Source of the DNA: Coprinopsis marcescibilis
Taxonomy: Eukaryota; Basidiomycota; Agaricomycetes; Agaricales; Psathyrellaceae
Direction of reading: 5' to 3'
Assembly (NCBI GenBank): GCA_004369085.1
Contig: ML210170.1
Coordinates: forward strand, 117,832 to 181,831
Length of the DNA stretch: 64,000 bases
How positions within the stretch are numbered: position 1 is the stretch's first letter; each line of letters begins with the position of its first letter. The notes under the pieces were generated by a model, which saw nothing but the letters and a program-made list of their open reading frames with translations, was not told the DNA's origin and did no database searches. A program made the translations under genes and the position numbers. Of the stretch, positions 1 to 64,000 are shown piece after piece.

Positions 1-141
1 GAGAACATCACGGGTGCGAGGGTCAAGGAGCTCCTCCAAGGCCTCGTCAACCACGGCTGTGGAAAGTGCGGAAGCAACCCGTTCCAGAACAACGATGTTA
101 GCCAAGGCCAGCTCACCGTCAACTGGGTTAGCCAGCGCTAG
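1..141 (+). CDS. 3' end of a small Cys-containing protein (partial)
   Basis: The window opens inside an open frame in frame 1 that runs to a TAG at 139-141, giving 46 residues. It contains a Cys-rich turn, HGCGKCGS, followed by a short polar tail ending NWVSQR. The short Cys spacing and polar tail suit a small secreted protein, but the signal peptide and any earlier exons lie outside the window. I do not recognise the family. It converges on the metalloprotease gene to its right. Confidence 0.4.
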   Translation, partial: ENITGARVKELLQGLVNHGCGKCGSNPFQNNDVSQGQLTVNWVSQR

Positions 142-741
142 ATGCGGGACTCCAGTCTCCAGGCGGCGCTCAAGTACATGCTGTACATCTTGCGTTGTAG
201 TTTATCGTAAGAGTCGAGGCTGTTGGTACTATTTAGTTCTCGTGGTTGTCGTTATACACGGTCGACGTACGATTGCATGAATGAATCAACATATTCCTCT
301 ATACTGGCGCCTATAAAGGTTTCGAACGTTGCTACACGAGAAAGCCTGCTCAGGTTGCAGACTGCAAACATCTTTCGACCTCTGCCTGACACCCGGCCTC
401 CTCACAGGCCGCCACTTTCCCACTTGGCTACCAAGCCAATATCACCCGTTTAGGCTGCTACCAGTTGGCGAGATCCAGCTCGTGTACAGTAGAACGCAGG
501 GCACGTGACGGAGTCCTATGCGACAGATTGAAGGGGGAAGGTCAAGATATTCTTATATGATAAGGTCAACGAGGGCTGTCAGCTCATCGTGTGATTGATG
601 ACGAGGAACGAGGTCAGTTATCAGAATTCCGGAATTAGCACGACCATTTTGATAATGCATCTTCAGTCGGAGAAAGGAGAGAAGATAGCGTTCAAAGCAC
701 ATACGTACATCCAAGAGAAAGCCAGGGTGTATGAAGTAGGT
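142..741. other. intergenic, between convergent 3' ends
   Basis: This stretch lies between the stop of the partial gene on the left and the stop of the metalloprotease on the minus strand. It should hold both 3' UTRs. I see no credible coding exon, RNA gene or repeat in it. Confidence 0.5.
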
Positions 742-2184
742 CTACTCATCCTCCTCGAAATACTCCTGCCCATCATCATCCTCGCCCATCCCATCGTCGT
801 AGTTTGAAATTCCAGTAGGGAAAGCCTCAAGGTCGAGGCTACCTGTCGCGGACGATGCGGAGGTGGAGGGAACAGCATGCTTGGCAGCGACAGAGCTGGT
901 CTTCGGAACGGTGGAATTGGCGACGGGGGGCCTCTTGGTCCGGAAAGCCCAGATCACCTCGTGCATGCGCACAGCTTGGCCAGGTGTAAAGTGTGTCATG
1001 CAAGAGTCGAAGGAGTAGTCCATAAAGTTGTCTGTAGTAGGGGAGACAGAGATTAGTCATGAGCAAGAGATAGTTGAAAAGGCAGAATGCAGTGGACGAT
1101 ACTATATGAGAAAAGAGGAGAAGACACGTACGAATAGGATCCGCTAGCTTCGCGTCCGGACAGCTCTTCCTGCCCACGGGGCATCCTGCACTCTCGCTGG
1201 CCTCAGGGGCTGTGTCGTCAACGTTATCCCCCACGCCCGTGCAGCCACCCTCGAAGGTATGGTAGAGCCCGAGCCAGTGACCTGCTTCGTGCACTGTGGT
1301 ACGACCTTGATTGTAGTTGGTCTGGCTGCCGCCGGGGAGGGTGGAGTGACGAATGACGAGGCCGTCGCTGATTGGGTCGCTTAGGTATGAGCTGGGGAGG
1401 GAGGCAAAGCCGAGCGATTTGGTGGTGCTGTTGAATCTGAAGGTTGAGATGGACGTGTTAGTTAAGTTGATGCGCCTCGACGGAAGACCAGGTGAAAGAC
1501 GTACTGGGCGGTGAAGATGTTAAGCGCGGTTGAGTCTGATTTGTGGTATTGGGTTTTCATTTCTTTTTCTTGTGGCCTGTTTGAAAAGGAGCTCTGTTTG
1601 CTGACCGTTTTCTATGCTCAATGAGTGAATGAACACGTACGTTCCGGGAGCTGCGCTCAAGAACCACTCTTCGTTCTCGATCCTGGTAGTGTTCTTGAAG
1701 TTCCAGGAGATGTTGGCGCTCTTGAAGTCATCGTTAAGGACTTTCATTTGTCGCTGGATCTGTTCGTCGCTGATTATGCACATATCAGTACGACGAAAGT
1801 AGGGAATACGTGAATGGATGGTATGCACCTGACATAACCACCTTCCTTTGTCTGATTAGCGTAGAATACATGCCAATAGACATCGAAAGAGACGGGTTTG
1901 AGGCCTTCAGTGACATTGACGATGCCTCGTGTCGAAAGGTCATCTCTGAATTGGTTCAGCGTCCACTCCGTTGCAAATCGATCCTCCTCGCTGATTGACA
2001 TTGCGCAACCTCGTCTGAAAGGCACACAATCAATTAGGGGTCTCTCGACAGATGTTATGACCAGGGAACAAGATGCTCACCCTTCAACCATGTCAAATCT
2101 CGAACCATACATCATCGGCCCTGCGATAGTGCTTTTGACCAGCAAAAACGCTGAGATCAACTGTAATGCGGACACGGTCAACAT
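742..2184 (-). CDS. secreted M43B (pappalysin-like) metalloprotease
   Basis: Zinc endopeptidase of MEROPS family M43B, expected to be secreted. About five exons are visible on the minus strand. The start at 2184 opens a signal peptide (MLTVSALQLISAFLLVKSTIAG). After a spliced GRGC turn come the N-terminal domain (DVYWHVFYANQTKEGG) and the QMKVLNDDFKSANISW segment. The catalytic exon at about 1130-1440 carries the zinc motif HEAGHWLGLYH followed by the GGCTGVGDNVDDTAPE loop. The last exon (742-1030) holds the Met-turn NFMDYSFDSCMTHFTPGQ. A low-complexity tail rich in Ser, Ala and acidic residues (GEDDDGQEYFEEDE) follows and is longer than the catalytic domain needs. All family hallmarks are present, so the enzyme should be active. 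Small introns separate the exons (for example about 1024-1130 and 2018-2080). Such enzymes serve in extracellular protein digestion in fungi. Confidence 0.9.
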
Positions 2185-2805
2185 GTTCGGCCTTGGATTT
2201 ATTTCTTCTGGGTAAGTTCGTGAACGTTTGGATGGACCAGCCAACCTAACAGTGTACGTGGAGGAGAAAGAAATAGGGAAGCCAGCGCTCGAACCATCCC
2301 CTGATGTATCTGCAGCGCCGCGTGGAAATCGTTGCACTGCCTGCTCGCCTGACTGGCGATATTTTCGTCATCACACTGGATCACACCACATCACATTGCA
2401 CATAAAGCATAGCATACTAGTCTGTCTTTTCAGGTCAGTATGACTTTCAAAATACTGCGGAATAAACTCACCAAGACCAACATTCAGCCAAAATTTGAAT
2501 TTTCACCGATGGTCGTGGTCGTCGTGCAGATGGAATTCGCGCCAAGCCCAGAAATGTTGTCACGATCGCGGTCATTATGTAAGCCGGCTGGCGTCACGTC
2601 GCCGGCCGCAAAATGGTGGCACTACGGGACGGACAGGCGATGACCACCGTGCCCAATCCTTTTTAACCACAACCACCAAGTCCATTCTCCCTTCATCCTT
2701 CTGCCATCCTCCTGTCTCCACTTCCTGCCTTCTTTGCATCTCTGTCGACCGCCCACTGTACAGGAATCCAAGTTTGCGGGCGTTTAACACTTGGGGCACA
2801 TAGTC
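2185..2805. promoter_or_regulatory. divergent intergenic promoter region
   Basis: Shared upstream region of the metalloprotease (-) and the mitochondrial exchange protein (+), whose starts face away from each other. A pyrimidine-rich tract (about 2680-2760) precedes the plus-strand gene. No clear TATA box is visible. Confidence 0.4.
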
Positions 2806-4052
2806 ATGTCGACCGCCGTTGGAGTCGCGTCGGTAGGGCTGCGAAGAGCCAGGATTATCGCCATTCCTCTTGTCCGACCGGACGTTAAGGCGAAAGCTTT
2901 GACATATTACCAGTTTCAACTATCATCGCAGAAGGAGAAGAAGACGGCGCCAACGACGGTAACTGAGAAACCCGGAGTTCCTGAATCCACAGAACCGACC
3001 CCAAAGCAACGCTGGGCTCTTCCGGAAGAAGGCGTATCGACATGGGTTCAAACAAAGGCTGGGAATCTCTGGGCGTCTTTCGGAAAGGCTGAGGGTGGTT
3101 GGAAGGTGTGTTTATACACGGCTATATGACATCGTTCGAAAACGGCTGACTGAAACCATTCATAGCTCAAGGTATTCCAAACTGGAGAACGCCTAATGGA
3201 CCGACTGGACTTTGAGGAACTCGCCTTGAAAAGTGTTGACCCCTCGCTTGGGCCGACGATAGCCCACCCGACGACGAACGAAGTTACGGGCAAGGGTGGC
3301 GCACCACCCTTCAAGGTTCGTGCCCGACCCCCTCGTGCACATCTAATACGCATTAATCATTCACGTTTCTTCAGATCCCTTTACTTTATCCTTCTTCAAT
3401 AACACAAGGAGACGCTGCACTGGCACACCTACGCCAGTACGCAGATCACCGGACGCCGATACATAGACGCGGTTTCCTTACTTGGCTCATCATCGCGCCA
3501 ATTACAGCTCCGTTTATGATAATTCGTATGTTATATCTTCCAATTTCACAAATCCATCGTCAACTAACGACGAAATACAGCTGTAATACCTAATTTACCA
3601 TTCTTCTTCTGCGTATGGAGATCTTGGTCACATTATAGAGGTTCGTACTCGATCATTTTCACCTTCCATTGGCAGTATTGGCAGAGACTAATGAATCTAT
3701 TCTAACAGCATATAGATCTTCGCAATACCTGCAATCACTCCTAGATCAGCAACTAATCGTACCCGAACCGAGCGCGGTGTTAGACGCCATCTACAAAGAA
3801 CATCCAGACTCGCCTTTCAGAACGCCCCCGCCACCCACGAGCGAAAAAGCCACACCTCTCCCTTCTACATCTCCCTCCTCTCCGAAGGTTGGAGACCCAT
3901 CATCTCTTAAAACGACACCCCTACTCCTAAGCAAATCAGCCGTACCAGCCATACTGGAGCGCTTTGAGCTCGCACAACAAACGAGTGCCGACTTATACCG
4001 CGCGTTCGAGCAAGCACGGGTTCGCACCAGTGATCCAGATGCGTCTTCATAA
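2806..4052 (+). CDS. mitochondrial K+-H+ exchange-related protein (KHE1 family)
   Basis: Member of the fungal family linked to mitochondrial K+/H+ exchange (Pfam Mit_KHE1), an inner-membrane protein affecting matrix potassium. Five exons are clear: 2806-3105, 3166-3315, 3375-3525, 3581-3640 and 3709-4052, with 51-68 nt introns. The ATG at 2806 is preferred over an in-frame TTG upstream. The N-terminus is basic and Ser/Arg-rich, as in a mitochondrial presequence. Family hallmarks are the central LKVFQTGERLMDRLDFEE segment, LRQYADHRTPIHRRGFL, then a hydrophobic hairpin (TWLIIAPITAPFMII and PNLPFFFCVWRSWSHYR). The YLQSLLDQQLIVPEPS motif follows. The tail is Pro/Ser-rich and ends in a helical segment (ILERFELAQQTSADLYRAFEQA). 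The order of segments fits the family well. Confidence 0.85.
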
Positions 4053-4637
4053 CAGGTTCCGCATTTCCAGTGGCTCGAGTTCGCCTGGCGTTGCGATACA
4101 AATGTGGCTTGAGGTCTCCGTTCGACGCAAGGAGGAGTGTGGCATCAGATTTGGGGGCTGGGTATGGTGAATCGGGGACGCTGTCGCCTGTATCGGGTGC
4201 CGGTAGTCAACGGTGGTGCACGACGGGTGTAGGACACCGCAGACTTGTCGTTGGACATTAGTTCGAGTGCAAGGGCAGCGCCCTTTGTACGATGAAGAGT
4301 CCTAGCTCCTTCATTTCTGGGATTTCTGGGAGCCTATTGACAGGCAGTGTGGTGGGCCGGTAGAGGGTGGCAGGAGTAGATACGCCTTAGTGCAGAATTT
4401 GGAGTAGGGGAGGAATACTTGATGTGAAGTGGACGAGGGACAGAGTTTAATAGAATGTGGTCTGAGTGGCAAGGTGAAGGCGAGGTGTGGCAATATGTAA
4501 TCCTTTGTGAGTGGTGGTTACTAGGATACGTGGTTGCCGAACGCGTTGGCGCGCAGAGTTGATGGCAGGAATATCATTGTCCTCTGCGCAAAGACAGTTC
4601 GTTTCCAGAGTCAGCTGGAAATGGAGGAACAGAAACA
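4053..4637. other. intergenic before the F-box gene
   Basis: Holds the 3' UTR of the upstream gene and the promoter of the F-box gene. In-frame codons continue upstream of the F-box start back to 4511, but that part is Arg/Trp-rich, contains the TATA box and does not look coding. Confidence 0.4.
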
Positions 4638-4646
4638 TATATAAGG
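4638..4646 (+). promoter_or_regulatory. TATA box of the F-box gene
   Basis: TATATAAGG lies about 80 bp before the ATG at 4721. This supports 4721 rather than the upstream in-frame ATG at 4511 as the start. Confidence 0.5.
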
Positions 4647-4720
4647 GAGGACATATCCAAAAGGTAGATGGCACAGTTCTGGAAACGATTTTCGTGCCGC
4701 CCCCACATCGTTTTCTTCAC

Positions 4721-6231
4721 ATGCAGCCAACTTCAATCCAAGTTTGTCACCTCACCGATGTTGATGGCACCAACGAAGGCGATCAGCCAGCCAGCCGACG
4801 CATCCCGCCGGAGCTTATTTCCGAGATCGTAAAGCAAGCGTTTCGCCCTGGCCTCGTCCTCAACCGAAAGGAGCGCCTCGATTTCATGCAATACCGCAGG
4901 GTATCCCGTCTCTGGAGAGAAACCCCCCTCTCCGACCAATCCTTTTGGCGCGGCCTTGTGATGCCGTTCCAAGACCCCACCCGTCTCCCTCGAGTTGAGG
5001 CTCTCGAGGCCTGGTTTGACAGGGGCGGAAAGGACGCGCCACTTGTTATTGTTGCCGACGAGTCCTCGATCGCTACACTCGATCGCCCAGCGCTAACCAT
5101 CATACAGTATGTTATTGCTTTCGGGGGGCCCAACAGGATCTGGAAAGAAGTCCGACTCCCCTTGGTCGAACGAAGGTTCACGGACGATACTAATTGCGGA
5201 CTCGCGGATTACATCGACGCCTACCTTTTCCAGTCGATTACGGCGGCTATTGACAGTGAATTCCGAGGTCTAGCGACATATTCGAAATGGCACATGTTGG
5301 AGACTCTCAAGCTGACGGGGGACTTGATGCCCTTCACTTTTTGCAGTGCTGATAGCGATTCTGACCAGGCTTTTTCTAAGCTTCTCCCTGGCCTCAGAAA
5401 CCTCACTCTGTTCTGGGCCTGGCATAACTCGCAAACAGTTTTCATTTTTCACACGGGGGTGACGAGCCTCACCGTGCACCTTTCATATCCATACTACGGC
5501 TCTGGCGTACAGCTATTCGGGCAGTTCCCCAACGTCAAGGAGCTGACTATCAACCCCTTTCCGTTGGTGTGTTCGAATGCTATATTGGCCGAGGGGTGGG
5601 ACGACGACGAGGACGACGACGAGTCGCTGGTTCCCGTACGGATCGAGAGCCTCGAGTCCCTCACAATCACCCCGCACAGTTTATCACGGCACCGAACCTT
5701 CGCCACATGAGCTTCAAGCACTTTCCACTGGCACCGCCAGCTGGGGACGTGTGCGAAGACCAAGTCGCCTTCATCGCACACAAGTTCCTTTCCCCGTCCC
5801 CTGATAAGCGCCCGCTGGAGAGTCTGTCGTTAGAGGGAAAAGGGCTTTCGGTTTCGACAAGTGGGCGTCTGCTAGCCAAGGCAGAGACTATAAAGAAACT
5901 GTTTGTGCTAGATGATTGGTGGGACTGGTATGTGTCTAAGTTCCCCACGGTTGAGCTTCCGGTCTCGGTGGAGGCGATTTACCATCCGATGTTCGATGCG
6001 TCGGTGTGCACCGAAATCTTGATTCCCTTCTTCTCCAGAAAATGTAAGGTTGTTAAGGAGGAAATTGAGCATGGCACTGGGGACGTCGGAGTCAGCGAAG
6101 GCCATTGTCAGGGAACGCTCCTCTGGCTCGTCTTCGACAAAGGCCCCGACTTTTCGACGGCGTACTGCGATGAGCAACAGCTACTTATGGACCTGGGGGT
6201 GGGGCTGAAAACAGAGCGGTGGATGACTTAA
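4721..6231 (+). CDS. F-box protein, family F1 (44-nt intron or frameshift at about 5680)
   Basis: Likely substrate-recognition subunit of an SCF-type ubiquitin ligase. The F-box lies near the N-terminus (IPPELISEIVKQAF ... FMQYRRVSRLWRE ... SFWRGLVMP), followed by degenerate leucine-rich repeats (LLPGLRNLTLFWAW, GVTSLTVHLSYPYY, FPNVKELTINPF). An acidic run (EGWDDDEDDDE) and a conserved C-terminal part (APNLRHMSFKHF, WYVSKFPTVELPVSVEAIYHP, LMDLGVGLKTERW) follow. The two halves lie in different frames. They can be joined by a canonical GTACGG...CACAG intron at 5636-5679 (44 nt), giving 488 residues. Alternatively a single base has been lost in the CCCC run at about 5670. The skipped stretch reads VRIESLESLTIT, which looks coding, so both remain open. 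Broken copies of this gene occur at 7031-7915 and 19635-20300. Confidence 0.7.
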
Positions 6232-6499
6232 AATTTAGTTCAAACAGAGACATTCGTATCAAGCTTAGAGGTCCGTCGCCTGGAAGATTCGTTACATAAT
6301 TGATATACCCTGAATCGTTTTATCCTGCTCCTCACTTGATGTCCTGTATTAAAGTAATCTAGATAGGAAATATACGCCGATTCAGAGGCCAAGACCCTCG
6401 GCAGCTTTGCATTGGATGCATACCCCTAACCATGTTCGGTCGCGATCTTCGCACCATTACTCCACATATACATGTCTGTCGCCATTGGTGGAAAGCAGT

Positions 6500-7024
6500 C
6501 TGTGTTGATGGCATTCCATGGCCCATGGCCGTGCTGATGCCAAGGGCCATTGCCATGGAAATGACAATGGGTTGGCGTTTGTTCCCGTGGATCGGGCATG
6601 CACCCTTTCCATTGTCAGGAAAAGGGTCCACTAAGCGCTTGGCTCATGCTGCTTGGACCTGTTAGCAAGCGCATCAGCTTTGGTATAAATACGAGCCGCC
6701 TTCTGGAATAGAACCTCACAACCCTCCTTAATATTTCCCATCCTTCAGCTTCAGCAGAATGTGCGTCACTCACCCTGATTAAGCTGGCATTGACCTACGA
6801 CTTCACACCGAGATCGTAAGACTAATTGCATATAACCTGGCTAGCGATGACCGTTGTGCTCTCGCCCTCAGTTTGACGTCCGAGTTTCACGATTTAGCTA
6901 ACAGTGTTATGTACCGAAGGATCAAGAGATATTCTTGCCCGTAAACTAGCATCCACCCTTGAGGCTAATTCCGAGCTTGCTTGAACTATCTGTCTGGGGA
7001 AAGAGGATGTGTCATACCGGCGCA
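6500..7024 (+). pseudogene. 5' fragment of family F2 gene with its promoter
   Basis: Homologous to the promoter and first third of the intact gene at 48547-49734 and to the pseudogene at 14036-14516. The upstream part, a TATA box (TATAAATAC at about 6684) and the 5' leader are all recognisable. The ATG at 6759 is followed almost at once by a stop (MCVTHPD). Traces of the body remain in other frames (the SDDRCALALSL region and the MYRRIK region). The copy ends abruptly near 7024, where an inverted F1 fragment begins. Not functional. Confidence 0.7.
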
Positions 7025-7030
7025 CGGTCT

Positions 7031-7612
7031 CTATTCGTCGTCATCGTCCCACCCCTCGACCAATATAGCATTCGAACGCACAGGCGGAAACCGATTGATA
7101 GTCCATTCCCTGACGTTGGGAAAGTGCCCGAGTAGCTGTACGCCAGAGTCGTAGTATGGATATGAAAGGTGCACGGTGAGGCTCGTAACCCCCGAGTGAA
7201 AAATGAAAACAGATTGCGAGTTTTGCCAGGCCCAGAACAGAGTGAGGTTTTTGAGACCAGGGAGAAGCTTAGAAAAAGCCTGGTCAGAATCGCTATCAGC
7301 ACTGTCAAACAAGGAAGGACATGATGTTCCTTGCTTGGCAGCGCTGATAGCGGCTCTGATCAGACTTTTGCGGAGCTCCTCCCTGGTCTCAGAAACTTCA
7401 CCCTGTTCTGGGCCTGGCATAACTCGCAATCTGTTTTCATTTTTCACTCGGGGGTTACGAGCCTCACCGTGCACCTTTCATATCCATACTACGACTCTGG
7501 CGTACAGCTACTCGGGCAATTTCCCAACGTCAGGGAACGGACTATCAATTCATTTCCCCTGTGTGTTCGGATGCTATATTGGCCGAGGGGTGGGCCGACG
7601 ACGACGACGAGG
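7031..7612. repeat. near-perfect inverted repeat made of two F1 F-box fragments
   Basis: The left arm (about 7033-7314) is an F1 fragment on the minus strand and the right arm (about 7325-7607) is the same fragment on the plus strand. Both cover the region of F1 from SADSDSDQ to EGWDDD (5345-5620 in the intact gene). At the centre the arms almost meet: CAAGGAA and TTCCTTG enclose about 10 nt. A transcript through the locus would fold into a hairpin of about 280 bp. Each arm has its own substitutions relative to F1. Confidence 0.85.
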
Positions 7613-8564
7613 AGTGTATGGTTCCTGTGAAGATCGAGAGCCTCAAGTCCCTCACAATCACCCAGCACCGCAAGGCCGAAAGCTAATAGTTATAAATTTG
7701 TTGTGGTGATCCATTAAAGAGTTAATATCATGATGCAAAGTCAAGCCTGTATATGCTACACCAAATGTATATTTTGCTTAGTTTTAATCGACGCACGCAA
7801 TTAAGAGAAAATTTCATGTTTTACCATTGCACTTCCACTCGCATTGCCTTCATCGCACACGAATTCATTTCTCCGTCCCCTGATAAGCGCCTGCTGGAAA
7901 GTCTGACTCAATCTTGAAGTACCAGACTTTTCAACATTCTGACAAAATCCTCACGGCATGGAGCTGAGCAGTGAGTATACTGAATGATGGCATGACTCGG
8001 ATTTGATCCAACCCAGCAAACTCAAAATAATAATAGTAGATTGTCATATTCGGAAGCCACTTATACTACATTTGTGTGCCGTCAAGGGCCGGTCGTAGTG
8101 ATGTCCCCTTCCGTACGTACAGGTGTTCAATCTTCAGCTTTGGCTCCTGGCCTTCGGCCGCAATGTTCAATTCTAGGCTTTTGACATCACGGTTTTGACC
8201 TGTAAGGGGATTCGTACTAGTACTAAGTAGAGCTTGAACCAATTAAATTGCATGGTAACGCGTCTGAGTAGTACAGGGAAATCCTTCAAGAAAAGAATAT
8301 TCATCAGCGTATATGTTCTGAATGCATCTAGCGGTAAGTAAACTGTTAAGTTGCTCTTGTTGATCATCCCCGTTGCACTTGGAGTTAAGTTGGCTGCCCA
8401 TTCGTCCGGATGTGGGTCCTAGCGTGAGACACTGAGTGTCACGCTCAGCCATGTCACAGGATCACGCGCTTGTCACAAACGCGCCGTGATGCGAGACATT
8501 TAATCCGGAGTCCAACTTGAACATTACTGCATCTTCCCCTTTGTCCCTTTAAAGCAGCTGCAGG
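7613..8564. other. intergenic with a further F1 scrap
   Basis: At about 7613-7680 the F1 similarity continues briefly (VKIESLKSLTIT). At about 7848-7915 there is a short piece of the F1 C-terminal region (AFIAHEFISPSPDKR) ending in a stop. The rest is AT-rich up to the SMC6 start. No complete gene is visible. Confidence 0.5.
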
Positions 8565-11500
8565 ATGGCAAAACGTCGCGCAGCCGTACAAGATTCGGAC
8601 AGCCAGAACGACAACGAGAACGAGGGCACCCACGCAGCCAGCAAACGCGCTAGGAAGCAGGATGGGAGCGATGACGAAGGTGATTCCGCTGGGCCTAGCA
8701 CCACCCAAGGCCGACGACGGACAGCGAAATCGCAGGCAGACGACCCCGACAGTGATAGCGACGGGCAGTCCGAGATTGTCATCCCCGTCGGACTCGATGA
8801 CGACCAGTTCGAGGAACGGCATACAGACAAGGTCCGCCAATCCTTAAATAAAAAACGGGGGACGCAAAAGGTCAGTGTTGTTGCTTTTCGTACGTTCTCG
8901 GCTGATACTGTGCCACGATGTAGGGTATAGCAGAGTACGGCATCATCCAAGCCATTCACATGCAAGACTTTATGTGCCACCAAAAGCTGTCGTTTAAATT
9001 CGGGCCTCAGATCAATTTTATCATCGGTCCGTCCATATACTTCTAGACGACTAAACGCTGACTGGGATTACAGGTCATAACGGAAGTATGTATGCGGTTA
9101 CCATGTGCATGCGCCTCCTCACCTTGTCATAGGCGGAAAGAGTGCAGTTCTGTCGGCGTTGACGATCGCTTTGGGTGGCAAGACCAACTCGACCGGACGA
9201 GGAACAGGTCTGAAGAGCTTCATCCGCGAAGGACAGCAGTATGTCTGCCTTTTCTTTCTCGCTCATTCGCTCACCCCATCGGCAGATGGTCCGAAATATC
9301 GATCCGCATCAAAAACGAAGGTCCTGAAGCCTACAGACCCACCGAGTACGGCCCCAGCATCGTAATCGTCCGCCGCTTCAGCCGCGACGGCGGAAGCAGC
9401 TGGAAGATGCAGAACGGCGACACGGGCAGGACTGTCAGCGCCAAACGCGAAGAGGTCTCGGCGATCTGCGACCATATGAACATCCAGGTTGATAACCCGT
9501 TGAATGTTCTGACGCAGGGTGCGTGGGTGTGACAATGTTGCGAGTGCGTAAGAGCTGATGTGCTGTAGATTCGGCGAGACAGTTTTTAAGCGCGAGTGCG
9601 CCGGGTGATAAATACAAGGTTCGTCTGCCCTCTTTTTATTTCCAATTGCTAACCAACCCGACCAGTTCTTCCTGCTTGGTACACAACTCTTCCAACTCTC
9701 GACCGAGTACGATATCTGCTTGAGCAACATCCAAAAGACGTTCCAGATCCTCGCGGGCAAGTTTAGCGCGCTGCCAGACCTGCGTGCGGCTTATCGAGAG
9801 GCGCAAAGGAAGCTGAAAGAGGCGGAGCAGGCGAGGGAGCAGAAGAGGAGGGTTGACGAGCTCAAGTGAGTGTCGTTGGTTCGTTTGGGATCGTGTTAAC
9901 CCTTTTACGTTTATAGGAAAGAAATGGCGTGGGCGCATGTGGCGGTGAAAAAGGCCGAGTTGGAGGACAAGTGGAAGGAGAAGGCGAGGTTGGAGGAGAA
10001 GACTATGCCTAAATATCGGGAGGGGTTGAGGATGGCTGAGGTTCGTGGTTGGTCCTTCCGCTCCTCCAACCAACTAACACCGTCAACAGATCGCAGTCGA
10101 AGAAGCAAGTGCCCGCATCGCAGCGCTCGAACAGCAGGTTGCCAACCTGGGCGATATCGACAGCCTTACGCACCAAAAGTCGGAGATTCAGAATGAGATC
10201 AAGGAGAATAGGGCAAAGTTGGCTGATTTTAATGTGCGTCGGTTGGGCTTTGGTCTTGTCCCATCCGGTCTCCTAATTCCCATTTAATAGAGCGACATCC
10301 GGAAGATGAACACGACGATCAAGACCCTCAACGGCCAAATCGAACGCACAGACGCGAAAATCGCGGAAGAGGAAGAAAAGATGCAGGCGCAGACTCAGGC
10401 GCGCAAAGACGATTTGCAGCAGCAGATCCAGACGCAGCAGGAATCGCTGAGCAGCGCCGAGGACCTACTCACATCCATCGGGCAGCAGAAGAAGGAGCTT
10501 TTGCAGGCCATCACCCTGTGCGAGACGCGTGGCCGGGAGCTTGAAGGGCAGAGGAAGGAGCTGGAGCTGGAGGGGAGACGGTATGAAGGCTTGGCGGGCG
10601 AAGCGCGCAAGGCGGGGAGCGATGTGTATGTGCCGTATGGAAAGGATATTGCGAATGTGGTGCGCAAGGTGGGCAGGTGCACGTGGAAGGGGGAGCAGCC
10701 GATTGGGCCGCTCGGTGTGTTTGTCAAGGCGCGCGATCCGAAAATGTGGGGGGACTTGCTGAGGACGCAGCTGGGGGGATATTTGAACGCCTTCGTCGTC
10801 ACGGATCCAAGGGATCGGCCACAGTTGAAGAAATTGTTGGATGAGGGACACAAGTGAGTTTTTGTTTTTCGGGATTGTGGAGTGCGCGCTGATTGGTGGG
10901 ATGGGTTAGTCGGAATATGATCATCATTCAGCAGAGGGACATTTTCGATTACAGTTCGGGAGAGCCGGATTCGAGGTATTTGACGGTGTTGAGGGCTCTG
11001 GAGGTGTGTTTGTTTTATTTGGGACTATGGTCGTTCGCTTACTGGGATTTTACTCCCCGTCCCTCTCCTCATCCTTTACTCTTTACTCTTTACTCGCCCG
11101 GTTTAGATCTCGGACCCGTTCGTAAAGCGAGTGCTGATCAATCAAGCGAGCATCGAGCGCGTGTTGCTGAACAAGAGCAGGAAGGACGTTGAGATGGATC
11201 TGAGGCAGATTGGGGGCGGTGTTGGGTGGGCGGATGTTGGGAATGGGGGGTTTATTGTGAGGGTTTATGGGTATGTGGTTTTTTACGTTTTGGGGGGTGG
11301 TTTGACGGTGGGGAATGGGGTGAGACGTCTAGCGAGGGCGGTGGATGTTGGCTTTGGTTCGGTGAATGGATTATGGACATCAAAGCTGACGTGCATGTTT
11401 CTTTTGTAGCGAGGGTGGTATTGTTAGTACGCCGTTCAAGATTCGACGGGGGGGAAGTTTGTTGTTGACTGGTAGGGATAATAAAGCGGAGGTTCGGTGA

Positions 11501-13453
11501 GTTGTCCGTGGGTTTATGTTGTGTTAGATGGGGCTCTGACGGGTTGTTTTTTCTCTCGCGCGTGTGCTTTGTTCTGTCGCTTCCTTTCTCTCTGCTCTCG
11601 CTTCCTTTCTCTCTGCTCTCGCTTTCTTCATCTCGTCTGTCCTTTTTCTCACTCCCCGTTTATCCCGTCCCGCCCGTGTTCTCGATTCATCGGCATGGCT
11701 TGATCGCGAATACGCAACTGGTGTAGACATCATGAGGCCGAGGTGGAGAGAGTCAGGCAGGAGATCACAGTGTTGGACCAGGAATATCAGCATTGTCGAA
11801 ATGAGTATGCTTCAAGGCGGAGGGAACTGGATGCGTTGACTGTGAGATTTTAATCACAACATCTATCCTCTAGCGTTTTTCCCCTGACTACTGCTACTGT
11901 TGTTAGGGTCCAGAATCAAAGACTCGCCACGAGGCTACGAAAGCGAGGGCCGAGTTGAGCGGGCTGCAACAGCAGATGAACGATGATTTGCCGACTTCGA
12001 TTGCGGCGTTTCAGCAGGCGCGGGATGTGAGTTTTCGATCTAGGCGGTTCGTTGGGGGATTGGTGATCTGATGTCCGTTTGTTGGTGTTTAGGAATATGT
12101 ATCGGACAAGGCGAACGTGACGATGCAGGCGGAGGATGTTATTAGGAAGAAGGCCGGTGTCGATCAGGCGCAGGCTGGGCTGCAGGAGAGGCTTGATGAT
12201 CTCAAGAGACGGATTAAAGAGTTTGAGCAGGAGAAGGGAGGGTTTGCTGTAAGTTTCCCGGTTCTGTCGTTCCACGTTATGCTATGTTCTGACCCTTTGC
12301 CATCTCGAACGATAGGCGCATATTCAGGAAGCGGCGGTGGAACGTGCGCAGAAGCAGGCGAATGTGGGGCATTATAAAACTAAGATTGCGGAGACGGAGC
12401 AGGAGTTGGCGGCTGCGAATGAGAGTGCGGCGACGGTTGAGACAGAGTTCACGTCGTGGACGGAGAGTGCGCTCAAGTTTTGTGAGGAGGTGCCTAATCC
12501 TAGGGCGGTCAAGATTATCGATAGGGAGTTGGAGGGTGTGCAAACTGCGTTGAAGGAGAGGGAGAGGAGGTGAGTTGGTTTATGTTGCGTTTTCTGAATC
12601 TACGCTCATGGGTGTTTGTGGTTACTTTGTAAAGGCATGGCGCGTCTGTGGATGAGATGGTGTTGGAGGTGAACAGGACGCGTGATGCGCATGATAAAGC
12701 GGCTGGGGAGTATAAGCAGACTGCGGAGCTGAACAAGGCGCTCAAAGCCTCGCTCGTTGTGCGGTTGGCGCGATGGCAGGAGTTTAGGAGGCATATTGCG
12801 TTGAGGACCAAGTTGATCTTCCAGTATCATCTTAGTCAGAGGGGGTACTTTGGGAAGGTTATGTTTAATCATGTTGCGCAGACTCTGATGCTCAAGGTGC
12901 GTTTTTGAATTTTATTTTGTGAGTGAATGCTGATTGGTGTTGGATTTGGGATGTAGGTTCAGACGGATGATCAGGCTGGTACGCAGGGAGGGAGCGCGGA
13001 GAAGGATCCGAGGTCGTTGAGTGGTGGCGAAAAGTCGTTTTCGACGATTTGCTTGTTGCTGTCGTTGTGGGACTCTATTGGCTGTCCGTTGCGGTGCCTT
13101 GGTGCGTTGCTCTGCTCTCCCCATACCATGGTCGTGTGCTTTGGCTGACGCCCTTCGTCCGTCTATAGACGAGTTTGACGTGTTCATGGATGCTGTGAAT
13201 CGGCGCATTAGTATGAAGATGATGGTGCGTAGTTGATTATTTATTTTTACTATGGGTATTTGAAAGCTGATTGTATGGGATGGGATAGATTGATACGGCG
13301 AATTCGTCGCCGGATAAGCAGTATATTCTGATTACGCCGCAGGATATGACGAATATCAGGATTGAGGATAATGTGAAGGTGCACCGGATGAATGATCCGC
13401 AACGGGGAGGAGGGGCGCTTAGGTTTGGGGCTGTGGCTAGTAATGATACCTGA
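8565..13453 (+). CDS. SMC6: SMC6, structural maintenance of chromosomes protein 6
   Basis: ATPase subunit of the nuclear Smc5/6 complex, which acts in recombination repair and replication-fork stability. I can follow 21 exons: 8565-8870, 8924-9026, 9074-9085, 9133-9238, 9286-9518, 9569-9618, 9666-9865, 9917-10040, 10090-10233, 10291-10853, 10910-11003, 11107-11270, 11410-11496, 11727-11841, 11907-12026, 12093-12248, 12316-12569, 12635-12896, 12957-13101, 13169-13224 and 13289-13453. They sum to 3459 nt, an open frame of 1152 residues, the usual SMC6 length. Seen in order: an acidic Ser-rich N-terminus, [17 protein letters not shown], Walker A GHNGSGKS (137-144), the SMC6-type [12 protein letters not shown], coiled coil, a hinge at about 540-690, a second coiled coil, signature LSGGE (1052-1056) and Walker B ending DE (1080-1081). 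Walker A depends on a 12-nt micro-exon. Intron 13 (11497-11726) is unusually long and pyrimidine-rich. Confidence 0.95.
9074..9085 (+). other. SMC6: 12-nt micro-exon of SMC6
   Basis: GTCATAACGGAA is flanked by TACAG on the left and GTATGT on the right, between two 47-nt introns (9027-9073 and 9086-9132). Only its inclusion completes the P-loop GHNGSGKS. Skipping it keeps the frame but removes four residues from the loop. Confidence 0.9.
11497..11726 (+). repeat. pyrimidine-rich tandem repeat in an SMC6 intron
   Basis: This 230-nt intron is several times longer than most of its neighbours. It contains about two and a half copies of a 21-nt CT-rich unit (about 11578-11640) within a longer polypyrimidine tract on the plus strand. 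Confidence 0.7.
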
Positions 13454-14035
13454 GTCGCCTGCGTCGATTCTTGAAGGGGGGCGTTGGGGTCGAAGCAATC
13501 CATAAATTCTCGGTTATGTGTCCGCTGCCACATGGCGTTGATATTATTTTTACTGAACATTAGTTGTACTTAATTAGTGCTTTTTTATGCATATTCAAGT
13601 GTTTTTGGCTCTTCGGGGACGGATTTTTCAGCTTTAGAGAGCGTTATTTTTAATGCTTGCTTAGCCATCGCTTCATAATGGAGTGAGTACTTGGAGTTGA
13701 ACTCTGATTCACTCAAACTGTGTATTGATGTAGACCAACGTCGCACGTAGCTCGTCCTCTGGAGGCTTTATCGCACGGTACTACGCTACCGCAACTAGTT
13801 TACCTGCGAGGTCTGTTGTTGTTCTGCCATGTCTTAATACCGCTTCTGACTGAGATCATAAGAATCAGACGACAGCCATGATTGCTGGGATCAAATACCT
13901 GGATGAACAAAAGCTACTCCGAGAGCTCAACGTGATATTCAAAGCAATCCCTTAATGATGAGTCCACTGTCAAATGGTAGTGTATTCTCGTGGCCACATT
14001 TTTTAACATTTATCAGATATCTAATGTACTGCCGG
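13454..14035. other. intergenic
   Basis: Downstream of SMC6. I see no convincing exon, RNA gene or repeat here. Confidence 0.4.
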
Positions 14036-14516
14036 TTATGTTTCTTCCCGATGTATTACCGTAACTGAGTCCTGAGGGCATTCATAATACATACTCAGAA
14101 ACAGAAGGATCCTATTCTCCGTTATGTAGGGGGTAGTCTGGCACAGATGTTCGAAGTAATGCACATTGCCAGGGCCAGACGGCCCGATATCAAGGGGTTT
14201 GTGGGGAGAGATAGAGATCATGTGCCGGTATGACACATCCTCCTTCCCTCGAAAGATAGATAGATTCCTGATGTGGCGAGCAAGCTCCCCATTAACCTCA
14301 AGGGTGGATGCTAGTTTACCGGCAAGTATATCTCCCTTCATTCTGGAGAGATCTATCTTGATGCTTCGGTACATAACACCGTTAGCTAAATCGTGAAACT
14401 TGGGCATCAAACTGAGGGCGTGAGCACAGTGGTCATTGCTGGCCAGCAATTAGGCTTAAGATCTCGGCGGGAAGCCGTAGGGCAGTGCCAGCTGGATGAG
14501 AGTGAGTGACGCCCAT
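14036..14516 (-). pseudogene. family F2 gene, frameshifted and truncated
   Basis: Similar to the first third of the intact gene at 48547-49734. The start MGVTHSHPAG at 14516 is followed by LPAEILSLIAGQQ and a stop. After a one-base shift the frame resumes with LSLMPKFHDLANGVMYRSIKIDL and KGDILAGKLASTLE. It continues to LCQTTPYITENRILLFL, where similarity ends. A promoter copy with the TATA box (TATAAATAC on the minus strand, about 14582-14592) lies upstream. The frameshift and missing C-terminal part make it a pseudogene. Confidence 0.75.
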
Positions 14517-14890
14517 TTGCTGAAGCTGAGAGATGGGAAATACGAAGGAGGGTTGTGAGGTTCGATATCAGAAGGCGACTTGTATTTATACCAAAGGATG
14601 CGCTTGGCACTTGCTAACTGGTCCAAGCAGCAAGAGCATACAGTGATTGCACCTTTTTAGGACAGTGGAAACGGCGCATTCCGGATCCTTTATAGGAACA
14701 AATGCCAACCCATTGTCATTTCCATGGTGATGGCGCTTGGAAGCAGCATGGCAATGAGGAAAGTCAAAGTGATAATCAGGTTCCTCAAGAAAGGGACAAG
14801 TTCCTATTCAAGCTCAAGCTTCGTAGTAGTAGTATGTAGTAGTGATTTTACTTCTCATTAGGCATTCAGCTAACGATCAGATGTTCGTGA

Positions 14891-16175
14891 ATGGGTCAGT
14901 TGACTCTCGAGCCGCAGCTCTCCGAACGAGTCACTCTGAAAGAAGGCAACATTGAGATTCGGCGCATCTTCCGAGAGTATTTCGTTGGAAGGGAGGATGA
15001 AGGAGCTGCGCAGAGATATGGACACCCTGTTCAGAAATCAAGAGGTATACCCCCGCTCAGCACCACCTTCTTTCGCCGCATTCCACTCAAAATCATTTCT
15101 GAGATAGTCAAGGCGTGTTTTTCCATAGACTCTGTGATGGACTAGTACAACAGAGTGCTTTATGCACTTTCGTTGCGTTCGTAGGATGTGGAGGAGGGCG
15201 GACTTTGAAACGCCGACCTTTCGGCGTGGTTTGGTGTTGCCAGACTCTGGGCCGAAGCTGCATATCGCGGTAGTAGCAGAATGGCTGGACAGAGGTGGCG
15301 TGGATGCACCGACTACGTTACACTGTGCTGGCAACTACTCGAAGCTTTTCGCCAAGCTTCGGTGGCGACGAAGGTGGCAAGAGATCGAGCTCGTCCATGA
15401 AGGGAACGAGCAAGGAGATAATGGGGGAATAGCAGCAGTATTATCGGCGGTGGTGGACTCGCGCTTCTTCAAGGCCGGATCTATACCTGTTTGACTTCGA
15501 CATACACAAGCTATGGCCATTTGGGAAGGATCGCAAGAAAACCTTTGCGCAATCCGTCATAAATCTCAAGATTCTTCGGCTCGCGTGGTCTAGACACTAC
15601 CCCGCCAAACTCTTTTAAATTCACCTGAAACTCGTCAACCTGGAGCTGCGCAAGGAGGGACATGTGGCAACTAGGGGCGGTCTAGCCCTCATCTCTCCAG
15701 TTCCTTGCTTTGACGCCCTTCATGATATATGCGAACGATTCCCACCATGAAGACTTGACTGAAGACTACATCAATAGAACTTGCAAATCCAAATTCTCGG
15801 GTCCTACGAGTCGAAGGGTGCGAACGTGCGATGGGGTATTTGAACCATATTCGAGCACCCTTTCCCAATGCAGTGACCCTGGAAACCCTGGGAGATCGCA
15901 ATGTGTTCGCCACAGAAGTCTACAATCAATCGCTGCTTTCGCTAATTCGTCGATCACCTTCCCTCGTAACGCTCGATTTGGGTCACTCCTATCGCATTGG
16001 GCCCCCTGGCGTGGGCACCCTCGTTTGTGCAGCGACCAAGCTCTGCACGATGTATGTGCGCACTTGGTCCTTCCTTCAACGCCTCCGAGAATCCGATGGA
16101 GAAGGGAACTGGGACTCGAGCATCTGCCTCGCGTCCTCAGTTATGCGAATATACCACCCTCACCTCTTGCACTAG
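14891..16175 (+). pseudogene. F-box pseudogene, family F3
   Basis: Pieces of an F-box protein lie in order but in several frames: RRIPLKIISEIVKACF (start of the F-box), VRRMWRRADFETPTFRRGLV (its end) and VAEWLDRGGVDAPT. Then come a leucine-rich stretch (VINLKILRLAW, about 15550) and LLSLIRRSPSLVTLDLGHSY (about 15940). A C-terminal VMRIYHPHLLH matches the LKRIYHPCFDP motif of the intact paralogues at 30.5-34.1 kb. At least three frame interruptions or stops separate them. No single product is possible. Confidence 0.7.
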
Positions 16176-16269
16176 GACATGAGGGCAGTGGTGATTCCTT
16201 TCCTGTGGGAACGCATGATGAACTCTGGAAGGCCGGACAATCTCACCATTCACTTTAACTCTATTCCAG

Positions 16270-16440
16270 CTACGTCACAGACTGTTAGTGATGGCACAAG
16301 CAAAGCCGCGTGTTCTGAAAACAGCACAGGCGCCCATGGGAATAAGTGGCACCCATCGTTTCCAGCCGTGGCCCGCTATAAACGCCGCTTTCGGACATAC
16401 CATAACGAGGTCAGTCAAGATAATAGTTTGACAGTTTGAT
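16270..16440 (+). repeat. fragment of the F2 promoter region (reverse orientation)
   Basis: Contains the GATGGCACAAGCAAAGCCG and GGCGCCCATGGGAATAAGTG segments. These also occur at 49885-50035, 52672-52850 and, inverted, at 62700-62870. In the intact F2 gene the sequence lies upstream of the TATA box. Confidence 0.65.
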
Positions 16441-16559
16441 TTGTCGAAAGAGTCCTGTCCACTTTGTCAAGCTTCGTAGACGAGCCACTCGCTCTGGTCG
16501 TAATCCTGCTAGCATATATCCCATCCAACCTCCTAACAAGCAGGAATCAGTGAGCGTTA

Positions 16560-16700
16560 TCATACGTACAGAGGTTCTCCCAGTACACGTACATAGAATA
16601 TGTAGAGTCCACACGTACGTACGTACGTAGAGGGCGCACGTAACCCGCACGTAACATATGATATTTTGCAGGCGCGCACGTACGTACGTAAGCATTTTAA
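16560..16700. repeat. (ACGT)n simple repeats
   Basis: Two short runs of the self-complementary tetranucleotide ACGT (about 16614-16630 and 16675-16690), with scattered CACGTA words between them. Confidence 0.7.
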
Positions 16701-17392
16701 GTTACTCACTCTCGACCCGGCGCTCAGCTCTCGGTGACCAACTCGGTAACCCTGCAAACATCGGTTCCGAAAGCTTCAGCGCCGCTCTCCCAGCTCAAAT
16801 AAGCCTCGACGCTGTTCTTGGTACCGTAGAGACGACTTGAGATATTTCACCTCGCTTTCTCGCGTCGCTGAAACAGCTCATCCGTAACCTTCAGTCAGGC
16901 TACAAGTTCGACGTTATATGACAGCCTGGGTCCCTCAATCTAAAGCTGACTTTCCACATTGAGACTATGACCAAGCAACTGATTACAGAGGCGGCTGGAG
17001 TGACTAGAGGAGAAAGCGAGGCATCGATAGCGATAGTGATAAGTGGCGAGATAAATAGCTAACAATACAGCAGATAATACAAAATGCAGGCTACTCTAAA
17101 ACCAAAAAGACGAACAATGGGTGACGAAGGGCAGCGGCTGCTTGCGGTAACGATGGTTGATACAAAGCATGCGAGAGAAAGAACGATAGAGGATGCTATG
17201 TAGTCTGCCGAGCAGCCAAAAGGAAGGTCGAAGGAGAGTGTGAGAGGGCCGAGGACTGGCTTTGATGTCAAATGAGAAATGGTTGCAGAGCTTAGAGGTG
17301 CGTTTGTGATGGAGCCCGTCATGATTGGCGATGAAGAGTTCTTCTACAGCTGCGGCCAGTGGGTATGGGCGAAATGATGACGGCTCGGCCTT

Positions 17393-17599
17393 TTACAGGC
17401 AGGAGGTGCGGGGGTAGCACTGGGGGTCAGCAGCAGCAGCCGGTTCGCGTGCGACCACTGGCTCTGGGATAGGTGCAGCTCCTGCCGCAGATGCGAACAC
17501 TAGAAATCCCAGTTAGAAGCTGTACCTTTCAAAACATGGAAAGTTGAACTCACAAGCAGCAACGACAACAGTGGAGATGGCACGGATGGAGAAGTTCAT
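17393..17599 (-). CDS. small secreted two-cysteine peptide precursor, copy 1
   Basis: Two exons (17554-17599 and 17393-17499) joined across a 54-nt GT-AG intron give 50 residues. Residues 1-24 form a signal peptide (MNFSIRAIS then VVVAALFASAAGAA). Next comes a spacer rich in X-Pro and X-Ala dipeptides (PIPEPVVAREPAAAA). The C-terminal core is DPQCYPRTSCL, whose two Cys enclose five residues. This is not a CaaX box because only one residue follows the last Cys. A TATA-like TTAAATAG lies about 150 bp upstream on the minus strand. Three paralogues in this window share start, intron position, length and core. I know no named family; the role is unknown, and a secreted signal or defence peptide is an inference. 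Confidence 0.7.
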
Positions 17600-18742
17600 G
17601 GTGATTTGTAGGAAGTGTTGAACAACGAGTGTGTTTGGGATTTGTAGGAGGAGAGGGAGACTGTAGTAGAACAATGAGGTAGTGGAGTAGTAGATGAGGA
17701 GACTTGGAGCAAATCCGAGATGCTTTCCAACCTACCAAACCACCGCTCTATTTAACCTACCCTCCAGGTGTCCCATCAAACGGTTAAAGCACACTTCCAC
17801 TTACCAAATTGGTATGTTCCTTAGTCCTTCGGCCCTACGATGGTATTACCGTAAGCCTTGAGGTGCGTCTTATAATTATACGATAAGGTTGCTGCCACGA
17901 TGGGAGGCGATGCTTGGACCAGAACCTGGTGCTGTCCTAGAGGAGGTTGAACTGTGAAGAATATCATTGCTGGGTGAAATTCGCTTAAGAAGACCTCGCT
18001 GCACTGCCTGCTTTCTTTCCCATTCTCATGATTGTGTACGATAGAGGTCTGAGGTAGTGTGTGGTACGACGAAGGATGCCCCCAGCTTTCGGTATACGGC
18101 CAGATGGATCTATGCGATTGAATTATGGCGCAAAATTGGACATTTTGGTGAACCTGGGTGACACTTGGACGTTGATGATGACGAGATGGAGTAGGTGGAG
18201 TAGATGGGTCAATACATATGATAGGAAGGGGCGCCAATGTATATACAGTAAGTTACATAAACGCCAGAGAGTCCACCGTTGGCTTCCTCGCAGTATCTGG
18301 TTCGATAGAGCACTAGCGTCAGGAGTATGTAGAATAAACGAATAGTTGAACTAGAGAAATCTGTAGGTGCATGCGCACAGTCGCACCGCCTTGGCGTACC
18401 AAGTTGCATACACGATTCGAAGGGGCAGGTGGTAACTGTGACTACTATATTAAGAAGTCCTCTTGTTGTGACTTAGCACATCAGGACTCGACGCTCACGA
18501 CGGATTCCGATCCCATACGACGTTCGTGGCTCGCAAAGGGCCGGGCTGTTCTGATGAGAAGTATGTGACATGTAGGTAAGTATTATTAGAGCCAACATCG
18601 AATATATGTATCCGATCGTCCCTTTCCTTATCTATTCAGTGGGCTCAGGGACGGTGTGTGTACCGCAGGGGCGGCGGCGTCTTCACAAAGTCAGGGCCAA
18701 CATAGGCAGTCCCTATGATTTGCGCGAGATTCAACATACACC

Positions 18743-18985
18743 ATGGCATACTACGTAAATGACTACGCCGCCGTTGGGTCCAACCGGCGTATCACCCCCA
18801 AATGGAGCATCCTTTTATGCACCGACCAGAGGGTGCTCATGAAGGCTGGGATCTTACTGCACAGTGAACCTACCGATCTTGCGGAGTCAATTTGGATGAT
18901 GAACGAAAGGAATGACCTCCGCCGGAAGTCATCGATCAACCTTGATGACATTCGGCCCATAACGACTACACAAACGCTCTACTAA
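18743..18985 (+). CDS. 80-residue open frame in the duplicated block (doubtful)
   Basis: Begins MAYYVNDYAAVGSNRRITPK and ends TTTQTLY, with no domain that I recognise. The DNA is well conserved in block copies 2 (from 52097) and 4 (minus strand, about 60290-60538). Both of those copies carry indels that shift the frame in the middle, while the start and end remain recognisable. It may be a real small gene in copy 1 with two broken relatives, or a chance frame in conserved non-coding sequence. Confidence 0.25.
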   Translation: MAYYVNDYAAVGSNRRITPKWSILLCTDQRVLMKAGILLHSEPTDLAESIWMMNERNDLRRKSSINLDDIRPITTTQTLY

Positions 18986-19634
18986 ATTAGGACGGAGCTG
19001 AGGGCACCGTCCAAGGCCGCTGCCAGCCGCACCCCACAGTCCGTGCACACATACATCGGCGGATGTGGGCACGGTAAGTTTCACCACACTAAGCACTTCG
19101 TTGGTCTATGGAGATGGAGGAGTCATGCTGTGGCGCCAAGTCCACTCGTTGAACAAGGGCATGTTCGAATTGAGTACACGTTACCGCCACACGGAGAAGA
19201 TTCCAATAAGTCCTGAGGTCTCCGAGACTCCATTGTAGCCTTGAGGCTCCTTGAATGTAGCGCGTACCCGAAAACCGAGAGCACAACATCAACGGGCACC
19301 TGTTGTGATCTCTAGTGACTTTAGCTCACTAAATCCAACGGTAGAGCCTGAGCCAGACAACTTTCTTACCCATCCTGCTTACGGTCTTGTAGGGCAAGCG
19401 TCACGCTGTGGACTAAATTGGCGCCATCCAACCTCTTTTCGGCGTTGCGGCCAACATTTAACACATTCAGTTCGCCCACATCTGTTGACGTCTCTGGATG
19501 GCCGAGGGTCTTGGCCTCGGCGTAGATTTACTGTTTCCATTGCTTTAATACCGAACACCATGTGAGGAGCGGGATAAAAAAATTCAGGGTATATCAATTA
19601 TGTACGGAATTTTCCAAGTGACGGAGCTCTAAGC

Positions 19635-20300
19635 TTGATAGATGTCTGTGGTTTAATTAAATCTTTAAGTATCCACCGCTCTGTTTTCAGCCCTACACCG
19701 AGCTCCATAAGTAGCTGTTGATCCTTGCAGAGCCAGAGGAGCGTTCCCTGACAATGGCCTTCGCTGCCTCCGACGTCCCCAGTATTATTCTCAGTTTCCT
19801 CCTCAATAACCCCACTTTCTCTGGAGAAGGACGGGATCAAGATTTCGGCGCACACCGACGCATTGAACGTCGGATGGTAAATCGCCTCCACTGAGTACGG
19901 AAGCTCAACCGCGGGGAATTTAAACACATACCAGTCCCACCAATCATCATCATCGTCCACATAAAGCTCTCCACCTTGGCTAGCAGACGGCCACTTGCCA
20001 GATCCCAAAGCCCATTTCCCAAGAACGACAGACTTTCCAGCGGGCGCTTATCAGGGGACGGGGAAATGAACTTGTGTGCGATGAAGGCAACTTGGTCGTC
20101 GCACACGTCCCCAGCTGGCGTTTTGAGGCTGGGGAGAAGCTTAGAAATATCTGGTCAGAGTCGCTATCAGCGCTGTCAAACAAGGACACCAAGTCCTCCG
20201 TCAGTTCGAGAGTGCCATTTCGAACATGTCGCCAGACCTCGGAATTCACTCTCAGTGGTCGCTGTAATCGACTTGAAAAGGTAGGTGTTGATATAATAAT
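19635..20300 (-). pseudogene. family F1 F-box pseudogene with internal deletion
   Basis: The minus strand matches F1 from YLFKSITATTESEFRGLATCSKW through the SADSDSDQ region. It then jumps, by a deletion of about 340 bp relative to F1, directly to PAGDVCDDQVAFIAHKF. It continues to the C-terminus (WYVFKFPAVELPYSVEAIYHP ... LMELGVGLKTERW). The deletion and other indels break the frame, and the F-box itself is missing. The right boundary is close to the left end of the large transposable element. Confidence 0.75.
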
Positions 20301-20621
20301 GGCTGGGTAGGTAAGCAAGAAGAGCTGTGGAGAAATGTTAGCAGTAGTATGAGTCGGAGGATGTTGGGTGTTGCCAACAAGGTGAAGAGGCGTCAAGGAC
20401 TCCATCGTTCGCTGTTGGGCGCTCTGCGCCAATGCGTTTGTTTGCGTATGTTAGTAGTATGGCAGGGTCTCGCTTGGCACAGGACAAAACACACAGTGGA
20501 CTCCGTATACTACGTCCATCTGGTTCGTCGGGAAAGAGACCAGTTCCAGTTCAAAAAATAATTGTCGGAAAAGTCCGGTCGGCGCTCAAGTCCATTTGAG
20601 CGGCACGCGGGCCCGCTGCTA

Positions 20622-21575
20622 CAGTCATTGATCATCAAATGTTACATGATCATGTGACGTTACAGATCTGGACACATTCACTCCCCCCTCCTCGAGTTCT
20701 CCACCGAATCACTCCAAATTTTGCCAGATTCTTCGTTGAGATACCAGTTAACCTTGGAGATACAAACATGCGCACGTTAATAAGTGCCTTCTGTATATAA
20801 ACTGTAATCTCTGTGGTTATTTCGGCAGTTTTGGTGCAATTTAAACCATTCTGAAAAATCTTATGGTGTACAGGAACACTTTTAAGGCCCTTTGAAGCAG
20901 AATTTTCCTCCAAAGACCCTCTTAGATCACTATGGACCATATTGAAGTGGAGATTGACAGGAACACCCATCATGTCTTGGTGTTATGTGCACAATATTCA
21001 TTGCCATCATAAGCTGCACTTAAAATAGAACCAGGCTGAGGTGCGGAAATATAGTGACTCGTTGGCACTGGATTAGTTTAAACACAAATATATGGTTGAT
21101 AGGCCATGCCTTTCAAGCTGATACATGTTTGGAGTGGAAATGAGTGCTTTGGGTTGATTTCTGGAGGAAGAAAGATAGAGTTCAAGCAGAAGTTGACATG
21201 ATATGCACTGGGCAGTTGGAAATTAGGCACATATACTAGTTTTAGATTTAACTTTGCCAGTAGAGGTGTCCTATAACACAAGGAGTAGCAAAGTTATGTA
21301 TAACTAACACAAACCAGCTGGATTCATGGGTCTGGCGATTATGCATCGTTGCGCATTGATGGCTGTAACGTTTGATGATCATTGCTAATTTCGGAAACTG
21401 AAACTTAATCCGCGTATTTGGGCTGATATACTGGTTGGACTCCTACAGAACTTGGAGAAGATATAATTGAGATAATCCAGTAAGAGTATCTGCAAAAATA
21501 ATTAAGGAAATCGACCAAATACTCAAGGAAAACCAAAGATATCAAAAAGCTGTAATGTTTGATGATCAATGACTG
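20622..21575. mobile_element. Tc1/mariner-like non-autonomous element (MITE)
   Basis: Both ends read CAGTCATTGATCATCAAA inwards and are bordered by TA (20620-20621 and 21576-21577), the target-site duplication of Tc1/mariner elements. The repeat extends to about 25 bp with two mismatches. No transposase is encoded in the 954 bp. A third, degenerate copy of the terminal repeat lies inside at about 21363-21385. Nested in the larger Plavaka-type element. Confidence 0.7.
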
Positions 21576-21664
21576 TAATTTAAGCACCAAACGGAATTCA
21601 CTTGAACTCCGAATTTACCGGTCAAGCCATTCCTATTTTGAGCACCGAATTCAACAAAGCTTTC

Positions 21665-22240
21665 ATGCCACATCTTAGCCTATCTGAACATCAGCTTCTG
21701 TATCTCCTGCTTCATATATTCATGAATATCAAACATAACAAGAATCCCAAGTCTAATCGAGCCCCAGAACATCACAAAAAGCACCCACCACCCAACCAGC
21801 CTGATCTGAAGCAGGTTCTGGAGGCACTTGGGATCAAAATTCGTGACTTTGCGCACAATCCCAGTGTGCCGAAGGCCAAGGGTTGGAGACCCCAACAGCG
21901 ACAGCCCACCCCTCTGGGACATGCCAAGCACAAGACTCTGAAACGCAAAGCAATGGAGTTATTCAACCAAACCCCTCACGGCAGCAGCAACATGCTCACC
22001 AGACAAGATACGGAACCAGTCCTGCTCGCCAAGGCAGACACAGTGACCCTGCTATCCAGGGAGGCCACATTGGTCCCAGTGCTCTCCCAGAAAGGTGCCT
22101 TCACATTCGTTTCACCTGCACAAGGAAACAAGGCCCTTCACAATCAAACAAACATGACCCGACAACCCGCCAAGAGAGTCAAGCGCGAGAAAGTATCTGA
22201 TTCAGATAGTGTGGGCCATCGTCTTGGACATTTAGTTTAA
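21665..22240 (+). CDS. orphan protein encoded in the transposon
   Basis: An uninterrupted frame of 191 codons from the ATG at 21665 (MPHLSLSEHQLLYLLLHIF). A TTG-started extension to 21602 is unlikely. The protein is rich in Pro, Gln, His and Lys. It has a possible helix (DLKQVLEALGIKIRDFAHN) and two basic clusters typical of nuclear localisation signals (KHKTLKRKAME and PAKRVKREK). I recognise no domain. It is the only plus-strand gene of the element and lies next to the nested MITE. Earlier exons cannot be excluded. Confidence 0.45.
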   Translation: MPHLSLSEHQLLYLLLHIFMNIKHNKNPKSNRAPEHHKKHPPPNQPDLKQVLEALGIKIRDFAHNPSVPKAKGWRPQQRQPTPLGHAKHKTLKRKAMELFNQTPHGSSNMLTRQDTEPVLLAKADTVTLLSREATLVPVLSQKGAFTFVSPAQGNKALHNQTNMTRQPAKRVKREKVSDSDSVGHRLGHLV

Positions 22241-22254
22241 TATATACCTGAATT

Positions 22255-22320
22255 AAAGTTGTTATTATCTGTGCTTCCTGTACATATTATCTGTGCTTCC
22301 TGTACATATTATCTTTTTTG
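22255..22320 (+). repeat. short tandem duplication
   Basis: The unit ATTATCTGTGCTTCCTGTAC occurs twice head to tail just after the stop of the orphan gene. Confidence 0.7.
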
Positions 22321-22742
22321 CGCTGTACATACTATTTAACAGAGTTACTCAATTCAAAGGAATGTGAAGGTCCAGACATTCTGAATTTTTATGATAACAT
22401 CGACTTACAAAAAAGGTAATACTCCCAAATGGATAGAGCACTGTGACGTGGCTTGGGACCAGGCAGCCGCAAGAGACCAGACACAGCGAGACACTTACCA
22501 AAACACACTAGCCCAGATGGTGTCATGATTGTGCCATGGTAAAAGGGTGTGAACAAGACTGTATGTGCATGATATGATATAGTACAGATGAATGTGCAGT
22601 GATAAAGGATCAAGAAAACTAACAACCGCAAAACCCCCCAGTTACCTACGCCTCAGCAGCAGCCTACATCACACCAATCTCAGCCGGGGCCATCTGTTGC
22701 AATACGGCGAGAGCAACGAGTAGCTGGTGCACCTTTCTTCTT

Positions 22743-24844
22743 CTACTTGGATTTCTTTGCTGGCACACGGACATCATTATTGAGGTTGGGTTGTTCCGTG
22801 TGAGAAGTACCTGAGGCTGTACTAGTGTTGGGCATTTCGATAGGGTTGGCTGGAGGAACACCACCTGGACTGCTGGGAGGAGGGGGTACTGGGAGTGAAA
22901 GAGACTGAGAATGCGGAGGAGATGGTGGAGGCGAATGCCCACGGGCAAACGACAGTCGCTGCTCTGCATGAAAGTTGGGGTCATTTTCGTCCGACATGTG
23001 ATTCATATCTTGAGGGTTACGATCGTCGATGTCAATTACAGCATTGGTGGTTGTTGTTGTTGTTGTTGTTGTTGTTGTTGCTGCTGTTGCCATTGTTGTT
23101 GTTGTTGTTGCCATTGCCATTGTTGTTGTTGCCATTGCCAGTGTTGTCACCGCCATTGTTGTTGTCGATGTAGTATTGATACGCTGCAGCAGCTGTGCAT
23201 TGTTTGGGACATCGTCGTCAGACCTGTAGGTCAGTTCAAGATCGGCCAAGGCCTCAGTCAGCCCCTCCTCGATGACGTCCCGGTTAGTGCCCAAGTTCTT
23301 GCCCTTTCCGCTCTTGAAAACAATGTCAGCAAGATAATTGATTGTGTCTTTCATGCCACTGGTGGGATCTGCAAGCTTCTCCATAATGATTTTCTTGACA
23401 AAGCTGAAAACTACACTGTAGTTAATGTTGGATTCAGTGCCAATTTCGGCAAACTGTGTGTCGGAAGAGTGGCAGAATACGGTCTGAAATTGGTCAGTAA
23501 ATCATCAAATTATCAAGGGCAGGATCAACTTACTGCAGTTACGGCGAGTGCGACAAAACCTGGGGTGAGTTCATTCAGCCCCCACATGGCGCCCGTACTG
23601 TTTGCAGCAATTTTACCCCCAACACCTGGATTAGCTGGGTTGGGCACAGATGTTGGTCCAAAGGCAATGCCACGACAGCTCTGTAAAAGTCTCAGCAACG
23701 GTGATTTTCAAAACAAATTAACAGCTTACCAGGGCAATCCACTCGCAATGGAAGATTTCAGTGACTCCCTGTTTCTTCAGCAGTGGGAACATGAATGCAT
23801 GGTACAATGACGGCTTGTTGGGGTTTGCTCTGGTGGGGAAAGTGTGGATAAAGTCCTGGAATTCAGGCTTTTCTGTACGCTGTGGGCCTTGATTGGCATC
23901 GTAAATCCCAGGGGTGGGGTTGAGGAAAGCAAAAGCCCTGTAGGCAACTTTTGCATGGAAGGAATTGAAGATGTTGCGGCAAGCTTCGTAGTACACTGGC
24001 ATGATCTAGAAAATATGTCAGAGGTGTAAAAAAAGGTGAGTAAGTAATCTGACCATGTCACGAAAAAGTGGGGCAGACAGCAAGAGCGTATGCATGGTTT
24101 CAGGAATGACCATGTAAAGCTCGTCCGTCTGGCCCATTTGTCGACGGTCTGGTGTGAGGTAACGGTCAGGATGGTTCCTGGCGTTGACTAGCAGCCCGTC
24201 AACTTCCTCAGGTGGCGGCCTGTGCTCCAAAAAAGCTGAGCCTCGAATCATCATGTCATGGCAAATGATGAGTCGACGGCAGAGCTTGGAGTAGTCGGAG
24301 GTGTTGCGACCGCCTTTGGGGTCCTCGTTGCTGTTACCTTTTCTAGCCTTCTTGCTGGAGCTCTTGACTGTGTACATGGCTGCTTGGGCCTTGTAATGGC
24401 GGAGTTCTACCTTGAGGGATGTGTTAGACAACTGGAGGCCTTTGACAAAGCCTTCCAGGCTTGTAATTGTGCTCTGGGCATTGGCGAAGATCTTGAAAAC
24501 ATGTTGGTCAGCATTATATGCATTACAAAAAATCTAACAACACTTACCACTTGGAACTGCTCCCTTGTGGTCATGTCGTTCGTTGGCGGCAGGGTTGTCA
24601 GAGGGATTTCAACATTTAGGGGGTCATTCAAACCCTCCTCTTCCACTACCTGTGGTCCATCTGAAGGCGCCTCAGAAGCAGAAGAGTCTGATTCATTGGC
24701 ATTATCTTGGCGATCGAAATCAAAAGTGCTTTCGTCAAAATCATCAAGGCCTGAGCCATCGACGGTGTTGGGCTGACGGCGCTGAGTAGCAGGGGCATGG
24801 GTAGGAGCAGGGGCAGGGTGTCCCCGTTGGCATGCACGAGGCAT
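22743..24844 (-). CDS. transposon companion protein resembling DUF6698 proteins
   Basis: About five exons run from the ATG at 24844 (MPRACQRGHPAPAP) to the stop at 22743. The first exon (24548-24844) is acidic and Ser-rich. The second (from 24491) begins IFANAQSTITSLEGFVKGLQ, with KSSSKKARKGNS and CRRLIICHDMMIRGSAFLEH. Later exons carry MPVYYEACRNIFNSFHAK, PLLKKQGVTEIFHCEWIA, the Asn/Gly-rich MWGLNELTPGFVALAVTA and FAEIGTESNINYSVVFSFVK. The order of the last segments resembles the DUF6698 proteins often found beside fungal mobile elements. That comparison is from memory. The C-terminal exon has a long Thr/Met/Ala repeat (about 23040-23170), then Pro/Ser-rich sequence. Function unknown. Confidence 0.55.
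23040..23170. repeat. (GTT)n-type microsatellite
   Basis: Imperfect GTT and GTTGCCATT repeats on the plus strand. On the minus strand they encode a Thr-rich tract of the companion protein. Confidence 0.85.
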
Positions 24845-25763
24845 GACAGCAAAGAGAAAGGTGAGACAAACAAAAACTTGCCATTTGACGTATTATATAC
24901 AGTCAACCAAAAACTAAAAAAAGCTCCTAAATAACATCTGTTTTGAGAATGATTAGTGATGTGTTGACTCATTAGGGCTAAAAATGGAACTTACAAGGTC
25001 CCTAATCGCACCAAATCTCCTTCACGCGAAGGTACAAGTTGGCATCCAGAATGTTGACGACAAACGCGTCGGTTTTCTTCACTCTCTCATTAGTAGGAGC
25101 CAAGAGACAGCCCCGGATGATCGCAAGAGCGGGGATGATGTGTGGCTGTGCTCCAGCTTTTCGGCGAACACGATAAAGTCCAAGGCATTTATCCTGTGCC
25201 CGTTCCACCTCTGACACTGGCTCATCATAGAGACTGACCAGCGCCAATGGAATATGTGTGTGCAGGCCTTTAGTCTCGAGTGTAAAAAGGCGTCCAAATG
25301 TTGGTTTTCCATCCACGTTGACAATAACTGTATCCCAACGTTCACCCTTTTTATGCCACTCATTAGTGCACCGGAGTAGGTCAGTGTCAGCCTCCCACAT
25401 AACCTTGGACTCATAGGTTACTCAGAGAAGCTGAAATTGCTGAGCCTAGAATATTAAATGAAAACTATGAAATTGGGCAAACTGTTAAATAAATTCAACG
25501 TACTACTGTCTCTGTCGAGTTTAGCACAATGTTGCCAGCCACAAGAGGGTTGTTCTTGATAAACTTGTTGAGAAGAGTACCCATGTAATGAGCACCAAGG
25601 TGTTGGTTGAGGTGGGCAATGAAGGCAGCAATATTGATGCGAACACCATTAGGCGAACCAAACGAAATCCTCTCGAAGTCATATTCAACAGAGATCTTGA
25701 CTCGGGTTTGCTTCCCTGAGTTCTCCCCAAAACCCTGGACTGTAAGGTTGCGAGTGAGATCTT

Positions 25764-25765
25764 TG

Positions 25766-25846
<81 letters not shown>

Positions 25847-25860
25847 TGTGGCTGTTGTGG
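25764..25860. repeat. (CTG/TTG)n repeat encoding poly-Gln
   Basis: A run of CTG and TTG triplets on the plus strand reads as about 30 consecutive Gln codons (CAG/CAA) in the transposase on the minus strand. Confidence 0.9.
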
Positions 25861-26424
25861 CTGCTCTGGAATATCAATATCTTCAATAAATTCACTGTTT
25901 CCATCATACCAATCAATCCTGCTTTGGATGTAGGATGCAACATAGTTCCAGTGGTCAAGCTTCAAAATCTGGAGAGGAGAATTAGAAAAATTTCAAATTA
26001 GCACTAAATATTTTACACTTGCCGTCTCATCAAAGTTCTTGAAGTTTGTCATATACTGGTAGAAGGCTTTGAGCAGTTGGTGCATCCCCTCATTTGGCTT
26101 AGTGTTGTAGTTCCGTGTGACACCTTTGAAAAGGATATCCCAAACCATGTGTGAGTGCATGTGTGCCTTCGGAAAGATCCATTTCTTCCCATCTGGCCCA
26201 GATACTCTGATATAAGCCTAGAATTCAAAATTAGACAGTAAATCATGCTAAAAAGTCAAACTCACCTCCAGTCGTGATTGAAATACCTTCAATGCCCTTT
26301 TTATCTGCTGAATTGTATCCTCTGTATGGTTCTCGAATGAAGCAAGAATGTCCAAAACTGAGAAAGCACGCATCAGCTGTAATAAAGCATCAAACTTTGC
26401 ACCTGGTGGTATGGACTTGGCAGA

Positions 26425-26530
26425 GCCTGCAGAGGTGGATCCATCATCAGATCCATTAGAGGTGGACCCATTGTCAGATCCATTAGAGGTGGACCCGTTG
26501 TCAGATCCAGTAGCAGTGGACCCATCTTCA
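26425..26530. repeat. 30-nt coding minisatellite
   Basis: Three to four tandem units in the transposase encode the repeated motif DNGSTSNGS on the minus strand. Confidence 0.8.
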
Positions 26531-27532
26531 GATTGGGTAGATGTGGACTCATCGCCAGACTCACTGCTTGAGTCCTCACCACTTGACTCATCATCAGATT
26601 GGCTATCAGAGTCAGAGCTTGCAGGTTGACTTGGGACCAAGTTGACTGCAATAAAAAGTGCAATCTGGTGTCATTGGAATAGGATTAGTATGGTACCTGA
26701 ATATCAAGCAAAGACAAACCTTCATCATTGCCTCATTCTTGTTTCCATCCTGATATTTGGTACTTAGAACCTTGTTGAAGTGGTACAAGCCACTATATTC
26801 TGGAAAATCATGAGCACTAACCAGAACCTAGCATGAGACACCTCTGCAAGTACATCAGATTAAACTACTTACCAGCGTGATAGCTCCAACATTTTTGCTT
26901 TGGGATAATTTTCCTTAATAAACGCTAAAAGCTCCGTCCATATATGCTTTGACCCTAGTCCATTGGCATAAGCATGAAGCCGATCCCACAACAATGCACA
27001 GAAGACATCTGTTCCACAGGGATCAAGGATAGCAAAAGCACTCTACAAATATATATCAATAAAATATATTCTAAAGCAGGCATAGGAAACGTACCGGGAC
27101 GGGACATTGCCCCTGGTTAGCCAAGTAAGCATCAGCTGCTGTTGCTGATAGTGTAAGTGCATGGGCTACCTGCTGCTCTGTTTCCCTCACAGTGCAGGGC
27201 TTGTGAGTATAGCAGAGGCATAACACCTTGTCCTTAGGTGCTAAACATACTGGGCACAACGCTTGGCCTTGAACACCACGGATTAGTGCTATGATACACC
27301 TGTTTTAACATATTAATAGTAGACTTATTATAAATAAATGCCACATACTGTTCCTCATAATCAGCCGAAACAATGAGAATACCTGGGAACATTCGATGGA
27401 ATAGATCGTCACCACATTTGACATGGAATCCAAAGCGTGAAGCATCCCGAATGGTCCCAAATATAATCTTCAAAGCTGCATGATAGACTTCTCTCTTGTG
27501 GTTAGCAAATGAGGTTGTGCCGCTATCTGCCT

Positions 27533-28176
27533 NNNNNNNNNNNNNNNNNNNNNNNNNNNNNNNNNNNNNNNNNNNNNNNNNNNNNNNNNNNNNNNNNNNN
27601 NNNNNNNNNNNNNNNNNNNNNNNNNNNNNNNNNNNNNNNNNNNNNNNNNNNNNNNNNNNNNNNNNNNNNNNNNNNNNNNNNNNNNNNNNNNNNNNNNNNN
27701 NNNNNNNNNNNNNNNNNNNNNNNNNNNNNNNNNNNNNNNNNNNNNNNNNNNNNNNNNNNNNNNNNNNNNNNNNNNNNNNNNNNNNNNNNNNNNNNNNNNN
27801 NNNNNNNNNNNNNNNNNNNNNNNNNNNNNNNNNNNNNNNNNNNNNNNNNNNNNNNNNNNNNNNNNNNNNNNNNNNNNNNNNNNNNNNNNNNNNNNNNNNN
27901 NNNNNNNNNNNNNNNNNNNNNNNNNNNNNNNNNNNNNNNNNNNNNNNNNNNNNNNNNNNNNNNNNNNNNNNNNNNNNNNNNNNNNNNNNNNNNNNNNNNN
28001 NNNNNNNNNNNNNNNNNNNNNNNNNNNNNNNNNNNNNNNNNNNNNNNNNNNNNNNNNNNNNNNNNNNNNNNNNNNNNNNNNNNNNNNNNNNNNNNNNNNN
28101 NNNNNNNNNNNNNNNNNNNNNNNNNNNNNNNNNNNNNNNNNNNNNNNNNNNNNNNNNNNNNNNNNNNNNNNNNNNN
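27533..28176. other. assembly gap (644 N)
   Basis: Run of N. Open frames reported across it are artefacts. Transposase coding sequence borders it on the left and LTR-like sequence on the right. Confidence 1.
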
Positions 28177-28443
28177 TGACTCATATCTAGTCGGACATTG
28201 CTATATGCTTACTGATACTCTTATCCACATGTGATACGACTGCACATGAACACTTTACATAGCCTCTCCTATACAGTATAAATACTGGTATCCCTACTCT
28301 GTATTCGATAGAGCTATCCAATTGTCTTTACTGCCTCTGCAGTCTATTCCTCTATCTCTATAGCTAGACGTTATCGTCTGCGCTCTCCGGTATCATCAGG
28401 TACCGTTACTGTTGCACCCATACACTTATTCTCATAGGCAACA
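28177..28443. repeat. end of a probable LTR retrotransposon repeat
   Basis: Non-coding sequence with a TATA-like box (AGTATAAATACTGG, about 28277), followed by a CT-rich leader (TCCTCTATCTCTATAGC). It stops at a terminal CAACA (about 28439-28443), after which transposon sequence resumes. This layout is typical of a copia-type LTR. The other end is hidden in the gap. Confidence 0.45.
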
Positions 28444-29996
28444 TACCGAGCTCATCTTCTCACCACCTGCCTTCCAGTACCCTTCGAGAGACTGGTAGTT
28501 GGTCAGTGTGATGTCATCTTCCTTTGTCTGAACACGCTGGAACAGGCGAAGTAAAGAACCAATTTGAGTTCAATTGAGGTTGCAGTCAAGTGCGAATTTG
28601 GAGACTTCGAAGTCTGTTTGGGTTGGAAAGGGTGACCAAGGGTCAGAAACATCCCTTCAAACAGGATTGTCGCGAGATTGTCGACGGTATGTGTGAAAAG
28701 GTTCATGACGAGGGGGACTCTGGAATGTGGATGATAAAAAGTGAAAAAATTGTTGGGGCTGGGGTTACTTGGGAACTGAGGTGTATTAGGGTCCAGAACA
28801 GGAGGAGCAGGACCAAATGTAGTAGTAGCATCGACAATCTGATTGTCAATGGTTGGAGGCAAGTTTGGTGGAAGATGCGGGCCAGCATAAGTTGCAGGCA
28901 GCTGAGCAGTATTTGACAACAAAAGGGGATTGGAACTGGCACTGGCACCAGTGTTACTGACATTGGCAGGTGTGCCAGATGCGATCCAGCTTGACGATGC
29001 AACGGGTGCCCTGGGATGACCAGAATGTTGGGCAAGGAGTGTCGGATGACTGGTGGGATGCCCTTGAAGGGCAGCAAGGGGGCTACCAGAGCTGGTAGGA
29101 AGTTGCGAACCTATTTCCATTTTGGGTCAGTTTTCTGTCGACGGTTGTGAAACCGAATGCAGCAACACTTACCTGGATCACCAACACTTGAAGCCTGCAT
29201 GACATCACGAGCAACTGAGCCTTGGATATGTCCAATCCGACTTTGGGACTGAGCAGGGGCAATGGGACGGGGCAGTACAACGTTGCCAGCCAACGAGTCT
29301 GGACCCTGATTATTAGCCTGCTTATATTTATACCACCAAAGCAGTATTTACCTGATTCAGATTAACCAGCACTGGAGACCTGAGCTGCAGCACAGGGGCC
29401 TCTAGAATTCCCAGGCCGGCTCTGATGTTGAGTGGGCGCAGTGGGGTGTGAGGTAGTGTTGCCAGTGGATAGACCTGACACCTTATTCCCGCGGACCTGC
29501 CTGGGTTGGGGTCCAGGAATGATTGAGCCTGTGGGCAGTCAAGATCGTTAGGACACACTTCATAGGCATGCGCTTACTTACGTCTGTTAGCTTCGATGTT
29601 CAGAATTGCTTGGAGGTTCTGAGATTCCTGAGCGGCGTACGCAGCCAATGACATCTCATGTTCTTCTTGTTTCTTCTTAAATTTAGCAGGGCTATGGCTG
29701 TTTAGGGCCTGTTGGGTTGTGAATTGACGTGAGCAATGCGGACAAGTGTAGGATTGAGGGTGAAACATGATACGATGAGCTAGAAATACAAGTCCAGAGA
29801 AGATGAGCAGAGAGCGATGTGCAGATTGCGGGGAATCGATCACTAGCCAGTCACTAGCGGCTGACACAGGTCATGGGGCTGTGCCGTTTGAGCACTCACA
29901 CGCTCCACTCCAGCGGCACTCGGCACGCTAATTTTAAATCAGCAAATGTCTTTGAACGCTCAGATAATTTAAGCGCCGCTCGGACTTTTCCGACAA

Positions 29997-30512
29997 AGCT
30001 CAAGCTTCATGGGGATGGCTTGAAAGTTGCTGTGATTCTGAACAATTTTGTGCCGCGAGAATTTCGCTTCAAAAAGATTCACGGTACTCGCTGCTTTCTT
30101 CAACATCATATCGCTAATATAAGGGAGAAGTAGTAGTACCTTGGATACCTAGTGTTGGTATCTGCCTGCCTAATTATAACAAGACCTGGGACGATCAGGT
30201 TATACCATGCAAGTTGGTCGATCACTGGCTTAACTGTGGTCTGCTATATATGTGCCTCAACCAATGCCCCCTAAGAATATAACTAACTAGTAGTAACACG
30301 GAACACTGTGTACTGTGTGCCACAAGGTGCCATATTGGATGCGACTCGGGGGGCCACTGGCAGTGGCGCAGCGTTTGACCCTAGAAAATTTCCAGAAATC
30401 CAGAGAAGGTCTTGGCAAACAAATGCAAACTGCACATAACGCCTCTGTCAGTCGACCTGGTATCCTCTTCTCACAAACTATCGTCTTGACATTCCTTCGG
30501 TGATAGATATAT
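29997..30512. other. intergenic before the F-box pair
   Basis: From the right end of the transposon to the first F-box gene. The last 150 bp (LENFQKSREGLGKQMQ region in one frame) is similar to the sequence before the second F-box gene. The tandem duplication therefore included the 5' flank. Confidence 0.5.
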
Positions 30513-32129
30513 ATGTCAATCTCATCAAGCACTCAATCTGTCTACACCAACAACGTCGTTATCAGATTCTCAATTCCCAACTACAGGCCCATAGAATCAG
30601 AATTTACTCCATTCCTTTCCAACAACGATCCTCCTCCCGATGACCTCATAAAGCCAGCTCGAGCCAGAGCTGGACATCCTAATATCGCTCGCCAAACTAT
30701 TGCAGCTCAAATCGACATGCTCAATCAGCGACTGGCGCAACTACAGCAACTGTCAACTCAGTTCGCCGATCAGGAGGACAGTTACCTTTCGATTGCCTCG
30801 TTATCGAGGAGATTTCCCTCCGAGCTCATCGTGGAGGTGGCCAAGTGGTGCTTCAAAGACGATGGTGTTATGGATGAACAAGATCGTCTGACGTTCATGC
30901 ACCTGCGTTGTGTTAGTCGAAGATGGAGGGAGGCGTTGTTATCGGCACATTGTTTTTGGCGAGGATTGCATGTTCGGAATGGGTGGCCAGTTGCAAAAGC
31001 CATATGCAGCTGGTTTGACAGAGGTGGCCCTGATTGGCCCGTCGTCTTGAGGATCGACGAATGGGACCCACCTCAAGCAAATGATCTACCTTACGAAACA
31101 CCTGGGCGACTGACACTACTTTTCAAATCCCAGCGACAGTGGAAGGAAATCAAGCTACCTGAAAACATGGACCCCCACTGCGTCAGACACATCCTGGAAA
31201 GCCTTTCTGATGGGCCATTGCAGTCTTGGGAGAACTGTGTTATGCTTCGACTTCCCAGCTGGGAGGGCTGGGTTGCCTGGCCATCCCTCAGACGGCGTTC
31301 GAGGACATTTGCCCAGGCACTTCCAAATCTGCAAACGCTGGAGTTAACGCTGGCTAAAAGCAGCGTCAAAAGCCCCATCTCGCACCCGACCGTCTCTGAT
31401 CTCCGGGTGGACTTGTCGCATATCGTGGCGGTCGAAGGGCTCCTCAGCCTCTTGACAACGTTGCCGAACGTGCAGAAATTGAGTCTCGTGGGTACCCGAC
31501 TCGGAAGATCTGTTGCTTCGAGTGGTAGCCTTGGACGACGACAAATCGAACTCCCAAACGTTCGGTATCTCCAACTCACCGCTTCCGTCGCTGACTACAT
31601 TCGACACATCCTCCTGCCAAACCTCGACACGCTCAAAATCGTCACAGCCAACCAGAATCCGATGTCAAGTACCCTCGTGCCACTATTAAATTTACTCCAC
31701 AACTCGCTTCTGCTGCGGACTATCGACCTTGAAGAATCAGAATTCAGCGCTCCGTGCGTGGCGAGCGTACTGAAGCATGCGCCGAAGTCAGTGGAGGAGC
31801 TCCGAGTCGCTGGTCCAGGATGGTACATCTTCAAGGTGTTTTTGGACGATGCTCAATTCGGGGACGAGGATGTGCTTGCTGGGTTGAAGAGGATATATCA
31901 CCCGTGCTTCGACCCAGCGGATTTTGATATTCTGATACGGTTTTTCTCGAAGAGGAAGACGAGACTAGATGGGAATGTATGTTTGGAAGCTGCGCAAGGG
32001 GATAAGAAGGGAACTGGTCAGATTATTTCGATCATCTACGAGGATATTTCGAAGCTGGATACAAGTATCTGTGCAGAACAGGTCGAGAAGCTGCGGTGCT
32101 TGGGAGTGACTCTTTCTTCCTCTTCGTAA
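30513..32129 (+). CDS. F-box protein, family F3, tandem copy 1
   Basis: Intronless, 538 residues, probably an SCF ubiquitin-ligase adaptor. It begins MSISSSTQSVYTNN. Residues 60-90 form a short coiled coil (IAAQIDMLNQRLAQLQQLST). The F-box-like domain follows (RFPSELIVEVAKWCF ... FMHLRCVSRRWREALLSAHCFWRGL), with the conserved SWFDRGGPDWPVVLR just after it. The rest is a degenerate leucine-rich region (LPNLQTLELTL, LPNVQKLSLVG, LPNVRYLQLTA, LPNLDTLKIV). The C-terminus has LKRIYHPCFDPADFDILIRFF and ends EKLRCLGVTLSSSS. It is followed in tandem by a paralogue of the same length. Substrates are unknown. Confidence 0.85.
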   Translation: MSISSSTQSVYTNNVVIRFSIPNYRPIESEFTPFLSNNDPPPDDLIKPARARAGHPNIARQTIAAQIDMLNQRLAQLQQLSTQFADQEDSYLSIASLSRRFPSELIVEVAKWCFKDDGVMDEQDRLTFMHLRCVSRRWREALLSAHCFWRGLHVRNGWPVAKAICSWFDRGGPDWPVVLRIDEWDPPQANDLPYETPGRLTLLFKSQRQWKEIKLPENMDPHCVRHILESLSDGPLQSWENCVMLRLPSWEGWVAWPSLRRRSRTFAQALPNLQTLELTLAKSSVKSPISHPTVSDLRVDLSHIVAVEGLLSLLTTLPNVQKLSLVGTRLGRSVASSGSLGRRQIELPNVRYLQLTASVADYIRHILLPNLDTLKIVTANQNPMSSTLVPLLNLLHNSLLLRTIDLEESEFSAPCVASVLKHAPKSVEELRVAGPGWYIFKVFLDDAQFGDEDVLAGLKRIYHPCFDPADFDILIRFFSKRKTRLDGNVCLEAAQGDKKGTGQIISIIYEDISKLDTSICAEQVEKLRCLGVTLSSSS

Positions 32130-32484
32130 ACTTTGCCAATATTGACATTTCAAGATCTTTTCTTTTCTTTCTCCCAGTAACAGTGTGATGCAGGTGAGAA
32201 CTAAGGATTAGGGAAGCAACTTAAAAAAGTTGCTTCACGCAGACTAGTACAAGTTGATGTCCATACAACTTTAATCGTTAAAGTAGGCAGAGAGGATCAA
32301 CGGCTCGGTGACCCACGTTCAAGTTTGCCATTAGTTTTTAGAGAAGGTGTTGACAAGCAAATGCAAATCTTTGCTGAACGCCTCCGAGTCTGCCACTTCG
32401 AACTTTGGAATCCTCTTGACTACGGAACTATCAAGATTCAACAAAGCTCGTATTGACGAAGGACAATCCTTCGTAGGTACATAT
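32130..32484. other. spacer between the tandem F-box genes
   Basis: Holds the 3' end of the first copy and the 5' flank of the second. Sequence from about 32335 repeats the region before 30513 with changes. An in-frame GTG-started extension from 32347 is open but lies in this duplicated flank and is probably not translated. Confidence 0.5.
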
Positions 32485-34101
32485 ATGTCGTTTACCTCAG
32501 GCACTCAGTTTCTTGAAACCAACGACATCGTTTTCCGAATCTCAATTTCCAACCCTAGGCCCATAGAACCAGAATTTATTCCTTTCCTTTCCAACAATAA
32601 TCCTCCTCCCGACGATCTCGTAAAGGCAGCTCGAACCAGAGCTGGACTACATACTCTCGCTCGCCAACACATTGCCTCTCAAATCGATGTGCTCAATCAG
32701 CGAGTGGCGGAACTACGACAATTGTCAACTCAGTTCGCCGATCTGGAGGACAATTACCTTTCAATCGCCTCGCCATTGAGGTCACTTCCCCCAGAGCTCA
32801 TGGTGGAGGTGGTCAAGCGGTGCTTCAACGATGATGGCGTTATGGATGAGGATGATCGTCTGACATTCATGCATCTCCGATATGTCAGTCGGAGATGGAG
32901 GGAAACATTGTTATCAACACATTACTTTTGGCGAGGATTGCGTGTTCGGAATGGGTGGGAGGTTGCCAACAAAATATCCAGCTGGTTTGATAAAGGCGGT
33001 CCTGACGCCCCCGTCATTTTGAGGATCGACCACTGGGCCCAACTAGGATCCAAACATCCAATATATGAAGAATCGTCAGCTTCGAGTCAGCGAATGAAAC
33101 TCATACTCAACTCCCAGCGACGGTGGAAGGAAATCAAAGTACCTGACAAGATGGATTTCTACGCTACCGACCGTTTCCTCCAAGGAATTGCTGTAACGAC
33201 ATTAGAACCCTGGGAAACCTGCGTTGCGCTTCGACTTCCCAAGTTCCACACTCGGGATTGGCCTTTCGCAAGAGAGGGTTCGAGGACATTTGCCAACATC
33301 CTTCCAAACCTGCAAGAATTGGAGTTAAAGATGTATGATACCATTTCTGAAGGCCCCATTTCGCACCCGAAGGTCTCCTATCTCCGGTTGAACTTGTCGG
33401 ATATCGTGGTGGTCGAAGGATTTCTCAGCTTCTTGACGAAGTTGCCAAATTTGCAGAAGTTGCGTCTCGAGAGTTTCGGTAGACCTTGTACGAACACCTA
33501 TCAAGAACAGGTTGTACTCCCGAGCGTTCGCCATCTCCAACTCATTGGTTCTGCTTCCGCAATCTATTACACTCGATACATCCGCCTGCCCAACCTCGAG
33601 ACATTCAAACTCGTTGCAGCCAGGCACAATCCGTCGACAAGTTCCCTCGAGCCTCTATTCAGTCTAGTGCGCGAGTCGCTTTTCCTCCGGACCATCGACA
33701 TCCGAGAGGTAGAGCTCAGTATTGCGTGCGTGGCGAGGATATTGGTAGATGCGTCAAATGGAGTGGAGGAGATCCGAATCACTGGCCCAGGGTGGTTCGT
33801 CTTTGGCGTTTTTATGGGTGGTGCAACTTCAGAATTTTGGGACGAAGACGTGCCTACTGGGCTGAAGAGGATATATCACCCATGCTTCGACCCAAAAGAT
33901 TTTGACATTCTGATCCGGTTCTTTATAAGGAGGAAGACAAGACTCGATCGGAGTGGACGCTTGGAGGGAATTCCGAGCCCAGTAGGTCAGATGGTTTCCA
34001 TCCTGTACGACGACGTTTCGAAGCTCGATGCAGGAAGCTACGCAGAACAGATTGAGCAGCTGCGGTGCTTGGGTGTGACGCTTTCGTCATCTTCATATTG
34101 A
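32485..34101 (+). CDS. F-box protein, family F3, tandem copy 2
   Basis: Intronless, 538 residues from the ATG at 32485 (MSFTSGTQFLETND). This start aligns with that of the neighbour, and both proteins have equal length. It has the coiled coil (IASQIDVLNQRVAELRQLST) and the F-box (LPPELMVEVVKRCF ... FMHLRYVSRRWRETLLSTHYFWRGL). SWFDKGGPDAPVILR, several leucine-rich repeats and LKRIYHPCFDPKDFDILIRFF follow. The F-box and C-terminal motif are better conserved between the two copies than the LRR part, as expected if the LRRs bind changing targets. Confidence 0.85.
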   Translation: MSFTSGTQFLETNDIVFRISISNPRPIEPEFIPFLSNNNPPPDDLVKAARTRAGLHTLARQHIASQIDVLNQRVAELRQLSTQFADLEDNYLSIASPLRSLPPELMVEVVKRCFNDDGVMDEDDRLTFMHLRYVSRRWRETLLSTHYFWRGLRVRNGWEVANKISSWFDKGGPDAPVILRIDHWAQLGSKHPIYEESSASSQRMKLILNSQRRWKEIKVPDKMDFYATDRFLQGIAVTTLEPWETCVALRLPKFHTRDWPFAREGSRTFANILPNLQELELKMYDTISEGPISHPKVSYLRLNLSDIVVVEGFLSFLTKLPNLQKLRLESFGRPCTNTYQEQVVLPSVRHLQLIGSASAIYYTRYIRLPNLETFKLVAARHNPSTSSLEPLFSLVRESLFLRTIDIREVELSIACVARILVDASNGVEEIRITGPGWFVFGVFMGGATSEFWDEDVPTGLKRIYHPCFDPKDFDILIRFFIRRKTRLDRSGRLEGIPSPVGQMVSILYDDVSKLDAGSYAEQIEQLRCLGVTLSSSSY

Positions 34102-34504
34102 AGTTGGGAAAATAACGATATCCCCCGAAACCTTTTTTACGAGTGATACATGATTGGATTAGAAGTATACTTTGTATCACAGTTGTATTTGTAGTCCCGC
34201 AGTACCCTTGGGCTCACATAATAGTCACACTAGCCCAACGTCCATAAACATACACGACATGTCCTGAACGTGTCCTAACTTCTTGTATCCTGAAACCATT
34301 TGACGAGCCCCTATCTCGGAGGGCCGTGCCAAACAAAGACAATTAAGTTGCTCGCGCTCACCAGTGCAGGTGCCCCTGCAAGTTCCAGCCCAATTCCAGC
34401 CGACGAACACAATTTGAACTAGTAGCGGCATACGGTCAGCTCTCAGAGGCCACCGCGACGAACACAACCGAACAAACTCTATGACCTCAAGAGACTGATC
34501 TACA
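34102..34504. other. intergenic before APC2
   Basis: Contains the 3' end of the F-box gene and the APC2 promoter. No extra gene seen. Confidence 0.4.
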
Positions 34505-37500
34505 ATGGCAACACCGGCTTTCAAGAACCAAATGGCGTCGAAATTCACGGATGCTTTCAATCGTTTGAATCGGGGGGAGCAAGGAATATCGGGGTTGATT
34601 ACCTGGAGTCAGGTGCGTATGCATCTTCTAAGAAACCTTTATGACTTTTGACGCGTCTCTAGGCTTGGACGACTGTGAATGAGTATTTGAAACCCAGGGA
34701 TATCAAGGACAGCCTTTATAGACGGCGTAAACGAAGTGAGTAGGCTTGTTATGGTCTGCAAGTGAAGCGGTCGAGCTTAAATGTCAAGACAAGGCAGACT
34801 TCGATGGAGCGAGAGCCGCCTTTGCGATTATTGTACGGTGTAGGCAGCTAGCGTTGGTCTTGGAGGCGTTCCTTGGTATGCACCTCTCACTGTTGCTTGA
34901 GTTAATATCTACGTTCTGACCAGCGGGTAACAGACGAAATCCGCAAAAACTTTCACCTCATTGAGTATGAGATCAACGAATACATGGTCCGATACGAGGT
35001 GTGTATGTTATACCGATTAATGGATTCAGTGGCATTGTTGACCATCGCAACAGAGGGACGAGAATGTCGAACTGATACGGATGTTGGTCTCAAGACTGCT
35101 GGATTGGTACAAAGCTTGGGCTCCTCCACCAGAGTGCGCATGCTCTTTAAAACTATGCGTTTTACTATTGCTAATACCTTGAACTCGTTCAGGCTCGGTC
35201 CAGGAGTTGCCGCTGATTACACCCTCGCTTTCCAGACACGGCTCTTCTCTGCTCTCCCGCCTTCATTCACATGTGGCTTCAAGTCTCTCTGCGCGTGGTG
35301 TCTCTCACCGGAAGAGTTCCCACCCTCGGACAGTCTCTCTGCGCTCACACCCAACATGGGTGTCGTGTGGCGGGATTTCGAAGCTCTGGGGCTGATCGAC
35401 CGTTATGAGAGTGTCATCGCGAGCGTTGGCTACGAGAGGATAGAGAAGCAAGTTGTGGAGGTGTGTGAGGGGAATTGGGCCAAGCCGATGATGGAGGAGC
35501 TGAGGAATTGGATGACTGCGAAAGTTGTGCCCTGGATGCTGCAGATTTACGCGAGGGGCGCGTCGAGCAGTGAGTGGATTACATTCTAATTGTTCAGTCG
35601 GTACTCATGGTTGAATTTTAGCGGAGGAGGCAAGGTCTATGTTGCAAGGCGTTGGGTCAAGATTCGATTTCCATATCAACAAGACGCTATGCGACCTACG
35701 GTACGGTCTCTCGTCGCACGCGTGGCATAATGGTACTGACTTGAGCATTTAGAACACGAGAAATATTTGATATCATCATCGATTTCCCCGACTCGATGGG
35801 TGCTCTTCAAGACCTCAAGGTTCGCCACTTGCCTGTTTATCACACAGTCCGTCTGATTGTTTCGCGTAGGAATGTCTACAACGAGTGGATCAACGTGGTG
35901 CATTGGTCAAAACGCTGCGGAAAGCGTCAGTGGGCCTTCCTTTTCGTGATCCTCCCTTTCTCATCTGTTGTTTTCCAGCAATGCCAAACGTCTACTACAT
36001 CCAGGTGCAGACACGAAGCTCATCCTCAGTCAGTATGTCGCGACGATCAAGTGTCTGCGCATCATCGACCCGCCAGGCGTGCTTTTGTTCAAGGTTGCCG
36101 ATCCTATACGAAGATACCTAAGGTTAGCCTCCTTTTCCGCCATCTATATTGTTGGTCTGTAAATATTGCGACGAGGAGGCTGACATGAGCTGGCAATGGC
36201 AGAGACCGACCTGATACCATCAGGTGTATTGTTGCCAGCTTAGTTGGTGACGAGGATAGCGGGGATTCACTGTTAGATGACAATGAACCCATACAACCGC
36301 TGCAGCAGTCGGAGACGGAGGATTACAGTGACCCGATGTGGGAACCTGAACCGATCGATGCTGGACCTGGTGCATTTTTGTCCCGCCATCCTGCCCTGAA
36401 CTGATACTGATTTGTATTCTACCACAGAATTCAGGACGAACAAGCCCAGCGATGTGATCAGCACGCTGGTCAGTATCTATGATTCGAAGGATCTGTTCGT
36501 GAAGGAACTCCAGGCGTTGCTTGCGCAGCGATTGTTAGCCATTCCCGAAGCAGAGATATATAAGGTTGAGCGGGAGGTATGAAACAAGTCGTGGTCTGCC
36601 GTCGACTTTCTACTGACGACGTCTCTCATACAGAGAAGGAACATTGAGATCCTCAAGATTCGATTTGGCGAGACGGCGTTGCAAGTGTGTGAGGTCATGT
36701 TGAGGGATATGACTGATTCGAGGAGGATGGACGGGTATCTCTATCGCAAGTGGAAAGTACGTGCTGTCCGCCATCGTTTTCGGCGTCCCTCGACTACTTT
36801 CTGGATGCTAATCATCACGCCCAGTCGACGATGCACCCGATAGTCATTTCAAAACATTTCTGGCCTGTCCTCGAGTCGAGCGACTTGATCATGCCCGGGC
36901 AGTTCCAGTCGATGCAGGAGTCGTACTCGAAAGAGTTTTCGCTTTTAAAGCCTGACAAGAAGCTTCGGTGGCTGCCGCATCTTGGGACGGTCACGATTGA
37001 GTTGGTTCTGCAGGATCGGAAGTTGGAAGTGGAGGTTCCGCCTTTGGAGGCCGCGGCGATCGAGCTATTCTCTCAGAAGGGTCTGTCATTTATCGTTGGG
37101 CTCCGAGAATCGGCGTTCCTGATTTGTGGTCTAGATACTTGGGTGGTGGACGATCTGTTGGCGTCTCTTGGGAACGTTGACCGTGCCTCAGTGGTGAAGG
37201 CACTGGCGACCTGGGTTAACATGGGGGTGTTGAAGGAAGCTGAAGAGAATGTGTTTGTGCTTCTTGAAGTTGCGGAGGAAATTGACGAGAATGCGGTTGT
37301 TGCGAGCAGTTTGTGTTAATTCATTGGTCCTCGGTGATTCGTTGGCTCATGCTTTTCTAGGTGCGCCATTACCGGCTGCTGGGCAGGCTATGGCTCCTAT
37401 ACAGACGTCGCAGCAGCAGCAGGCTGAGAAGATGCGTGTATATTGGAAGGTTCGTTTGTCTTTCTCATTTCCCTTCCTCTTTTCCTCCCCTACCTTTCTC

Positions 37501-37728
37501 CCTTCCTTTTTCGCGCGATCGAGCAAAAAGAGACTGATGATGCCCTTATAGTTCATAGAAGGAATGCTCAAGAATCTGGGTGGCCTACCGATTGATAGGA
37601 TACAGGCGATGCTCAAGTTTGTGGAGAATTATGATCAGTCGATTGAGCAGCTTGGAGCGTTTATGGAGGTCGCGAGGAGGGAGAATATGGTTGTGTGTCG
37701 GGATGGGGTTTGGAGGTTGAATACGTGA
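34505..37728 (+). CDS. APC2: anaphase-promoting complex subunit 2 (cullin)
   Basis: Cullin subunit of the nuclear APC/C ubiquitin ligase, which drives anaphase and mitotic exit. The ATG at 34505 starts MATPAFKNQMASKFTDAF. Many exons are separated by introns of about 50-60 nt. The N-terminal repeats are only weakly recognisable. The cullin homology region is clear: VSIYDSKDLFVKELQALLAQRLL, IEILKIRFGETALQVCEVML and MHPIVISKHFWPVL. It continues with YSKEFSLLKPDKKLRWLPHL, GTVTIELVLQDRKLEV and VPPLEAAAIELFSQKG. The last exon has the APC2-specific C-terminal domain (GGLPIDRIQAMLKFVENYDQ ... RENMVVCRDGVWRLNT), a winged-helix that binds the RING partner APC11. A conserved single-copy gene among accessory neighbours. 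Confidence 0.9.
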
Positions 37729-39083
37729 TTTGGAGGTTGTATTGGATATAATCGTACTCTATGTAAAAACCGAATGGTTTGAGTTGGATATGACGGACTA
37801 ATTTATAAATGATTCTTTCTTGCACGCGGCGGGCAGAGTGATGTCAAGTCGCGCGTCGGTGTGAATTGTCAAGCGATTTGCCATGTATTTGCCAGTGAGT
37901 CTGTCAACTGCCGCGCCAGACCCCGCCGCGGGCGCGCCCTCTGTGCCAAAGCAGGCCTCCCGCCTGATTTCGCGGGGATTCAGCCATTTGCCACTGTTAT
38001 TTGAGTCCCCTCTTACCAGATCTACCGCGGGTGCAAAATATCTCAAGCTTGCCATTTTTCCCATCGAGCTGAACCTTGAGCAACACTTCCATTCAAGGCT
38101 GGAGGCACCGGGCACCTGGAACAACAGATTGGGACCAACTGAGCAATTGAGGAGCTAAGAACGGCTTCCAGCTCCTACCTAATCACTCTCAAACTTAAAC
38201 GACCTGACGTTCTCATTTTCCAAGCTCCAGATATGACGAAGAAACTGGAGAATCGTAAGTACTGGTAGACCGAAATGTAGACTGTGACATGTGACATGAA
38301 TTGGTTCGGCTCGGTCCACCGTCATGCTGACGCGCGACTTGACAACACTTTGCTCGCCGTGTTATGTACTGAAATAGTATTAGTACTTGGCTTTCAAGTG
38401 TTCGGCCGTGACTGGGAAGGTGGCTGCGCCGCGTGATATGGTCTGTGTTGGGGCAGGCTTAGGCTCCGGGCGGCTTGCTTCTAACCACCATCAACAACAT
38501 CCATACCATCTCACCTTTTCTGCTGCACGTATCACGAGAGCCTAACCGTAAAAATTGTAAGTGAAGTCATCAGACGACTTGACGTCCTAATATCTCTCAA
38601 AATCAGGCATATGCGAAAAGAAGGCCCAGCCTCTGTCACTACTTGAAAATTCGTCTGAATTGTGATACTCCAGACAGAATGGCGCATTCCCGGTGACATT
38701 GTGAATATGTGACGATTTAAGGAAAGAGCGGGAGTGGCAACTGGCGCAGGCGACAGTAGAACGGACACATGTCCAATGGAATCCCCTATCATAGGTACCG
38801 TGTCTTCTAAGTTCTAGGCACATGTGTTCGGTTCGCATGAGCATTTGCGTCATAGATGGAGATACTTATGGGTTTAACAGATTTTTACCCCAGAGTCGAC
38901 TTGACCTTCGCCTCCTGACAAGACTTTTCAATAGTACCAAGCCAACGCAAACCTTGGCCATATTTTACTTCCCGGAAGGGCCCCTTCGGGTTTTTGCATC
39001 CGTTTTTCACACTTACCCCTTCCCCTGTCTCTTTCTTTTCTTCTGTGCGACCGTTTATGAGACGGTAGCTTGGACGTAGAGAG
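37729..39083. other. long intergenic region
   Basis: About 1.35 kb between APC2 and the antiporter. Several short open frames (for example 37883-38158) lack domains, coding bias or splice structure that I can support. A short ATG-led stretch at 38233 ends at a GTAAGT and could be a first exon or leader, but I cannot place a partner exon. No RNA gene seen. Confidence 0.4.
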
Positions 39084-42000
39084 ATGCCGGAGCTTTCTAG
39101 ACAAGTCATTTCGTTGTTTCAGAAGAGGGCGGCGTCGGAACCAGTGAGTGTCAGGCGATATCTTTCTGCCTATGGTCGACCTGACGCTGGTCAATTAGGG
39201 GGGTTTGCTGACTGGAAAGGACCCAACCGAATTCAATCCTACAGAACCTATTAGATTATGGATCGTACAGCTTGGTTCGTGTCTTTCGCTGCTCGCATCG
39301 CCAGCTGTGGGATCGAGAAAATACTCATGTCAGTTTGTTAGGTGTGATTATCCTCACTGCGACTTTACTCTCACTCGCACTACGCAAGCTACGACAACCA
39401 AAGGTTATCGCCGAAGTCTTGGGCGGAATTATTCTAGGTGCGTAGTGGGCTATCTGTCTCGTTCGGATTATTGATGCATCGCGCTTTCTCTCCTAGGCCC
39501 CACCGCGCTCGGTAATTTTCTCGAATACTGAATTTGTGCACTCACTCAGAGCACCCCATAGGTCGCATTCCCGGATTCACAGAACACATATTCCCCGCCG
39601 ACTCAAGGCCGTATCTCAGCCTCACAGCGAACATCGGCCTATGCCTCTTCCTCTTCCTCGTCGGCCTGGAAATCGACGGCAACGTCATAAAGCGTAATCT
39701 CCGCCTCTCTGCCATGGTCGCCCTCGCGGGGATGGTGATCCCATTCGGCATGGGAGCTGGGATCGCTGTACCGATCTACAACCGATTCATCGACCAAAGT
39801 GTGGAGTTTACCCACTTCATGCTATTCACTGGCGTGGCGTTCTCAATCACTGCGTTCCCCGTTCTGTGTCGGATTTTGACGGAATTGAAGCTGTTGGATA
39901 CGACAGTGGGGATCGTCGTATTGTCGGCTGGAGTCGGCAACGATATCAGTGTGTGACGGAGGTTGTTCTGTCGGAGTAATTTGATGCTAAAAACTCCTCT
40001 CTTCCAGTCGGATGGGTGCTTCTTGCCCTCAGTGTCGCTTTGGTCAACGCCGGATCTGGACTCACGGCCTTGTACATCCTGCTTGTATCTGTTGGATGGA
40101 CACTCTTTGTTCTATTCCCCGTCAAGTATGCGATGAAATGGTTGGCAAGAGTAACTGGAGCATGTACGTTTTTATTGGATTTACCGCCAATAGTCGATTA
40201 ATACCCCTGCAGTCGAAAGTGGACCATCACCCTTCTACATGACAGTAACGATCCTTGTTCTATTCGGGTCTGCCTTCTTCACAGATATAATTGGTGTTCA
40301 TGCTATCTTTGGTCCGTCATTTTTCCTATCTACGTGCAATCCTCCCTGGCTCATGACGAACGTTTCATTGTTTCCCTACTTTAGGGGCCTTTCTAGCTGG
40401 CCTCGTGGTGCCAAGGGAGGGTGGTCTCGCTATCACCCTAACAGAGAAGTTGGAAGACTTTGTCGCCATCATCTTCCTGCCACTTGTGAGATCTTGTCAA
40501 TTCTCTTCATCCTACCGAACGTGGGTGATTCACCATGATTACTGCAGTACTTTACCCTCTCAGGCCTATCGACAGATCTGGGCTTATTGGATGACGGTGG
40601 GTGTTTTATTCGGCTTGAAAGGGAAATCAGAAGTTCTGGTGCTTATCCTTTGGGTTTTGACAGGAATAACGTGGGCCTTCACTATCGCTGTTATCGTGAT
40701 GGCCTTTGTCGGCAAATTCGGTGGATGTTCCGTGGCCGCACGGTATGCTGCCGGGTTCAGTTGGAGGGAAGCCACAACTATCGGCTCGCTCATGAGTTGC
40801 AAGGGGTAGGTTCTTTTCTCATAACTGGACTGTACTCGCGTTGATCTTCTTGCATAGTCTTGTGGAACTTATCGTCCTCAATGTCGGCCTTTCAGCTGGC
40901 ATTTTGTCCCGGGTACGATGAGGCCGAGTCTAGATCCGCCATGACGTCATCACTGACTAGGCCCATTTCCCCAGCGCGTGTTTTCGATGTTCGTCCTGGA
41001 AGCTTTGGTTCTGACATTCGCCACCACACCCCTGGTCGAATGGCTCTATCCTCCCAAATTTCGCGTCCGCATCGCTGCGACTGGCGCCAACTTCAAGAAT
41101 GTGGCAGATGGCGAGAACGCTCCCAACGAGAAGCGTCCTGTTTCGCGTGACAGTCAGTCCAGGACAAGGTTTACTGTTGTACTCGACAAGTTTGAGCACC
41201 TTGGTGGGCTTATGGCGTTGGTTCAACTGCTGGCCCCGGCCCAGCCCATTCCGGAATACGACGAGAATATTAAGAAACGGCCCTCCGCCAGCAGCGTCCG
41301 CGACCTCGGAAGAAACCCACCCCAGGTCAACATCGACGCCCTGCGTCTTATCGAACTGTCGGATCGAGTGTCGGGAGTGATGAAGTCGAGCAAGGCGGAT
41401 GCGGTGTTGCAGAGTGACCCCTTGATGGCTGCGTTCAGGATGTTTAGCGTCCTGAACAACATCAATACGTCTCCTGCCTTGAGCATCGTCAAGTTTGACG
41501 ACCTCGCGTATAGCATCACGGAGCATGCGAGGAACTGCGGGTCGGACATGATTTTGGTCCCTTGGTCGCCTTTCACGAAGCACGGGTTGGCGGTTCCCGA
41601 CGGAGCTGGTGGTGAACCTGGAGCGAATGCAATCGCGTCACAGTCGCAGCAACCTACGGCCACTACGAAAGCTCCCAACAATCCTTTCGAGTTCCTGTTC
41701 AGGTCGGCATTGGGGGATAACCAGAACCTTCCGCAATCGGCTGTGCAGTCCCAGCTAATCCGGGGGGTGTTCTCCCAGGCCACTACGGACGTTGCGCTGT
41801 TCGTCGACCAGAGCATGGTCAACACCGACCCAAGCACATGCCATCATCTTTTCTTGCCTTTCTATGGAGGGCCTGATGATCGGTTGGCGTTGGAAATGGT
41901 TGTTCAGCTTTGCGAGAATCCAAGGATTAGTGCGACGGTGGTGAGAATCTCGAGGAGGGTTGAAGACGTGGAAGTTTCACCCACTGCGAATGTCGCTGCA

Positions 42001-42711
42001 GAAATAGCATCCCTGTCTTCCGTGAGTCTTGAGTCTTCGCCTGATGAAAGCTTGCTGATGCATTTTTTGCTGTAGGAAATACCCGGGGAGTACCCTGATA
42101 CATATTATGGTGCATTGTCGACACAGACGAAGCTACAGTCTGAGACTGCGGACAACATCACTTGGGCCAAATTTGCGGGAGGTGCTTCTAATGCCGGGAA
42201 TGTGGAGGACGATGCGAAATCGTCGCGGTCTCGAGCTTCGAATATGAATTCGAGGTTGACATTCAAGGAGATTTCGACGCAAGTTCCGTTGAGCACTGCG
42301 CTGCAAGAGGCCATCAAGCACAGTGACGTTACACCTGCCCACCATCACCGACGAAGCGAATCGGACGGGAAGGATAATTTGGCTGGAGGAGGAGGAGATG
42401 GGGATATTGTTGATGAATCGCCTTCCCTTGGACGTGAGCGCAAGTCGAGCCATGATTGTAACCTTTCGATAGACGAACGTCTTCCGCGCCGAAGTAAGCA
42501 CCGTGGACCTCTCATTATTGTGACAGGCCGTTCTAGACGATTGGCCGCGGAGAGTCATAGACAAGAGCTGGGCGAGTTGATGCAGACTTACGGGGATGTG
42601 GGTGCAGAGGTTAGAAAGGCGATTGGAGATGTTGCGACTGCGTTTTGCTGTGCTGGTGTTGGGGCTGCTGTTGTAGTTTTGCAGGCGTTTACTGGCGTGA
42701 CTGTTGATTGA
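39084..42711 (+). CDS. K+/H+ antiporter of the CPA2 family, Kha1-like
   Basis: Cation/proton exchanger of endomembranes, the fungal Kha1 group. The ATG at 39084 gives MPELSRQVISLFQKRA. After a first intron comes the family motif GGLLTGKDPTEFNPTEPIRLW, then about 12 hydrophobic segments. Clear signatures are LRKLRQPKVIAEVLGGIILG, ANIGLCLFLFLVGLEIDGNV, FTGVAFSITAFPVLCRILTE and VGIVVLSAGVGNDI. They continue with GVHAIFGAFLAGLVVPREGG, KLEDFVAIIFLPLYFTLSGL and ATTIGSLMSCKGLVELIVLN. A long soluble C-terminal part (from about 41050) has universal-stress-protein-like stretches (DDLAYSITEHARNCGSDMIL, TTDVALFVDQSMV), as in fungal relatives. Several small introns. The frame ends in a hydrophobic Ala/Val tail. 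Confidence 0.9.
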
Positions 42712-43603
42712 GAGTTTGAAAGTAATGGGACGGGACGGGGAAGGGGAAGGGGATGAAGAAGACAATAGCGTTCGGTTTGTGGCGATCTCAACATCGTTGC
42801 AGCCCTCTTTACGACTTTGACGATATCCGGACGGAAGACACGATTTCATGCGCTGCTCGACGATTGGTTCCTTTTTTAATTTGTTCTCCGATGCTAAATG
42901 GAAGTTTAAACTGTTATTTGTGTTAGGGTGCGGATGCCTGAAGTTTGAACGGTCCTCAAACAAATCTCTTTAACGTTGGACCATTTGCCCAGGATGTTGG
43001 TCTCCTCTGCTCTAAAGCTCGAAGTCATGGGAAAACTTCGGAAACTCAGCATCGCTTGAACCCGAGACTGACAACAGTCTTCCCTTCCAGAGTTGACTTT
43101 CGCCTTGCATGGCCGCATTTCCTTCGCTCGTGACCCACGCCCAGCTGTTTGCGAGTCTTCAAATGCTACTGGGCACACGCCACCAGCCTGCAAAAGGGTG
43201 GAAGAGCGGGCGAACGGCTGCGAACGGAGAATCTGCGCATGAATTCTTTACGCACCGAGTCCATGCATGGGTGGATGACTACTGGCAGCATATCAGCGCA
43301 GCATTCATGTAGGCGCCGAATACTTTGATTTCGCACCAATATCGTGGATTTGCACAGATTAGAGACGCGCTCAAGCTCTTTCCTAATCACCGAAATCCTC
43401 CTTGAACGACCTACGGTAAGCGGAGGGGCCGCTGTGGAGAGCCCGTCGTCAAGATGTCCCGAAGGTGCCTAGTGTACGTCTTCTGAACTTCTTCAAGTGG
43501 ACTTCGAGGGATTCCTCTCGAATTGTTTGATATGGCTGGGAGTATATATTTCCACCATTAGTGAGCGAACGAGTTTCTTTCGTGTCCCCGTCTTTCACTC
43601 ATC
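42712..43603. other. intergenic before the GH28 gene
   Basis: No convincing gene. The minus-strand frame over 42133-42963 is a shadow of the antiporter exon and its 3' flank. The last 80 bp before the ATG contain a TATATATT box (about 43543). Confidence 0.4.
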
Positions 43604-45648
43604 ATGGTTCGACCGCACTGGGTATTCGCAATTTGGGGCGCGTTAGTTGGTGCTACCCTGGCATCTGATATTCAAGATGGTCCCAAGGGTCGCACATGCA
43701 GATTGAAGCCTTTGGGAGGAGGGAAAGATGATACCGACCAGGTAATGCCATATATTACTATGTGTGGTGGACTCGTCATTGATCTTCTTAGATTGACGCT
43801 GCCATTGCACGATGTGGAAAAGGAGGGACGACAATCTTTGCAGATGGTTCGTATATCGTTACGAGGTGAGAGCTTGCAGTAGCCGTCCTCGACGGGCCTC
43901 AGATGCTGACTCTTCCAAAGAAAGTTGCATTGGGAGCTGGATAACTCTCGAGTGGAGCTCAATGGTCTTCTCAGTGTAAGTCCTAACAGTTTCCTGTGGC
44001 TTTCCAATGTTCTGATCACCGGAAATCAGTTCGAGCCCAAGGTGGAATATTGGCTTGACGAGAAAAACACCTTCCGAGTTGTCTTTATCCAGGTTGGTAA
44101 CGTCCTCTTTAAGAAGACTGCGGAGCTCTGAACGTTTCCCAAAACTATGTAGAGCCAGGCGTCGTGGTTCGTTGTCAGCGGAAAGGACTTCGTCATCGAT
44201 GGAAACAAGAAGGGTGGTGTTCAAGGCAATGGGCAGGTAAGCTGAAACCTGAGCCTTGACTTTTTCACCCGCTTGACTCTAGGCCTCGTTCCGTTAGACT
44301 TGGTGGGAGTACTTTACCGTCGTTCCCCGGAAAGATGGAAATGGTCGCCCCATCGCATTTACTATTTGGAAGGCCAAGGATGCAGTTATCAAAGATTTCA
44401 AGATCATTTCCCCGCCTTTCTGGGCTAACGCGGTCGCCGAATCCAGCAACATCCTATACGATGGCATGTATATCAATGCCACCAACCTCAATCCAAAATA
44501 CGCGGGACAGAAGTATGTATACGATATTCTGCTCGATCCAGACATCATGCTCACTGCATTTTGCAGTGTCGTTTGGAACACAGATGGTGAAAATTCAACC
44601 TACTATGATTCAGAAAGTCTTTATTGATTGCGCACAGGCATTGATACCTACCGAAGCGATAGAATCACGATGCTTAATTGGGATGTAACCAGTGGCGACG
44701 ACTGCATTGCTGTGAAGGGCAATAGTTCCAGAATCGTGGCCCGTGATTTCGTATGCAGAGGAGGAACTGGTATCGCCTTTGGATCCATTGGCCAGTATGC
44801 GCATCTGGTGAGACTCTGGTTTTAAATCTTGCATGTATATGCTGACGTGGCTCCGAGACTGACTATGTCAGTGACGTTCTGGTTGAGAACGTCAAGGTGA
44901 ATATGACTGCTGAATCCTGAGTTGGAGCTTCTCAAAAGCTAACTTTGAGAAGGTTTTAAGGCTTCCATCTTGGCAACAGCCCAACTTGAACTACGGCGTA
45001 GGTCTCTTCATGTTTTATCGAGGACGTCGAATCCATTAATACGTTCCTTAGATTTATTTCAAAGCTTGGGACGGACCTGTCACTGGAACGCCTCCGACCG
45101 GTGGTGGCGGTGGTAGAGGTAATGGTCTCTTCGAGAAATAACCCAAATATTTGCTGAAAATGTTATAGGTCTTGTCAAGAACGCCGTTTTCCGCAATATC
45201 ATCTTTGACAGGGTAAGAACCGGGGTACAAATCTGGCAAAACTTTGGCAGCGAGTAAGCGTCTAGCCTTGTGACACCCGCCGAGACTGAACAAGGCTCGC
45301 ATGAACCACCAGTGGTGACGTCCCTGTGACAAGCAAAGTCAAGTTCAACGGGATTCTCTTTGACAATGTCCGAGGAACGACGAACTCGAGTAATAGTGAG
45401 TATCCAAATTTGCGTCACCCGTCCTTTTACACAGTCTCATAATGTCCACAGTCGTTCGTCTGGAATGTAGCTCCGCTGAACCATGCGAGAACCTGATATT
45501 TAGAAACTTCAATGTCAACGGACCTAACAAAACGGAATCCACCTATATATGCAATAACTCTAACAATATTCGCGGTCTCCCAGGTAGATACGGCTCCTTT
45601 GCGTCGCAAGCATGCTGGCTCACCACAGTTACAGCCCCCTGCAACTAG
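43604..45648 (+). CDS. glycoside hydrolase family 28 (exo-polygalacturonase-like)
   Basis: Secreted pectin-degrading enzyme. The start at 43604 opens a signal peptide (MVRPHWVFAIWGALVGATLA). The typical N-terminus RLKPLGGGKDDTDQ is spliced to IDAAIARCGKGGTTIFADGS. Later exons give the parallel beta-helix core: SWFVVSGKDFVIDGN, NTDG spliced to IDTYRSD, and SGDDCIAVKG. These supply the conserved Asp residues. GGTGIAFGSIGQY stands where many polygalacturonases have a GHG-type His, so the His is replaced by Thr. Further on are NLNYGVYFKAWDGP and ECSSAEPCENLIFRNFNV. The end LTTVTAPCN at 45648 is in frame. At least eight introns. The motif set fits the exo-acting or rhamnogalacturonan branch better than endo-polygalacturonases. 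Exact substrate not assignable. Confidence 0.88.
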
Positions 45649-45844
45649 GCGTGAAGGAACAGAACTTGCTGTAAAAGTTTAGGAAGTCTCAAGGCGCGGG
45701 CCAGTAAGGACTGAGAAATCGTAAGACAGATAAATAGCCAGTATCGAACAAGCTAAGGAAAAAGGGTATTTGATACTACAGCCACTTGGCGACAAAGTCA
45801 AACGTGCGAGACCGTCGGAGAGTAAGAGAAAAGTTCACAGCAAG

Positions 45845-47245
45845 TTACAAAGCGTCACCACTGGGACTAGCCTGCTCTTCAGTGATGGGTTTGTGTTCAA
45901 GAAGCCATCCAGGATGCCCCAAGATGAAGGCATAAGTGGCTAGGACAATCATTGCACCGTCCAAGACGTCTAATACAAACACAAGCCAGAGCTCCATTAG
46001 AGTTTCGTCCACAACTGGAGCGGTGAAACGACTTACCAAAATATAGCTGTGTCTGGATGAGACGTCCGCGCCATCCCTCCGCCAGCTCTATGGTGCGGAA
46101 AACCGCTCTAACAAAAAGGCAAAGGGTGTTAAAAAGTAGCGCGACCAGCATAGCCCTCATTTTCTCGGTCAGCTGCCCTCGCTGGAATTCGCGGTTTTGT
46201 GCGGAGGCTGCTATCCCAAGTGAGTTGATGGGCTTGTCGAAGGTGTACCGGACGAAGTACTCCACAGCCAATACCAAGTAGGCCACGATAACGACTAATA
46301 AACATGTCAGAAATAAGGAGAAACTTGCAAGGCTAACCATCATTGAGCCTTGGACGTACATAACTGGAAAGCAATTCCGCCGAGCATAATGTTTCCACCC
46401 TGGACAAAAATATTAGAAATGAATCGCCCCGCTAGAAATTTGAGCCCACTCTGTTCGCTCCGGCGAGGTCGGTTGCCTTAGCCGCAACCGCACCTCCTCC
46501 TCCCTGAACAGCAAGCGATACCACATCCTGTGCATTGCAACGTTAGACAACTGGACTACCAAAGATACCCAAGACACAATGAAACACACGCAGAAGACAA
46601 AAATGGTTGTATCTAATGGTATAAGGCTCGCCAGTCAGTAAACATTCAATTGGAATACAAATACGAATCTTCTTACACATCAGAGGTTGCAAACGACTAT
46701 AGCTGGTTCCAAGGACCCGAATAATCCTTCCGAATATGATAAAATTTGCGGCAAGGAGCGGGGTGGGTCCGTTGATGAGCATAATGATCCTGTTTAGTGC
46801 ATTACACATCGTTCTAGCACGTCGAGCTGTACTTATAGCACTTACTGCAGTTGGAACGCTGGCACTGAAGTTGGGGTATGATGGGACCACAACCTACCGC
46901 TCCACCCAACTGTCTCCAGCGCACCACCCAAAACGACAGTTGGGAACCAGAACCACATGCGCTTCTTTATGGCTGTTCCACTATGTATGACTAATATTAT
47001 ACGTCGCGAAACGCTTCCTGATTAGCACGGTTAAAAGGATGAGCATTGCAATGGGACTCACGCGTTGCCAGACCGAACAAAACGATGAACGCCAGTGCAG
47101 ATGTCTTGCTTGGTATATAGCCATATATGTTCTAAGGCAAGGTTCAGTAACTTTTTCGATAATTTGACAAAGCAGAGGAAGGGCCTACGCTTGGGGTCGC
47201 TTGCGTGGAGATGTCGAACGAGGGATTGGGGTTTGAGGATGACAT
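45845..47245 (-). CDS. RTA1-like seven-helix membrane protein
   Basis: Fungal RTA1 family (lipid-translocating exporter-like, linked to sterol and drug resistance). Exon 1 (47189-47245) gives MSSSNPNPSFDISTQATPS. Exon 2 (47062-47131) begins NIYGYIPSKTSALAFIVLFG, the family's typical first helix. Further exons supply MLINGPTPLLAANFIIFGRI with IRVLGTSYSRLQP, then DVVSLAVQGGGGAVAAKATD and GGNIMLGGIAFQ. They continue with AYLVLAVEYFVRYTFDK and the signature VRAVFRTIELAEGWRGRLIQ. The last exon has VLDVLDGAMIVLATYAFILGHP, ending at 45845. All segments are present in order, so it is probably functional. It converges on the GH28 gene about 200 bp away. Confidence 0.85.
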
Positions 47246-48103
47246 CTTGGCCGGCTACAAGGCTAGACTTGGATGCGGATGTAGCTTTACACTGCTCTAA
47301 TGGCTCTATATGAGGACTCCCGAGCGTGTATAATCATCACCGTAGGCGCAGTATCTGACGTTTAAATGAACGCCAGGTTAGACGCCGACATCAGCTGCGG
47401 AGTTAGCCTAGCCCTATCCCTTAGGTCCTTAAATCTAACGCGGGCTTAAGGTTTGATATTGTAGTCTTGGTGTTGCACCACGACGCCTTGTCTTTGAGGG
47501 CTTCCTGGGCCGGAGAGATACATGATGATGGTATTAGATGTGAACGCAGCCACAGAATAAATTTTCCATTGGTAGCGCCCGTTTACTTGGAATTAGACGA
47601 GAACAAACACTGCGGTGACCGCAGGCGAGTTGTGTATGTAAATTGCTGCGAAGAAGACGGCACTTTCAATTAGAAGACCGTATCTATAATTGCGTTTGAG
47701 AAGGAAAGTTACTGTCGTACCAGCGTCAATTCGAAGACCCAATACGCGATGGTGAAAGCAGCGACGGTGTGCATGTATCGACTCTTGTACGCTGTTCCGT
47801 TACATCCAATCGTCTCAATTTGGGCTGTAAAACAGGCAGTAGAGTATCCAATATGTCACCTACGTCGTACGAGACAGTATGCACCTACGTTTATTCATGC
47901 CGAGAATTTACCACATCTCAAAACTGCGGTCAGAATCCTCTACTGCGCCTATTAAAGTACTCACGGCTGGCTACAGCTAGAGGTGGAAGCCTTGATGTTG
48001 CACGGAAATTAAATATGGTACGTTTCACGCGTCTGAGAATTGTATGGAGGCATGCGCAGCTTCAAGTTGGAAAATAATAGTCTGATTTGTTGAGAGAATA
48101 CTA
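47246..48103. other. intergenic
   Basis: Upstream of the RTA1-like gene. Several short frames without recognisable domains. No RNA gene seen. Confidence 0.4.
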
Positions 48104-48391
48104 ATGCCCAACATCGGTTCCGAAAGCTTCGGTGTCTCTCTAACAGCTCAAATAAGCCTCGACACTGTTCTTGGTACTGTAGATCGATACACAGGGCCAG
48201 ATACACCACCACATTTAACCGAGCTTCCCAACCTCTGCAATATTACTTTGCGTGCGACCGCGGCTTCTCTCCAGCTTGTTCAGAGCTTACGGTGCGCGGC
48301 TCCCAATGTCGAGAATACCAAGATCAAAAGTGGAGACCACTCCCTCAAACACAGTATGCTTCTTCCGCGTCTCTTGGCCCTTCCCGGGTAG
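48104..48391 (+). pseudogene. fragment of an LRR-like gene shared with the duplicated block
   Basis: Reads MPNIGSESFGVSLTAQISLD, then TPPHLTELPNLCNITLRATA and LVQSLRCAAPNVENTKI, a leucine-rich pattern like those of the F-box proteins here. The first 25 residues recur at the edge of block copies 1 (about 16760-16840), 2 (about 50085-50150) and 4 (minus strand, about 62510-62560). No start region or F-box is present, so it is a gene fragment. Confidence 0.5.
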
Positions 48392-48546
48392 TCGTCCTCA
48401 AAAGGACTAGCCTTGCTAGAGGCTCACATCAAGGAGTCGCTCATTGCAGTCCAACTGACCGGGGTAAAGTGTGGAAAAAGGTATTTTGGAAAGATATACA
48501 TCTATTGTACATGTTATGGAGCGACGAGCGTGGCGAATACATTGTC

Positions 48547-49734
48547 TCATTTATAATAAACGATGAGTTTGTCTCCTACAGATTGCAAGTGGTGCTTGGA
48601 ATCAGGAGCCCATGGTATCATACCCCATGTGACAGACACCTCAATGGATCTCAAGCACCTCCTTGAAGAACTTGAAGAACTAGGACCGTTCCCTACTGCT
48701 CCAAGGATCTCCAGAGCTGCCTTAGCCGCACATTCGCTTAGATTATTTGTGCTGAAGGAGACATACACGGCCTCGAGTTGAAGTTGGCTCAGGTCAAGTT
48801 TCTCGAAGCCCCGATGATCGAAGGCGCCAGAGATGAACATCATGCTAAACATGGTCAAGGTGGGTGCTAGGACGTCCAGAGCAGCTTGAAGACGCGGGAA
48901 GCCTCTCGAACTGCTTGATGAATAGGCGAAAGTGCGGATATTTCTGTGGGCGAGAAACGATGGGGAGGTAAGGTAGTGGAAAGTAGCCCCTGGTGTCCCG
49001 TCAGAGAGTTCCAGTTCCACCGAGCTTTTTTTCTCGACGTTGTCTTCATGTGCCTCGGCGTCGGCAGAGTCCCTTGAAAGCAACCCTGAGATGGCTACTC
49101 CAATCATGGATAGTTTGACTTCTTTGGTAGGCAAGGCCTTGATAAGATTGGCAGGGAGAGCATTTATGCCACTAATCGTTTTCTTTTGAATAGTAGGATT
49201 GAGGAGCACTGTCTTCAGAGCTTCCTGTAGCTCGGGCTTTAAATGTGTCCAGGCAATCTCCTCAGCCCACCAACTGGAATCGGGCCGGTATTCCAGTTCG
49301 AATTGGATCAGCCCTTTGGCAGAGGTGAAAATCAACAGGAGAATCTTCGTCTCCGTCGTGTATGGGGTAGTCTGGCGCAGATGTTCTATGTACTGCAGCT
49401 GCAAATCGGTATAACCAAATAGCCCCCTCTCAAGGCGCATAGTGAGAGAGTACCGGTATAACACCTCATCCTTGCCCCGGCGTAGAGCTAGGTGTTTGAT
49501 GAGGCGAGCAAGCTCGGGCTTTTCAGCAAGGGTGAATGCTAGCTTATGCGCAAGTATATCCCCCTTCACGTTGGAGAGGTCGATCTTGATGCTTTTATAC
49601 AGGAAAGTGTTGGCGAGTTTGTTGAACTGGGACATCAGGCTCAGAGAGTGAATAGCAGCGTCATCGGGATCCAGATTCTGTACAATCAGCGTGTAAAGCG
49701 CGTTGGGAAGCTGGAAAGATTGAGTGGCGCCCAT
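48547..49734 (-). CDS. F-box-like protein, family F2 (intact copy)
   Basis: Intronless, 395 residues from the ATG at 49734 (MGATQSFQLPNALYTLIVQN). The upstream in-frame extension to 49866 runs through the TATA box and is not used. The N-terminal 60 residues look like a degenerate F-box (LPNALYTLIVQNL ... LSLMSQFNKLANTFLYKSIKIDL). LARLIKHLALRRGKDE, HLRQTTPYTTETKILLLIF and a Leu-rich body follow. Later come SPSFLAHRNIRTFAYSSSS and a Ser-rich tail before SIEVSVTWGMIPW. I recognise the family as common in Agaricomycetes but know no function. Fragments at 6500-7024 and 14036-14516 are degenerate paralogues. Confidence 0.75.
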   Translation of the reverse strand: MGATQSFQLPNALYTLIVQNLDPDDAAIHSLSLMSQFNKLANTFLYKSIKIDLSNVKGDILAHKLAFTLAEKPELARLIKHLALRRGKDEVLYRYSLTMRLERGLFGYTDLQLQYIEHLRQTTPYTTETKILLLIFTSAKGLIQFELEYRPDSSWWAEEIAWTHLKPELQEALKTVLLNPTIQKKTISGINALPANLIKALPTKEVKLSMIGVAISGLLSRDSADAEAHEDNVEKKSSVELELSDGTPGATFHYLTSPSFLAHRNIRTFAYSSSSSRGFPRLQAALDVLAPTLTMFSMMFISGAFDHRGFEKLDLSQLQLEAVYVSFSTNNLSECAAKAALEILGAVGNGPSSSSSSRRCLRSIEVSVTWGMIPWAPDSKHHLQSVGDKLIVYYK

Positions 49735-49814
49735 TGTGGTGAAGCGGAGTGGTGATCTAGCGTGGTGGGCAATTGGAGGGAAATTTCTGAAGCTCGATCT
49801 CAGAAAGCGACTGG

Positions 49815-49827
49815 TATTTATACCAGA
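49815..49827 (-). promoter_or_regulatory. TATA box of the F2 gene
   Basis: GGTATAAATACC on the minus strand, about 85 bp before the ATG. The same box and flanks recur at 6681, 14590 and 62898, next to F2 fragments or alone. Confidence 0.65.
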
Positions 49828-49884
49828 GCTGGTTCCTTTGTTGATGGATACAAAGCAAACATGCAATCAAATACTTTGGCCTGA

Positions 49885-50035
49885 GGCTGATGCTGAGCGC
49901 TTACTCCCAACGCCACGTGTTCTGGGCACCGGAAACAGCACCGGCGCCCATGGGGATAAATGGCACCATCGTTTCCAGTCGCGGCACACCATTAACACTG
50001 CTTTCGGACATACCATACACCTTGGAACCGACAGC
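49885..50035 (+). repeat. direct repeat flanking block copy 2, left
   Basis: F2 upstream region (CCTGAGGCTGATGCTGAGCG ... GGCGCCCATGGGGATAAATG). It recurs in the same orientation at 52672-52850, so copy 2 lies between two direct repeats of about 150-180 bp. Confidence 0.6.
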
Positions 50036-50079
50036 TTGCTGAAACGTCGGTACCCCCAAAAAGGAAGGAGAGCGACGCC

Positions 50080-52650
50080 GAAGCTTTCGGAACGTGTTGG
50101 GTCCTTGAAGATTTCGATTTCTTATGCTAGCAGGATTACTCAGTTTCCCAGCTCAAATATGTAAGCCCTCGACGCTGTTCTTGGCATCGTACAAACGGCT
50201 TATGATATTTCACCTCCTTTCTAGCGTCAAGCTGATATGGCTCATGCGTAACTTTCAGCCAGGCTCCAAGTTCGACGTTATATCACAATCTGGGTCACTC
50301 GATTTAAAGCCCTGACTTTCCACATTGAGACTGTGACCGATGCTCGGACTAGCGGAGAAAGCGAGGCATCGATAGCGATAAGTGGCGAGATAAATAGCTA
50401 ACAATACAGCAGATAATACAAAGTGCCTAATCTAAAACCAAAAAGGCGAACAATGGGGGACGAAGGGCAGCGGCTGCTTGGGGTAAGGATGGTTGATACA
50501 AAGCATGCGAGAGAAAGAGGAATAACGATAGAGGATGCTATGTAGTCTACAGAGCAGTCAGAAGGAAGGTCGAAGGAGAGTGTGAGAGGGCCTGTGAATG
50601 GCGCTGATGTCAGATGAGATTGAATGGTTGAACTTGGAGAGTTGCGTTTGTGATGGAGCCCGACATGATTGACGATGAGGAGTTCATCCACAGCTGCGAC
50701 CGGCCAGTGGGTATGGGCGAAATGATGATTCCACAGCCATTTACATGCAGGAGAAGCGGGGGTAGCACTGGGGGTCAGCAGCAGCAGCCGGTTCGCGTGC
50801 GACCACTGGCTCTGGGATAGGTGCAGCTACTGCCACAGATGCGAACACTAGAAATACCAGTTAGAAGCTGTATCTTTCGAATCATCGAAAGGTTGAACTC
50901 ACAAGCAGCAACGACAACGGTGGAGATGGCACGGATGGAGAAGTTCATGGTGATTTTTAGGAAGTGTTGAACAACGAGTGTGTTTGGGATTGGTAGGATA
51001 AGAGGGAGACTGTGGTAGAACAGTGAGGTATTGGAGTAGTGGATGAGGGGACTTGGAGCGAATCCGAGATACTTTCCAACATACCAAACCACCGCTCTAT
51101 TTAACCTACCCTCCAGGTGTCCCATCAAACGGTTAACGCACACTTCCATCTTACCAAATTGGTATGTTCCTTAGTCCTTCGGCCCTACGATGGTATTACC
51201 GTAAGCCTTGAAGTGCTTCTTCCAATGGGCTTTTTATACGATAAGATTGCCGCCGATGGGAGGCGATTCTTGAACCATAACCTGGTGCTGTCCTAGAGAA
51301 GGTTGAACTGTGAAGAATATCCGAGTCATTGCTGAGCGAAATTCGCTCGAGAAGACCTCTCACTGCTTGCTTTCTTTCGCTTTCTCAAGACTGTGTACGA
51401 GAGAGGTGTTAGGTAGTGTAGTACGACCAAGGGTGTCCCCCATCTTTCGGTATGCGGCCAAATAGATCTGTGCCAAGGAACTATCGCGCAAAATTGGACA
51501 TTTTGGTGAACCTGGGTGACAACTTGGATGTTGGTATAATGACGAGATCGAGTGAGAAGTCAATACAAATGATACGAAGGGGCAGAACTGTACAGTAAGT
51601 TACACAAAGCCGGAGAGTCCACCGATGGCTTCCTTGCAGCATCTGGTCCGATAGAACACTAGCGTCAAGAGTACGCAGAATAAACGAATAGTTGAACTAA
51701 GGAAATCTGTAGGTACATGCGCTCATTCGCACTGCCTTGGCGTACACGTTGATTACACGATTTGAAGGGGCAGGTGGTAACTCTGACTACTATATTAAGA
51801 AGTCCTCTTGTTGTGACTTAGCACACCTGGACTCGACGCTCACGACGGATTCCTTTCCCAGACCACGCTGACGGTTCGCGAAGGGCCGGGCTGCTCTGAT
51901 GAGAGCTGTAGATGACTGAGTAATGATGTAAGTATTAGAGTCGACATGAAAGTTATGTATTCGATCGTCCATTTTCTTATCTTGGGCTCAGGGGGTGTGT
52001 GTACAGGGATAATGATAATGGGCGGCGGCGTCTTCACAAAGTCAGGGCCAACATAGGCAGTCCCTATGATTTGCGCGAGATCCAACATACACCATGGCAT
52101 ACTACGTAAATGACTACGCCGCCGTTGGGTCTAACAGACGTATCACCCCAAAATGGAGCGTCCTTTTATGTACCGACCAGAGAGTAATCATGAAGACTGG
52201 GATGCACTTCACACTGTACTTACCGATCTTGCGGAGTCAATTTGGATGATGAACCAAAGGAATGACCTCCGCCGGAAGTCATCGATCAACCTTGATGACA
52301 TTCGGCCCATAACGACTACACAAACGCTCTACTAAATTGGGACGGAGCTGAAGGCACCGTCCAGGACCACTGCCAGCCGCGCCCCACAGTCCGTGCAAAC
52401 ATACATCGGCGGATGTGGGCACAGTAGGTTTCAACCACTAAGCACTTTGTTTGGTCTATGGAAATAGAGGAGTCATGCTGTGGCGCCAAGTCCACTCGTT
52501 GAACAAGGGCATGTTCGAATTGAGTACACGTTCCCGCCACACGGAGAAGATTTCAACAAGTCCTGAGGTCTACGAGACACCCATTTTAGCCTTGAGGCTC
52601 CTTGAATTTAGCGTATCCGAAGACCGAGAGTACAACATCAACGGGTGCCT
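50080..52650. repeat. duplicated block, copy 2
   Basis: Same orientation and order as copy 1: LRR-like fragment, peptide gene (-), its promoter, non-coding part and the MAYYVNDY frame (shifted here). Ends at the ACATCAACGGG...CCTGTTGT segment next to the right direct repeat. Confidence 0.8.
50741..50948 (-). CDS. small secreted two-cysteine peptide precursor, copy 2
   Basis: Exons 50903-50948 and 50741-50847, intron 55 nt, 50 residues. The signal peptide differs from copy 1 at two positions (Ala20 to Val, Gly22 to Val). The spacer PIPEPVVAREPAAAA is identical. The core is DPQCYPRFSCM, with Phe in place of Thr and Met as last residue. Promoter and leader are closely similar to copy 1. It lies divergent from nothing and about 1 kb upstream of the F2 gene on the same strand. 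Confidence 0.7.
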
Positions 52651-52671
52651 GTTGTAATCTCTCAAAGCAAA

Positions 52672-52850
52672 CCTGGCCTGAGGCTGCTGCTGAGCGCCTA
52701 GTGATGGCAAAAGCCAAGCCGCATGCACTAGAAACAGCACGGGCGCCCATGGGAACAAGTAGCACCATCGTCTCCAGTCGTGGCCCTCCATTAACACTTC
52801 TTTTGGACATACCATTGGTTACCATAACGAGGTCAGTCAAGGGAATAATC
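52672..52850 (+). repeat. direct repeat flanking block copy 2, right
   Basis: F2 upstream region again (CCTGAGGCTGCTGCTGAGCG ... GGCGCCCATGGGAACAAGTA), same orientation as at 49885-50035. It ends near the GTTACCATAACGAGGTCAGT segment, also found at 16400 and, inverted, at 62690. Confidence 0.6.
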
Positions 52851-53451
52851 CGCAATCCGATTATTACCAATTCTCAAACCATCGTAATCGTAGGTGCGAA
52901 TTCAACGGTATGCTCATACATGGTGTCTAAAAATGCTGTAATGGTGTCAAAATACAACTGGCGCAGCTCCTTTACTTCTAAATCCTCGTCAGTCCGCCTC
53001 GTCTGACTCGGATGTGCGCCGTTCGGAAGCTTGGTGAAAGACGGAAATTGAGAGCACAGCTTTTTTGAGAAGGAGAAGGGAGGGAGGTCCAAGAAGATAC
53101 CTACATCAGCCCATTTCTTCTGCTGGTTTATCACTAGAACAACTATACAGTGAGGGCTGTATGAGGCGAGTGACTGGTAGTCTGCCACGGAGACACCTTT
53201 CGCACTGGCTCTTGAGTTCGGGGATCGTGATTCGTCGGCCCATCGCCGATCTCCTAATACTACGCAATCTAATCTAATCTGACATGTGAGTCGCGGAATA
53301 TTTTATTATTCTCCTCCATATACGCCCCTGGGCCATGAAATGAATGACATAGTGACGACTTCAATGCCACATGCTAGATTAATCGCTTTGCCTGCGAGAC
53401 TCACTGGCTGGCCATGTTGTAGAACACTTTCCAAATAAACGTAAATGATGC
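52851..53451. other. intergenic, possible gene scrap
   Basis: A minus-strand stretch (about 52900-53010) reads LEVKELRQLYFDTITAFLDT and could be a remnant of a coding exon. It has no start, splice partner or known domain, so I do not call a gene. No other feature seen. Confidence 0.3.
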
Positions 53452-55113
53452 ATGTTGATCCCCCTGAGTTTTAATCAATCTGAACTTCTTCCTGACCTCC
53501 ACACCAAATCTTGCCACGCGCTGACCATGGATGATTTCTTGAGACCTACGGTTCCTTCAATCGACCAAGATTTGACACCATACCTATTCAATAACGATCA
53601 TGTTCCCGACGTCTTGGAAAGATTGGCCTTGCAACGACTCAGGGAGGCGGACGATACAATGCGCGCTATCGATGGCGAAACAGGCGGTCTCCCAGGGACC
53701 TCTCCAGAGGTAACAGAGCTGGGAAGGCAGGTCATCAAAGTCAAAAACGGATATCATCGCATCCTTGCTCCCGTTCGCAAGCTCCCATTTGAACTCATTG
53801 CGGAGATTTTGAAAGCTAGTTTTCGAACAGGTGACATGGACGGCCCTGAGAGGCTTGCGTTGATGAAGCTACGGGCTATCTGCAGGATGTGGAGGCAAGT
53901 CATCTTGATGACGCCGTGGTTTTGGCGAGCCTTGGTTCTGGACTTTGGACCCAACTTCGACCGTCCGCTACCCACGTCAGCAACGACCATCTCCGACTGG
54001 TTTCAACGTGCTGGAAAGGACGCGCCACTGAAACTTATCGTAGATCACAGCACTTCAGCAATGAGCATGCGCACTCTGCTGTTCCACGACCTCGCACTGC
54101 TTGTCGCAGAGAACCGACGGTGGATCACACTAAAGCTTCCACTGAAACCATTCGACAGTCGATACATACAAACTCTTCAAAAGGTTGTATCCAACCCTTC
54201 GCTTCCGTGGCAGTATCTCACCACCCTCCGTATCCCAATCTTCCTGGGTGGCTTGGCTCAAAGATGGCCATTCGACGATCCTAAAGCGCCGAGCTTCGAG
54301 ACCTGTCTGCCAAGGCTTCAGACCCTCGAACTGGATCTGCGCGTCGCATCCATATTCCAGACCATCCCAACTCCGCAGCTTTTCCACCCAACTACCACCA
54401 AGCTCGTTTTGAGTCTGACGTGTGACCTGGGTGGCTTTTTAGCTGAAGTTTTAAAACAACTCCCAGAACTGACCTCCCTCGACCTCATCATCAACCCCGA
54501 TAAGCTCACGAAGCCATTGCTGGTGCCACACGGGCTTGAAATACACCTGAAAAGGCTTCGACATTTGCGACTATGGGGTACGCAGGCCACGTTCGATGCA
54601 GCTCATGTGTTACGCCTCCCAGCGCTCCAGCTCCTGTCCATATCGTCCCCGACCCCGCCCAAAAAGGACTTTTGGCAAGAGCTTAGTAGTGTATGGAACG
54701 TGATGCTGCTCGCCCACCTCTCACAGTCGTTGCAGGCGATCGATATCTCTGCACTCTTGCTGGAGCGGAACTCGTTAACGGACTTGCTCTGGAGCACGTT
54801 GTCCGACATGAAAATCATCCGCATCGACTCGTTCACCTCGACGCTGACATCGCGTCTTTACGATCAGCACCCCATACTTCAAGTGGGCTTACCGTCCAAC
54901 ATAACGACTGTATACACGAAAAGGCTTACTCAGGCCGACATCGATTCCTTCAAAAAAATCAAGCATTTAAGGGCTAGGTCGGGCCCCATGACGGTTATCT
55001 ATGAGAGTGTTAGTGACGAAGCCCGCGATTTTCTGGCGGGGACGGGAGGGAACAGTTCCGGGTTGGTCATGAGACCTGGTCGTTGGGACTTTGAGGAAGT
55101 AGTGTTCTGCTAG
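53452..55113 (+). CDS. F-box protein, family F3-related
   Basis: Intronless, 553 residues from the first ATG. A second ATG at 53527 (MDDFLRPTVPSIDQD) has better context and may be the true start. LTPYLFNNDHVPDVLERLAL matches the LSNNDPPPDDL segment of the tandem pair at 30.5-34.1 kb. Next come a helical region and the F-box (VRKLPFELIAEILKASF ... LMKLRAICRMWRQVILMTPWFWRAL), then SDWFQRAGKDAPLKLIVD. Leucine-rich repeats follow (LPRLQTLELDL, LPELTSLDLIIN, LKRLRHLRLWG, LPALQLLSIS). The C-terminus lacks the YHPCFDP motif of the tandem pair, so it is a distant relative. Likely SCF adaptor, target unknown. Confidence 0.8.
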   Translation: MLIPLSFNQSELLPDLHTKSCHALTMDDFLRPTVPSIDQDLTPYLFNNDHVPDVLERLALQRLREADDTMRAIDGETGGLPGTSPEVTELGRQVIKVKNGYHRILAPVRKLPFELIAEILKASFRTGDMDGPERLALMKLRAICRMWRQVILMTPWFWRALVLDFGPNFDRPLPTSATTISDWFQRAGKDAPLKLIVDHSTSAMSMRTLLFHDLALLVAENRRWITLKLPLKPFDSRYIQTLQKVVSNPSLPWQYLTTLRIPIFLGGLAQRWPFDDPKAPSFETCLPRLQTLELDLRVASIFQTIPTPQLFHPTTTKLVLSLTCDLGGFLAEVLKQLPELTSLDLIINPDKLTKPLLVPHGLEIHLKRLRHLRLWGTQATFDAAHVLRLPALQLLSISSPTPPKKDFWQELSSVWNVMLLAHLSQSLQAIDISALLLERNSLTDLLWSTLSDMKIIRIDSFTSTLTSRLYDQHPILQVGLPSNITTVYTKRLTQADIDSFKKIKHLRARSGPMTVIYESVSDEARDFLAGTGGNSSGLVMRPGRWDFEEVVFC

Positions 55114-55582
55114 GCTCTAGCTGTCATGTCACGCGAAAGTAGTTAACTCGTCGTCACTTTATACTAGGTATAAACGAGTTCAGTTACTAGTACTAATAAC
55201 GAAGGCCCTCGTTGCGGGGGGTTGCGAGGAAGGGATAATAATGTTTGTCTAGCGTGGCGGGCAAGGGTTCACACCTGTTCACACTTCCAGTGGCCACATA
55301 AGCGGCATAACCACACGCAGAAACGAAACAAACGCCAGGAAATCGCTGTGCAAGAAACCGAAGGGTAATACATCCCAATTCAGATTTACTATCCCACGCA
55401 CGGATGCCCGTCGTCCATGTAGGTCGTGGCTGTGCTTTGCAAGTCTGAGGTACCTCGGCCTCCTCGTACCTAACCAAAATACAGAATCCCGAAGCTAGCA
55501 CATAAGCAAAGCAGAAGTGAGAACCATTAGGATATAATATACCACGCGCAAACTATCCAAAACACATACACCGAAAGCACTA
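55114..55582. other. intergenic, convergent 3' ends
   Basis: Lies between the stops of the F-box gene (+) and the GDPase (-). No coding signal seen. Confidence 0.45.
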
Positions 55583-57685
55583 CTAAGCTTTGCACTTGAT
55601 ATCCCCCGCACCCACCAGCGCAAGGGTCGCACCCAAGCACCAACCCAACTCGGTGCCCTTGATCTGCTTCCCAAACTCCACTTTCCTGTCATCCTCGAAC
55701 TCGTATCCGAGGCGCAGCAGCCCATGCATGAACGTCAGATCCAAGCACCACTCCGGTCGACCCTCCAACTCCTTCAGCAGTTCCTCGTTCCCAGCCCAAT
55801 GCGTCACACGCTTCCACGTATCCCGGCCCTCACACACCGTCTTCGCATAGTCCGCAATAGTCGCCACCGTCAACCCGAGGTCGTTTGCATACGTTTTGGA
55901 TTTGGGCGGGAGCAAAGGCGACACGCGGTCGTAAAAGTAGGACAGGAGCAATACCCTGCCGTTCTTGAACGATTCGAGCAGGTTCGGCTGGTAGACGCCG
56001 TTAAACGAGCACGGCTTCCTCTCGCAGATCGAGTCCTTGGCCAACACGAGCTGCACGATACGCTCGCACGCAGCGAACGAGCCAACGTCCAGCCCAGCCA
56101 TGATCACCGTGCGCTTCTCCCCGTCCTCATCCACAATCTCGATCTTGCGCTCCGTGTGCTTGGCCAAGCACGGGTTAGGCACGACGTGGTAGTCGACCTT
56201 GCCATCCCCGTCCTCGTCAATCCCGTGGTACTTGCTTTGCTTCACGGGGCGCGGTCGGATGGAGGCCATAAAGTCAACAAGACTGTGGACGTGGCTGCGC
56301 GCCCGCATGAGGCCGTACCCCAAATACGAGTGCTGATACAGCTCATAGTTCTGCCCGTTGAACGCCAAGTCGTACTTGTGCTCCCCGCCTTCCAGCTGGA
56401 TATCCCGCGTCGGGTTCTGGGGCTGGAACACGATCTGCGTGGAGGCACCGCCCAGGTCGAGGACGGCGTAGCTGTTGGGCTTGCTCTGCTTCGCGGTGTT
56501 GATGGTGCCGAGGAGGTAGTTGGCGGTGATCCACGCGTAGACGCCCTCATCCTTTCCATCCATGATCAGCACACCGTCCTTCTCCGGGAGCTGGAACTTG
56601 TAGCGGTTCGTGATGCGCTCACGGACCGCGTCGAGGATATCCTCGCTCTTGCGCCCTTCCAACATTCGCAGCCCGGCGGTGGCCTTGACGGCGACGGGCG
56701 TGCATCCTTGCAGCTCCGCCGGTACGATCTTCACCGCCTCGTCGAGCAGCGAGTCCAGGCTTTTTGCAGCGCCGCGTGGGTCGTTGGCAAAGCTGGACAG
56801 CCCAGGTTGAATCATTTTGAAAGCCTCGTACTCGTACGTGGGCGAGCTTTTGCAGTTGTTGAATTTGTAGATGTGGATGCGCGAGCCCGTTGAGCCCGCA
56901 TCGATCATTAATGCGAACTGTACCAGGGGTACGGAGGGCGAGTGCGGTTTGGTACAGTAGACGGTCTTGCTGGGGTCCTCGTCGTTGTCGTGGGTTACGG
57001 GTTCCTTGGGTTCAAAATGCTCGTCCTGTGCTGCCGGTGCTTTGAATGGTATTAGGTCTACGAGGACGGTGTCAGCATAAATGCAGGTTGCTACTTGAAC
57101 GCACAGAGACGTACCTTTGCCTTTCGTGCCTAGTCCTTTGGTGTAGTCTTTGACGCTGGCCCAGTCGATATTTCGCTCTCGGGGACCCCAGAGCCATACG
57201 ACTGTGATGAGGAGCGTAGCGATGACAGCAAACTTTTTCCATCCAAACCTCCTCCACGCTGGCGTCCCAATTCTGGACGGACCCATCCCTCCTTCTAAGC
57301 GATCGTAGTTTCCAGAGCGTGGCGAAAGCAGAGACATGGCAGTTGTAACTGCTCGTCTTGGTGCTCCTAGCAATGGACCTGGGCGATGTGCGGTGTTATG
57401 TCCCCGTTGCGGTCCGTCGTCGTTACGACTGCGTTGGGAGATAGAGTTAGTTCTTCGGTGGTGTTGCGACCCCGAATCGGTCGAATTCACAGTTGTTGAG
57501 TTGGAAATGGTGGTAGCGTCTGGTAGGAATGCAATTCCCGATCGACCTGTGGCACTGAGCGGAACCGACACTAAATCGAATCCGGCGGTCGCGGCGTCTT
57601 CTTGATCCTGTTTGGCGGTAAAGTTTGAATTCGATGGCCTAGACGTCTTGTTGCTGTTTACACTTTTGCCCGTGCCATTCAGCAT
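55583..57685 (-). CDS. GDA1: Golgi guanosine diphosphatase (GDA1/CD39 NTPase family)
   Basis: Golgi-lumen enzyme that hydrolyses GDP to GMP after mannosyl transfer, allowing GDP-mannose exchange and glycosylation. Type II membrane protein with one transmembrane helix (KKFAVIATLLITVVWLWG). All apyrase-conserved regions are visible: MIDAGSTGSRIHIYKF, VKATAGLRMLEGR, DGKDEGVYAWITANYLLG, AVLDLGGASTQIVFQP and LESFKNGRVLLLSYFYDRV. A 57-nt stretch (57058-57114) has GTACGT, a CTGAC branch-like site and TAG. It is a multiple of three and lacks stops, so it is probably an intron; splicing gives 681 rather than 700 residues. The start is uncertain: the ATG at 57685 opens a long low-complexity N-terminus, while the ATG at 57337 (MSLLSPRSGNYDRLEGGMGP) gives the short cytosolic tail usual in the family. 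Confidence 0.88.
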   Translation of the reverse strand: MLNGTGKSVNSNKTSRPSNSNFTAKQDQEDAATAGFDLVSVPLSATGRSGIAFLPDATTISNSTTVNSTDSGSQHHRRTNSISQRSRNDDGPQRGHNTAHRPGPLLGAPRRAVTTAMSLLSPRSGNYDRLEGGMGPSRIGTPAWRRFGWKKFAVIATLLITVVWLWGPRERNIDWASVKDYTKGLGTKGKGTSLCVQVATCIYADTVLVDLIPFKAPAAQDEHFEPKEPVTHDNDEDPSKTVYCTKPHSPSVPLVQFALMIDAGSTGSRIHIYKFNNCKSSPTYEYEAFKMIQPGLSSFANDPRGAAKSLDSLLDEAVKIVPAELQGCTPVAVKATAGLRMLEGRKSEDILDAVRERITNRYKFQLPEKDGVLIMDGKDEGVYAWITANYLLGTINTAKQSKPNSYAVLDLGGASTQIVFQPQNPTRDIQLEGGEHKYDLAFNGQNYELYQHSYLGYGLMRARSHVHSLVDFMASIRPRPVKQSKYHGIDEDGDGKVDYHVVPNPCLAKHTERKIEIVDEDGEKRTVIMAGLDVGSFAACERIVQLVLAKDSICERKPCSFNGVYQPNLLESFKNGRVLLLSYFYDRVSPLLPPKSKTYANDLGLTVATIADYAKTVCEGRDTWKRVTHWAGNEELLKELEGRPEWCLDLTFMHGLLRLGYEFEDDRKVEFGKQIKGTELGWCLGATLALVGAGDIKCKA

Positions 57686-58244
57686 AGGCTCGGAGTAGTG
57701 TAGCAAGTTTGGCGGTGTGAGGAGAGGTATGGAAGAACGATGGTTGGTGGGAGCGGCGTGGTGATGTGTTGGCACATCCTTGCTATTGAGGCCGAGATGT
57801 TTCTTCAAACCATCATCTCACCGTTACCGTCGGCGAAGACATACCGTGCTCACCACAAGCGCACCGCGCTCAGGCTTTCTGTTTCTGAGCTTCAATTAAT
57901 TAAACCAAACGGTGACATGTTGAGCACAAATCCGTCGTGTCAATTTACTTAGATAGTTCCCAAGTCTGTGGAGGTATGAAATGTTTTTTGTTATAACTGT
58001 CTAAATGTACATGGCTGACGACTATCCAAGAAAATGTGTGTCTAAAGTGTCCAATAATAATGCAAGATGGAGTGAAAATGAAGCAAAAGCTCCAGGAACT
58101 TTTGGGCGAATGGTGGCCGAATGGTGCGTGGAGCTCCATCGAAAGTAGCGTCTCCAAAGAGACCGCTATAAGTACTAGTAATACAAATCAACCACAAGTG
58201 GCTGGGGATGAAGATCGAAGGACAGGCGAGGGAGTACCGGAGAA
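57686..58244. other. intergenic, GDPase promoter side
   Basis: 5' flank of the GDPase. A short ATGATGGTTTGA upstream open frame lies on the minus strand at about 57815. Nothing else recognised. Confidence 0.35.
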
Positions 58245-59095
58245 AGCTAGGCATACAGAGCGAGGATGGTAGGTGGCAAGATAGATAGCTAACGATACAG
58301 CAGATGAGACGATGTGCCCAAAATAAACCCAAAAAGCGAATAATGAGTGACGAGGGGAGTTGCTTGGGGTAGCGATTGTTGATCCAAAGCGAGGGAGAGA
58401 TAGCGATACAGATTGACGTAGTCTGCAGAGCAGGCAGGTCGAATGTCAAGAGGAGGGTCGAAGGAGAGTGTGAGAGGGTCGATGACTGGCTCTGATGAGA
58501 AAATGGTTGCAGGGTCGGGTTTAGGGGAAACGTGGGATGGAGCCGCCCGTCCTATTGGCGCATAAGGTGTTCATCCACCACTATGGCCTGCGGCTGGGGG
58601 CGAAACGATGGCTCAGCAATTTACATGCATGAGAATCGGGGGTAGCACTGGGGGTCAGCTGCAGCAGCCGGTTCGCGTGCGACCACTGGCTCTGGGATAG
58701 GTGCAGCTACTGCCACAGATGCAAACACTAGAAATGCCAGTTAGAAGCTATATCTTTCAGAGCATGTAATAGTTTGAACTCACAAGCAGCAACGACAACG
58801 GTGGAGATGGCACGGATGGAGAAGTTCATTGTGATTTGTGGGAAGTGTTGAACAACGAGTGTGTTTGGGTTTTGTAGGAGAAGAGGGAGACTGTGGTAGA
58901 ACAGTGAAGTATTGGAGTAGTGGATGAGGAGACTTGGAGATAATCCGAGATGCTTTCCAACCTACCAAACCACCGCTCTATTTAACCGCCCTCCAAGCGT
59001 CCATCAACCGTACACTTCCATCTTACCATATTAGTATGTTCCTTAGTCCTTCAGCCCCCAAGGTAGTATTACCACAAGGTGCTTCCTCTAACCGG
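58245..59095. repeat. duplicated block, copy 3 (truncated)
   Basis: Same orientation as copies 1 and 2. It begins in the GATAGATAGCTAACGATACA region and ends just after the CTTAGTCCTTCAGCCCC segment upstream of the peptide gene. It lacks the LRR-like fragment and the distal non-coding part. The most divergent copy in its non-coding portion. Confidence 0.75.
58621..58829 (-). CDS. small secreted two-cysteine peptide precursor, copy 3
   Basis: Exons 58784-58829 and 58621-58727, intron 56 nt, 50 residues. The protein is identical to copy 2 although several codons differ at third positions (for example in the Ala run, Arg46 and Ser48). The core is DPQCYPRFSCM. The flanking block copy is the most diverged of the four, so conservation of the protein points to selection on the coding sequence. 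Confidence 0.7.
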
Positions 59096-59774
59096 ACGTT
59101 TCGACGAAGAGACTGCTGCGATGATGGGAGGGACAAGGACAAGGCGAAGGACGGATGCGGAAGGCACCCAACGTCATCGTGAGAGGTTGTTGGTGCGTGG
59201 CGCCAACAAATCTATTAATTATTATGTACTTCGTGTAGGTGATGGGCCATCTGATGACTGGCCAGGCGTAATCCTTGGAATTCGGGGGTACTTGCGCACT
59301 GGAGGAGGCAAGGGATAAAGACTCTTCCTAAAGGGGTCGTGGAAACAACCTGGCAACCACTGAACATGAACATTGAGGGCGAAAGTCCTGTGGTACCGGC
59401 GACCGTTCGGCGTCAACTTTGTAAGATTTTGCTCTTCCTTGGCTTCTCTTTGCTTCCGTTTTGCCAGTCGATCGGTCTGCGACTCACTAATTTGCACCTG
59501 GAAAACATGCGATTATTTCTTGGGAGCGGTGGAGGTATTCTTATCTCCCCTCAGGCCGCGCAGCACGCACGGTTGGAGGATTTGGTGGAGCCGGGCTAGC
59601 CGAAGAAGCTCAACTCTGTGCTTCACTGGACAAAGGGTTCGATCATATGGGTTATTCGCGGGTAATGCTATCATATCCTATCGTCCAATTCAAGCTTTCA
59701 GGTGCCATCTATGTCGCAATCCTCTAAGGGCATATTGAATTGATCGATCAAGACTTGATGCCGGCTGGAGCGTA
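59096..59774. other. spacer between block copies 3 and 4
   Basis: No recognised gene. Short frames such as 59079-59318 and 59373-59738 show no domain. It separates two oppositely oriented block copies. Confidence 0.4.
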
Positions 59775-62565
59775 ACTTGTCAAACAGTTGCAACAGTGAT
59801 GTCAACAGATGTGTTCAATGTTGGCCGCAACGCCGAAAAAAGGTTGGATGGCGCTAATTTAGTCCACAGCGTGACACTTGCCTTCCAAGGCAGTAAGCTG
59901 GCCGGGTAAGAAAGTTGCCTCGCTCGGACTCTACCCTTAGCTTTAGTGAACCAAAGTCACCAAAGATTACAACAGGCGCCCGTTGATGTTGTGCTCTCAT
60001 CTTCGGGTACACTATGTACATTCAAGGAGCCACAAGGCAACAATGGGTGTCTCGGAGACCTCAGGACTTATTGGAATCTTCTCCGTGTGGCGGTAACGCG
60101 TACTCAATTCGAACATGCCCTTGTTCAACCAGTGGACTTGGCGCCACAGCATGACTCCTCCAACTCCATAGACCAAATAAAGTGCTTAGAGTGGTGAAAC
60201 CTACCGTGCCCACATCCGCCGATGTATGTTTGCACGGACTGTGGGGCGCGGCTGGCAGTGGTCCTGGACGGTGCCCTCAGCTCAGTCCTTATTTAGCAGA
60301 GCGTTTGTGTAGTCGTTATGGGCCGAATGTCATCAAGGTTGATGGTTGACTTCCGGCGGAGGTCATTCCTTTCGCTCATTACCAAACTTGACTCCCGCAA
60401 GATCGGTAAGTTCATTGAGTAGTAAGATCCCAGCCTTCGTGATCACTCTCTGGTCGGTGCATAAAAGGTCGCTCCGTTTTGGGGTGATACGTCGGTTGGG
60501 CCCAACGGCGGCGTAGTCATTTACGTAGTATGCCATGGTGTATGTTGCATCTCGCGCAAATCATAGGGACTTCCTATGTTGGCCCTGACTTTGTGAAGAC
60601 GCCGCCGCCCCTGCGGTACACACACCGTTCCTGAACCCACTGGAATAGACAAGGAAAGGGACGATCGGATACATATATTCTATGTCGCCTCCAATAATAC
60701 TTACTTACATATGTACTTAATGAATCACATACTTCTCATCAGAACCGCCCGGCCCTTTGCGAGCCACGAACGTCGTATGGGATCGGAATCCGTCGTGAGC
60801 GTCGAGCTCTGATGCGCTAAGTCACAACAAGAGGACTTCTTAATATAGTAGTCAGAGTTACCACCCGCCCCTTCGAATCGTGTATGCAACGTGTACGCCA
60901 AGGCAGTGCGACTGTGCGCATGCACCTACAGATTTCTTTAGTTCAACTATTCGTTTATTCTGCGTACTCCTGAAGCTAGTGCTCTATCGAACCAGATACT
61001 GCGAGGAAGCCAACAGTGGGCTCTCTGGCGTTTATGTAACTTACTGTATATACATTCGCGCCCCTTCCTATCATTTGTATTGACTGATCTACTCCATCTA
61101 CTCCATCTCGTCATTATCAACATCCAAGTGTCACCCAGGTTCACCAAAATGTCCAATTTGCACCATAATTCAATCGCACAGATCCATCTGGGCGTATACC
61201 GAAAGATGGGGGCATCCTTAGTCGTACTACACACTACCTCAGACCTCTATCGTACACAATCTTGAAAATGGGAAAGACGGCAGGCAGTGCAGCGAGGTCT
61301 TCTCGAGCGAATTTCACCCAGCAGTGATATTCTTCACAGTTCAACCTTCTCCAGGACAGCACCGAGTCCTGGTCCAAGGGTCGCCTCCCATCGTGGCAGC
61401 AATCTTATCGTATAATTAGAAGTAGCACCTCAAGCCTTACGGTAATACCATCGTAGGGCCGAAGGACTAAGGAACATACCAATTTGGTAAGATGGAAGTG
61501 TGTGTTAACCGTTTGATGGGACACCTGGAGCGCAACGTTAAATAGAGCGTTGGTTTGGTAGGTTGGAAAGTATCTCGGATTCGCTCCAAGTCCCCTCATC
61601 CACTACTCCAATACCTCACTGTTCTACCACAGTCTCCCTCTTATCCTACCAATCCCAAACACACTCGTTGTTCAACACTTCCTAAAAATCACCATGAACT
61701 TCTCCATCCGTGCCATCTCCACCGTTGTCGTTGCTGCTTGTGAGTTCAACCTTTCGATGATTTGAAAGATACAGCTTCTAACTGGTATTTCTAGTGTTCG
61801 CATCTGTGGCAGTAGCTGCACCTATCCCAGAGCCAGTGGTCGCACGCGAACCGGCTGCTGCTGCTGACCCCCAGTGCTACCCCCGCACCTCCTGCATTTA
61901 AAAGGCCGACCCGTCATCATTTCGCCCATACCCACTGGCCGGCCGTAGTGATGAGTAACCTCTTCATCGCCAATCATGACGGGCTCCGTCACAAACGCAG
62001 CTCTTCAAGTTCAACCATTCAACCTCATCTGACATCAAAGCCATTCACCGGCCCTCTCACACTCTCCTTCGACCTTCTTCGACCTGCGACATGCCTTGCC
62101 TGCTCTGCAAACTAGATGGCATCCTCTATCGTTATTTCTCTTTCTCTCGCATGCTTCGTATCAACCACTGTTACCCCAAGCAACCGCCGCCCTTCGTCAC
62201 CCTTTGTTCGCCTTTTTTGGTTTTAGAGTAGGCACTTTGTATTATCTGCTGTATTATTAGCTATTTATCTCACCACTTATCACTATCGATATCGATGTTT
62301 CGCTTTCTCCGCTAGTCCCTCCAGCCGCCTCAGACTTAAGCTGATCGGTAATAGTCTTAATGTGGAAAGTCAGCTTTAAAATCGAGTGACCCAGGTTGTG
62401 ATGTAGCGTCGAACTTGTAGCCTGAATGAAGGTTACGGATGAGCTATTTCAGCGACGCCAGAAAGCGAGGTGAAATATCCTAAGTCATCTGTACGATGCA
62501 AAGAACAGCGTCGAGGCTTATTTGAGCTGGGAGAGCGACGCTGAAGCTTTCGGAACCGATGTTTG
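59775..62565. repeat. duplicated block, copy 4 (inverted)
   Basis: Full-length copy in reverse orientation relative to copies 1-3, about 2.8 kb. It includes the GGCCGCAACGCCGAAAAAAGG end shared only with copy 1, the broken MAYYVNDY frame (about 60290-60538, minus strand), the peptide gene (+) and the LRR-like fragment at its right edge. Copies 1 and 4 form a distant inverted repeat pair. Confidence 0.8.
61694..61901 (+). CDS. small secreted two-cysteine peptide precursor, copy 4
   Basis: Exons 61694-61739 and 61795-61901, intron 55 nt, 50 residues, the only plus-strand copy. The signal peptide is as in copies 2 and 3, with Val at 20 and 22. The core is DPQCYPRTSCI, combining Thr47 of copy 1 with a new last residue. 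A TTAAATAG box lies about 150 bp upstream. In all four copies the last residue varies only among Leu, Met and Ile, and position 47 between Thr and Phe. Confidence 0.7.
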
Positions 62566-62699
62566 CATGGTTACGAGTTGGTCACCGGAGAGCTGAACGC
62601 CGGATCGAGAATGAGTTTAGGCGGCCCTGACTCGTCTACGAAACTTGACAAAGTGGACAGGACTCTTTCGACGAAGCAGACTATTATCTTGACTGACCT

Positions 62700-62975
62700 C
62701 GTTATGGTATGTCCGAAAGCGGTGTTTTGGCGGGCCACGGTCGGAAACGATGGATGCCACTTATTCCCGTGGGCACCCGTGCTGTTTCCAGAACACGCGG
62801 CTTTGCTTGTGCCATCACTAAGCGCTCAGCCTGAGCCTCAGACCAGGTTCTTTGATTCCATGTTTTCTTTGTACCCACCAGCACGGGAACCAGCTTTGGT
62901 ATAAATACCAGTTGCTTTCTGACATCGAGCTTCAGAACTTTCCCTCCGATTTCTCACTCTGATCTTTCACCCTCA
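62700..62975 (+). promoter_or_regulatory. orphan copy of the F2 promoter and 5' leader
   Basis: Matches the region upstream of the F2 gene at 49734, including the upstream elements, the TATA box (GGTATAAATACCAG, about 62898) and the leader (CATCGAGCTTCAGAAC ... CTTTCACCCTCAG). Similarity stops just before the place of the F2 ATG. The next gene downstream starts at 63111, so this promoter may now drive it. Confidence 0.6.
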
Positions 62976-63110
62976 GTAAAAAGGAGAAGTCACCCCAGTC
63001 ACGCAAAGGTCACCTAGGTAGCACACGCAAGTCACCGAAGTAGCACAGGTGTCCAATCTAGAAACACAGTCTAAATCATGTCACTTTGAAGTCACCGGGA
63101 AGTCACTGTG
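62976..63110 (+). repeat. irregular GTCAC-rich tandem repeat
   Basis: The word GTCAC (often AAGTCACC) recurs about eight times in 135 bp between the promoter copy and the next ATG. Spacing is irregular, so it is a degenerate minisatellite or a cluster of binding sites. Confidence 0.5.
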
Positions 63111-63939
63111 ATGATACAAGCAGAAAAGTTGTCATCAACGTCGACGTCAGCTTTATACAGATCGACCACTCCCGTGAGTGTTTTCTTTTGATCGTTGCGA
63201 GTTTGGTCTAACTTGGTATTAAACTCCTCGCCGACTTGTCCCTCCACTACTTTGGAAACAGTTGAAACCCTGAAAGGTATGTACTGATTTCCATCTTCCA
63301 CTTGTGATAACGAAACTGAGGTCTGTTTAGACGAATTCGCATCCTTCTCAAAGCCAGTACCTCACGCCGCTGACCTTCTCTCGCTGCTCTCGAGTTTGCG
63401 ACGACAAATGCAGTACCCGGCTTTGACAACGAGCCCTCGTCGTCTGCCGTCGCCTTTCTCGAGATATTGGAAGATGCGGACCCAAACTTGGACGCCTTCG
63501 ACCCGCACGATGACAACAACAACAATGCTGGATGGGGTCACTATCAGTATACCGGCAGAGGGAAGAATATGAGGAACAGTTTCCCAGCCTGGGGGGATGT
63601 CAGCTCCGTCGTCTTCGCCCGAAAGCTGATCTCTGCGGGCCTCAGAACGTGCAAGGTTTCCTGACACCTCTGCGCATCCCGAAACTGGATTGCTCAGAGT
63701 TATACAGTGGACATGTACCTTGCTATTCTCATCGAGCACCTCTGGGATATTGCTCCGACGTTGTTCAAGGTATGTGTTCTCATATTTCGGATTGTTTGAT
63801 ACAAGCTCATTCCACCTTACTTTGCCCTTGCGATGCAATTGCCCAGCCTCAGATTTCAAACCCGCGGGGTGACAACAGCAAGTCTGGTGTGAGCGGGAGC
63901 CAGGGAGGGTCCGATGCCGACCTAGTGATTGCTGACTGA
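63111..63939 (+). CDS. conserved hypothetical protein of Agaricomycete type
   Basis: Spliced model. Exon 1 from the ATG at 63111 gives MIQAEKLSSTSTSALYRSTT with a GTGAGT donor at about 63174. Middle exons carry FASFSKPVPHAADLLSLLSS, AVAFLEILEDADPNLDAFDP, NAGWGHYQYTG and VVFARKLISAGLRTCK. After a probable 44-nt intron comes SYTVDMYLAILIEHLWDIAP. The last exon is Gly/Ser-rich and ends SDADLVIAD at 63939. The GWGHYQ-Tyr and LRTCK segments recall an uncharacterised Agaricomycete family that I cannot name. The gene sits directly downstream of a copied F2 promoter. Exon borders in the first third are uncertain. Confidence 0.5.
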
Positions 63940-64000
63940 GTGACACTTATGGTAAGTTGTAGGTATGACTCTGTCATGTGCCTGACTGACAATTATCTTT

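Follow-up and report, generated by a model that had tools for sequence, protein, structure and literature searches.

The 64,000-nucleotide window of Coprinopsis marcescibilis DNA analyzed here contains four small spliced genes of 50 codons each. With about even confidence, we read all four as functional copies of one lineage-restricted gene, whose secreted precursor would be processed by the logic of alpha-factor and the KEX2-processed repeat proteins (KEPs), with a single core and no repeats. Its product would most likely be an outward signal or interaction peptide, acting in the mycelium or the fruiting body.

The genes lie on the minus strand at 17393..17599 (copy 1), 50741..50948 (copy 2) and 58621..58829 (copy 3), and on the plus strand at 61694..61901 (copy 4). 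A sequence-only reading had proposed two-exon genes here, and both the coordinates and the exon pair are confirmed exactly in all four copies. Exons of 46 and 107 nt give a spliced length of 153 nt, encoding 50 residues, while the introns of copies 1 to 4 measure 54, 55, 56 and 55 nt, respectively, beginning with GTGAGT and ending in TTTCTAG, with CTAAC ahead of the acceptor. A TATA-like motif, GGTTAAATAGAGCG, lies 145-158 bp upstream of the copy 1 start codon (17744..17757, minus strand), and recurs at the same distance from copies 2 (51093..51106, minus), 3 (58974..58987, minus) and 4 (61536..61549, plus, with one mismatch). The proteins of copy 1 (...REPAAAADPQCYPRTSCL), copy 2 (...REPAAAADPQCYPRFSCM) and copy 4 (...REPAAAADPQCYPRTSCI) are distinct, and that of copy 3 is the same as that of copy 2. 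By inspection, the N terminus resembles a secretion signal, as had been claimed, with MNFSIR followed by hydrophobic residues at positions 7-22 and then AVA|AP or AGA|AP.

Copy 4 is identical to a database protein, FA15DRAFT_702466, annotated in NCBI/UniRef as hypothetical, so the suggestion that the genes are too short for most gene finders is not fully borne out. The corresponding cluster at 90% identity has three member sequences, so copies 1-3 may or may not be annotated as well. Searches of the C. marcescibilis assembly gave no further copies, all four being on contig C25. The codon pattern for AA-[D/E/A]-[P/A]-QC-type sequences occurs at eight places in the genome, i.e., the four copies and four others that have neither the core nor a stop codon close behind it. 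Searches of annotated proteins at E values up to 10 returned only the FA15DRAFT_702466 cluster, whether made with a single sequence (7 candidates), with a profile of the three distinct family proteins (9 candidates) or with an artificial 84-residue query carrying extra cores and dibasic sites, aimed at repeat-type relatives (84 candidates). No Pfam family scored above its curated cut-off, the best match, to DUF7155 (E = 0.068), reaching 13.8 bits where 27 are required. The core strings do not occur in a literature search, and the earlier statement that no described family has this core is upheld.

Differences between the proteins are few. Copy 4 departs from copies 2 and 3 at residue 47 (T for F) and residue 50 (I for M), and copies 1 and 4 differ at residues 20, 22 and 50; residues 23-46 are identical in all four. 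No pair has an indel in its exons, compared with 4-12 indel events per pair 3′ of the stop codon (436 alignment columns), which bears out the claim that no frame is broken despite indels in the flanks. In each of the six pairs, divergence of the coding DNA is lower than that of the 3′ flank by a factor of 3.2-11 (Fisher p from 0.0037 to 3e-13). The same cannot be said of the 5′ side: the coding DNA is no less divergent than the 5′ leader in any of the six pairs, and that 155 bp leader is free of indels too. The contrast drawn earlier between genes and flanks is therefore good for the 3′ flank, but not for the leader.

As had been noticed before, copies 2 and 3 differ at silent sites alone, with four silent and no replacement changes (Fisher p = 0.0045; replacements against the intron, p = 3e-5), although their introns are 16% different and their 3′ flanks 29%. 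This shows purifying selection on copy 3 against the other copies. Among copies 1, 2 and 4, however, there are one silent and six replacement changes, so that replacements are at least as common as silent changes. On these counts selection is uneven across the family, with copy 3 constrained and copies 1, 2 and 4 rich in replacements; the proposal that the peptides are under selection is supported for copy 3, but not as a uniform statement. Taken alone, the counts for the youngest copies would amount to the dN/dS near 1 that had been named as grounds for rejecting it.

Might the family be recently duplicated DNA that makes no working product, its frames kept open by youth or gene conversion? 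The replacement changes in copies 1, 2 and 4 and the conservation of the 5′ leader are both compatible with this, as is a conversion tract common to copies 2 and 4 that runs from the 5′ leader to the middle of exon 2. We have simulated neutral evolution starting from the copy 2 sequence under four rate settings. Of 20,000 runs, a fraction between 0.0001 and 0.05 kept all four frames open, according to the rates chosen: survival was 5% at intron rates with indels ignored, but just 0.0001-0.0006 with the indel rates of the flanks. Intact frames together with as few as four variable residues were seen in no run at any of the four settings. Taken with the absence of replacements between copies 2 and 3 and the decay of a co-duplicated neighbor, described below, these results make a non-functional origin quite unlikely.

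The genes are carried in duplicated blocks of 2.5-2.8 kb for copies 1 (16704..19466, minus strand), 2 (50146..52662, minus) and 4 (59809..62616, plus), and in a shorter block of ∼0.85 kb for copy 3 (58228..59079, minus). The copy 1 block is 90% identical to that of copy 4 and 86.5% to that of copy 2, and the copy 3 block is 80-81% identical to the others. Copy 2 has an intact neighbor of 395 codons (48550..49734, minus strand); its frame has no Pfam match, and an F-box-like identity considered for it was dropped for that reason. Related sequence follows copy 4 beyond the window (C25:182627-183940), with 80.7% DNA identity to the intact neighbor and seven in-frame stops. A more distant fragment after copy 1 (14096-14446) has just 66% DNA identity, and is therefore a poor control for decay; the comparison is thus made with the copy 4 neighbor alone. 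Copy 4 is itself a gene-conversion mosaic, resembling copy 2 as far as the middle of exon 2 and copy 1 from codon 47 onward, so that the T/F difference at residue 47 falls on the edge of the conversion. The gene conversion and the decayed neighbor beside copy 4 were absent from the sequence-only reading, as was the run of X-P/X-A dipeptides from R33 to Q42.

Two other origins were considered and rejected. A transposon-borne gene is contradicted by the finding of block DNA on contig C25 alone (the repeat counts being lower bounds), and by the 1.7 kb of common upstream DNA, which has no coding signal: replacement exceeded silent differences in seven of seven shared open stretches (at least 40 codons, within gap-free segments). 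A non-coding RNA family was rejected because the window has no Rfam match at the gathering score.

What would become of the precursor? Residues 1-23 would be removed as a signal peptide, and a Kex2-type protease would cut on the C-terminal side of the single R33. EP, AA, AA and DP could then be stripped by a dipeptidyl aminopeptidase of the STE13 type, which would expose Q42 at the N terminus for cyclization to pyroglutamate, while a disulfide between C43 and C49 would close a ring. The predicted end product is the nine-residue pQ-CYPR[T/F]SC[L/M/I], in which residue 47 (in the ring) and residue 50 (just past it) would have been varied by local duplication and gene conversion. EP-AA-AA-DP does indeed directly follow R33 and lead to Q42 in all four copies, as in STE13-signature precursors. 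Since 11 of 18 propeptide residues are A or P, four consecutive X-A/X-P pairs have a chance of ∼0.14, and the dipeptide run alone is weak evidence. Profile searches of the genome gave one DPPIV_N locus (STE13-type) and three P_proprotein places (Kex2-type). In work on KEPs in C. cinerea and Pichia, three kex2 genes, cleavage after single arginines, X-A/X-P removal and pyroglutamate at an N-terminal Q are all reported (PMC9769878).

The alpha-factor-like reading is thus based on four intact genes with an invariant segment at residues 23-46, coding divergence below that of the 3′ flank and the lack of replacements between copies 2 and 3, the decayed neighbor of copy 4, the presence of Kex2-like and STE13-like genes, and the KEP and STE13-signature precursors reported in C. 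cinerea and in Basidiomycota (PMC9769878; PMC6339444). Against it, R33 is a single basic residue in a protein whose only arginines are R6, R33 and R46 and which has no KR, RR or KK; cleavage could occur within the ring at R46, which likewise follows a proline; Glu_cyclase_2, the one cyclase family searched for, was not found in the genome; and the replacement-rich copies, the conserved leader and the lack of a homologue among annotated proteins must also be set on this side.

The lack of a dibasic site would suit a simpler fate, in which removal of the signal peptide is the only cut and the product is a 27-residue protein, APIPEPVVAREPAAAADPQCYPR[T/F]SC[L/M/I], perhaps matrix bound or effector-like. 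The proline/alanine-rich stretch may then be a plain linker, and orphan small secreted proteins are common in fungi (PMC7105643). Yet R33-Q42 is identical in all four copies, with exact X-P/X-A dipeptides up to Q, and single-arginine cleavage products of C. cinerea precursors are reported in Pichia (PMC9769878). We regard the uncut protein as a serious possibility, though not a probable one.

Other functions fit less well. Small secreted two-cysteine peptides can be antimicrobial, but by hand count the side chains give the nine-mer a net charge of ∼+1 and the 27-residue form one of ∼−1, so that neither is strongly cationic. Synthetic C. cinerea KEP peptides, albeit different ones, are reported as inactive on the bacteria tried (PMC9769878), and an antimicrobial role seems extremely improbable. 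A RiPP precursor of the ustiloxin/dikaritin kind, cross-linked at Tyr or Cys by UstYa-type enzymes, has in its favor that the core is short and contains Y and C behind an R, and that the genome has eight UstYa (DUF3328) matches. These are all on contigs C59, C72 and C280, however, with none on the 243,759-base contig C25, and there are neither repeats nor dibasic sites; we think this very unlikely. A role as a mating pheromone or within the B mating-type system has an equally slight chance of being correct. Multiple copies with variant cores resemble pheromone gene sets, and some ascomycete alpha-types are short two-cysteine cores after STE13 dipeptides, but basidiomycete mating pheromones are described as a-type only (PMC6339444). 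Each protein here ends in S-C-[L/M/I], a single residue past the last cysteine, and so has no CaaX box. The 18 STE3 matches are on C24, C40 and C210, with none on C25 (linkage being read by contig), and a search for STE2 (PF02116), made without a working control, gave no match in the genome. We know of no mating role for alpha-factor in mushrooms.

If the alpha-factor-like reading is true, this type of maturation in Basidiomycota extends to non-repeat precursors, and single-core precursors like these would escape repeat-based screens. Going further, we suggest only tentatively that they exemplify a new type of mushroom peptide hormone or pheromone-like signal, built as one core closed by a disulfide ring and matured with Kex2 and STE13. 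Just as speculatively, such peptides might be encoded in a local cluster, where duplication and gene conversion vary the ring at residue 47 and the tail at residue 50, and relatives elsewhere could conceivably have been overlooked as their genes have 50 codons in two exons. Mushroom STE13-signature peptides have been detected without known function, and six kep knockouts in C. cinerea reportedly gave no visible phenotype (PMC9769878). A nine-residue ring, if made, would be easy to synthesize and test; if it is not made, the family is another orphan small secreted protein.

The family shares with the STE13-signature KEPs of Agaricomycetes, such as C. cinerea KEP 490115 and Pleurotus KEP 1091723, a secretion-signal-like start, a basic residue, X-A/X-P dipeptides and a short core that may begin with Q and bear pyroglutamate (PMC9769878). 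It differs from them in having one core per protein rather than repeats, single arginines rather than dibasic KEX2 sites between repeats, and two cysteines, and there is no sequence match. The short C-terminal core after STE13-type dipeptides is also found in two-cysteine ascomycete alpha-type precursors, but the CX5C spacing differs from RFCHLPGQGCSK and from QSWGGCGGRGTPCW, an example that comes from Trichosporon oleaginosus, a basidiomycete yeast (PMC6339444). Unlike alpha-type pheromones, moreover, the peptide has no W or G-Q-P, there is a single core, and the STE3 loci are elsewhere. Within the genus, the GH128 protein 365456 of C. cinerea is a secreted precursor comparable to the one proposed here in providing a single non-repeated pyroglutamate peptide, the KEX2 product pyro-QSEPKPTN, although that precursor is a long enzyme with flanking KEX2 sites and its peptide is linear (PMC9769878). 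Finally, the proteins resemble fungal orphan small secreted proteins in being short and signal-peptide-like with no known domain (PMC7105643), but are set apart from these by their very small size, the apparent propeptide and their organization as a local family of four copies.

The sequence-only reading had described four tiny genes, and all were confirmed: copy 1 at 17393-17599, copy 2 at 50741-50948 and copy 3 at 58621-58829 on the reverse strand, and copy 4 at 61694-61901 on the forward strand. The proteins follow the pattern MNFSIRAISTVVVAALFAS[V/A]A[V/G]AAPIPEPVVAREPAAAADPQCYPR[T/F]SC[L/M/I], and the copy 4 product is identical to the database hypothetical protein FA15DRAFT_702466 of Coprinopsis marcescibilis. 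A TATA-like motif, with one mismatch in copy 4, lies 145-158 bp 5′ of the ATG in 4/4 copies (distances by subtraction). In searches of the 36.3 Mb assembly, the seven protein matches listed all came from the four genes on contig C25, and the nine matches listed for the duplicated block DNA around the copies were likewise all on C25; no fifth gene was found among the best-scoring candidates of either search.

The coding sequence has changed much less than the 3′ flank. Coding and flanking differences were 6/153 vs 38/305 for copies 1 and 2, 10/153 vs 85/282 for 1 and 3, 5/153 vs 42/305 for 1 and 4, 4/153 vs 85/294 for 2 and 3, 3/153 vs 44/317 for 2 and 4, and 7/153 vs 94/306 for 3 and 4, giving flank:coding ratios of 3.2 to 11.1 over the six pairs (Fisher p = 0.0037 to 3e-13). 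The 155-base 5′ leader contains no indels and differs at 2 to 12 sites per pair, in no case a significant excess over the coding sequence; promoter or leader constraint, or conversion, thus also contributes to the conservation.

It had been proposed that the family is under selection. This holds for an older period: the coding changes between copies 2 and 3 are four silent and no replacement (p = 0.0045; replacements against the intron, 9/55, p = 3e-5). The replacement-to-intron comparison for copy 1 gave p = 0.007 against copy 3, 0.18 against copy 2 and 0.16 against copy 4. Changes unique to copy 3 are four silent and no replacement, whereas those among copies 1, 2 and 4 are one silent and six replacement (Fisher p = 0.015). 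These small counts point to old purifying selection, with either relaxed constraint or diversification in the young copies.

An intact 395-codon gene without a Pfam match lies 3′ of copy 2 (48550-49734). Its relative 3′ of copy 4, outside the window (C25:182627-183940), has 80.7% DNA identity over 1,163 bases and is interrupted by seven stops when read in the aligned frame. Next to copy 4, therefore, DNA of similar age has decayed, but the peptide frame is intact. A fragment 3′ of copy 1 (14096-14446) is more distant (66% identity). These three sequences belong to a small family, with other members on contigs C25, C90 and C113.

The blocks of copies 1, 2 and 4 span 2.5-2.8 kb and match each other at 86-90% identity; that of copy 3 has about 0.85 kb in common with them, at 80-81% identity. 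No coding signal was seen in the upstream gap-free block segments. In alignment columns 2032-2275, from the 5′ leader to mid exon 2, 19/20 sites separating copies 1, 2 and 4 group copies 2 and 4, while from codon 47 to just beyond the stop 8/11 group copies 1 and 4. The longest run of grouping sites, 15, was matched in 0/20,000 shuffles of the 334 sites. With copy 3 as outgroup, the first part holds five shared derived sites for copies 2 and 4 and the second four for copies 1 and 4, with none for other pairs in either. This makes copy 4 a mosaic, with the T/F difference of the core accompanying the edge of a conversion tract. A short repeat (49771-50017, 52662-52815, 16285-16487 and 62628-62951) lies by the block ends, for copy 2 on both sides, and may have mediated the duplications.

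Elsewhere in the window, about 573 bases at 7035-7607 form an imperfect inverted repeat, which matches its own reverse complement at 90% identity. Long open frames at 30507-32129, 32335-34101 and 53449-55113 have weak F-box-like matches under the Pfam cut-off, the first two being tandem relatives (74% DNA identity). The A+T-richer stretch 24001-28208 (GC 0.40 at 24-28 kb) contains a poly-Q frame and a 644-base N run.

We infer the processing of the precursor as follows. The signal peptide, assigned by inspection, would be removed first, leaving AP-IP-EP-VV-AR33, EP-AA-AA-DP and the core Q42-C43-YPR[T/F]S-C49-[L/M/I]50, to be released by a Kex2-type cut and STE13-type trimming. In studies of KEX2-processed repeat proteins (KEPs) in C. 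cinerea and Pichia, cleavage after single arginines, removal of X-A/X-P and conversion of Q to pyroglutamate are described (PMC9769878). R33 is monobasic, and R46 is a possible unwanted cleavage site. The chance of a dipeptide run of the EP-AA-AA-DP type is 0.14 from composition alone. The genome has DPPIV_N at one locus and P_proprotein in three places; Glu_cyclase_2 was not found in the genome search.

A CaaX pheromone was rejected for the four-copy peptide. The STE3 and UstYa genes all lie on contigs other than C25, and STE2 gave no match in a search lacking a working control. Among the papers searched, none was found with CYPRTSC, CYPRFSC or DPQCYPR, nor was there any description of the peptide in those listed on KEX2/pheromone, disulfide-peptide, STE13/pyroglutamate or small secreted proteins, or in the titles and abstract openings on Coprinopsis marcescibilis. 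Earlier surveys report many Basidiomycota with KEPs (PMC7329392) and STE13-signature precursors from this phylum (PMC6339444). The four-copy product is best regarded as a single-core precursor with an apparent STE13 signature; in contrast to KEPs, whose definition it falls outside, it has one core, no repeats and no dibasic sites.
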